From: a virus
IMG/VR virus record: IMGVR_UViG_3300003886_000652
Span: 1 to 35,341 of that record
DNA: 35,341 nucleotides
Reading direction: 5' to 3' (one strand)
Below, in pieces: positions 1 to 35,341 of the stretch (position 1 is the first letter of the stretch; every line of letters starts with the position of its first letter). Below the pieces are notes generated by a model. It ran no database searches. It was not told the DNA's origin and saw only the letters and a list, made by a program, of their open reading frames with translations. Position numbers and translations under genes: made by a program.

Positions 1-741
1 ATGATTACCAAAGCAGAACAAGACGCCATCAATTTAGCGATGGAAAGAGAAGAGGCCAAAAAGATGTTAAATATATTTGATGAACTGACTAACCTATCTG
101 AATTAGATAGAAAGAGACTTAAAGACCTAGAGGCGGTGATTGATGATTTCCTCGATAGTCGATGGGAAGCGGCCAAGGCATTAACGACCATCAAGCAACA
201 AAAACTTTACCCACAAGACACATTCAAGCAATACATTGCAGAGCGTTGGGACCATAGCCGAAATCAGGCTTATGAAATGATAACTTGGCATGAGGCAAAC
301 GAGGCGGCGGGTACGGATGAAAACAACCGACTTTCAACAGTTGCAACTTTGCCATTGCGAAAAAACTTATTTACCAAGCAGGGCAGAAAGAAAATCGGCA
401 AGGTTGTTAAAGCAGCCCGCAAAATATCAAAGAAACGAGGCGGGTTACAAACGACAGCAAAAGACATAAAAGAGGCGAAGCAAGAGGTACTAGGCACCAC
501 CCCAGCACCAGAGGCGAAGCCAGAGCCAACGCCAACAAAGCCAGATTACAAAGTTTACATAAAGGTTTATGGGCAGGGGGTGGCCAAACTTAAACACATT
601 TTTTCTATGAGCGGTTTGCCCTATAAGAAGGAGGGCCAATTTTACAACACAACAACAACCAACTTGCCGCCATTGATGGTAAAGATAGCGGCGTTGCTAG
701 ATGAGATTGACAACGTAGAGATAAGAATCAAGCGGCTGTAA
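1..741 (+). CDS. Phage/plasmid-type helix-turn-helix-like protein (246 aa), function unknown
   Basis: The frame begins with an ATG at base 1, so the ribosome binding site is not visible and the true start may lie further left. Residues about 58-98 (alternating AKALTTIKQQKLY and FKQYIAERW...SRNQAYEMI) resemble a segment common in plasmid and phage proteins of the DUF3102/ParB-associated type, where a short helical unit ends in a DNA-binding helix. A Lys/Pro-rich linker (about 160-182) leads to a small C-terminal alpha/beta-looking domain. It is convergent with the primase-like gene 29 bp downstream. A role in DNA binding is inferred; no catalytic motif is seen. Confidence 0.7.
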   Translation: MITKAEQDAINLAMEREEAKKMLNIFDELTNLSELDRKRLKDLEAVIDDFLDSRWEAAKALTTIKQQKLYPQDTFKQYIAERWDHSRNQAYEMITWHEANEAAGTDENNRLSTVATLPLRKNLFTKQGRKKIGKVVKAARKISKKRGGLQTTAKDIKEAKQEVLGTTPAPEAKPEPTPTKPDYKVYIKVYGQGVAKLKHIFSMSGLPYKKEGQFYNTTTTNLPPLMVKIAALLDEIDNVEIRIKRL

Positions 742-770
742 TGACCTCATTTCACCGAGACACCAACACA

Positions 771-2216
771 TCAACTAGCAAGAGCCAAAGACCAATCAGG
801 CGGGGCAGGATCAAAGAATTTAAGCACCAACCTTTCCATTGATGCAAATTCCCTTTGTTCAATCTCGTTTCTTGTCAACATTTCAGGCTTAATAACAGGG
901 TTGTTGTTTTTACTTACATCTAAGGTGTGTGTGTTAATTAAAAAAGGTAATGTTTCTGTTGTTTCGTTCGATAATACGAGACTGAATAGTTTTTGCAGGC
1001 TTGCGGATGTTGACCATTTGCAGGCAATGCCTTTGATCTTTTTGCCGTCAATAATGGTTGGCGGGGTGTAATGATTATCTTCCCAATCAATCCAGCCTAG
1101 AGAACTTGCCCAATGGACAAGAGCGGTAAGGCGATGAGTTGAAAATGCTCTATCAATTTCGTCATTGTCGTAAGCATCTTGCCAATGGCTGGCAAACCTT
1201 GCGTAAGGCATGGAGCCATCCTTGTTAGCGTACTTGTTGGCGAAAGCATCAAACAGCAACAGAAAGATTGCCGCATCATCGGCGGTAACTCTGGTTTGGT
1301 TGGTGCATGGGCAAGGGGCGGCAAGTAAGGCAGGGCGAGCAATCTTTTTGTATTGCTCTAGCCGCTCCCATTCAAAAGACAACCCGGTTGATCCTTTAAT
1401 ACCTTGCTTCGCTTTGTAGGCTGCAATGGTCTTCTTCTCAACCTTGATATCGGGCAAGGCGGCAAGACTGTTGATATGCACAACGCTGGTGTTGCGGAAT
1501 TCATCAAAGCGGGTTGCCATTTCTCTAGGTACTTTGGCCAGACTACCGAGGGTAACTTTCAACCCGTCTTGATAATCGGCAACCATCGGCAAGCCTTTAA
1601 TCTCGATCCATTCAAAATCGTGCGTTGTATCGCTTTGGGTTTTGGCAACATCGGCTTGTAGTTTGGCTTCCAATTTTTTTAGACAAAAAACAACGTCTTG
1701 AGGTTTGTAGTTATCAACATAAAGAATAGCGTAACAATGACCGCCTACGCCGCTGGTGGATGATTCAAAGTAAAGGTTGGGGAACATGGGCAGCAAGACT
1801 TCTTGATAATACTGGTACGCCCCTTGTGTTGTTCCCCTCTGCTTGCAATCGATATCAAACTTAAACAAAATATGTTGTTCCCGCCCACCAGTAAAATAGA
1901 GGGTATCTTCGTTGTTGTAATGTCGTTTGAAATCGGCGGTTGTTCTTGAGCAGGGGAAAGCGGTCATTCTGCCCAACCGCTTATAATTCCGCATTGACGA
2001 CAAGACGGCTTCAATATGGGTTGTGGTGTCTCTGGTGATACCTTGACTTGTCTTGTGGCCAAGATCGATTGTAGAGGCAAGAGACTTAAAGAACGCTTGG
2101 GGATTGTTCAGCCGATAGGGATGGGCGGGTGCCTTTGCTCTGGCTTTGCTTGCTCGGTGCTTTCTTAAATTCGCTTTGCAAAATTTTCGGTTGGTTGCTA
2201 TATTACTTGTAATCAT
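771..2216 (-). CDS. Primase-like replication protein (archaeo-eukaryotic primase-type candidate)
   Basis: The protein has 481 residues. Residues 119-123 read KFDID, which fits the hhhDhD metal-binding motif I of archaeo-eukaryotic primases. Residues 152-165 (SSTSGVGGHCYAIL) fit motif II, the small-x-His block. An acidic strand at 200-207 (DFEWIEIK) is a possible motif III. The C-terminal half has a helical region with no recognised helicase motif. The family assignment rests on these motifs only. A basic N-terminal tail (1-40) could be partly untranslated, because no Shine-Dalgarno sequence precedes the ATG at 2216. It is the only replication-type gene in the window and stands divergent from the gene at 2455. 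Confidence 0.65.
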   Translation of the reverse strand: MITSNIATNRKFCKANLRKHRASKARAKAPAHPYRLNNPQAFFKSLASTIDLGHKTSQGITRDTTTHIEAVLSSMRNYKRLGRMTAFPCSRTTADFKRHYNNEDTLYFTGGREQHILFKFDIDCKQRGTTQGAYQYYQEVLLPMFPNLYFESSTSGVGGHCYAILYVDNYKPQDVVFCLKKLEAKLQADVAKTQSDTTHDFEWIEIKGLPMVADYQDGLKVTLGSLAKVPREMATRFDEFRNTSVVHINSLAALPDIKVEKKTIAAYKAKQGIKGSTGLSFEWERLEQYKKIARPALLAAPCPCTNQTRVTADDAAIFLLLFDAFANKYANKDGSMPYARFASHWQDAYDNDEIDRAFSTHRLTALVHWASSLGWIDWEDNHYTPPTIIDGKKIKGIACKWSTSASLQKLFSLVLSNETTETLPFLINTHTLDVSKNNNPVIKPEMLTRNEIEQREFASMERLVLKFFDPAPPDWSLALAS

Positions 2217-2224
2217 GTTTGTTG

Positions 2225-2265
2225 AAAGCCGCCCTTCATCTTGTCAGGTTGGGGCGGCTTTTTTT
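2225..2265 (+). terminator. Rho-independent terminator reading rightward, in the primase-gene leader
   Basis: AAAGCCGCCC (2225-2234) pairs with GGGCGGCTTT (2252-2261) and is followed by a T run to 2265. It works only on rightward transcripts, yet no rightward gene ends here, so it would stop antisense or read-through transcription crossing the minus-strand primase gene before it reaches the promoter region at 2421. In the leftward transcript the same hairpin sits in the 5' leader. Confidence 0.6.
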
Positions 2266-2420
2266 ATTCCCCTCTAGGTTGTTTCTGTAACATAGTACAT
2301 CCTTGATATTTTTAGAAGACAATCTTTTATGCCCAAAATCAGAGGCATGATTTTTTCAACAAAAAATCGCTGTTTCAATTTAACCTTATATAAACCGTTC
2401 TTTAATTAAGGTGAGAATTT

Positions 2421-2460
2421 TTGTAAAAAATGTGGGTTGCTGCATATATACATTATGCAG
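2421..2460 (+). promoter_or_regulatory. Promoter overlapped by an inverted repeat, for the gene at 2455
   Basis: A -35-like TTGTAA (2421-2426) and a -10-like TATATA (2445-2450) are 18 bases apart. The ATG at 2455 comes 4 bases after the -10 box, so the transcript would be leaderless. A perfect 7-bp inverted repeat, CTGCATA (2440-2446) and TATGCAG (2454-2460), covers the -10 box and start codon and looks like an operator. Confidence 0.55.
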
Positions 2461-2769
2461 AACAGAAAGAGACTTAATGAATTGTTTGGAGACTGCAACA
2501 AAGAGTTGTTGGCCAAGTTTCGGGAATTCGACAAAGCCAATCCGCAAGTTTATACAGAGTTTGAAAAATTAAGCATTGCGATTAAAGAGACCGGGCGGCG
2601 ACATTATTCGCATTGGGCGGTGCTTGGATGCCTTCGATATAATTTGTCGATGTTGTCTCAAGATGAATTCAAATTGAACAACAGGTTGTTTGCTTTGTAT
2701 GCTCGTAAGTTGATCTTCTACAGGCCCGAATTTTTGGGCTTTTATAACTTACGGGCAATGAAGAGTTGA
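2455..2769 (+). CDS. Conserved phage-type protein of unknown function (104 aa)
   Basis: A TTG at 2437 could also open this frame, but the ATG at 2455 fits the leaderless promoter just upstream. The sequence is all-helical in appearance. The pattern NPQVYTEFEKLS, HYSHWAVLGCLRY, FKLNNRLFALYARK and FLGFYNLR matches a small family I recall as recurrent in phage and prophage genomes near replication genes, with no known function. No catalytic residues are evident. It is divergent from the primase-like gene, and the operator over its start suggests early, regulated expression. Confidence 0.75.
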   Translation: MQNRKRLNELFGDCNKELLAKFREFDKANPQVYTEFEKLSIAIKETGRRHYSHWAVLGCLRYNLSMLSQDEFKLNNRLFALYARKLIFYRPEFLGFYNLRAMKS

Positions 2770-2809
2770 AAAATTCGTACATTTCTTTTAAGGCCCATAT
2801 ACTTGCAGT

Positions 2810-2905
2810 ATGAGGTTGCGGCGTAGTGACCTCTACAGAATTGTTATATGTTTCACAGAATGGTTGCGGGGTGTTGCCTTACCTCGATACCCCGCACCTT
2901 TTTAA
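2810..2905 (+). CDS. Possible 31-residue leaderless peptide
   Basis: An ATG at 2810 opens 31 codons. TATACT (2798-2803) ends 6 bases upstream, similar to the leaderless starts elsewhere in the phage. Against it, the 3' third lies inside the terminator hairpin at 2862-2903 and the peptide (Arg-rich start, hydrophobic middle) matches nothing I know. It may be a leader peptide or chance. Confidence 0.25.
   Translation: MRLRRSDLYRIVICFTEWLRGVALPRYPAPF
2862..2903 (+). terminator. Rho-independent terminator
   Basis: TGCGGGGT (2865-2872) pairs with ACCCCGCA (2889-2896), extendable by two G-C pairs across a one-base bulge, followed by CC and five T. It would end transcripts of the gene at 2455 and forms the left edge of the candidate RNA region. 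Confidence 0.6.
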
Positions 2906-3104
2906 TACAGAAAGAAAGAACATGATTGTTGGCGAAACAATTTGATTCTTTCTGTAGGCTGTTGAGGGCAACCCCAGCAGCCGCCCCAGAATGGCCCACA
3001 AGCCGCTTCTTGTTGATTGTCGGCATATCAATCAACTTGGGTACTAAAGGCGACAACAGGGCGAAAGCCGCTCTTGCAATCAAGCAAGAGCGGCTTTTTG
3101 TTTT
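2904..3104 (+). ncRNA. Candidate structured non-coding RNA of about 200 nt
   Basis: Between two terminators lies a stretch with no convincing gene but a chain of hairpins. Hairpin 1 spans 2907-2955: ACAGAAAGAA pairs with TTCTTTCTGT, with an inner ATTGTT/AACAAT stem. Hairpin 2 spans 2957-2982: GGCTG pairs with CAGCC and GTTG with CAAC. Hairpin 3 spans 3012-3036: GTTGATTG pairs with CAATCAAC across a 9-base loop. The final hairpin (3064-3097) is a terminator. A TAATAC box at 2904-2908, directly after the previous T run, could be its -10 element. No known RNA family is recognised. Confidence 0.4.
3064..3104 (+). terminator. Strong Rho-independent terminator, copy 1
   Basis: A perfect 14-bp stem, AAAGCCGCTCTTGC (3064-3077) with GCAAGAGCGGCTTT (3084-3097), has a 6-base loop and a T-rich tail. 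Apart from its loop, it is nearly identical to the hairpin at 3533-3570. Confidence 0.85.
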
Positions 3105-3167
3105 CTTGCTTCCCTTCTTTGATGTTGAGTGGTATGGTTGGTGTTTCCAAACCTGAAAGGTACGACT

Positions 3168-3521
3168 ATGGCAAAGACAACCGCCCCCAAACCCAATGCC
3201 CCAGAGGGCTTCAAAGCCGATCTAGCCAAGACAGCAGACGAGAAGGGGCCGGGCAAAGCGACAGAGTGTAAGGGGTGTTCTCGTTGGTATCACCATAGGG
3301 CGGCTATTTGCCCCGCTTGTGGGCATCCAAACGACGCCAAGCCCAAAGCAAAGAAACGCAAGGCCAAGCCAGCAGCAAAGGCAGGGCGACCACCCAAGGC
3401 ATCCACGGGGCAAAAAAGCAACGACGGCCAAATGGCCGCATTGATGGATTTTGTACGCAAGGCGGGCGGTTTGAAAAAGGCAAGAGCGGTTCTTGACGAA
3501 TTGATTGACCTTAAAGATTGA
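3168..3521 (+). CDS. Small basic zinc-ribbon protein (117 aa)
   Basis: The ATG at 3168 is chosen because AAAGG precedes it at good distance; an upstream frame extension to 3129 lacks a ribosome binding site. Cysteines C34/C37 and C48/C51 form a zinc ribbon (CKGCSRWYHHRAAICPACG). A Lys/Ala/Pro-rich linker follows, including an AT-hook-like GRP core (73-75), then a C-terminal helix (about 92-117). DNA or RNA binding is inferred. Near-identical hairpin terminators flank the gene, so it looks like an independently expressed cassette. Confidence 0.75.
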   Translation: MAKTTAPKPNAPEGFKADLAKTADEKGPGKATECKGCSRWYHHRAAICPACGHPNDAKPKAKKRKAKPAAKAGRPPKASTGQKSNDGQMAALMDFVRKAGGLKKARAVLDELIDLKD

Positions 3522-3530
3522 GCAACCAAC

Positions 3531-3575
3531 AAAAAAAGCCGCTCTTGCAATTCAGCAAGAGCGGCTTTTTGTTTT
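3531..3575. terminator. Bidirectional Rho-independent terminator, copy 2
   Basis: AAAAAGCCGCTCTTGC (3533-3548) pairs with GCAAGAGCGGCTTTTT (3555-3570), a 16-bp perfect stem. Rightward transcripts get a T-rich tail; on the other strand the A run at 3531-3537 gives a T run too. It fits two convergent genes, 3168-3521 (+) and 3591-4289 (-). Confidence 0.9.
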
Positions 3576-3590
3576 GGTGTAACGAGATGG

Positions 3591-4289
3591 TTACTGGTTG
3601 CCCCATTCATCGGGCATTGGTAGACCTTTGGGCGGCTTTGTCCAACTGCCGTAATTATTCAGTTTTTCAAGGTTGGCACATGCCTCTTTCAAGGAAAAGC
3701 GTTTGGGGGCTTTTACATCGTATTGGTTGTAATAATATTCCTTGCCCAAAATCCTGATATTGTTTTGCATTGCTCCACAATCGACAACGAAGGAATCTGT
3801 CTCTAACCAAGCATGCCCCGTATATTGTGTTGGGTTGGTTTTGGTGAAACCGTGGACAAGGAACACCTCCCCATCGTCAAGATCGGCTACGCCATCCAAC
3901 AAGCCCTTGAAAGCGAATTGGTAGCAATTGCCCAACTTGCGGCTTGCGTTGTAAACCTTGCCATCGTCTTTAGGGGGCGGGAACAATTCCTTTATGTAAG
4001 AGCGAAACCCTTTGAGTGGATCGGGAAAGTTGGCGACGATGTAAGCCAGCATTTCAATTGGTTGATCTTTGTCAAACTCGCTGTTTACTTGCTCCCATTG
4101 TTCCTCGGTCAAAACTTCGCCCAAATCCTCAAAACATCGTTGTATCAATTCATCGGGCGGGATGGTGTCGCCCCGCTTTGTTGGGCATATACAATCGGCG
4201 ATAGGCTTTAAGCAGGGATCGCACAGGACCGCCCCGCAACTATCGGCCCCGTGGTCTTCTCCGCAGAAATTACAAACGTATGTTGGCAT
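3591..4289 (-). CDS. Zinc-finger protein with possible papain/transglutaminase-like Cys-His-Asp domain (232 aa)
   Basis: The ATG at 4289 is used; the ATG at 4316 lies inside the preceding gene's terminator hairpin. The N-terminus carries many cysteines (C6, C9, C18, C23, C26, C33, C35) spaced like zinc-binding knuckles. A helical segment (45-105) follows. The C-terminal domain has LGNCYQFAF (C122), HAWLE (H159) and VVDC (D170), in the order and spacing of a papain-like or transglutaminase-like Cys-His-Asp triad. Hydrolase activity is inferred from these residues only. It could act as a protease, amidase or inactive binding domain. Confidence 0.65.
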   Translation of the reverse strand: MPTYVCNFCGEDHGADSCGAVLCDPCLKPIADCICPTKRGDTIPPDELIQRCFEDLGEVLTEEQWEQVNSEFDKDQPIEMLAYIVANFPDPLKGFRSYIKELFPPPKDDGKVYNASRKLGNCYQFAFKGLLDGVADLDDGEVFLVHGFTKTNPTQYTGHAWLETDSFVVDCGAMQNNIRILGKEYYYNQYDVKAPKRFSLKEACANLEKLNNYGSWTKPPKGLPMPDEWGNQ

Positions 4290-4308
4290 GGTATTTTCTT
4301 TCAAAAGA

Positions 4309-4331
4309 AAGGGCAACCAGCGGTTGCCCTT
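4309..4331 (-). terminator. Terminator hairpin for the secreted-protein gene
   Basis: AAGGGCAACC (4309-4318) and GGTTGCCCTT (4322-4331) form a perfect 10-bp stem with a 3-base loop. Leftward it is followed by TCTTTTG, so it serves the minus-strand gene ending at 4348. Confidence 0.75.
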
Positions 4332-4347
4332 GTGTAACTTATCGAGC

Positions 4348-4731
4348 CTACTTGCCTTTGATTATAACATTGTCGTTATTGTCAACCAAGATGCGGTATT
4401 GTTCTTTGCCGTTCTTATCGATGAAACGAATGGCGGCAAAATCATCAACAACAACAATGCTAACACGGGGCTTATCGCCCGATGTTAGTGTTATTGTTGC
4501 CTTCTTATCGTCTACGGAAAGATCGGCGGTAAAGCCAGTTGAAGAAATCAAGTGTAAGGTTGGCTCGCCATCCATAATAGCCATGCCGCCCATTGGCTTA
4601 CCGTCGTCATTGATTAACAAAAATTGGTTGGCTTTGACCGTTCCATATTTGACGTTTCGCAACTTGGCGGCGGCTCCCGTCAAACCAACCACCAACAACA
4701 GAGCAACAGCAATCAAAGTAAAGCGTTTCAT
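4348..4731 (-). CDS. Secreted small beta-repeat protein (127 aa)
   Basis: Residues 1-22 form a classic signal peptide: Lys-Arg, then a run of Ala, Leu, Val and Ile, ending AAA. The mature part consists of short repeats built on a strand, then D-D/N-G-K turn, then a strand (for example LLINDDGKPMGG, IRFIDKNGKEQYRI, ILVDNNDNVII). This resembles bacterial proteins with repeated Lxl.D.nGk.R.xl beta-hairpins. AAAGGGCG precedes the ATG. As a secreted product in a prophage it is likely a lysogenic-conversion cargo gene. Its function is not recognisable. Confidence 0.75.
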   Translation of the reverse strand: MKRFTLIAVALLLVVGLTGAAAKLRNVKYGTVKANQFLLINDDGKPMGGMAIMDGEPTLHLISSTGFTADLSVDDKKATITLTSGDKPRVSIVVVDDFAAIRFIDKNGKEQYRILVDNNDNVIIKGK

Positions 4732-4797
4732 TTGTTCGCCCTTTCAGAGAGGTAAAGAATTTTGCACAAGGACACTACCTTCCTTGAGGGCGAGAAG

Positions 4798-6021
4798 TCA
4801 AGCGGATTGCAACCGGGCTTGGCCAATCTTTGCATATTCGGGGCTTAGTTCGCAACCAGCCCAGCGGCAACCCTCTTGAATGGCTCCCATTCCCCCGCTG
4901 CAAGACCCTGCAAAGGGATCAAGAACCAAACCACCAACAGGGCATACCAATTTGGTAAGCCATCGCATCAAGGCCAAACTTTTTACCGTTGGATGATGAT
5001 TAGCAACAAATGCAGACGGTTGATTTTGGTTGTGTTCCCTCTGGCCGATGCCATCGCCCATTGTGGCAAGATATTTTTTCTCTAAAAATTCAAGCCCTTG
5101 GTCCCTTTCACGTCTTGACGGCTTGGCACAATAAAAGAATCGGCTTGCCCCGCCCTTGTCGCCAAAGCGGAACATATCAACGGCACCAGACATATTATAA
5201 GCAACGCAATTGGCGTTGGTGTTTATCACCTTTGAGGATCGACCACCAGCCGGGTGCATCCCATTGGCCAAACTTTGGGCGTCCAACATTCTTACCGGGC
5301 AATCGGGCGAACAATCCCAAATGCCAACAACCTCGTTGCCCTTGCCGCCAAGCCCAGACTTGCGGCCATTCCCATAATTATTTTGATCGTCAATGGGTTG
5401 TCGCTCTTGCTTGGGTTTGGCTCCCTTGATTTCTTTAAGGCCAACGCCCTTGCAGTCTTCAGAATGAGACAAGACAACATTGGCGGGCCAACGCCCTTGC
5501 TTGTGTTGCTGGTAATCGTTGCCAAGAGATTGGCCCCCGCCATGAATTGGCTTTGATCTTTCCCGCCCCTCGATTGTTTCAGTTGTGGGGATGCGGCAAG
5601 CATCGATATTAAGATTGCCCAAACCAAAGGGATTATTTTTGATTGATCCTTTAACGGGGTTGCGAATTAGAACCCAATGCTCGGCGGCTGGTTTCAAACA
5701 GGCTTGGCCCTTGGGGAAACCTTGCCCATTAAGGTGCGTTATTATGTCTCTGATATCAAAACCAGCATCTTCAAGAGCGGTTGCCGTCCAATGGCTGGTT
5801 CGTGGCAACGCCCAGACAAGGCCAAAGGCTCCCGGTTTCAATACCCGCCTTGTCTCTTGCATTCTTTCGACGAGCCAAGCAATCCAATTGTCTCGGCCCC
5901 CTTTGGCCTTGTCCCAATCTTTCCCCATGAAACCAATTCCGCTAGGGGGATCGGTAACAAGAGCATCGGCTGAATTGGCTTCAAGAGTTGCCAGCCATTC
6001 CAGACAATCGCCAACGTGCAG
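4798..6021 (-). CDS. Phage DNA methyltransferase (adenine-N6 or cytosine-N4), non-canonical start
   Basis: The catalytic motif DPPSGIGF (about residues 24-31 from a CTG at 6021) precedes the SAM-binding motif LVLDPFAGS (about 365-373), the order typical of many phage DNA methyltransferases. The segment FMGKDWD...GRDNWIAW and WALPRTSHWT after the catalytic motif is characteristic of that family. The first ATG in frame (5928) lies after DPPSG and would remove the active site. The frame is open back to 6048 with no ATG, GTG or TTG. The likely start is CTG 6021, or GTA 6036, which overlaps the upstream stop and follows AGAGGGGG. It probably protects phage DNA or modifies expression; the target site is unknown. 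Confidence 0.85.
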   Translation of the reverse strand: MHVGDCLEWLATLEANSADALVTDPPSGIGFMGKDWDKAKGGRDNWIAWLVERMQETRRVLKPGAFGLVWALPRTSHWTATALEDAGFDIRDIITHLNGQGFPKGQACLKPAAEHWVLIRNPVKGSIKNNPFGLGNLNIDACRIPTTETIEGRERSKPIHGGGQSLGNDYQQHKQGRWPANVVLSHSEDCKGVGLKEIKGAKPKQERQPIDDQNNYGNGRKSGLGGKGNEVVGIWDCSPDCPVRMLDAQSLANGMHPAGGRSSKVINTNANCVAYNMSGAVDMFRFGDKGGASRFFYCAKPSRRERDQGLEFLEKKYLATMGDGIGQREHNQNQPSAFVANHHPTVKSLALMRWLTKLVCPVGGLVLDPFAGSCSGGMGAIQEGCRWAGCELSPEYAKIGQARLQSA

Positions 6022-6032
6022 CGTGAAAGGTT

Positions 6033-6626
6033 CTACTCTGGCCCCCTCTTAAACTTCTCGCTTTTGATCGAAGCCATAAACTTTGTAATCTTGGCAACCT
6101 CTTTTTTGGAATAGAAGACACCATTAAAGCCAACGAGCCTTTTTTTCGGCTCGATGATTCGCCCCTTTGTAATGTGGTGGTCTATCGTGATACGCTTAAC
6201 CCCGCACATTGTGGCAACGTCTGTTTTTGAAAACCAACCATCGGCTCGGCGTTGTTCGTGCCGATCATCAAACCGAAGCGGAAGGTGAGCAGTTAAGAGG
6301 GCGGCAACTACTTTTTTGATTTGATGGATTGCCCAGAATTCCCGCTTGCCGATCTTGATTTCTCGTTGAGGCAATAACCCTTGCTGTAACAATGTCTTAA
6401 TTCGTTTTTCTGTAAACCCCATGTTGATTACATCCCGCAAGGAATAAGCGTTGGCAACTTGGCAATAAGCAGATATTGCTTCTTTGAACCCATCGGGTGT
6501 ATAGAATTTCTTACCCCTAACAACAACATTGGGCGATGGTATCGCACCGCTTTTAATCAACGTCTTAATTTTTTCGTGGTTCACTTGTAACGTGGTTGCC
6601 AAATGATAAAGCGAGAATACTTTCAT
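6033..6626 (-). CDS. Regulator made of three MerR/excisionase-like winged-helix units (197 aa)
   Basis: Three tandem units share the pattern 'hydrophobic-S/K-x-x-D/H-hh, helix, G-A/L-I/L-P, basic strand, Y/F'. Unit 1 is about 4-52 (FSLYHLATTLQV...SGAIPSPNVVVRGKKFYT). Unit 2 is about 61-110 (YSLRDVINMGFTEKRIKTLL...). Unit 3 is about 131-184 (WFSKTDVATMCGVKRITIDH...). Each resembles the DNA-binding part of MerR or Xis proteins. The ATG at 6626 is preferred over 6653 because TATATA ends 5 bases upstream. It is divergent from a 46-residue gene with a large inverted repeat between them, so an immunity-repressor or excision-control role is inferred. Confidence 0.75.
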   Translation of the reverse strand: MKVFSLYHLATTLQVNHEKIKTLIKSGAIPSPNVVVRGKKFYTPDGFKEAISAYCQVANAYSLRDVINMGFTEKRIKTLLQQGLLPQREIKIGKREFWAIHQIKKVVAALLTAHLPLRFDDRHEQRRADGWFSKTDVATMCGVKRITIDHHITKGRIIEPKKRLVGFNGVFYSKKEVAKITKFMASIKSEKFKRGPE

Positions 6627-6631
6627 TCTCT

Positions 6632-6660
6632 TATATAGTACGATGGCCAACATTTTGCAG
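6632..6660 (-). promoter_or_regulatory. Leftward promoter of the three-winged-helix regulator
   Basis: Read leftward, CTGCAA (6660-6655) and TATATA (6637-6632) are 17 bases apart. The ATG at 6626 follows after 5 bases, so the mRNA should have little or no leader. The -35 box is part of the inverted repeat. Confidence 0.55.
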
Positions 6661-6681
6661 AATGATTACTGCAAAATGTTG
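6648..6681. promoter_or_regulatory. Operator: perfect 13-bp inverted repeat between divergent genes
   Basis: CAACATTTTGCAG (6648-6660) and CTGCAAAATGTTG (6669-6681) are exact inverse complements with an 8-bp centre. The arms cover the -35 positions of both divergent promoters, so one bound protein could control both. A second smaller CTGCA-type inverted repeat covers the promoter at 2440-2460. Confidence 0.75.
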
Positions 6682-6699
6682 CTGTTGCAGCACTAGATA
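6669..6699 (+). promoter_or_regulatory. Rightward promoter with TAGATA box
   Basis: CTGCAA (6669-6674) and TAGATA (6694-6699) are 19 bases apart, a long spacer. The ATG at 6704 follows 4 bases later. TAGATA is shared with six other upstream sites in the phage. Confidence 0.45.
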
Positions 6700-6703
6700 G
6701 GGT

Positions 6704-6844
6704 ATGAGCAAAAAACAATCAGACCTTTTAAGAACCAAGCCCCAATGCTTTGCCGCATCGGTAATGACAATTGAGCAAATGAAACACGAGCCTATCGGCT
6801 TTTGTTCGCCTGTTGTTTGCAGAGTACCAAGAGCGAAACTCTAG
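6704..6844 (+). CDS. 46-residue leaderless small protein opposite the regulator
   Basis: An ATG follows TAGATA by 4 bases and opens 46 codons, MSKKQSDLL...VPRAKL, ending in TAG at 6842-6844. Three cysteines (C15, C34, C39) and a basic N-terminus are visible; no family is recognised. The stop overlaps the end of the convergent methyltransferase gene by 4 bases, which limits drift of the frame. The position matches that of Cro-like or anti-repressor genes in other phages, but no helix-turn-helix is evident. Confidence 0.5.
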   Translation: MSKKQSDLLRTKPQCFAASVMTIEQMKHEPIGFCSPVVCRVPRAKL

Positions 6845-7464
6845 AGCATGACAACCCGGAAGCCCCTCGAATACGGGAATTCAAAGCCGCCCTTGCTTTC
6901 GATAACATCGAGTGCGTCTATCAAGTCTTGATTATCCGTTGCCGTTTCTTTGCGGTGTCTGCTCGTGTCATGGAATAATACAACCGCCCCTTCCCCAAAA
7001 TGATTGCCGTTCTTTAATGCGGCAAACTCTTGGTGCCTCAACCATGTTTCAGAATCAAGGAAAGCAAAATCGATCTTGCCCGCTGAAAAATTTTCGATGA
7101 ATTCGAGGCTATCGCTTTCGACATATTCCACAAATGGGGCCAAGTCTTTATCAAATTCATCAAGGTGCTTCTTGGCTTCTGTTATTCGCTCTGCTGATAA
7201 CTCAACCGCATACACCTTGCCAAACCCATTTGCTTTAAGAGCGGCGGCAATGGCGATGGTTCCAAAGCCCCGAAAGACTCCCGTTTCAATTACAAGTTTG
7301 GGCTTGTAACTGTAGACCAACGCATTAACAAAGTTGAGGGTTTCAACTTCGGTTGAACCGCCATCAATTGCAGAATAAAGAATTGCCCTTTCTTCGGGGC
7401 AATGTGGATGCACCTCGAATTCGGTAAAGGCTCCGAATGTCTCTTTTAATTTTTCTCCGAACAT
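6841..7464 (-). CDS. Class I SAM-dependent methyltransferase (Methyltransf_24-like, 207 aa)
   Basis: The SAM-binding motif I is LVIETGVFRGFGT (57-69), followed by an acidic strand end YAVEL (85-89), DFAFLDSET (132-140) and LFHDTSR (163-169). This fits small-molecule or glycan O-methyltransferases of the Methyltransf_24 and cephalosporin-hydroxylase-like group, not DNA methyltransferases. The start is ATG 7464, 4 bases after a TATATA box within a 16-bp palindrome. It is divergent from the TPR/glycosyltransferase-like gene, so joint glycan modification is an inference. Confidence 0.8.
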   Translation of the reverse strand: MFGEKLKETFGAFTEFEVHPHCPEERAILYSAIDGGSTEVETLNFVNALVYSYKPKLVIETGVFRGFGTIAIAAALKANGFGKVYAVELSAERITEAKKHLDEFDKDLAPFVEYVESDSLEFIENFSAGKIDFAFLDSETWLRHQEFAALKNGNHFGEGAVVLFHDTSRHRKETATDNQDLIDALDVIESKGGFEFPYSRGFRVVML

Positions 7465-7479
7465 TACTTATATAAGTAA
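7464..7479. promoter_or_regulatory. 16-bp perfect palindrome containing divergent -10 boxes
   Basis: TTACTTATATAAGTAA is self-complementary and centred between the methyltransferase (-) and the TPR/glycosyltransferase-like gene (+). TATATA can act as -10 for both directions. Leftward, the ATG comes 4 bases after the box (leaderless). Rightward, a leader of about 25 bases carries GGGGGG before the ATG at 7505. Confidence 0.55.
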
Positions 7480-7504
7480 GGCACGATTATTTTTGGGGGG
7501 ATGA

Positions 7505-9073
7505 ATGGCGGAATTGCAAGAAGCATTATTACAAGAGACATTAGACAGAGGCACCAACCTTGCCTTTGCATTGTATAAAGCAAGAGAATTTGAACGAGCC
7601 AAGTTGATTTGCTTGCAAGGCGTCAAGACGTTTCCCCATGAAGACAATTTGGTGGGCTTGTTGGGGATGGTCAGGAGCGAACAAGGCGACCACGAAGAAG
7701 CCCTTGCAAATTTTTCAAAGGCGTTGCTGTTACGCCCCGATTGCCCGGAACACTTAAACAACATCGGCCTTGCATATTCGGCAATGGGAAATGAAAAATT
7801 AGCAATTGAGTTTTTCAATCGATCAATTGAGGTTGGCCCCGCCTTTGTTCCCGCTTACAGCAACCTTGCAACTGAATACCACAAACAGGGCAAGACGGAC
7901 GAAGCCCTTCTGTTGCTCAACAAAGCGATTGAGATAGACAAGGGGGCGGCTTATGCGTGGTTTAACATGGGCAACACCTTTGGGGATCGGCTGGAAATAG
8001 AAGCGGCTGTTGATGCCCACGGCAAAGCGGTTGAATTAGAACCGACCAACCCACAATATCAATTCAACTATGCCAACGGGCTGTTGTTGCTTGGACGCTG
8101 GCAAGAGGGTTGGGAACATTACAGCAAACGAGATGGGTTGTTTCCTCAATTCAAATACAAGCGGCAAGCCTTGATTGAACATTGCCCAGAGTGGAACGGG
8201 GAAGACCTAGAGGGCCAACGCATTTATCTTTATTGTGTTCAGGGGGATGGGGACAAACTCCAATTTATCCGCTTTGCCAAAGCGTTGCAGGATATGGGAG
8301 CAACAACCATTGTTGAGACTCCCGAAAGTTTGCAAGAGTTATTTGCAAAAGTTGAAGGCATTGACGAAATTGCCCCGCCCCAAAACAAGTACACGGTTAA
8401 GACCGATGCACCCCAAACTCCGATTGCCTTTGTTCTTGACCGTGAAACCTTACCGGGTTTTGATTTCCATTGTGAACTAATGGAATTGCCCCGCTTGCTT
8501 GGGATCGATACCGAGAACATCCCAAGCGAGCCATACATTATCAACCATAGCCCAGCCAAGCCGCTTGCCAAAAAGTCTTTGTTGCAAGTTGGTTTGTGTT
8601 GGGGTGGAAATCCAATACATCGAAACGACCACAACCGAAGTTGCCCCTTAAAGTATTTTGAACAACTGGCGATGCCGGGCGTTTCTTTGTTCTGTCTGCA
8701 AAAAGATAAGCGGGTGCGGCATTGGCCCGAACAAGGCAAAATTGATTTGATGGAAGGGGCCAATGTTCCCTTTGCCGATCCAACAGAGACCTTTAACGAT
8801 TACGAAGATACGGCTTATTGGATTAACCAACTCGATCTTGTGGTTACTGTTGATACCAGTTTGGCACACTTGGCGGGAGCGATGGGTAAGCCCGTATTTC
8901 TATTGTTGCCCTATGCCCCTGATTGGCGTTGGATGTTGGAAACAGACCGCACCCCGTGGTATTCATCAATGCGATTATTCAGACAGCCCATAAAGGGCGA
9001 TTGGCAAAGCGTCTTAAAAAATGTGGCAACTGCAATAGATACATTCACACAACCTATTTTGCAAAAGAGGTAA
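7505..9073 (+). CDS. TPR protein with glycosyltransferase family 9-like domain (522 aa)
   Basis: Residues about 15-210 contain five to six tetratricopeptide repeats (for example EEALANFSKALLLRPDCPEH and KLAIEFFNRSIEVGPAFVPA). The C-terminal part has the marks of TPR-linked GT9-like proteins: EGWEHYSKR (201-209), GDGDKLQFIRFAKAL (247-261), GLCWGGNP (363-370) and DLVVTVDTSLAHLAGAMGKP (444-463). GT9 enzymes use nucleotide-heptose-type donors; here donor and acceptor are unknown. GGGGGGATGA precedes the ATG at 7505. Being directly upstream of virion genes suggests glycosylation of the particle or of the host surface. Lysogenic conversion is the alternative. Confidence 0.8.
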   Translation: MAELQEALLQETLDRGTNLAFALYKAREFERAKLICLQGVKTFPHEDNLVGLLGMVRSEQGDHEEALANFSKALLLRPDCPEHLNNIGLAYSAMGNEKLAIEFFNRSIEVGPAFVPAYSNLATEYHKQGKTDEALLLLNKAIEIDKGAAYAWFNMGNTFGDRLEIEAAVDAHGKAVELEPTNPQYQFNYANGLLLLGRWQEGWEHYSKRDGLFPQFKYKRQALIEHCPEWNGEDLEGQRIYLYCVQGDGDKLQFIRFAKALQDMGATTIVETPESLQELFAKVEGIDEIAPPQNKYTVKTDAPQTPIAFVLDRETLPGFDFHCELMELPRLLGIDTENIPSEPYIINHSPAKPLAKKSLLQVGLCWGGNPIHRNDHNRSCPLKYFEQLAMPGVSLFCLQKDKRVRHWPEQGKIDLMEGANVPFADPTETFNDYEDTAYWINQLDLVVTVDTSLAHLAGAMGKPVFLLLPYAPDWRWMLETDRTPWYSSMRLFRQPIKGDWQSVLKNVATAIDTFTQPILQKR

Positions 9074-9076
9074 ATT

Positions 9077-9475
9077 ATGGCTTTATTGGCACCAGACGAA
9101 GGAGAGGTAAAACTCTTTGAATATATGTTGAACAAGACGACCCCAACGAATTGGGTGCTTCGCTTGTTTACCAGTAACACAACCCCAGCCGAGGGCGATA
9201 CCGTGGCAACCTATACTGACGCCACAGAAGCGGGTTATGCTGCAATTACTTTGACGGGTACAGATTGGACTGTTTCCACAACGTCGAATGTAACAACGGC
9301 ACAGTTTGCAGAGCAGACTTTTAGTTTCACAACTAACGCAACTGTTTATGGATATTTCTACACCGATACAGGCGATACCAAAGCTTTCATTTCTGAAAGG
9401 TTTAGCGGGGCACCCTTTACGCTTCCGGGGGGGGGAGGTACCATCGCAATAACCCCAAAAGTGACCCTAGATTGA
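9077..9475 (+). CDS. Small phage virion protein (132 aa), probably tail- or fibre-associated
   Basis: AGAGG precedes the ATG, 3 bases after the previous stop. The sequence is rich in Thr, Ala and Gly with many beta strands (MALLAPDEGEVKLFEYML, LRLFTSNTTPAEGD, YTDATEAGYAAITL). I recall this N-terminal pattern from small structural proteins in cyanophages and planctomycete prophages. It lies at the head of the adhesin block, so a place at the tail tip or fibre is inferred. Confidence 0.7.
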   Translation: MALLAPDEGEVKLFEYMLNKTTPTNWVLRLFTSNTTPAEGDTVATYTDATEAGYAAITLTGTDWTVSTTSNVTTAQFAEQTFSFTTNATVYGYFYTDTGDTKAFISERFSGAPFTLPGGGGTIAITPKVTLD

Positions 9476-9499
9476 TCGGCTGACAATGCAACTCTGAAA

Positions 9500-9538
9500 A
9501 CAAAAGCCTTTGTCTTTTTTGAAGACAGGGGCTTTTGT
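9500..9538 (+). terminator. Long hairpin, attenuator or processing site
   Basis: ACAAAAGCC (9500-9508) pairs with GGCTTTTGT (9530-9538), and the stem continues through GTCTT/AAGAC to a T-rich loop, giving about 17 pairs. It lacks a T run after the stem, so it may be an incomplete terminator or an RNA processing site. The TAGATAC element follows 2 bases later. Confidence 0.5.
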
Positions 9539-9547
9539 ACTAGATAC
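9519..9547 (+). promoter_or_regulatory. Late promoter candidate with TAGATAC element
   Basis: TTGAAG (9519-9524) and TAGATA (9541-9546) are 16 bases apart, downstream of the hairpin. The leader to the ATG at 9576 carries GCGGGG as ribosome binding site. Confidence 0.5.
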
Positions 9548-9575
9548 CCTAGACAATCTTTAGCGGGGTAATTCT

Positions 9576-10013
9576 ATGGCAAGTGTGAAATGGGAAGCGG
9601 GATCATTAACAACGGCAATGAGTACCGACCTTAATTCATTAAGCGACGATGCAAACAACATTGGCAGCAGCATCGACAATTCTACAGACCTTTTTGTTTT
9701 CGATGATTACGAGTGGCATCAGGCCGCATTAGGTTACACGCCATCAACAGGGGCGGTAATTGAATTGTATTTGCTATCGAGCATCGATGGCGGCACAACG
9801 TATGGCGAAGGCTCCGATACCATCGACCCGCCCGCTAGTTCTTTGATTGGTGTCTTTAACATTCGGGCCACAACAGCAGCCCAAACGCATATTTTGCGGC
9901 AAGTATATATTCCCGCTGGCCAATTCAAGTTGTTGGTAATTAACAAGACGGGCGGCTCGCTGGCAAGTAGCGGTAACACATTAAAAAGAAGACCTTATAG
10001 ATTCCAAACTTAA
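9576..10013 (+). CDS. Phage virion protein (145 aa), beta-rich, probably fibre-associated
   Basis: The start follows AGCGGGG at good distance. The sequence has an N-terminal Ser/Asn/Asp-rich helix region (SLTTAMSTDLNSLSDDANNI) and then a beta-sandwich-like part (IELYLLSSIDGG, AQTHILRQVYIPAGQFKLLV). Phage proteins of this pattern usually sit beside tail-fibre genes. The gene is followed by the adhesin after 10 bp, with which it is probably co-transcribed. Confidence 0.7.
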   Translation: MASVKWEAGSLTTAMSTDLNSLSDDANNIGSSIDNSTDLFVFDDYEWHQAALGYTPSTGAVIELYLLSSIDGGTTYGEGSDTIDPPASSLIGVFNIRATTAAQTHILRQVYIPAGQFKLLVINKTGGSLASSGNTLKRRPYRFQT

Positions 10014-10023
10014 AAGAGGTTGA

Positions 10024-13000
10024 ATGTTTATTGTACCGAAGCAACCTTTAGGCATTTCCCAAGCGAATACAACAGATAGATTATCAGACGGCTTGATTGC
10101 ATCCTATCCGTTTAGCGTTCCCGGTACGGATACCGTGCATGATTGCTCGGCCTATCATTTCCCTTTGACTCTGGCCAACCACAATGCCGCCGATTGGAAA
10201 ACAACGCACAGAGGTTGGGCGTTTGATTTTGACGGGGCAGGCGATACCGCCGATGTATCCAACGCTTTACACCTTGCGGAAATGATCGAGATTACCCTTT
10301 CTGCTTGGATCAATATTGACACCTTCGTGCCTACCCGTCAAGACATTATTTTTAACGGCAACAACTATGCCTTGTATCTTGCTGGCCAACAACTTGTTGT
10401 TGAATACATTTCCTCAACACCATTAACGCACACCTTCACTTCAACGGCCAACGTGATTACGGCAACCGATACTTGGTTTCACGTTGCGGCAAGGATTGGA
10501 TTTGAAGACGGCAACAAAGTTGGCTTGTTTGTTAATGGTGTTGAGGTTGCGGGAACTTGGACAGAGGGAGACGGCACCGAATTACCAGACTTGGCCACAA
10601 CCTTGCAAATTGGCAAGGGTACGTTTAATGGGCGATTGCAAAACATCAACATTTACAGGCGATACCTTCCCCCCAATGAAATTACTTTGTTGGCTGATAA
10701 CCCTTGGGTTGTGTACGAAGATTATATTCCGTTGCTTGTTCCCCTCTTGCAATACATGGCAACAGGCGATGGCGGCATGGTGTTTGGTGGATCATCCCCA
10801 GCGGTACTAATTTTAAGCGAGTGGAGGCAAACGCCATCAACAGGCATTGCCTTTGCTGGAATTACTAACGCATCAACAAGCGGATTTAGTGGATGCGTTG
10901 GCACGCAAGAGATTGTACAAGTTGCTGCAACTGCCGATGATGGTTATTGGGTAAACAATAACACATATTTCACTGGCATTGTGAAATTTGGTAAGTCTTT
11001 TATTCTCGCTGCTTTTGATCCTAACATTCTTTCAGCCCAAGCGATTGTTGAGTGGAGTTCTTGGTGCCGCTTTACTGGCGTAGACATTGAACAAGGGGCA
11101 ACCATCGGTTGTGCCTTTCTTGAATTTGTGCCTAGTGGCTCGTCCCCTCAATCAACTAATGTAAATGTTCGCATCGTTGCCGAAGATGTAGACAGCGGAA
11201 CGGCCCCCGCCAACGCAAGCCAAGCAGACGGCAAAACAAGAACATCGGCGGGCGTGAATTGGTCGCCCGGTACTTGGACAATTGGAACGAACGAATTTAG
11301 CACCAATATCAAAACCGTTATTCAAGAAATCGTTGACCGCTCAGGGTGGAATAGCGGCAATGCAATCACAATCCTGATCGATGAAAACGGCAGCGATACA
11401 ACATCAACTAGAGAGGCAACCGATTACACAACCACGCCGGGCGATGCTACACAACTAACAGTTTTTTGGACGCTTAACAAAGTAGTTGTTCCAACAGGCG
11501 GTTTGCGGTTTGACGGTTCTGCAACCATCGGTTTAAGTTACACGCCAACGGGCGGCATGGTCTTTGGCGGCGGGGCTGTAATCGTCTTTGCCCCAACCTA
11601 TACAGGCACGGGGGGCATGCTCTTTAGTGGAACGGCTTCTTATGGTGTTTCCATCATTCCCGAAGGCGGCATGGTCTTTAGTGGAACGGCTCCGCATGGT
11701 GTTTCCATCATTCCCGAAGGCGGCATGGTCTTTGGCGGGGCGGCCAACATTGCTTCTAGCGTTTGGGTTTACACTGGCACGGGCGGGCTTACTTTAGCGG
11801 GAGACGCTACCGAAGATATCAGCGGTTGGGATTATGTCCCAACAGGCGGTATGGTCTTTGGCGGGGCGGCTTTAATCACGTTCCCGAATTGGGGCTATGT
11901 TCCAAGCGGCGGCATGGTCTTTGCTGGCTACGCATTGTTGGAACAAGATTACAGTTTTACAGGCACGGGCGGGATGCTGTTTGATGGCGATGCCTCAACC
12001 GTGTTGGCTTTGCTGGTTACTGGTTCTGGTGGTCTTGTTCTTTCTGGCGAGGCAGTCTTTACCGTTCACCTTGTAACCATCGCTTGCCCCAATGTTTTTG
12101 ACAATCTTTACACCTATCGAAAATTGGTAACCATTCCAGACGGCAAAGTTTCTTCTGACCTTACAGACTTCCCGGTTCTTGTTTCGGTTACGTTGGACGA
12201 TGCCCAGCCGATCTATAAGGCACAAGGCAACGAAGGCATTTCCTTTGGCGGCAATACAACTTTTGTTTCTACTAATTGGAGAGCAGCACCAACAGCCGGG
12301 TTGGCTTTCAAGGACGATGGCGACACCAACACGCACGCAGGAAGCGGCGTGTTGGCTCTGTCTGGTGTTGCTCCCATAAGGTACGGCATTGGCCGAAACG
12401 ATATTTCTTTTGAGGATCGAAACAGAATTACCCTTGCTTATGAAATCGATAATTACGATCCGATTACCGGGCAACTGTTGGCTTGGGTTAAACTGCCAAC
12501 CCTTTACCAGAAATCGGCCAACGAGTTTTATGTTTACTACGGCAAGGCGGACAAGGGCAGACATTACAACACCACAACCGAAGGCGGTATGGTGTTTGGC
12601 GGCTCTGTTGCCGATGTTGTTTCTTCTGATTACAGAGCAACAGGCAGCGGCGGCTTGCTGATAAATGAAACGGGGGCTTATTCAGCAACAGGCACGGGCG
12701 GTCTTGCTCTGTCTGGCATTGGTGCCTTCTTCTATCAAGACAACCCCGATAGACAAAACAGTTTCAACAGTTGGAACAATGGCTTTGAAGCGGTCTATCA
12801 CTTGGGCGATGCAACCAACGCCTTTGCAGACTCTAGCGGTAACGCATTGCATGGCAGCAGCCCAACAACAGACGTTTCGGTTTCAACCTCAATTTATTAC
12901 CCTGCTCGATGGGATGGCAAAGTTTATAAGGGCCAACACTTTGACGGCAACGACCATATACAAACGGGCCAAGATTCAATCTATGTTGCCGACAGCGTTA

Positions 13001-14742
13001 CAATTGAAGGTTGGGTTAAAGCCGATGCGGTTAGTTTTGTAAGACGCTGCATTTTCAGCAGAGGCAAAGAAGATACCGTAAACGGTTTGGGTTGGTCTTT
13101 CTCTCTTGGCTATTCAGAGAATGGGAAAGTATGGGCCAACATCCAAGCCGAAGAAAATGATGGCGATTGGGTAACGGTTGAAACCTTGGGAGCAACCACG
13201 ATTGCCGCCAATACTTGGTATCACTTTGCGGCGGTGTGGAATTCTGGCAGCACCTTAAAAGTTTATCTTGATGGTGTCGAAGATGGATCGACCACAACAA
13301 CACAAGATACCTTTGTTGCTTATGGTGTTGGTAACTTTATTGGGCGGCGGGATGCTGGCTTTTATCATGGTGGCGAGTTGGATGAAATCCGCTTGTCTAA
13401 TGTTGCCCGCTCTGCTGATTGGATCAAAGCCACCAGAGACAACACTAACGCCCCCGCTTCCTTTGTAACCATATCGTTACAGCAAGGGGCGTTAGGATTT
13501 GGCGGGCTGGCCACAATTACCGTTGATCGAGTTTCCTATGTTACAACAGGCGGCTTGACGCTATCGGGAACAAGCGAAAGCGAAACAACAACCTTTGGCT
13601 TTGCTGGCACGGGTGGTTTGACATTGGCAGGTCAAGCCCCCATTGGCAGACCATACACGGGAACGGGTGGGCTAACTCTAGCGGGCGATGCTACCGAGGT
13701 TGTCGGCTCTTGGCGTTTTGTCGGCTCTGGTGGTCTTACCTTATCAGGCACGGCAACGATTGGGAACATTAACAAAAAGGCGGTTGGCTCTGGTGGTCTT
13801 ACCTTATCAGGCACGGCGGTCTTTGCCTTTGGGTTTGTCGGCTCTGGTGGTTTAAGTTTCGGCGGCTCCGCAACTTTATCAATCAGCAAAGAATATACAG
13901 GCACGGGCGGGCTAACTTTCGGCGGCTCTGCTGTTGGCCCTGCCCGTGTTATGTGGGGATCGATTACCCTTGCTGGATCGGCAACCCAAAAACAGGGTTA
14001 CAGCATTACACCAACAGGCGGTTTGACTTTTGCGGGTACTGCTGGCTTCGGCTTTGGGTACATCGCAACAGGCGGTTTAAGTTTCGGCGGTTCTGCAACT
14101 CTCGATCTTGGCAAAGATGCTGTTGGCTCTGGTGGGCTGACGTTGGCCGGTACAGCCATTGGCCCCGCCCGTGTTGTTTGGGGTGGCTTAACGCTTGCAG
14201 GCTCCGCAGAAGCCCAAGCATCGCCCACAGTATCGACACCAAAGGGCGGGCTTGCTCTTGCTGGCTCCGCAACGCTCCGCAGAATTTACACGGTAACACC
14301 AACCAGCGGTTTAAGTTTTGGCGGCAATGCTGGCCTTTCGATCCGTGTTGCTGGCTCTGGTGGTCTCGTTCTATCTGGTTCGGCTCCGATCCGTTGGGAT
14401 GCAACAGGCGTTGGCGGTCTTACCTTTGGCGGCTCTGGCGTTATTGTTCGGAGTTTCTCCACAACACCAACAGGCGGGTTGGTTCTGTCTGGTGTTGCTC
14501 AACTATCAACTTGGTTTACCGAGGGCGATGGCGGTTTGATCTTTGGCGGCTCAATTTTAGAGGGGCCACGCTCTTATATTATTGTGCCAACGGGCGGTTT
14601 GGAATTTATAGATTCATCCATCAAGACAGACTTTGCGGGTAGCGTTACCAACAACAGCGTTTTTGATGGAACGATTACAAGCAACAGAACATTTGCCGGA
14701 AGGCTTACGATTGTTTCGGCATTTGATGGGGTGGTTACATAA
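10024..14742 (+). CDS. Giant mosaic tail adhesin with LamG, DUF2341 and about 38 GG-repeat units (1572 aa)
   Basis: AAGAGG precedes the ATG. Domains in order: LamG/concanavalin-like (about 20-222); repeat units (about 245-280); a jelly-roll-like domain (about 290-485, with CRFTGVDIEQGATIGCAFLE and IVDRSGWNSGNA); repeat block (about 497-685); DUF2341-like (about 696-920) interrupted twice by repeat units; a second LamG (about 920-1150); a long repeat block (about 1150-1540); and a short repetitive end. The unit is G-G-[LM]-x-[LF]-x-G-x-[AS], spaced 17-30 residues. LamG and DUF2341 domains bind glycans in known proteins, so host-surface binding is inferred. The stop overlaps the next gene's ATG (TAATG). 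Confidence 0.85.
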   Translation: MFIVPKQPLGISQANTTDRLSDGLIASYPFSVPGTDTVHDCSAYHFPLTLANHNAADWKTTHRGWAFDFDGAGDTADVSNALHLAEMIEITLSAWINIDTFVPTRQDIIFNGNNYALYLAGQQLVVEYISSTPLTHTFTSTANVITATDTWFHVAARIGFEDGNKVGLFVNGVEVAGTWTEGDGTELPDLATTLQIGKGTFNGRLQNINIYRRYLPPNEITLLADNPWVVYEDYIPLLVPLLQYMATGDGGMVFGGSSPAVLILSEWRQTPSTGIAFAGITNASTSGFSGCVGTQEIVQVAATADDGYWVNNNTYFTGIVKFGKSFILAAFDPNILSAQAIVEWSSWCRFTGVDIEQGATIGCAFLEFVPSGSSPQSTNVNVRIVAEDVDSGTAPANASQADGKTRTSAGVNWSPGTWTIGTNEFSTNIKTVIQEIVDRSGWNSGNAITILIDENGSDTTSTREATDYTTTPGDATQLTVFWTLNKVVVPTGGLRFDGSATIGLSYTPTGGMVFGGGAVIVFAPTYTGTGGMLFSGTASYGVSIIPEGGMVFSGTAPHGVSIIPEGGMVFGGAANIASSVWVYTGTGGLTLAGDATEDISGWDYVPTGGMVFGGAALITFPNWGYVPSGGMVFAGYALLEQDYSFTGTGGMLFDGDASTVLALLVTGSGGLVLSGEAVFTVHLVTIACPNVFDNLYTYRKLVTIPDGKVSSDLTDFPVLVSVTLDDAQPIYKAQGNEGISFGGNTTFVSTNWRAAPTAGLAFKDDGDTNTHAGSGVLALSGVAPIRYGIGRNDISFEDRNRITLAYEIDNYDPITGQLLAWVKLPTLYQKSANEFYVYYGKADKGRHYNTTTEGGMVFGGSVADVVSSDYRATGSGGLLINETGAYSATGTGGLALSGIGAFFYQDNPDRQNSFNSWNNGFEAVYHLGDATNAFADSSGNALHGSSPTTDVSVSTSIYYPARWDGKVYKGQHFDGNDHIQTGQDSIYVADSVTIEGWVKADAVSFVRRCIFSRGKEDTVNGLGWSFSLGYSENGKVWANIQAEENDGDWVTVETLGATTIAANTWYHFAAVWNSGSTLKVYLDGVEDGSTTTTQDTFVAYGVGNFIGRRDAGFYHGGELDEIRLSNVARSADWIKATRDNTNAPASFVTISLQQGALGFGGLATITVDRVSYVTTGGLTLSGTSESETTTFGFAGTGGLTLAGQAPIGRPYTGTGGLTLAGDATEVVGSWRFVGSGGLTLSGTATIGNINKKAVGSGGLTLSGTAVFAFGFVGSGGLSFGGSATLSISKEYTGTGGLTFGGSAVGPARVMWGSITLAGSATQKQGYSITPTGGLTFAGTAGFGFGYIATGGLSFGGSATLDLGKDAVGSGGLTLAGTAIGPARVVWGGLTLAGSAEAQASPTVSTPKGGLALAGSATLRRIYTVTPTSGLSFGGNAGLSIRVAGSGGLVLSGSAPIRWDATGVGGLTFGGSGVIVRSFSTTPTGGLVLSGVAQLSTWFTEGDGGLIFGGSILEGPRSYIIVPTGGLEFIDSSIKTDFAGSVTNNSVFDGTITSNRTFAGRLTIVSAFDGVVT
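11644..11733 (+). repeat. 54-bp tandem duplication inside the adhesin gene
   Basis: A 54-bp unit beginning at 11644 and again at 11698 is identical over the first 36 bases and encodes two copies of GVSIIPEGGMVF, an 18-residue period. The near identity points to recent expansion of the repeat block. Confidence 0.85.
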
Positions 14743-15224
14743 TGGCAAGACCAAAAAGAGTAAACGGAAAATGGGAAGCACGGCTTGTCGTTTGGCAAGG
14801 TGAAGAAAGAAAGCTTTGCGACTTGGCCAAAGAATACAATCTTAACATGCGGACGATTACAACTCGTATTGATCGGCACGGGTGGGATTTGGCAAAGGCT
14901 TTGGAGACACCAGCCAAACAACAAAAGCCAACGCCCCCCAGCGTGATAGAAGAAAGACGTTTCGGAACACGCACAAAGATAATCAATAATTTGATGGAAA
15001 CATTTTACGCCGAGCCAGAACGATTTGAACAATGGTGCAAGGATAAAATGGATGAGGATTACGAAAAATTTTACAAGCAATTTGTAATGCCCTTTTTGCC
15101 AAAGGATCAAAACCGATTGTTGGATAGAGGGAACGAGAAGGCGGTTATCAATATAGAGTTTCACGGTGGGAGCAATCCACAGCCGCCAATGATACAAGGC
15201 GAATTTGTAGAGGGGGCAGATTGA
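14742..15224 (+). CDS. Terminase small subunit candidate (160 aa)
   Basis: The ATG overlaps the adhesin stop by one base. Residues about 20-55 form a helix-turn-helix ending in WDLAKALETP, a pattern typical of phage DNA-packaging recognition proteins. The rest is charged and helical (about 60-130). Position directly before the large terminase, with a TTGA overlap, supports the small-subunit role of binding the packaging site. The sequence itself is not diagnostic. Confidence 0.7.
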   Translation: MARPKRVNGKWEARLVVWQGEERKLCDLAKEYNLNMRTITTRIDRHGWDLAKALETPAKQQKPTPPSVIEERRFGTRTKIINNLMETFYAEPERFEQWCKDKMDEDYEKFYKQFVMPFLPKDQNRLLDRGNEKAVINIEFHGGSNPQPPMIQGEFVEGAD

Positions 15225-16510
15225 AGCGGGAATGGGGAGAACTTTACAGAGATAAAGGCATCTTGAAAAAATGGTATCCCATCCACGAAGGCCAAAGGGA
15301 TATCTTAAATTCAACCGCCCGCTTTCGAGCAATCATATCAGGGGTGTCGGCTGGAAAAACAACTTGCGGTGCTTTAGACCTTTCGAGAAAGGTTGCGGAG
15401 AAACCCAACGGCAAGTTTCTTATCATTGCCCCTACCTTCAAGATTCTTGATTCTGCAACCTTGCCAACTTTTTTTAACACCATTGCAGATACAAGCCTGC
15501 AAGGTAAATACAAAATTGCGGCTCGTGAATATCACCTTCCCACGGGCGGCATTATTTATTGCCGCTCTGGCGAACATGCCGACAGTTTCGAGGGGTTGCA
15601 GATAGATGGCGGGGTTTGGCTTGATGAAGGCGGTAACGTCTCAATCAAAGTTTGGCACGCCATCCAAAGAAGAACGGGTTTCTATAAAGCCCCCGTTCTT
15701 ATCACAACAACCCCGTATGCAAATTACTCTTGGTTGTCTGCTGAATTCATCGAGAGACATAAAGAGGGCAACCCAAATTATTACGTTAAGCAATTTGCAT
15801 CGATACTCAACCCAAGTTATGACAAGGACGAATTTGAAAGAGCAAGGCGGGAATTGCCCGAATGGAAGTTTCGCATGTTTTACATGGGCGAATTTGTTGG
15901 TGCGTTGGGTTTGGTCTATCCGGAGTTACCCCGTTGCTATGTCGATATGCCCAAAGATGGCTTGCCCGATGGTCGCTTATATGGCGGGATCGATTGGGGC
16001 GGCGGTACTGCAACAGCCGACCCGTTTAGTGCGTTGGTGGGCTTGCTCGATAAAGATGATGTTCTTTGGGTGTTTTTTGAAAGATACGTTTCAGGGCGGC
16101 AAAATGATTTGTTGCAGAATGCCGGGGCGTTAAGAGACTGGCACCAAGTCTTGCAAAAGAACACGGGCCAAGATGTAAGGTTGTGGCACGCCGATGCGTC
16201 TCGGCCAAACTCCCTTTCTACCTTTCGCAAGGTTGCAGGGTTGACGGTACGCAAGGCCAACAACCAAGCGGGAGCGATAGCCAGCGGTATTGATCTTGTT
16301 ACCAGCCGCATAAGAACGGGCAGGCTAAAGATTATCAAAGGGACAATCAGCGGCATTATCAGGGAACAAGAACTTTACCGTTACCCAACGGGCGACGATG
16401 AAGAAGCCCACGGCGATGTACCAAGAGACAAACACAACCACGCAATGGATGCTCTTAGATATTTGGTAATGGGCATTGATCGGAAACGAAGCACAATCAT
16501 ATCGGTGTAA
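15221..16510 (+). CDS. terL: Terminase large subunit (429 aa)
   Basis: The start codon is TTG, overlapping the previous stop as TTGA and preceded by AGGGGG. Walker A is GVSAGKTT (41-48), Walker B is VWLDE (132-136), and the coupling motif is TTTP (162-165). The C-terminal nuclease carries GIDWG (D258), ADASRP (D325) and HAMDALRY (D410), the three acidic metal ligands of an RNase H-like fold. It is the ATP-driven motor that cuts and packs the phage DNA. All key residues are present. Confidence 0.95.
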   Translation: MKREWGELYRDKGILKKWYPIHEGQRDILNSTARFRAIISGVSAGKTTCGALDLSRKVAEKPNGKFLIIAPTFKILDSATLPTFFNTIADTSLQGKYKIAAREYHLPTGGIIYCRSGEHADSFEGLQIDGGVWLDEGGNVSIKVWHAIQRRTGFYKAPVLITTTPYANYSWLSAEFIERHKEGNPNYYVKQFASILNPSYDKDEFERARRELPEWKFRMFYMGEFVGALGLVYPELPRCYVDMPKDGLPDGRLYGGIDWGGGTATADPFSALVGLLDKDDVLWVFFERYVSGRQNDLLQNAGALRDWHQVLQKNTGQDVRLWHADASRPNSLSTFRKVAGLTVRKANNQAGAIASGIDLVTSRIRTGRLKIIKGTISGIIREQELYRYPTGDDEEAHGDVPRDKHNHAMDALRYLVMGIDRKRSTIISV

Positions 16511-16539
16511 AAACTTTGGCAATTCCATACATAAGAGAT

Positions 16540-16713
16540 ATGGAAGAAGCAGAACAAAATAAAGGTTCTTTTGATGTTATCAACAAGATTGGGAAAGCCA
16601 AGTTGTGTAATGAGACCATTACAGAACCGCAAGCCACAAGCACCAACGATCCTGTTGACCTTGCAGAAATGCAACAGCAGTATCTTTGGCGGTGTACTTT
16701 CGAGGTTCTATGA
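16540..16713 (+). CDS. Small protein between terminase and portal (57 aa)
   Basis: The frame could also open at TTG 16516. The ATG at 16540 is preferred, although its AAGAG motif is very close. The stop TGA overlaps the portal ATG as ATGA, which argues for real, coupled translation. The product (MEEAEQNKGSFDVINKIG...) is acidic at the start and matches no family I know. Confidence 0.5.
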   Translation: MEEAEQNKGSFDVINKIGKAKLCNETITEPQATSTNDPVDLAEMQQQYLWRCTFEVL

Positions 16714-19052
16714 AGAGTTTAACAACAGAAGACATAGTTGAGGTAAAGGGGCATTTCGCATTAAAAGACAGCGGGGCGTTTCCTAGCTTTATCGATAGTT
16801 GGAAAAAACAGAAATCACCAACCCCCGAAAACCTTCTCGCTGAATATGAAAGATATGGGTACGTTTGTGCCAACTTGAATGTTACGGGAATGCTTAACAG
16901 CAAGTTGCGACTCTACACAAACAAGACCGGCAACCGTAAAGGTTCGCCCATCGATCTTGTTAGAAGCAAACGGTTGGTAAATAACCCCCGCTTGAAATTA
17001 CACCTTGCCAGCCAAGCAACGATTGAGGAAATAACAGAACACCCCTTCCTCGATCTTTGGCACAGCCCCAACCCGTTGCATGATGCTTGCGACTTCTTGT
17101 CCTTGTATGGCATCTATAAAGAAATCATCGGGGCGGCATATGTCAAGTTTGTTCCCAACAATGCAGGCACCTTGCAAGAGTGGTGGATTCTCCCAAGCCA
17201 GAACATCAAGCCCATTAAAGATAAGGGGCATGTTGTCGGCTTTAAGTTTGGGCAAGAAGAATACCCCAACAAGCCCACGGGCAACCAACCTTATATTATC
17301 GCCTTCCCCAATGCCAACCCGCACGATCCATACGGGGGCGTTGGTCTGTCGCCATTAAGAGCGGCTTTTGAAAGTGTAACTCTTGAAAGCAAAATGTTGG
17401 CGACCGAGGCGGCAATTCTTGATAACGATGGTAGACCAAGCGGCATTCTTTCCCCTAAAGAAAGTATTGGGGAACACGAGGCCAGACGATGGGAACAGCG
17501 TTACAACGCCAAGTTTAGACAAGGCGGTGCAGGCACGGTAATGGTTACCGATGAAGATGTTAATTTTCAGCCGCTGACCTTTCCACCCAAAGACCTTGCC
17601 GCCCTACAAATCCGACAAGCCAGCAAAGCAGATATTGCTTTGGCCTTTGGCATCCCAACCGCATTGTTGGAAAGCAACCAGTTTAATCGGGCGACTTTGG
17701 AAGCCTCAATTATTCAGCATGTAAGGCAAGCGATTTGGCCACGGCTCCGAGACTTTGAAGCCAAGATAAACAAGCACGTTGTTTCTCTTTATGGCCCCGA
17801 TTTGTTTGTTGCTTTCGATGATCCAAACCCCGAAAGCAAAGACCTTAAAGCGGCATACCTTACAACTCTGGTTGGCGGTCAAATCATTACGCCCAACGAG
17901 GCCCGTTTAGAATTGGATTACAAGCCATTGCCAGAGGGCGAAGAATTGCGTGTTATGCCCGGTCAAGAGGTTTCCACCCAAGAGGTTGAGGAAACATCGA
18001 CAGAGCCAACAGAGATACCAGAGCAAGAGCCAGCGGCGGCGGCATTGAATGGTGCTCAAATTCAAAGCTTGATTGATTTGGCGTTGAACTTGGCCAACCA
18101 AGAGTTGCCACCAGACTCGGTGCGGGGTTTGATTGCGGCGGCTTTCCCATCGCTAACACCCCAGCAAATTAACGCCATCGTAAACCCTTTATTGGGCTTT
18201 GAACCGCCCAAAGAAGAAGAGGCGGCTTCTAGTCCCATTGGCGAACAAGAGCCACCGGAGCCACAACAAGAGCCAGAGCCAGCAACAGAAGACGGCAAGA
18301 GCCTTGTAATACTCAACCAAAAGGCGGTTGGATGGGTACAACCCCCTTCAAGCGATGCTTTGGAAAAATTGGCAACCAAGTTTTTCAAGAAGTATCGGGC
18401 ATCGGCATTAAGCCAACTAAAGAAAGACGTTTCGGCCAATGTGGTAAGGAAAGACTTTCAAGCATTGGATACAGCAAGGGATGAATTGGCGGCGGATGCT
18501 CAACCGATCATTGAAATTTTTATGAGCGAAGGGGCCAAAGAATTGATTCAAAGGGTTGGCGTTGATCCTGATATTTTCGACGTTACCAACCCGGAAGTTA
18601 AAGAGGCGATAGAACAAGCCGCCTTTGATTTTGCAGACAGCACCAACCAAGCCACAACAATGAGTTTGAATGATGCAATTGACAAATTGCGGGAACAGCT
18701 AGGCGACAGCTTGGACGCTGGTGCAAGACTGCACGAGATGACAAGTAAGGTAAACGAAATTTTTGACAGCCTAGAAAAACATCAAGCCAAGTTGATTGCC
18801 CAGACAGAGGCAAGCAGGGCACACCATGAAGGCCAGAGAGCGGCGGCAATTGAAAGCGGAATTGTAAAAGGTTTTGAACTTTTACTTTCTCCCGATGCTT
18901 GCCCCGTTTGTGTTGGTGTCTTTAACAAGAACAAACGCATTGGGCTTGATGGTTACTTTGTTGAGGGCGAGGGCGTGTATGGTAATCGGCTTGTTCCGAT
19001 CCATCCCAATTGCCGTTGCACGATGCTAGAGGTTTTGGACATTCAAGCATAA
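16710..19052 (+). CDS. Portal protein fused to MuF-like minor head domain (780 aa)
   Basis: The ATG at 16710 (after GAGG, overlapping the previous stop) is chosen over a TTG at 16686. The first about 430 residues are an HK97-type portal: HPFLDLWHSPNPLHD, GLSPLRAAFESVTLE, IALAFGIPTALLES. Next is a Pro/Glu-rich linker (about 430-540). The C-terminal part has the MuF pattern, QTEASRAHHEGQR, then CPVC and IHPNCRCT near the end. The portal ring is the DNA gate at the capsid vertex, and MuF proteins are minor head components, often encoded by a separate gene. The fusion is in one uninterrupted frame. Confidence 0.9.
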   Translation: MKSLTTEDIVEVKGHFALKDSGAFPSFIDSWKKQKSPTPENLLAEYERYGYVCANLNVTGMLNSKLRLYTNKTGNRKGSPIDLVRSKRLVNNPRLKLHLASQATIEEITEHPFLDLWHSPNPLHDACDFLSLYGIYKEIIGAAYVKFVPNNAGTLQEWWILPSQNIKPIKDKGHVVGFKFGQEEYPNKPTGNQPYIIAFPNANPHDPYGGVGLSPLRAAFESVTLESKMLATEAAILDNDGRPSGILSPKESIGEHEARRWEQRYNAKFRQGGAGTVMVTDEDVNFQPLTFPPKDLAALQIRQASKADIALAFGIPTALLESNQFNRATLEASIIQHVRQAIWPRLRDFEAKINKHVVSLYGPDLFVAFDDPNPESKDLKAAYLTTLVGGQIITPNEARLELDYKPLPEGEELRVMPGQEVSTQEVEETSTEPTEIPEQEPAAAALNGAQIQSLIDLALNLANQELPPDSVRGLIAAAFPSLTPQQINAIVNPLLGFEPPKEEEAASSPIGEQEPPEPQQEPEPATEDGKSLVILNQKAVGWVQPPSSDALEKLATKFFKKYRASALSQLKKDVSANVVRKDFQALDTARDELAADAQPIIEIFMSEGAKELIQRVGVDPDIFDVTNPEVKEAIEQAAFDFADSTNQATTMSLNDAIDKLREQLGDSLDAGARLHEMTSKVNEIFDSLEKHQAKLIAQTEASRAHHEGQRAAAIESGIVKGFELLLSPDACPVCVGVFNKNKRIGLDGYFVEGEGVYGNRLVPIHPNCRCTMLEVLDIQA

Positions 19053-19059
19053 ATAGAAT

Positions 19060-19272
19060 ATGCCAAGAATTACGGGGGATGATTTGAACAAGTTACTAAA
19101 CATCGAATGGAACAAGATATTAAAAGGGGCTTTGATTGCATCTGCTGGTTGCGGTCTTACTTACCTTTCGGAGTGGGCAAGCAATGCAGACTTCGGAGAG
19201 ATGGCACCTATCGTAACTGCTTTGTTTGCGGTTGCTGTAAATATATTCCGCAAGATTGGCTCGGCAAAATGA
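19060..19272 (+). CDS. Small membrane protein, holin-like candidate (70 aa)
   Basis: Two hydrophobic stretches (about 21-37, ILKGALIASAGCGLTYL, and about 47-64, MAPIVTALFAVAVNIF) are separated by a short acidic loop, and the ends are charged. Size and topology fit a class II holin, but no endolysin gene is recognised nearby, and the place between portal and gp10-like genes is unusual for lysis. It overlaps the next gene as ATGA. Confidence 0.6.
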   Translation: MPRITGDDLNKLLNIEWNKILKGALIASAGCGLTYLSEWASNADFGEMAPIVTALFAVAVNIFRKIGSAK

Positions 19273-19487
19273 ACGAGTCTTTTGAACAATGGAAAGAAAG
19301 AAGAGACAGCGGGTGCATATCACTTGAGGTTGCGTGCGTTTCGGACATTATGCAAGAACTGATTTTGCGTAAAGAGTCTGTCTTGATCTATGTTCCCAAC
19401 CACGAAACACAAGAGTTGAAAACTTATACATCGTTGCCGCACGATGCGATGGTTTTTGCAAGAGTTGTTAAACCTTTGGGGGGATGA
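19269..19487 (+). CDS. Small phage protein of unknown function (72 aa)
   Basis: The ATG at 19269 overlaps the preceding stop (ATGA). The sequence MNESFEQWKERRDSG...CVSDIMQELI...YVPNHETQELKTY is mixed alpha/beta. The stop overlaps the start of the gp10-like gene, so the three genes are translationally coupled. No family is recognised; a head-tail accessory role is guessed from position only. Confidence 0.6.
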   Translation: MNESFEQWKERRDSGCISLEVACVSDIMQELILRKESVLIYVPNHETQELKTYTSLPHDAMVFARVVKPLGG

Positions 19488-19861
19488 TGGCGAGCGATTT
19501 CATTAGCAAGATCAAATGGCACGGCGATGAATTCTTTAAGAAGTTAAAAGAGGAAGAAGCCCGCAACTTAGAACGGGCGGCAATCTTTTTGAAAAACGAA
19601 GTTAAGAAAAACATTTCAGAGGCACCCCCAGCAAGTAAGGCGGGCGAGTTTCCCCATAGAGAAGATGGCGAGTTGCGTCGATCTATTGCCCACGAAGTAG
19701 ACAAAAACAAAATGGTTGCCAGAGTGGGAACCAACAAAGTCTATGGGCGGTACTTGGAATTGGGAACCAACGAAATGGCGGCAAGACCTTTCTTGCGGCC
19801 AACGCTGGCAAAGAACCGCAGAACGATTAGAAAACTTCTTACACGCAAACCAAACATTTAA
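19487..19861 (+). CDS. HK97 gp10-like head-tail protein (124 aa)
   Basis: Start ATG 19487 is taken; ATG 19484 is equally possible. A long N-terminal helix (FKKLKEEEARNLERAAIFLK) is followed by RRSIAHEV, YGRYLELGT and AARPFLRPTL, the typical C-terminal signature of gp10-like minor tail or joining proteins. It is convergent with the HNH endonuclease gene, overlapping it by 4 bases. Confidence 0.8.
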   Translation: MASDFISKIKWHGDEFFKKLKEEEARNLERAAIFLKNEVKKNISEAPPASKAGEFPHREDGELRRSIAHEVDKNKMVARVGTNKVYGRYLELGTNEMAARPFLRPTLAKNRRTIRKLLTRKPNI

Positions 19862-20370
19862 TTAAGGTGTTGGTGGCATTGTGTAACAAACGCCAAGAAC
19901 TCTTGCTCTGAATAATTGTGCTTCGCAATGTTTACCCATTTGTGTACCCATTGCAAATTGCCAATGTCGTTTGTTCCGCCTTTTGATATTGGTATTTTGT
20001 GGTCAAGCGAAGCGTTGGTGCCAACTTTTAACAGTATGCCAGTATAAGGGCAACGGCATTTTTGCCTTAAATAGAGAGCGGCAATTTCCATGCCTCGCTT
20101 TTGCGAGCCAAGTCTTTTAGATGCCGTAGCCTTAAACGTACATATCTCACAGCGTTTAGACTCATTGTTAGCACGACGCTTTCCGCATCGCCCACAATGC
20201 CCGCTTTCAATCCAACGCAAACGCCTTTGCTTGTCCGCCATTGTATCAAGGCACACTTGGCACATTGTTTTGTTTATGACGAACGGATATTTTCCACAAT
20301 GGCAACAAAGACCAGCCTCGTGAAACCTTTTGCTACGCATTCTCTCAAGCATCAAATATTGTGATATCAT
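19858..20370 (-). CDS. HNH endonuclease with zinc fingers, on the opposite strand (170 aa)
   Basis: AGAGG precedes the ATG. Cysteine pairs C22/C25, C37/C40, C59/C62, C74/C77 and C105/C107 suggest treble-clef or ribbon zinc sites. The HNH core is SLDHKIPISKGGTNDIGNLQ (121-140) with D123-H124, N138 and later H143/H151. Free-standing HNH nucleases in phages are often selfish homing genes. Being inverted inside an otherwise one-directional head operon, between gp10-like and protease genes, supports recent insertion. Confidence 0.85.
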   Translation of the reverse strand: MISQYLMLERMRSKRFHEAGLCCHCGKYPFVINKTMCQVCLDTMADKQRRLRWIESGHCGRCGKRRANNESKRCEICTFKATASKRLGSQKRGMEIAALYLRQKCRCPYTGILLKVGTNASLDHKIPISKGGTNDIGNLQWVHKWVNIAKHNYSEQEFLAFVTQCHQHLN

Positions 20371-20403
20371 GGCACCTCTTTATGAATACCTAATGTATCA
20401 ACT

Positions 20404-20434
20404 ATGACAAAATAGTGCAATAACAACTAGATAC
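20404..20434 (+). promoter_or_regulatory. Leaderless promoter of the prohead protease gene
   Basis: ATGACA (20404-20409) and TAGATA (20428-20433) are 18 bases apart. The ATG at 20439 follows the box after 5 bases with no room for a Shine-Dalgarno site. It restores expression after the inverted HNH gene. Confidence 0.55.
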
Positions 20435-20438
20435 TATC

Positions 20439-21293
20439 ATGGATATTCACAAACGATATAAACGTAAAGATTGTGCTATTGGCCCGTTGGGTTTTCCGCA
20501 ACGAGATCAAGCCGCAAGGGTGCTAGAAGCACAACTTAAAGAGGCAGAGAAAAACGGAATTGGATACAAGCGGGCTTTCATCGCCAACAAGCCAACCGAA
20601 TTACAAGAGGGCGAACGGGCAGACATTTCGATTATCACTAGTAATGTTGTCGATAGAGATAACGAGGTAGTGCTTGCAAGTGGGGCAGACCTTAAACAGT
20701 TTGAAGCCAACCCGGTCATTACATGGGGCCACGATTACAGCAAAGCACCGATAGGTCGTGCAGTGTGGGTTAAGTTTGAACCGACACGATCCAAAGCCCA
20801 ATACATCAAAGCAAAAATTGAGTATGCCCCGCAAGATTCAAACCCTCTTGCCGATACCGCTTGGCAGTTGGTCAAGGCGGGTTTCTTAAAAGGTAAGAGC
20901 ATTGGATTTTTGCCAATGGAAATCAGCCCGCCCAGCCAAAAAGAAATTGACAAACAGCCAGACCTTGAAGGGGTGCGTAATGTTATCCGCAAATGGTCTT
21001 TGTTCGAGGTAGCCGTTGCAACCGTTCCCGCTAATCCTACGGCTCTTGTTGAGTCTGTTGCAAAAGGCGAATTGATCTTGCCCGATTATCTGATTGAAGA
21101 AATGGGTTTGACCATGCCCCAAGAAGATGTTGTGGAATTCAAACTTTGGGATTGGGACGAACAACCAGAACCACAAACTAAAGAGACGTTACCCCAACCG
21201 AAAGTTACAAGACGTTGGCGGGATGTTGAAAGCAAAGTCTTACAAAGTCTTACAACTGAAAACGAATTGATGCGAAAGATAACAGGAAAATAA
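20439..21293 (+). CDS. HK97-family prohead protease (284 aa)
   Basis: The catalytic residues fit the H-S-E arrangement of the S78 family: TWGHD (H98), GKSIGFLP (S154) and LFEVAVATVPANP (E190). Together with NPVITWGHD...APIGRAV this is characteristic. The first about 45 residues are a basic/helical extension. It matures the capsid by cleaving scaffold segments. The gene stands directly before the major capsid gene. Confidence 0.9.
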   Translation: MDIHKRYKRKDCAIGPLGFPQRDQAARVLEAQLKEAEKNGIGYKRAFIANKPTELQEGERADISIITSNVVDRDNEVVLASGADLKQFEANPVITWGHDYSKAPIGRAVWVKFEPTRSKAQYIKAKIEYAPQDSNPLADTAWQLVKAGFLKGKSIGFLPMEISPPSQKEIDKQPDLEGVRNVIRKWSLFEVAVATVPANPTALVESVAKGELILPDYLIEEMGLTMPQEDVVEFKLWDWDEQPEPQTKETLPQPKVTRRWRDVESKVLQSLTTENELMRKITGK

Positions 21294-21357
21294 AAGCGTT
21301 ATGGGATAATGCCATTTCCCATTCTCCTTGTCGTTTTGAAAGCGGCAATAATCCTAG

Positions 21358-21390
21358 CCGCTCTTGCTTGTTGCAAGGGCGGTTTTTTTT
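21358..21390 (+). terminator. Rho-independent terminator before the capsid gene
   Basis: CCGCTCTTGC (21358-21367) pairs with GCAAGGGCGG (21373-21382), one G-T pair, 5-base loop, followed by eight T. Its left arm repeats the CCGCTCTTGC of the terminators at 3064 and 3533. Confidence 0.85.
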
Positions 21391-21419
21391 ATGCCTCAAC
21401 AAAAACGAAAGGCACGGCA

Positions 21420-21427
21420 CTAGATAC
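21420..21427 (+). promoter_or_regulatory. Late promoter element CTAGATAC upstream of the capsid gene
   Basis: The element follows the terminator by about 30 bases, in the same order as at 23347 and 25810. No good -35 box is seen (AACAAA at 17 bases). The leader to the ATG at 21554 is about 120 bases. Confidence 0.45.
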
Positions 21428-21553
21428 CTCTGCTGAATCAATTAGGCACCGACCACTGATAACAACAGGCTTAGCGGCTGGAGTTGTTGCGATGCGAAGG
21501 GCTGGCGATTGGTGAGCGAAACAATTTTTCACTTACCAAATGTAGAGGTATCA

Positions 21554-22816
21554 ATGAATACAAAGTATGTAAAAATGCTTAACGATTTTGGAGACGATCA
21601 CGCCAAGGGCGAAGTCTATGAGATTGATAACGAAACAGCCGATAAATGGGTTGGGGCTGGATTGGCAGAAATCGACAACCCACAAGATGAATTGCTTGGC
21701 AAGTTTAGCAAAGCCCTTGAAGAAAGGGATGCAAAACTTATTGAGAAACTAAGCGATGCAGTCAAGGTAAACAGCCAGCCGCCTAGCGTCAAAGTCTTAC
21801 GAGACGAGACCGACAAGCAGAAATGCTTTGGCGATTTTGTTAAAGCAGTTGCCAAAGATGATGCCGAGAGACTGGCGAAGGTTTACGGTTCACAGAAAGC
21901 AACCTTGACCGAAAGCAGCGGTTCACAGGGTGGATACCTTGTGCCAACTGATTACCGAAATGAACTTCTTTCTATTGATGGGTATTCCCCAATTGTTCGA
22001 GACCGAGCAAACGTGGTGCCTGTTTCTGTTGAGAAGATCAAATGGCCCGCATTAAATCAAAGCGGCTCCCTTAGTGGTGCTGACTCTAATTTCTATGGCG
22101 GCGTAAAAATGACTTGGGCGGATGAAAATGATTCCGCAACAGAAACCAACCAAACCTTCAAAGAAATTGAACTTGTTGTTAATCGCCTTTCGGCTTACAC
22201 GCAAGTTTCAAATCACTTGTTGCAAGATTCGCCAATTTCAGTTGATGCCCTAGTGCGTCAACAATTCGCATTGGCAATTGGTCAACATCTTGATTACCAG
22301 TTTTTGCGAGGCGATGGTGTCGGCAAACCTCTTGGGGCGTTGTCTGGTTCTGGTTCAATCTCTGTTACCAGAACAACATCAACACGCTTTAAGTTGGCGG
22401 ATGCGGCCAACATGATTAAGCGGCTTCCCGCTTCAAGCATGGCAAACGCTGTTTGGGTAATGAGCCAATCGGTTCTTTCTGAATTGGTGCAACTTGTGGA
22501 CGCTGGCAACAACAGTGTTTACATGCCGAATGTGCAACCGGGAATTAACTTCTCGCTGTTTGGATTACCTGTAATGATTACAGAAAACTTACCCGCTCTT
22601 GGTACTGCAAAGGATGTTTGCCTTTGCGATTTCAGCAAATACATTATTGCCGAAAATCAAGACGTTACCATTTCGGTTAGCGAGCATGTTGCTTTCTTAA
22701 CCAACAAACAAACCTTTAAGGTTGACATGCGGCTCGATGGGCAACCGCAACTCGACAATGCAATTACGCTTGCCGATGGTGCAACCACAATCAGCCCGTT
22801 TGTCTACTTGACATAA
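21554..22816 (+). CDS. Major capsid protein, HK97 fold (420 aa)
   Basis: The ATG at 21554 follows AGAGG; a frame extension to 21509 is unlikely. The first about 110 residues are charged (YVKMLNDFGDDHAKGEVYEI, then a coiled helix) and probably act as the scaffold-like delta segment cut by the protease. The capsid domain starts near SGSQGGYLVPTDYRNELL and continues with RVVPVS-like strands, TYTQVSNHLLQDS-like region and FLRGDGVGKPLG. It forms the icosahedral shell. Confidence 0.9.
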   Translation: MNTKYVKMLNDFGDDHAKGEVYEIDNETADKWVGAGLAEIDNPQDELLGKFSKALEERDAKLIEKLSDAVKVNSQPPSVKVLRDETDKQKCFGDFVKAVAKDDAERLAKVYGSQKATLTESSGSQGGYLVPTDYRNELLSIDGYSPIVRDRANVVPVSVEKIKWPALNQSGSLSGADSNFYGGVKMTWADENDSATETNQTFKEIELVVNRLSAYTQVSNHLLQDSPISVDALVRQQFALAIGQHLDYQFLRGDGVGKPLGALSGSGSISVTRTTSTRFKLADAANMIKRLPASSMANAVWVMSQSVLSELVQLVDAGNNSVYMPNVQPGINFSLFGLPVMITENLPALGTAKDVCLCDFSKYIIAENQDVTISVSEHVAFLTNKQTFKVDMRLDGQPQLDNAITLADGATTISPFVYLT

Positions 22817-22830
22817 TAAGGGGGTTTTCA

Positions 22831-23265
22831 ATGTCAAATAAATTATCTGATAACCTTGCAGTTGTTGCCGTAGTTGATCCTCTGTTGAGGGACAACGCAG
22901 CCGGTACTTCTGATTGGGCAGGAATGGCCAAGCACAGCAAGATCATGTTTGTGATTGCCGTAGGTGCAACCGATACAACGGTTGATGCCAAGTTGCAAGA
23001 AGCCACCGATTCCAGCGGAACGGGTGCGACTGATTTAAGCGGTAAAGCGATTACCCAACTTGGGGCAACAGACGATAACAAACAAGTTATCATTGAAGTT
23101 GACGCCTCGGAACTTTCGAGCGGCTTTGATTTTGTTGCTTGTGTGGTAACAAGTGGTGACGGCACAGCGGGTGCCGATACTTGCGTTATCGCTCTTGCAG
23201 GCGATGCACGATACAACCCGGCAAGCGGCTATGATCTAGCCAGCGTTGCAGAGATTGTTTCTTAA
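22831..23265 (+). CDS. Probable head decoration protein (144 aa)
   Basis: AAGGGGG precedes the ATG, 14 bp after the capsid gene. The sequence is Ala/Asp/Thr-rich and beta-like (AVVAVVDPLLRDNAAGTSDW, KIMFVIAVGATDTTVDAKLQ, FDFVACVV, GDARYNPASGYDLASV). Position and composition fit a capsid-coating protein produced in amounts equal to the shell protein. A terminator follows directly. The family is recalled from phage structural sets but not named. Confidence 0.65.
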   Translation: MSNKLSDNLAVVAVVDPLLRDNAAGTSDWAGMAKHSKIMFVIAVGATDTTVDAKLQEATDSSGTGATDLSGKAITQLGATDDNKQVIIEVDASELSSGFDFVACVVTSGDGTAGADTCVIALAGDARYNPASGYDLASVAEIVS

Positions 23266-23281
23266 TCCTTTGTTGATTCTT

Positions 23282-23317
23282 AAAACCCTCGTCTTGAATA
23301 AAGGCGGGGGTTTTTTT
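23282..23317 (+). terminator. Strong Rho-independent terminator
   Basis: AAAACCCTCGTCTT (23282-23295) pairs with AAGGCGGGGGTTTT (23301-23314) using G-T pairs, 5-base loop, followed by a T run. It separates the capsid transcript from the connector transcript. Confidence 0.85.
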
Positions 23318-23324
23318 GTGTCTA

Positions 23325-23354
23325 TTGAAAATAGAGATACTCCACCCTAGATAC
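23325..23354 (+). promoter_or_regulatory. Leaderless promoter of the connector operon
   Basis: TTGAAA (23325-23330) and TAGATA (23348-23353) are exactly 17 bases apart, the best-formed copy of the TAGATAC promoter. The ATG at 23359 follows after 5 bases. Confidence 0.65.
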
Positions 23355-23358
23355 CCGT

Positions 23359-23460
23359 ATGCAATCAACACCAAAGAATAAAGCAATGAAGAAGGCTCCC
23401 AAGTTGAAGGGGCGGCGTAACCAACTGGTTACAACCAAACAGAAACAGGGGGACAAATGA
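23359..23460 (+). CDS. 33-residue strongly basic leaderless peptide
   Basis: An ATG 5 bases after the TAGATA box opens MQSTPKNKAMKKAPK...QKQGDK, with over a third Lys and Arg. The stop overlaps the next gene's ATG (ATGA) and the GGGGG ribosome binding site of that gene lies inside it. Both facts support real translation. It might bind DNA or the capsid interior, or only couple translation. Confidence 0.5.
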   Translation: MQSTPKNKAMKKAPKLKGRRNQLVTTKQKQGDK

Positions 23461-23762
23461 TCGATTTGAGTAGCGATACTTTGGTTGAATGGGACGGGCT
23501 GAAAAACAACGCCGATGATACTTTCATAAACACGGCTACGGTATCGGCAGTTTTGAAAAACTCCGACGATACAACCCTCGGCACCTTCTCTTTAACTTAC
23601 GTCGCTGCAAGCAATGGAAAATATCAAGGGTACGTTACCCCAAGTATGGTAAGCGGCGTTGCGGCTTGTGATGATTTGACGATTGAGATAACCGCAACCA
23701 ATGGTGCCTTTACTGGCTTTCGCAAGATTAAAGAGGTTGCCAATTACAGGGGGGCAAAATGA
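23457..23762 (+). CDS. Small phage structural-type protein (101 aa)
   Basis: GGGGG precedes the ATG. The protein looks like a single beta-sandwich (SDTLVEWDGLKNNAD, TVSAVLKNSDDTTLGTFSL, YQGYVTPSM, DDLTIEITATNG). Lies between decoration and connector genes and overlaps the next gene by ATGA. Similar small Ig-like proteins occur in head-tail regions; function unknown. Confidence 0.65.
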   Translation: MIDLSSDTLVEWDGLKNNADDTFINTATVSAVLKNSDDTTLGTFSLTYVAASNGKYQGYVTPSMVSGVAACDDLTIEITATNGAFTGFRKIKEVANYRGAK

Positions 23763-24577
23763 CTTGCAAACTAATTAGTTACGATAACCCCTATCTTGAT
23801 GATTTGAATTTGGCAGAAGCCGACATATCAAGAGCCAACGCATTTATTGAGGCGGCAAGTGCGGCAATAGAGAAATACACAAAACGCAATTTTGGGCAAT
23901 CTCAATACGACGAGACATATTCAGCCGATCAATTCGGCGGCATTATTCTTAATCAGTTTCCCATTATCACGGTTGACCGGGTTTACAGTAACACGGGCGA
24001 GGCTCTGGAAATTCAGAACACCAACGCCACAACCACCAACGCAAGCTATTACACAACAACCACGGGCATAACGCTTACCTCGGTCAAGGTTGGGGTTGTC
24101 TCAACTAATACTTTCACTTGGGCCGACTATGCAACGGTTACTTCGGTGCAGGCGGCAATTGATGCGTTGGCCGACTGGACAGCCACGGTGCAAGGTTCTT
24201 ACGGGGCGTATGCCACGATTGACCTTCTACGGGATCAATACGGCAACGCCAAAGAAGCCAATGGGGTAAGGCTCTGGTTGCAATCCGATAACCGTTGGTT
24301 TGTTGATGACAAGGACAAGGGCTTGATTGAAGGGGAGTTTTCAAGGGGTGGCCAAATTCGCTTTGTCTATACCGCTGGCTTCGCATTGAAAGATGTTCCC
24401 GAACCCATCAAGCAAGTAACAGCAGAGTTGGTAAAGGATATGTTCACGGGCGGTGATTCCCAAATTCAATCAGAGAATTTAGGCGGGTATTCTTATTCTC
24501 TTGCACAAGGGGCGGTACAACGCTTGCCTCTTTCGTCTCGTGAAATTCTGGCCCTTTATAAAGATCGGAGGGTTTAA
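23759..24577 (+). CDS. Head-tail connector protein, gp6-like (272 aa)
   Basis: The N-terminal helices DLNLAEADISRANAFIEAAS and AIEKYTKRNFGQSQYDETY followed by FPIITVDRVY match the gp6-like connector family, whose ring sits under the portal. A longer middle insertion (about 80-160) contains Thr-rich strands. The C-terminus VPEPIKQVTAELVKDM, LPLSSREILALYKDRRV is also typical. Starts with ATGA overlap. Confidence 0.8.
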   Translation: MTCKLISYDNPYLDDLNLAEADISRANAFIEAASAAIEKYTKRNFGQSQYDETYSADQFGGIILNQFPIITVDRVYSNTGEALEIQNTNATTTNASYYTTTTGITLTSVKVGVVSTNTFTWADYATVTSVQAAIDALADWTATVQGSYGAYATIDLLRDQYGNAKEANGVRLWLQSDNRWFVDDKDKGLIEGEFSRGGQIRFVYTAGFALKDVPEPIKQVTAELVKDMFTGGDSQIQSENLGGYSYSLAQGAVQRLPLSSREILALYKDRRV

Positions 24578-24579
24578 GA

Positions 24580-24921
24580 ATGCCAAGAGTACCGAGGCGG
24601 TTGATGATTCACAAGTTTGATTTGTACGCATCGACCATTACACAAAACAGCGAGGGCAGAGCCTCAAAAACTTATGCCCTAAGCAAAGACGAAATACCTT
24701 GCAACTTTCAACCAGCAACATCGGACGTTGTGCAAGACTACGAGCGGAATGATGAAGTTGTTTCCGCCTCTGTCTTTCTAATCGATGTTGCAACATTCGA
24801 TCTTGCAACGCCTGAAAATCGGATCGTCTTTAATGGAACAAACTACGAAATTATAGGCAAACAGAATTTGGCCAACCTCAACAGGGTTTACCGAATAGAC
24901 GTAAGCGAGGAAATACAATGA
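24580..24921 (+). CDS. Head-tail stopper/joining protein (113 aa)
   Basis: CGGAGGG precedes the ATG. The pattern HKFDLYASTITQNSEGRASKTY, IPCNFQPATS and NRIVFNGTNYEIIGKQNL fits the SPP1 gp16-like joining family that seals DNA in the head. It overlaps the next gene as ATGA. Confidence 0.8.
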   Translation: MPRVPRRLMIHKFDLYASTITQNSEGRASKTYALSKDEIPCNFQPATSDVVQDYERNDEVVSASVFLIDVATFDLATPENRIVFNGTNYEIIGKQNLANLNRVYRIDVSEEIQ

Positions 24922-25310
24922 GCAATTTTGGAATGAAGCCACAACAAGGCAAGACAGCAGAACATAAGCCCTTCATTATTCACAAGCAATACATAAGCAT
25001 TGATGCTTGCGAAACCATCGGGCCAGAATTATGCACGCTGGTTAAAGCCGCTTTGAGCAATCCTAGTTTTCCTCTTGAGGTAGACAACGGGCAATTGTTC
25101 CTTCGTGTTGATATCGCCTTTCAGATTGAACCCAACACGATACCGCCCGCCGATCATTACACGATTGAGCAAGACGGATCAATTACCGTTGGCGGCAAAG
25201 CCAAGAGCGAACCAAAACCAAAGATCAAGCCCAAGGCAACAAAGCCCAAGGCGACACCAACAGCAAAGGCAACCAGTAAAAAGCCACGAGCAAAGAAGGG
25301 GGGCAAATGA
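24918..25310 (+). CDS. Small phage protein with Lys/Pro/Ala-rich tail (130 aa)
   Basis: The first about 90 residues form a compact domain (HKQYISIDACETIGPELCTL, LEVDNGQLFLRVDIAFQ). The last 40 are a basic low-complexity tail of Lys, Pro, Ala and Thr. Set between stopper and tail completion genes with ATGA overlaps at both ends. No family recognised; a joining accessory protein or nucleic-acid-contacting factor is possible. Confidence 0.6.
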   Translation: MSNFGMKPQQGKTAEHKPFIIHKQYISIDACETIGPELCTLVKAALSNPSFPLEVDNGQLFLRVDIAFQIEPNTIPPADHYTIEQDGSITVGGKAKSEPKPKIKPKATKPKATPTAKATSKKPRAKKGGK

Positions 25311-25714
25311 GTTTAACAGGGGCATTCATTACACGATACAACGACGATGCAGACAGCGACATTACCGCCCTTCGTGATTTGGTGGGAACAACCAAAGCTT
25401 GGGCAGATATTGCCATCGATTCCAAGGCCACGCCCTACCTCGTGATTAAACACGTTACAACGGCTCTTGAAAGTGAAACCAAGGGACAAGGTAAAAGAAT
25501 CATGGATGCCACGGTGCAAGTTGATGTTTGGGAAACGGGCGGCGATGTCGACGCTATCCTCGATCTTGTCGAGGCGGCTTACATCGATCACACCATTACG
25601 ATTACCGGTCGCAACCATTTATCAACCCATTTAAGCAACCGCATGGTTGAACAAGAGAAGATCAACCTTTGGCATGGGCTGGTTGAATTTCGGGTGCTTT
25701 ATGAAAAACCATAA
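25307..25714 (+). CDS. Tail completion protein, gp17/DUF3168-like (135 aa)
   Basis: GGGG lies upstream and the ATG overlaps the previous stop. The order TPYLVIKHV, MDATVQVDVWETGGDVDAIL, HLSNRMVEQEKINLWHGLVE, FRVLYE matches the tail-terminator-like family in which a strand-rich core is followed by a helix and a final strand. Its place before the tail tube gene agrees. Confidence 0.75.
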   Translation: MSLTGAFITRYNDDADSDITALRDLVGTTKAWADIAIDSKATPYLVIKHVTTALESETKGQGKRIMDATVQVDVWETGGDVDAILDLVEAAYIDHTITITGRNHLSTHLSNRMVEQEKINLWHGLVEFRVLYEKP

Positions 25715-25755
25715 CGGCACACTCTTATAGAGAAACATTCTTTCTTAACTCTTAC

Positions 25756-25782
25756 AAGCCTTTGTTGCCAAAGGCTTTTTTT
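25756..25782 (+). terminator. Rho-independent terminator before the tail tube gene
   Basis: AAGCCTTTG (25756-25764) and CAAAGGCTT (25769-25777) form a perfect 9-bp stem with a 4-base loop and a T run. Confidence 0.9.
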
Positions 25783-25809
25783 ATGCCGCCAAAAAATCAA
25801 ACAGCAGGG

Positions 25810-25817
25810 ATAGATAC
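25810..25817 (+). promoter_or_regulatory. Late promoter element ATAGATAC upstream of the tail tube gene
   Basis: TAGATAC follows the terminator by about 30 bases, as before the capsid gene. The -35 region is poor (GCCAAA). The ATG at 25853 has its own GAGG site. Confidence 0.45.
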
Positions 25818-25852
25818 CAACAGAAAGGAATTTTTTATTCGAGGTATTTTCT

Positions 25853-26245
25853 ATGGCTGCAATCAGCGGATCAGCGGGCGACATAACGGTAGGCGGCACA
25901 GCCGTAAAAACAAAGTCTTGGAACATGAATTTAGTGCAAGACGAAATTGATATTACAGACAAAGCCGATTCGGGTTGGCGGGCGTACACGGTTGGACTAA
26001 AGCAAGCAGAAGGCTCGCTAGAGTTTGATATGGATACCGGCCTTCACGATACAGGGACTTTCCCTTTCCCATTCGACTCAGCAAGTGCGGCATTTGTGTT
26101 GAGCCTAAGCGATGGCACAAACGATGGCGGAAGTTTCAGTTTTACGGGTTTCATTTTCAACCTTGATTTTTCAAGCCCGGTCGATGGCGTGATTACCGTA
26201 AGCGGTTCTTACAAGAGCAGCGGCACGGTTACTTACACCCCGTAA
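25853..26245 (+). CDS. Major tail (tube) protein (130 aa)
   Basis: The opening SGSAGDITVGGTAVKTKSWN, then QDEIDITDKADSGWRAYTVG and EGSLEFDMDT, is characteristic of TP901-1/phi13-type major tail proteins, and the C-terminus VDGVITVSGSYKSSGTVTY fits. It stacks as rings to form the tail tube. It has its own terminator-promoter unit, consistent with high demand. Confidence 0.9.
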   Translation: MAAISGSAGDITVGGTAVKTKSWNMNLVQDEIDITDKADSGWRAYTVGLKQAEGSLEFDMDTGLHDTGTFPFPFDSASAAFVLSLSDGTNDGGSFSFTGFIFNLDFSSPVDGVITVSGSYKSSGTVTYTP

Positions 26246-26272
26246 TTTTTCCAACAAGGATACTCTTATATT

Positions 26273-26895
26273 ATGAGCAAAGTAACCGCAACATATTCAA
26301 TTGACAGCAAGGAATATACCCTTACCGAATTGACGCACGGCGATTGGATATCTCTTCAAAAGTATATCCAATACCGCAACTATACAATCTTGAAAAAAGA
26401 CGTTGAACAAATGCCAGAGGTTGAAACCCTCTTGCCCGATGTTCTGAAAGAATGTGCAACCAATCCTATTACGATGGATCAATTACAACAGCACATGGCG
26501 TTACCCGATGTTATGGCCGAATTCGTTTACCTCAGTTTACGCCATTACCATCAAGGTATTGAACATCAAGAGGTTGAAGAAATTCTAACCATTAACGCTG
26601 TTGCTGAAATCATCCCCTTGATAATGGGATTGTCTGGCATCGTTGACGATGGAAGCGATAGCAAAAAAAAAGCAACTCCGAAACGTCAAAGAAAGAAACC
26701 TTCCTAACAACTGAAGAGTTGTATTACAACATGGCGTTTAATTATGGTTTCACGCCATGCCAAGTTGACGAGATGAGTTTACGCCACCTTCGGGCAATCT
26801 CAGGCGAACCATCAAAGCCCCAAAAAGAAGGGCATCTATCACGCCAACAAGCCGCCATGCTCTGGCGTTCTTGGGATAAATCGAGCCAGCCTTAA
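26273..26895 (+). CDS. Tail assembly chaperone, -1 frameshift product (207 aa); short form ends at 26707
   Basis: In frame 0 the gene (26273-26707, 144 aa) ends in a Lys/Arg-rich tail. Nine A at 26663-26671 form a slippery run; slipping back one base continues as SNSETSKKETFLTTEELYYN...MLWRSWDKSSQP to the TAA at 26893. The extension has no start codon of its own and is clearly protein-like (YNMAFNYGFTP, VDEMSLRHLRAI). This equals the G/G-T arrangement of lambda-type tails, in which the rare fusion binds the tape measure. A small hairpin (ACAACT-GAAG-AGTTGT) lies about 35 bases downstream of the slip site. It is encoded just before the tape measure, as usual. Confidence 0.85.
26663..26671 (+). 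promoter_or_regulatory. Programmed -1 frameshift site (A9)
   Basis: Codons AAA AAA AAA followed by GCA allow tRNA-Lys to slip one base left; the next codon becomes AGC at 26671. Confidence 0.8.
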
Positions 26896-26926
26896 TAGAT
26901 ACACAATAAGGCAACATGCGTTGCCT
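26895..26926 (+). promoter_or_regulatory. TAGATAC element and small hairpin before the tape measure gene
   Basis: TAGATAC (26896-26902) begins within the chaperone stop codon. AGGCAAC (26909-26915) and GTTGCCT (26920-26926) then form a 7-bp stem with a 4-base loop. A weak -35 (TTGGGA) is 20 bases away. The pair may set the tape measure mRNA level. Confidence 0.4.
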
Positions 26927-26948
26927 CAATATCTAGGGGCGGTGTTTA

Positions 26949-28865
26949 GTGGCATTTATGGTTGCGGAAGCATTTGTGAAAATTGGGGCGAATTTATCCC
27001 CCCTCAAAAGCGGACTATCAAAAGCAAAGGGACTTCTTAAAGGCGGTATCGGTCTTGCATTCAAAGCGGCGGCTGTTGCGGCCACTGTTGGCGTTGCTGC
27101 AATTACAGCAGCAATTGCGGGCGGTATCGGGCTTGTCAAACTTGGCAGCGACCTAGAGGAAATGCAAGGCAAGTTTGATGCGGTCTTTAAGGAACAAGCG
27201 GGTGCAGCCGAAGCCTTCTCGACTGACCTAGCAAAAGGCGTTGGTCGTTCACGGGTAGAAATCAAAGGCTTTATGAGCGAGTTGCAAGACTTGTTCGTGC
27301 CTATGGGTTTCAGCAGAGAACAGGCTCTTGGTTTGTCCAAAGAAGTTACAGCGTTGGGCATCGATCTTGCTTCCTTTAACAATATGACCGATGCCGAAGC
27401 CATCGAAAAACTAAACGCTGGTTTGACTGGCTCCCATGAGGTTCTGAAATCCTTTGGCGTTTTCATTAACGACAATACCCTTTCTTTGAAACTGCAAGAA
27501 TTGGGTTTGGCAAAGAATGCCCAAGTTGCGACCGAGCAAGCAAAAGCAATGGCCCGGTTGCAAATCATTATGGAAAGCACGACCGATGCCCAAGGCGATG
27601 CCGCCAGAACAAGCGGCGGGTTAGCCAACCAATGGAAACGATTAAAGGGCAATCTGTTTGATCTTGCTTCGACTATAGGGGCAAGCCTTATACCAGCAGC
27701 CCAACAAGTGGTTGCCGTCTTCTCTGGTATGGCTGGTTGGGCAGATACGAACAAAGACAAGGTTTCAGGTTTTGCACAAACATTAAGCGGCGGGCTTGGG
27801 CAGGCCATCGAGTTTGTCAAAGGAATTGTCGCAAGGTTGGTTGCAGTCTGGCAAGCAAATTGGGCGGTTATGGGTGAGACCATTACAGCCGTTTGGAATT
27901 TCATTATTGCAACCATCGGAGGTGCAGTAACAACAATCATTTCGTTCTATGTTTCGTTCATTGAATGGATCGGCCAACTTCAAAGATCAATCTTTCAGTT
28001 TGCCGGAATGAGCGGCGGAGCCTTTACTGAATTCGGCAACAGCGTTAATGGTGTCTTTGCATCAATGAAAGAAATTGCAATTTCTGTATTCGCCACAATT
28101 AAAGAATGGGTTGAAGCAATAATCTTTACCTTCCTCAATTGGGATTTGGTAACAGAGAAGTTGGGCGTAAAGATTGCCCAAGCATTTGAAAACATCAAGT
28201 TGCGAATAATAAACTTCGCCCAAAATGTGGTTGAACTATTCAGTTGGATCGGTAGCAACTGGCAAGACATTTTGTTTACTGCTTTGGATGCGATGCTTAC
28301 CGCCATGATTAACTATGGCAAGAATGTAAGAAAGGTTTTGTCTGCCCTTTGGGAAGCAATCAAAACAGGATCAACCGCACCATTTGACAACATCGACTTT
28401 ACGCCCATTCTCGAAGGGGCGGCAAACACGATAAGCAACATGCCAGACTTCAAACCGTTTGTTGAGACCGACGCCTTCAATGGTCAACTTGATGGCATCG
28501 ATAAAGAGTGGGAGAAACGAGCCGAACGATGGCGGCAAACAATGGAAGACAACGCCCCCGATATTGGCGAGGCAGCGGGAGAAGGGGCACAAGATGAGAT
28601 AGATAAAAAGACTTTCAAGATGCCGCCTTTCGATCCTAAGAAATTCGATATCGAAGGAACAGTTAAAGGTAAGGGCGGCAAGAGCGATGCAGGAAGTTTC
28701 AAAGGCTTGGCGGCTGTATGGAAAGACGTACAAGGCAAACTCTTAAAGGGCGATGAAGACCTAAAGAAGAAAGGCGTTGACTTGCAAGAGAAACAATTAG
28801 CAGAAACAAAGAAACAAACCGAAGCAATCGTTGGAATGACAACGCCCGTTGCATCGTTTGGTTAA
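26949..28865 (+). CDS. Tail tape measure protein (638 aa)
   Basis: The start is GTG 26949, with AGGGGCGG upstream; an ATG three codons later is possible. The N-terminus (VAEAFVKIGANLSPLKSGLS, an Ala/Gly-rich hydrophobic helix at about 35-62) and SDLEEMQGKFDAVFKEQAG are typical of tape measures, as is a second hydrophobic region (about 305-340, VWNFIIATIGGAVTTIISFY). The C-terminus (540-635) is charged and helical. Protein length usually scales with tail length, so the tail would be rather short for a siphovirus. Confidence 0.9.
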   Translation: MAFMVAEAFVKIGANLSPLKSGLSKAKGLLKGGIGLAFKAAAVAATVGVAAITAAIAGGIGLVKLGSDLEEMQGKFDAVFKEQAGAAEAFSTDLAKGVGRSRVEIKGFMSELQDLFVPMGFSREQALGLSKEVTALGIDLASFNNMTDAEAIEKLNAGLTGSHEVLKSFGVFINDNTLSLKLQELGLAKNAQVATEQAKAMARLQIIMESTTDAQGDAARTSGGLANQWKRLKGNLFDLASTIGASLIPAAQQVVAVFSGMAGWADTNKDKVSGFAQTLSGGLGQAIEFVKGIVARLVAVWQANWAVMGETITAVWNFIIATIGGAVTTIISFYVSFIEWIGQLQRSIFQFAGMSGGAFTEFGNSVNGVFASMKEIAISVFATIKEWVEAIIFTFLNWDLVTEKLGVKIAQAFENIKLRIINFAQNVVELFSWIGSNWQDILFTALDAMLTAMINYGKNVRKVLSALWEAIKTGSTAPFDNIDFTPILEGAANTISNMPDFKPFVETDAFNGQLDGIDKEWEKRAERWRQTMEDNAPDIGEAAGEGAQDEIDKKTFKMPPFDPKKFDIEGTVKGKGGKSDAGSFKGLAAVWKDVQGKLLKGDEDLKKKGVDLQEKQLAETKKQTEAIVGMTTPVASFG

Positions 28866-28876
28866 TAGGGGGATCG

Positions 28877-29626
28877 ATGCCGAATGGTGTTATTTCGTTA
28901 CAAGAGAACTTAAACAACGACAGCCCCTCGGTTACTTGGGTTGAAGATGCCCTTTGGCTAGACCGTTACACATTGGCCTTCGGGCTTATAGGCGGCTGGC
29001 GAAACATCGGCGGCTTTATGATTTGGTTGGCACCAGCCCGCTATATCAACCTTCCCGGTCTTGTCTGCAAAGGTGTTGACGTTTCCCACAATGGAAGTAT
29101 TGACTCAACAGGCAATTGGGATTTGGCAAGGTTTACCGTTTCATACGGCAAGCCAGATAGTGAAGAAGAAAACAATGTTGATATTGGCGAGTTGGCTTTG
29201 GATGTTTCGGCGGAAATGCTTTCATTGCCCAAAGGACAAGGTGCCTTCCAATGGTCAAGCGGGCCAGACTCAGGAAAGAAATTAAAAGAAACAGACATTA
29301 CCCCACAACTAACAATTCCCATGATGGGAATAAGGTTAAGACGAAAGTTGCCTTTCCTTACGTTGTCTGCAATCTCTTCTTTGATCGGCAAAATCAATAG
29401 TAGCACGCTAAATGTTGCGGGGTTTGGCTTCTCCGCCAATTACGTTTTGTTTACGGGGGCCAAGATATCCAAGAAATATACCAGCGATGGCAACGATCTT
29501 TGGGAATACGATCTTGAGTTTGTAGCCAAAACATTTTCTTGGAATAAATTTTTTCACAAGAGCGGCTTTCAATCCATCACGCCCAAATTGTACAGCACGG
29601 GCAACCTCAATACCTTCTTTACATAA
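28877..29626 (+). CDS. Tail-tip protein candidate (249 aa)
   Basis: AGGGGG precedes the ATG 11 bp after the tape measure. No catalytic motif is seen. The sequence is beta-rich with many aromatic residues (WVEDALWLDRYTLAFGLIGG, NIGGFMIWLAPARYIN, YTSDGNDLWEYDLEFVAKTF). The position right after the tape measure is that of distal tail proteins. The match to such families is positional only. Confidence 0.7.
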   Translation: MPNGVISLQENLNNDSPSVTWVEDALWLDRYTLAFGLIGGWRNIGGFMIWLAPARYINLPGLVCKGVDVSHNGSIDSTGNWDLARFTVSYGKPDSEEENNVDIGELALDVSAEMLSLPKGQGAFQWSSGPDSGKKLKETDITPQLTIPMMGIRLRRKLPFLTLSAISSLIGKINSSTLNVAGFGFSANYVLFTGAKISKKYTSDGNDLWEYDLEFVAKTFSWNKFFHKSGFQSITPKLYSTGNLNTFFT

Positions 29627-29634
29627 AGGATCAA

Positions 29635-30300
29635 ATGCCATTTAAGCAATACAGAGTGAAAGCAGGGCAACCAATCCTTGCGGCTGAATTCAATAACCTA
29701 CTCGACGAGGTACACCGCTTGGCCAAACTTGCGGTGCATCCCCCGTTGTTTCTTACACAATCCGCAGCCGGTATGCAGATTGGTTTCGATGGCCCAATTA
29801 CCGAAGTTGCCTATGTCAAGTTTGAAGCACACGAGGGCGATACTTACCCCGCATCAACAGACAACTGCAAAATATATCCCGCCATCAAAAGACCAAAGGT
29901 AAGCCATGTTGAAGCAACAACCTGCACCGATAATCTTACCGACGCTGGCGATACAGACGACGAGAAAGGCGAGGAATTAAAAGTTTGGTCTTTAACCGAA
30001 CAATTCATTCCCGAAGATACCGTTGCTCTTATCTTTCAAACAAACGGCTCTTGGTTTACCGAATGGGTAAGGGAAAGCGTAAGAGGCAAACTTGATGCAC
30101 AACTAACCGAAGGCGGCTCTGCTGATATGAGCGTATGGGCTGGTGAGACAACAGACGCCGACACCAACGAAAACATAGAAGTGCATGATTGGTTACTTGG
30201 AACAAGCGACACCATAACCGCCGATTCAAAAGTGATTGCCTTCTTCGATAGAGAATCAAAAAAGTATTACGTTGGCTCTGCCCAATGTCCAAACGCATAA
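29635..30300 (+). CDS. Tail-region virion protein of unknown function (221 aa)
   Basis: AAGGA precedes the ATG. The N-terminal helix FKQYRVKAGQPILAAEFNNL LDEVHRLAK leads to a beta-rich middle (FDGPITEVAYVKFEAHEGDT) and C-terminus ending in VIAFFDRESKKYYVGSAQC. I recall similar openings in planctomycete prophage proteins beside tail genes. No enzymatic motif. Confidence 0.65.
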   Translation: MPFKQYRVKAGQPILAAEFNNLLDEVHRLAKLAVHPPLFLTQSAAGMQIGFDGPITEVAYVKFEAHEGDTYPASTDNCKIYPAIKRPKVSHVEATTCTDNLTDAGDTDDEKGEELKVWSLTEQFIPEDTVALIFQTNGSWFTEWVRESVRGKLDAQLTEGGSADMSVWAGETTDADTNENIEVHDWLLGTSDTITADSKVIAFFDRESKKYYVGSAQCPNA

Positions 30301-30310
30301 GGGGGCCAAG

Positions 30311-30985
30311 TTGAGGTTTTCGCCAAGTTGTGGTTGTTGCGGTTGTTGCTCTGGCAAGATTGTTGGGCATGAAGGTTTTTTCTATCCCGCCCTTGTGTCT
30401 TGTCTTGATGGGGCCGAGCATGTTTCCCAAATACAAGGGACAAACAGCAGCCGATTAAATGATCTTGATCTTCTGTTTATGGGGCCAAATAGTTGCGGGC
30501 CGGGAGTAACAACGCCTTCAAGTATGTGGGGAGACGTTCAAGCATGGGTTCAGAATGGCGGGCGATTGTACGTGGCGGGCGAATACGAAGGATGCATAAC
30601 GTCAACTGGCAAAGACAACATCAATAATTTTATGTCGTCAATCGGTTCATCAATGCGTATTGGCGGCAATGCCTGCAACAGCGGGTGCGGTTTCAATCTT
30701 GGAACGGTAGGAACGCCCAACATTGTGCAAGGTGGCTTGCAGGGCATTTGGCTTGCGGCGGCGGGAGAAGTTACAGGCGGCACCCCGCTTGCCCTTACTG
30801 TTGCAGAAGGTGGCCCCCCCTGCGATGTTGCCTACCCCTTTATTGCTATCGAGGCTCTTGGCTCTGGATTTGTAATCCTTGTTGCCGATAGCAACGTAGA
30901 GAGTTGCGTTGACGGGCTTGGCAAGTCTCTCAACTGTGATTTCTTTTGCCGATGGTGCGATTACGAGGATACAAAAATAATATGA
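30311..30985 (+). CDS. Cysteine-rich protein with Rossmann-like core (224 aa)
   Basis: The start TTG 30311 follows GGGGG and fits better than the overlapping frame opening at 30236. The N-terminus SCGCCGCCS (6-14) and C-terminus CDFFCRWCDY are rich in Cys. Between them, NDLDLLFMGPN, VQAWVQNGGRLYVAGEY and NNFMSSIGSSMRIG resemble the alternating strands of class I amidotransferase-like or IFT52/ThuA-like folds, without a clear catalytic triad. It may be a tail-tip protein with metal or disulphide sites. Overlaps the next gene (ATGA). Confidence 0.65.
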   Translation: MRFSPSCGCCGCCSGKIVGHEGFFYPALVSCLDGAEHVSQIQGTNSSRLNDLDLLFMGPNSCGPGVTTPSSMWGDVQAWVQNGGRLYVAGEYEGCITSTGKDNINNFMSSIGSSMRIGGNACNSGCGFNLGTVGTPNIVQGGLQGIWLAAAGEVTGGTPLALTVAEGGPPCDVAYPFIAIEALGSGFVILVADSNVESCVDGLGKSLNCDFFCRWCDYEDTKII

Positions 30986-31281
30986 AATGCGACAACCAAC
31001 CAAATACATCGGGCGGCTTTGTTTGTCCCAATTGCGGGGCAACATCCAACAAGCCCATTAACCGAACTTGCAAGCCAAAGAAACAAACACCAACACCCAA
31101 CGAGCCAACCGTTCTTAAAGGGCGTAAGGCAATACGGGCTTGGGTGGATAAACAGAAACCCAAACAGAAACAGCCAACCATTAAGAAACAAAGCGGGTGC
31201 GGCGGTTGTCGAAAGAAAACAGAACAGCAAGTGCAAGAGCGATTGGCCAGAGACAAAAAGAACAAAGGGAAACTATCTTAA
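30982..31281 (+). CDS. Small basic zinc-ribbon protein (99 aa)
   Basis: The ATG at 30982 overlaps the previous stop. Cysteines VCPNCG (C15, C18) with later C30 and the SGCGGCRKK segment form one or two knuckles. The rest is Lys/Pro/Gln-rich and ends in a charged helix. The GRKAIRAWVDK helix may bind nucleic acid. Location at the end of the tail block is unusual for a zinc protein. Confidence 0.6.
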   Translation: MKCDNQPNTSGGFVCPNCGATSNKPINRTCKPKKQTPTPNEPTVLKGRKAIRAWVDKQKPKQKQPTIKKQSGCGGCRKKTEQQVQERLARDKKNKGKLS

Positions 31282-31284
31282 AGA

Positions 31285-31527
31285 ATGGCAACAATTCATT
31301 ACAGCAACTTTATTAAGATCATCGTTGGGCAAGACGAGGTTGTTCTTGATTTCCATTTGAAAGTATTGGGCAGACCAAACAAACAAGCCCGCATCATTCT
31401 ACCCCCAACAGAAGCCGCCAAACTTGGCGTTGCTCTGCAAACCTTGTTGGCCACACCAGACGAGACACCCAAACAAAAAACCCTTGACACCAACAAGGCG
31501 GCAAGGGGTTTCGATAAACATGAGTAG
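31285..31527 (+). CDS. Small conserved-looking protein (80 aa), function unknown
   Basis: The start lies 3 bases after the previous stop with only a weak AAAGA site. Strand-rich first half (IHYSNFIKIIVGQDEVVLDF), helix (PPTEAAKLGVALQTLLA), polar end. The pattern resembles short bacterial DUF3467-like proteins, but too little is present to name it. It closes the late gene run. Confidence 0.55.
   Translation: MATIHYSNFIKIIVGQDEVVLDFHLKVLGRPNKQARIILPPTEAAKLGVALQTLLATPDETPKQKTLDTNKAARGFDKHE
31475..31511 (-). terminator. Leftward terminator inside the 3' end of the last late gene
   Basis: CCCTTG (31481-31486) pairs with CAAGGG (31502-31507), and AAA (31478-31480) with TTT (31509-31511) across a bulge. 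Read leftward it ends in a T run (from A at 31475-31480), so it could stop transcripts from the minus-strand genes at 32169-33403. Confidence 0.35.
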
Positions 31528-31584
31528 TGCAATTATCTATTCTTAATAGCAGAGTTGCAGCCCCACCAAAATAATGGGCCTTGG

Positions 31585-31676
31585 AAAAATTCAGAGCGAG
31601 CCGGGAAGAAAATTCAGAGAGCAACACCAACAAAGTTAATAGCAGAACAAGACAGCAAACAGCCCGGAAAAATTCA
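31585..31676. repeat. Three AAAATTCAG direct repeats
   Basis: AAAATTCAG occurs near 31586, 31608 and 31668, two of the copies preceded by a CCGGGA/CCCGGA box. Spacing is irregular (about 22 and 60 bases). Confidence 0.55.
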
Positions 31677-32100
31677 GGATCGTACCGCCCCCCAACACGC
31701 ACAAATTTTTTTTGAAAGTTTTTGGCGGGGGGTGGGGGTATCTTTTTTCTTTTGTTCCCCGCCCCTTGTCCCCCCATCGTTTACTCAGAGCCTCTAGGTG
31801 CCTCTGTAATGCGTTGTCTTTATTCAATCGCTTGATTACTGCTGTCTTTAATTGAATCGCTTACAGAGCCGCACAGAGCCGCAAGCCTTTAATGATGGGC
31901 GACAACTGCAACCTTAACTGCAAGAGGGATGGGCAACTATTGATTGGTGCTTGTATAGTAGGGTGCAACAGGGTTAATAGTCTTGGCTGGTGGTAACGAT
32001 TACCCCTCGCCTGCCCAGCCTTTCAGAATTTCCAGAATAATTTTTTGGATTTTTTTAGAATGCGTTTGCCGCATACATGCCCTACCGCTATTAACTCTGG

Positions 32101-32144
32101 TGGTCTGTCTGCTGGTGTGGTGGTGTGTGGTCTGTCTGCTGGTG
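32101..32144. repeat. 17-bp direct repeat in a GGT-rich block
   Basis: TGGTCTGTCTGCTGGTG occurs at 32101-32117 and 32128-32144, a 27-bp period, followed by a GGT run. Confidence 0.8.
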
Positions 32145-32155
32145 GTGGTGGTGGT

Positions 32156-32173
32156 GGTAACCAGTTGGTTACC
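32156..32173. repeat. Perfect hairpin GGTAACC-AGTT-GGTTACC
   Basis: A 7-bp stem covers the stop codon of the minus-strand gene at 32169. There is no T run. The core 16 bases recur in inverse complement at 23417-23432. Confidence 0.6.
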
Positions 32174-32492
32174 TTACAGCCCACCAACTATCAACAGCCT
32201 TTTGGCCCGCCTCTATTGCATCCCTCAACCTTCCCCATTGCTCTTGCTCTGCCTCTTGCATGGCATGGCTTTCTATTTGGTGTTTGTCCATTGCCTTCTT
32301 GTTCAATGCCGCTTGGATTGTTCGCCTTACTCTCTTGGGCTTTGTCCGATCATACAAACAAGCGTTACACAATGACCGATGCTTTCCCGCCTTGCCTCTG
32401 CCAACCGCTTTGCTTTCGTCTTGTTCCCCACAGCCCTTGCATTTGAATGGCCCTTTTGAATCAGGGTTTCTAATTTGTGTTTTTCCATTCAA
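32169..32492 (-). CDS. Zinc-finger protein (107 aa), function unknown
   Basis: The frame can start at TTG 32492 (an ATG at 32488 is out of frame). Cysteines C18/C21 and C42/C45 (CKGC and CNAC) form a probable zinc site with a basic loop, followed by a long charged helix (about 55-107). This resembles small phage recombination or HNH-associated finger proteins, but the His and Asn of an HNH core are absent. No Shine-Dalgarno site is visible, so the start is uncertain. Confidence 0.5.
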   Translation of the reverse strand: MNGKTQIRNPDSKGPFKCKGCGEQDESKAVGRGKAGKHRSLCNACLYDRTKPKRVRRTIQAALNKKAMDKHQIESHAMQEAEQEQWGRLRDAIEAGQKAVDSWWAVR

Positions 32493-32560
32493 TAAACGAG
32501 TACGCTCTTGGGCATTTTTGCCGGGTTCTCATCTTGTCGTTGCTGTTCTGGTGGTCTGGT

Positions 32561-33403
32561 TCATCTCCTTTGCCTTTTTCCTCTCCTCCTTTGCTTCGCC
32601 TTCTTTGGTGAATTCTTGTTTTGGCGTACCGGTGCTTCTAGCGTCCGTCGCCCGAAAGTTTTGGCTGCAACCAATCCAATGCGTTCTCTAAATAGATATA
32701 TGGGAACACAAGCAATGAGTGCGATGGCCCAACGCACAGAAACAACCTTGAGTCGATCCCAATCCATACCCCAGAACACAACTTGTGAAAGCGAATAATC
32801 TGGTTTTACGATGTATTGAACTATCCTTGTCGAGTCGCCATCCTTGTATCTAAATGTAAAGTCTGGCAAGTGTTGACAGAACAAAGCAACGATCAGCGGA
32901 GTATCGCCCACACGGATTGCACCAACGGATTCGTATCTGTTGGGGGAAAGCCGTTTGTCTGTGCGATTTTCGAGAGCGGCTTTAGTGACTTGCGAGCCGT
33001 CGAATTGGCCATATCTAAGAGCACCAACGGCTTTAGTGACTTGCGAGACGTCGAATTGGCCATATCTAAGAGCACCAACCACAGGAGCCTTTATCTCTAC
33101 AAGTTCGGTATCTTTCGTTCCTTGATTGGAAACAGTTGCCAGAAGAAACTCGACTTCCGACACAGAGACGATTGGCGGCTTCTCACCATCAAAACCCATC
33201 CATTCAAGGTCTTTCGCAAACTCAGTATCTGGACGCCACCATTTCATCACGCCTCCCTCTACCTTTAGAATGACGCTTGGAGGGGGCGACCAATAATAAA
33301 ACCTCACTGCCGTAAATACGAATGCCGCCAGTGAAAGGATAAAGCCATACTTCTTCCAGTGAATTCGCAGAGTCTTCCACAACGCTCTGACTTTGTCATT
33401 CAT
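32561..33403 (-). CDS. Bitopic membrane protein near the attachment region (280 aa)
   Basis: A basic N-terminus is followed by a membrane helix at about 19-37 (YGFILSLAAFVFTAVRFYYW), an outside domain of about 180 residues and a second helix at about 223-242 (VVSVRWAIALIACVPIYLF), then a very basic tail rich in Lys and Arg. The outside domain contains a 17-residue tandem duplication. Inverted and next to the prophage end, it fits a lysogen-expressed cargo gene such as superinfection exclusion, but no family supports that. Confidence 0.65.
   Translation of the reverse strand: MNDKVRALWKTLRIHWKKYGFILSLAAFVFTAVRFYYWSPPPSVILKVEGGVMKWWRPDTEFAKDLEWMGFDGEKPPIVSVSEVEFLLATVSNQGTKDTELVEIKAPVVGALRYGQFDVSQVTKAVGALRYGQFDGSQVTKAALENRTDKRLSPNRYESVGAIRVGDTPLIVALFCQHLPDFTFRYKDGDSTRIVQYIVKPDYSLSQVVFWGMDWDRLKVVSVRWAIALIACVPIYLFRERIGLVAAKTFGRRTLEAPVRQNKNSPKKAKQRRRGKRQRR
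32978..33079 (-). repeat. 51-bp tandem duplication within the membrane protein gene
   Basis: Units 32978-33028 and 33029-33079 differ at one base seen (GAGCCGTCG versus GAGACGTCG). They encode VGALRYGQFD(V/G)SQVTKA twice, so the protein stays in frame. Confidence 0.9.
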
Positions 33404-33417
33404 ATCAGGGAATAGCC

Positions 33418-33485
33418 TTGCAGTTACTTTGCAGTTACGGGGTTGATATCGGGGTGTATTCGGGCATATTCGGGCATATTCGTAC
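33418..33485. repeat. Two sets of short direct repeats next to the prophage border
   Basis: TTGCAGTTAC occurs at 33418-33427 and 33429-33438 (11-bp period). ATTCGGGCAT occurs at 33458-33467 and 33468-33477, followed by ATTCGTAC. Such paired repeats are common as integrase arm sites; the first pair, read leftward as GTAACTGCAA, also lies at the promoter position of the gene starting at 33403. Confidence 0.6.
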
Positions 33486-33539
33486 TTATTTGAAAAATTC
33501 TTTTTTGGCCGTTTCAGTCTGTAAATACCGTGTTTTAAG

Positions 33540-33560
33540 GGGTTTTCAGGCGTTGCCTAG
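33540..33560. other. Prophage-chromosome junction (attachment site region)
   Basis: The sulfatase reading frame ends in TAG at 33557-33559 directly after MADDNH, and base composition changes here. The other half of the site is outside the window, so the exact core cannot be set. Confidence 0.5.
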
Positions 33561-33769
33561 TGATTATCGTCGGCCATGATGAAAATGATGTTGGGCCGAT
33601 CCGTCGAAGCGGCGCTGGCTTGCTGAGCAACAAGAAATAGTGAAGCGAAGACCGCGAGTAGCAGAGTTGCCAAGACCGCTGTTCGGTAGAATGAATGCCC
33701 CAAGAGCGAGCGGCGGCCGGCGGCGAAGGCCGGTTGATCGGCCGGCGGATTGGTAAGAAATTGAAACAT
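33557..33769 (-). pseudogene. 5' fragment of a host sulfatase gene, truncated by the prophage
   Basis: The ATG at 33769 follows AGAGG; the 70 codons encode a signal-peptide-like segment (LLLAVFASLFLVAQQASAAS) and then RPNIIFIMADDNH, the conserved first strand of sulfatases, where the two Asp residues bind the active-site calcium. A stop follows at once; a full enzyme has over 400 residues. The missing part, with the CxPSR sulfatase motif, is expected beyond the left prophage end. Confidence 0.8.
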
Positions 33770-34363
33770 GATGCATCCTCTCATTCAAAACACGCGTGCG
33801 TCGCGCTCGACTTTCGCTCGCTTACCACTGCGCTATCGGTGCGTAAGAAAGACCACAGGGGCTGCGGGCGGCAAATGCCTTTCGCGGCCCTTTGGCGGCA
33901 AGGAACCGAACACGGCTCCCGTCTCATTATCCACATTCAAAATCCTCTGGTCAATTCCCGGCGGCGGGCGCAGTTTCAATGGGGCGAGGCAACGGAAAGG
34001 TAGTCTGATCGACGCAGGTCATGTGGGTCTCCTTTCGCAAAAGTGATGTTCTGCGAGAAGAAGATTAACATTGGCCCACATTTTTCAAGAGGGCCTACCG
34101 CAGGCGCGCCCCGTCTTCGCTACGCCGGACCGCCCGTGTTTTTACAGACCCAACGACACCCTACCTGCGTTTTGAGCTATTCCGTTTGGGCTAGCCAGAA
34201 TAAACGCAGACGCATTCGGTTTGCCGTTAAACGAAAAACTCGCCATTTTCAACCGTGAGCGGTATATGTTGCGGTCGATTCTCTATTGGACTCGCGGGAG
34301 CTATACTGTAAAAGCTGGCGAGTCAGACATTTTCATCAATACAAGAAATCAAGTCCGCTAGAA
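33770..34363. other. Host intergenic stretch without a convincing gene
   Basis: Several open frames exist but none resembles a protein family or has a good start. The stretch should hold the sulfatase promoter (leftward) and that of the gene at 34364 (rightward). A D-arm-like segment at 33821-33842 is not part of a complete tRNA. GC content is clearly higher than in the phage part. Confidence 0.5.
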
Positions 34364-35053
34364 ATGAACGTGGAAGAACACAATTTTCTGTCTGCGGTTG
34401 CGGCAGATGTGGCCAAAGCCTGCGATCTTGACGATTCGCAAATAGGGGCGATATGCAACCGCCTCCGCGAAGAAAAAGGGTATCTTGGTAGTGCTCGCCT
34501 AAAAAATATCATTCGCGAGCAGGTGTCCGATGAGAAAGCGGTCGATGCCGTATATCGGCTTGTGCTGGGGTTGCACGAGGCGGGGTATGTGTCTGAAATC
34601 GACCTCGAAGAAATTACCTCCGATATTTGGGGTCACAAGGGCGGCGAAGATCTAGACGAAGCGAGATTTCGACAAACGATACGTCAACTCAGCGGGCCGT
34701 TCCAAGCAATTGCCCGGCAGGCGAAGGCCATTCGCGTAACGGCCGCCGCCGGTAATCGGCTAACCGAGTTTCAATTTATTTGTGATCTTCGCCCCGTCTA
34801 CAAAGTTCAGGACCGAAGTGAAATTGAAGGACTCGTACCGCTTACAACCTTGACGATGGAAATGCGCAACGCCAGTGGTGAGAATCACAGGGTTGAAGCG
34901 ATACTGTCTGCATCGGATCTCGCCGAGCTGGTAAAAGAAGCCGATGTGGCGCGAAAGAAACTCGATGAACTTGCGGCGCTCGCCGCAAAGACAGAACTTC
35001 CCATTCCGGATCTAAAAATGACACGACGTCTCGATGCGGAGAATGAAGAATGA
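34364..35053 (+). CDS. Host helical protein of unknown function (229 aa)
   Basis: The ATG at 34364 is preferred over a TTG at 34286. The sequence is mostly helical (AVAADVAKACDLDDSQIGAI, AVDAVYRLVLGLHEAGYVSE), with a beta-like segment at about 145-190 (FQFICDLRPVYKVQ, LVPLTTLTMEM). The end contains LSASDLAELVKEADVARKKL, resembling the last helix of COMM-type domains. No catalytic motif. It belongs to the chromosome, not the phage. Confidence 0.65.
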   Translation: MNVEEHNFLSAVAADVAKACDLDDSQIGAICNRLREEKGYLGSARLKNIIREQVSDEKAVDAVYRLVLGLHEAGYVSEIDLEEITSDIWGHKGGEDLDEARFRQTIRQLSGPFQAIARQAKAIRVTAAAGNRLTEFQFICDLRPVYKVQDRSEIEGLVPLTTLTMEMRNASGENHRVEAILSASDLAELVKEADVARKKLDELAALAAKTELPIPDLKMTRRLDAENEE

Positions 35054-35161
35054 GTAACATTATCTTTCGATGTCTACGGTGCGCATAGGCGTCAGGAAAA
35101 CAATTGTAATTTGAGTTATCTGTACGGTGGTTCACGGGGAATATTGTTATCAAAGCAAAGC

Positions 35162-35341
35162 ATGCGGTTGCGGCTTTGGACTGAGTACGTGTCGGAAATT
35201 CCGCCTTGGGCGTTTTTGGCAACTGCGGAAAAGTGGTCTCACGACATTGACGTTGTCGAACCCAAATCTCGACTCCTCGGGTTTGACGCGAACAAGTTCC
35301 AGGAAAAGGCGAAGGATTCGTCGCTCGAAATTGCCGAACGC
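35162..35341 (+). CDS. Partial host gene running off the right edge
   Basis: From ATG 35162 the frame stays open to the edge (MRLRLWTEYVSEIPPWAF, then WSHDIDVVEPKSRLLGFDAN). The same frame is open further up, directly from the stop of the previous gene (35051-35053), so the true start could be earlier, for example TTG 35111. The family is not recognisable from this part. Confidence 0.45.
   Translation, partial: MRLRLWTEYVSEIPPWAFLATAEKWSHDIDVVEPKSRLLGFDANKFQEKAKDSSLEIAER

Follow-up and report, generated by a model that had tools for sequence, protein, structure and literature searches.

In the 35,341-nucleotide phage record IMGVR_UViG_3300003886_000652 (analyzed at full length and referred to here as the window), several genes carry a TA-rich hexamer in the place of a Shine–Dalgarno (SD) site. 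This arrangement raises the questions of whether the hexamers belong to promoters whose mRNAs begin at the start codon, and whether the genes behind them form a control class of their own.

A hexamer abuts six start codons that lack an SD site

The first-pass annotation of this DNA had described a TAnATA hexamer 4 or 5 bases upstream of six ATGs, at 2455(+), 6626(−), 6704(+), 7464(−), 20439(+) and 23359(+). We found all six in place, the first T of each box standing at −10 or −11 relative to the ATG. Using 38 listed gene starts as the test set and the 1027 other ATG triplets of the window as the control, we observed TAnATA ending 4–5 nt upstream of 7 of the 38 starts versus 3 of the 1027 controls (odds ratio 77, Fisher p = 4.6e-9 with seven starts counted; p = 2.6e-7 for the six annotated genes alone). 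Dinucleotide shuffling of the upstream 40 nt (5000 runs) gave a mean of 0.14 box-adjacent starts and a maximum of 3.

The annotation had also held that no usable SD site fits between box and ATG, and that the other phage genes mostly have strong ones, both of which were borne out by the predicted energies of pairing to the anti-SD sequence. The median duplex energy was −1.6 kcal/mol for the six genes, not beyond that of random 20-mers (−2.2 kcal/mol), as against −7.1 kcal/mol for 33 other starts (Mann–Whitney p = 4e-4). We considered 19060, where TAAATA lies 5′ of an ATG, as a seventh leaderless gene and rejected it because an in-frame TTG, the ninth codon of the ORF, is served by a strong GGGGG SD (−8.6 kcal/mol).

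A predicted two-part promoter fronts most gene blocks

Together with five further sites, the six form a set of eleven TA[GT]ATA sites in the phage genome, all of which lead into genes or gene blocks. Aligning the eleven by the box alone, such that upstream sequence played no part in site selection, yielded the consensus AAAAA-N15-TA[GT]ATA(C). Its A-tract occupies columns −20 to −16, exactly 15 bp 5′ of the box, where 47 of 55 letters are A and column −18 is A in all eleven sites; a C directly follows the box in eight. At other TAnATA sites of the window, a mean of 1.5 of these five columns are A, and none of 5000 null sets of eleven sites each reached the A-tract value of the eleven. When we scored both strands of the 35 kb in a leave-one-out procedure, ten of the eleven sites outranked every other position, the exception being the weakest site, at 6694, which was outscored by 14 other positions and which shares an inverted repeat with its divergent partner at 6637(−). 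Because of the shared A-tract at fixed spacing and this ranking, we regard the boxes as parts of one bipartite promoter.

The placement of the boxes was equally selective. Ten of the eleven fall in non-coding DNA, which makes up 6.1% of the phage region, and all eleven face a gene. On the plus strand, TAGATAC occurs seven times (at 9036, 9541, 20428, 21421, 23348, 25811 and 26896) versus 0.63 expected, with every copy just 5′ of a gene, and three boxes (21421, 23348 and 25811) lie 34–37 nt 3′ of predicted intrinsic terminators. A-tract spacing, non-coding position, orientation and upstream terminators together support the boxes as promoter elements. A predicted promoter of this one two-part design fronts most gene blocks of this marine phage, and about half of its copies abut a start codon.

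The remaining copies stand well upstream of genes with SD sites. Five of the seven TAGATAC copies precede SD-led genes with leaders (9077, 9576, 21554, 25853 and 26949), with the box at 29–127 nt from the start. The promoter at 9016–9041(+) (A-tract 9016–9020, TAGATAC 9036–9042), whose box falls within the 3′ end of gene 7505, lies 35 nt before ATG 9077, and that at 9521–9546(+) (GAAGA 9521–9525, TAGATAC 9541–9547) lies 29 nt before ATG 9576. The copy at 21401–21426(+) (AAAAA 21401–21405, TAGATAC 21421–21427) follows a terminator stem by 37 nt and would give the capsid gene 21554 a leader of ~120 nt. Similarly, the copy at 25791–25816(+) (AAAAA 25791–25795, TAGATAC 25811–25817) follows a terminator stem by 34 nt and precedes ATG 25853, that of the major tail protein, by 36 nt. 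The promoter at 26876–26901(+) (ATAAA 26876–26880, TAGATAC 26896–26902) lies 47 nt before start 26949, that of the tape measure gene. A long imperfect hairpin (ACAAAAGCC...GGGGCTTTTGT, 9500–9540) with no clear T tail stops right at the 9541 box. A weaker promoter of this type, which would be the twelfth, may be present at 16528–16540: a TACATA lies 6 nt before ATG 16540 with a TAAAA tract 16–20 nt upstream, and the 57-aa ORF that begins there has a good coding signal and no SD.

The promoter is not of the TTGACA/TATAAT type. A sigma-70 scan (TTGACA-like and TATAAT-like hexamers 16–18 bp apart) reported none of the eleven sites, and sigma-70-type matches were fewer than in shuffled sequence (6 versus 10.0 and 13 versus 25.4). 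Moreover, where TATAAT ends in T, column 6 of the box is A in all eleven sites. Nor do the sites qualify as T4-type late promoters, which have the −10 element TATAAATA and no −35 element, whereas here TA[GT]ATAC is joined by a conserved upstream A-tract. The sigma-28 type (TAAA-N15-GCCGATAA, with elements ~15 bp apart) is a possible lead: the TAGATAC sites resemble it in spacing and in the GATA core, although their flanking bases are not the same, and three of our sites read TATATA. No sigma factor was recognized among the window proteins searched, and the window contained no Rfam families or tRNAs. A literature search on TAGATA promoters and leaderless late phage genes found nothing matching.

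Leaderless starts account best for the spacing

Box-to-start gaps were bimodal, being either 4–5 nt without an SD or at least 29 nt with one, with the 10–28 nt range empty. The chance probability of an ATG at a gap of 4–5 in at least six of eleven promoters was 3e-7. The reading that we favor, and consider probable from these sequence patterns, is that the phage carries eleven copies of the bipartite promoter, of which six set against ATGs would give leaderless mRNAs while the other five serve SD-led genes. RNA polymerase would recognize the A-tract and box and begin on the A of an abutting ATG or on a neighboring base, producing a leaderless mRNA that would be read by 5′-AUG recognition instead of an SD; the five other copies would yield a 23–120 nt leader with a normal SD. 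We thereby infer three things: promoter function of the boxes, transcription start at the A, and use of these ATGs.

The six genes differ in how well they fit. The earlier claim that all are leaderless held up for four, in which a coding signal is present and no other start is convincingly backed by an SD, and less well for 6704 and 23359, which are short and weak. For 2455, 6626, 7464 and 20439, a leaderless start is the best reading of the sequence. The promoter at 2425–2450(+) (A-tract 2425–2429, N15, TATATA 2445–2450), above which no position in the window scored in the leave-one-out test, has a gap of 4 to the ATG of an early gene (2455–2769, +) predicted to be leaderless and encoding a 104-aa phage protein of PHROG 13625 (unknown function). 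Its M1 aligns with M1, the annotated start, of the Polaribacter phage Danklef_1 homolog, although a cyanophage homolog is shorter at the N terminus. Downstream of this gene lie two copies of a strong terminator hairpin (3064–3104 and 3535–3575, 95% identical over 41 nt), which bracket a small zinc-ribbon gene at 3168–3521.

The promoter at 6632–6657(−) (A-tract 6657–6653, TATATA 6637–6632) has a gap of 5 to ATG 6626, which stands just ahead of the first helix-turn-helix match of its product, a 197-aa regulator with MerR/HTH_17-like helix-turn-helix motifs (6033–6626, −; predicted leaderless). Judging from gene order, the 6626 gene probably heads a leftward unit, with genes 5928, 4731 and 4289 among its members. 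The promoter at 7469–7494(−) (A-tract 7494–7490, TATATA 7474–7469; gap 4) precedes a predicted leaderless gene for a 207-aa SAM-dependent methyltransferase (Methyltransf_24; 6841–7464, −), which has a clear coding signal over its first 40 codons. That at 20408–20433(+) (CAAAA 20408–20412, TAGATAC 20428–20434) places its hexamer, 20428–20433, 5 nt before the ATG of a 284-aa prohead protease (Peptidase_S78; 20439–21293, +), likewise predicted to be leaderless, with coding signal in the first 50 codons and no SD-backed alternative start. Immediately before this promoter, inside the structural block, is a minus-strand HNH endonuclease gene (19858–20370) that looks like an inserted homing endonuclease.

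A leaderless start is likely for 6704, a 46-aa ORF (6704–6844, +) with a weak coding signal. It lies 4 nt beyond the promoter at 6674–6699(+), which combines a weaker A-tract (AAATG, 6674–6678) with TAGATA at 6694–6699. The stop codons of this ORF and of the convergent methyltransferase gene overlap exactly, in a CTAG, and this favors the ORF's being real. The case of 23359 is ambiguous. The promoter at 23328–23353(+) (AAAAT 23328–23332, TAGATAC 23348–23354), 34 nt after a terminator stem, has its hexamer TAGATA (23348–23353) 5 nt before the ATG of a 33-aa basic ORF (23359–23460, +) that has a weak coding signal and overlaps the start of the strongly SD-led gene 23457; a leaderless ORF and a leader RNA of gene 23457 are equally good readings.

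The exact start point carries some tension. In E. coli, transcription starts most often 7 nt downstream of the −10 element and rarely begins more than 1 nt before this mode (PMC5730371), such that the annotation's premise of a normal start 5–8 bases after a −10 box was generous. At the six starts the ATG begins with nucleotide 5 or 6 after the box, and by the E. coli rule the first transcribed base would be the T or G of this codon, 1–2 nt past the A. Either the host polymerase starts closer to the box, or the true contact register differs.

This tension lends its weight to an alternative in which the promoters are real but transcription starts 6–8 nt downstream, as in E. coli, bypassing the ATGs and leaving translation to begin at a downstream codon. 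The position of the strong-SD gene 23457 after 23359 fits such an arrangement, as does a plausible internal start in a capsid gene of another phage contig (described below). We nevertheless consider it unlikely. No in-frame alternative start with an SD was found downstream for 6626, 7464 or 20439, and the first codons look coding, as seen in codon usage directly after ATGs 2455, 7464 and 20439. The alternative also leaves the strong excess of ATGs at this exact spacing without a cause; because such an excess would be pointless if transcription began inside or after the ATG, the position of the ATG appears to matter.

The suggestion that the leaderless genes are under a control of their own, as a class apart from the SD-led genes, did not survive, and we give it little credence. 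Although the six lack an SD and most other genes have one, the same bipartite promoter also precedes the five SD-led genes, and a class distinction fails where led and leaderless units share a promoter; furthermore, the six themselves mix TATATA with TAGATA boxes and early with structural genes. Also improbable is that the ATG-adjacent boxes are not promoters but an AT-rich translation aid on longer mRNAs started upstream. AT-rich, unstructured start regions are a known feature of SD-independent initiation, but the same box and A-tract with the same spacing also occur 29–127 nt upstream of SD-led genes and shortly behind terminators, positions at which they could hardly assist translation.

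Dyads mark the TATATA promoters

A different division was visible among the boxes, between TATATA (2455, 6626 and 7464; early or regulatory genes) and TAGATA(C) (mostly structural units), and all three TATATA boxes are overlapped by or adjoin a dyad. Between the divergent genes 6626 and 6704 lies a perfect 13-bp inverted repeat, CAACATTTTGCAG-N8-CTGCAAAATGTTG (6648–6681), whose center (6664.5) falls within 1 bp of the midpoint (6665.5) between the boxes at 6637(−) and 6694(+), and whose arms overlap both A-tracts. This repeat is probably an operator. Its half-site, CTGCA[AT]AATGT[AT], has only one other zero-mismatch occurrence, at 2449–2460(−), across the box and ATG of 2455. The recurrence at that position suggests a three-promoter circuit in which the helix-turn-helix protein encoded by 6626 may repress its own promoter and those of 6704 and 2455. 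At the methyltransferase gene, a perfect 16-bp palindrome, TTACTTATATAAGTAA (7464–7479), covers the TATATA box and the A of the start codon; on the other side of this palindrome, 25 nt away, begins the divergent TPR/glycosyltransferase gene 7505.

Known leaderless systems and possible relatives

Leaderless genes behind an adjacent −10 box are already known, and what appears new here is the motif, the tight spacing and the use for a head gene. In Deinococcus-Thermus, a −10 motif TANNNT lies 6–7 bp before the ORF, with its function shown by mutation (PMC12340547). The phage genes resemble that system in having a −10-like box directly before the ORF without an SD and, as predicted here, a leaderless mRNA, but differ in the box itself (TA[GT]ATA, with A at position 6), in the gap of 4–5 and in the A-tract 15 bp upstream. 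In the TA-led (leaderless) genes of bacteria (Zheng et al., 2011; PMC3160421), a TA-like signal sits ~10–12 bp upstream of the start codon. The six phage genes likewise have a signal in this range in the place of the SD, which they lack, but the first T of the box is at −10/−11 rather than ~−12, the TANNNT consensus is broken by an A at the sixth base of all eleven boxes, leaving it without the final T, and the phage's other genes use strong SD sites. The cI message of phage lambda has been named as an lmRNA (PMC9031893), paralleling the predicted leaderless mRNA of the regulator; here, unlike for lambda cI, the methyltransferase and prohead protease genes are apparently leaderless too, behind a promoter repeated genome-wide. 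Lactococcus cremoris has leaderless and led messages with a bimodal length distribution in which no leader of 4–14 nt was found (PMC10986495), similar to the phage, in which a message would have either no leader or one with room for an SD; the Lactococcus leaders come from RNA 5′-end sequencing, whereas ours are read from box positions.

Close relatives that might share the motif were scarce. Searches of IMG/VR with the protease, capsid, terminase, portal, 2455 protein and Cys-rich 30311 protein, and of GTDB genomes with the terminase and flanking gene, recovered no close diverged relative, only the identical contig IMGVR_UViG_3300020233_000027 and relatives at ≤ ~37% identity; against 301 Chloroflexota genomes the terminase likewise reached at most 37%. 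The motif search in related phages that had been proposed gave a mixed outcome: the distant relatives scanned had no family of such sites, but one other contig had the same layout. This contig, L114, was the only one clearly of the same kind among the listed matches of an IMG/VR scan for AAAAA-N15-TAGATAC-N4-ATG, most of which were chance matches inside AT-rich coding DNA. L114 is an unrelated or distant 4.1-kb phage contig of 54% GC, with a capsid that is only locally, and then 22%, identical. It has the full motif with TAGATA 5 nt before its capsid ATG (L114:1718–1729), and its sole other TA[GT]ATA, a TAGATA, lies 4 nt before the GTG of a gp6-like connector gene (L114:3099–3111), just after a terminator-like stem. 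Homologs of the capsid begin to align at its codon 10, an internal ATG preceded by AGAGGG. Because the search pattern had itself selected the capsid box, and the capsid may start at codon 10, only the connector box counts as independent, and we regard it as supportive of the layout but not decisive.

Other features of the window

Three further observations concern the window at large. A 1572-aa protein (10024–14742) contains many degenerate repeats ~54–60 nt apart (units of the GG-M/L-VFGG type) and is probably a tail fiber or decoration protein. The 33403(−) ORF contains a 51-nt tandem duplication (32977–33078). The stretch from 33420 to 35341 reads as more G+C-rich and is possibly host DNA or a different module.

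Implications

Phage leaderless messages are known mainly from single regulators, whereas here one repeated promoter would serve both leaderless and SD-led genes, a head protein included, across a whole phage genome. More tentatively, the sites may represent an undescribed promoter type, A5-N15-TA[GT]ATAC, used by a sigma factor that starts transcription 5–6 nt after the box and thereby makes leaderless messages for virion genes such as the prohead protease; we hold this to be possible rather than probable. As a clean natural set, the eleven promoters may help to show the effect on expression of leader length as opposed to promoter type, and the motif could be used to search for related phages, which in turn may lead to the host and its sigma factor.
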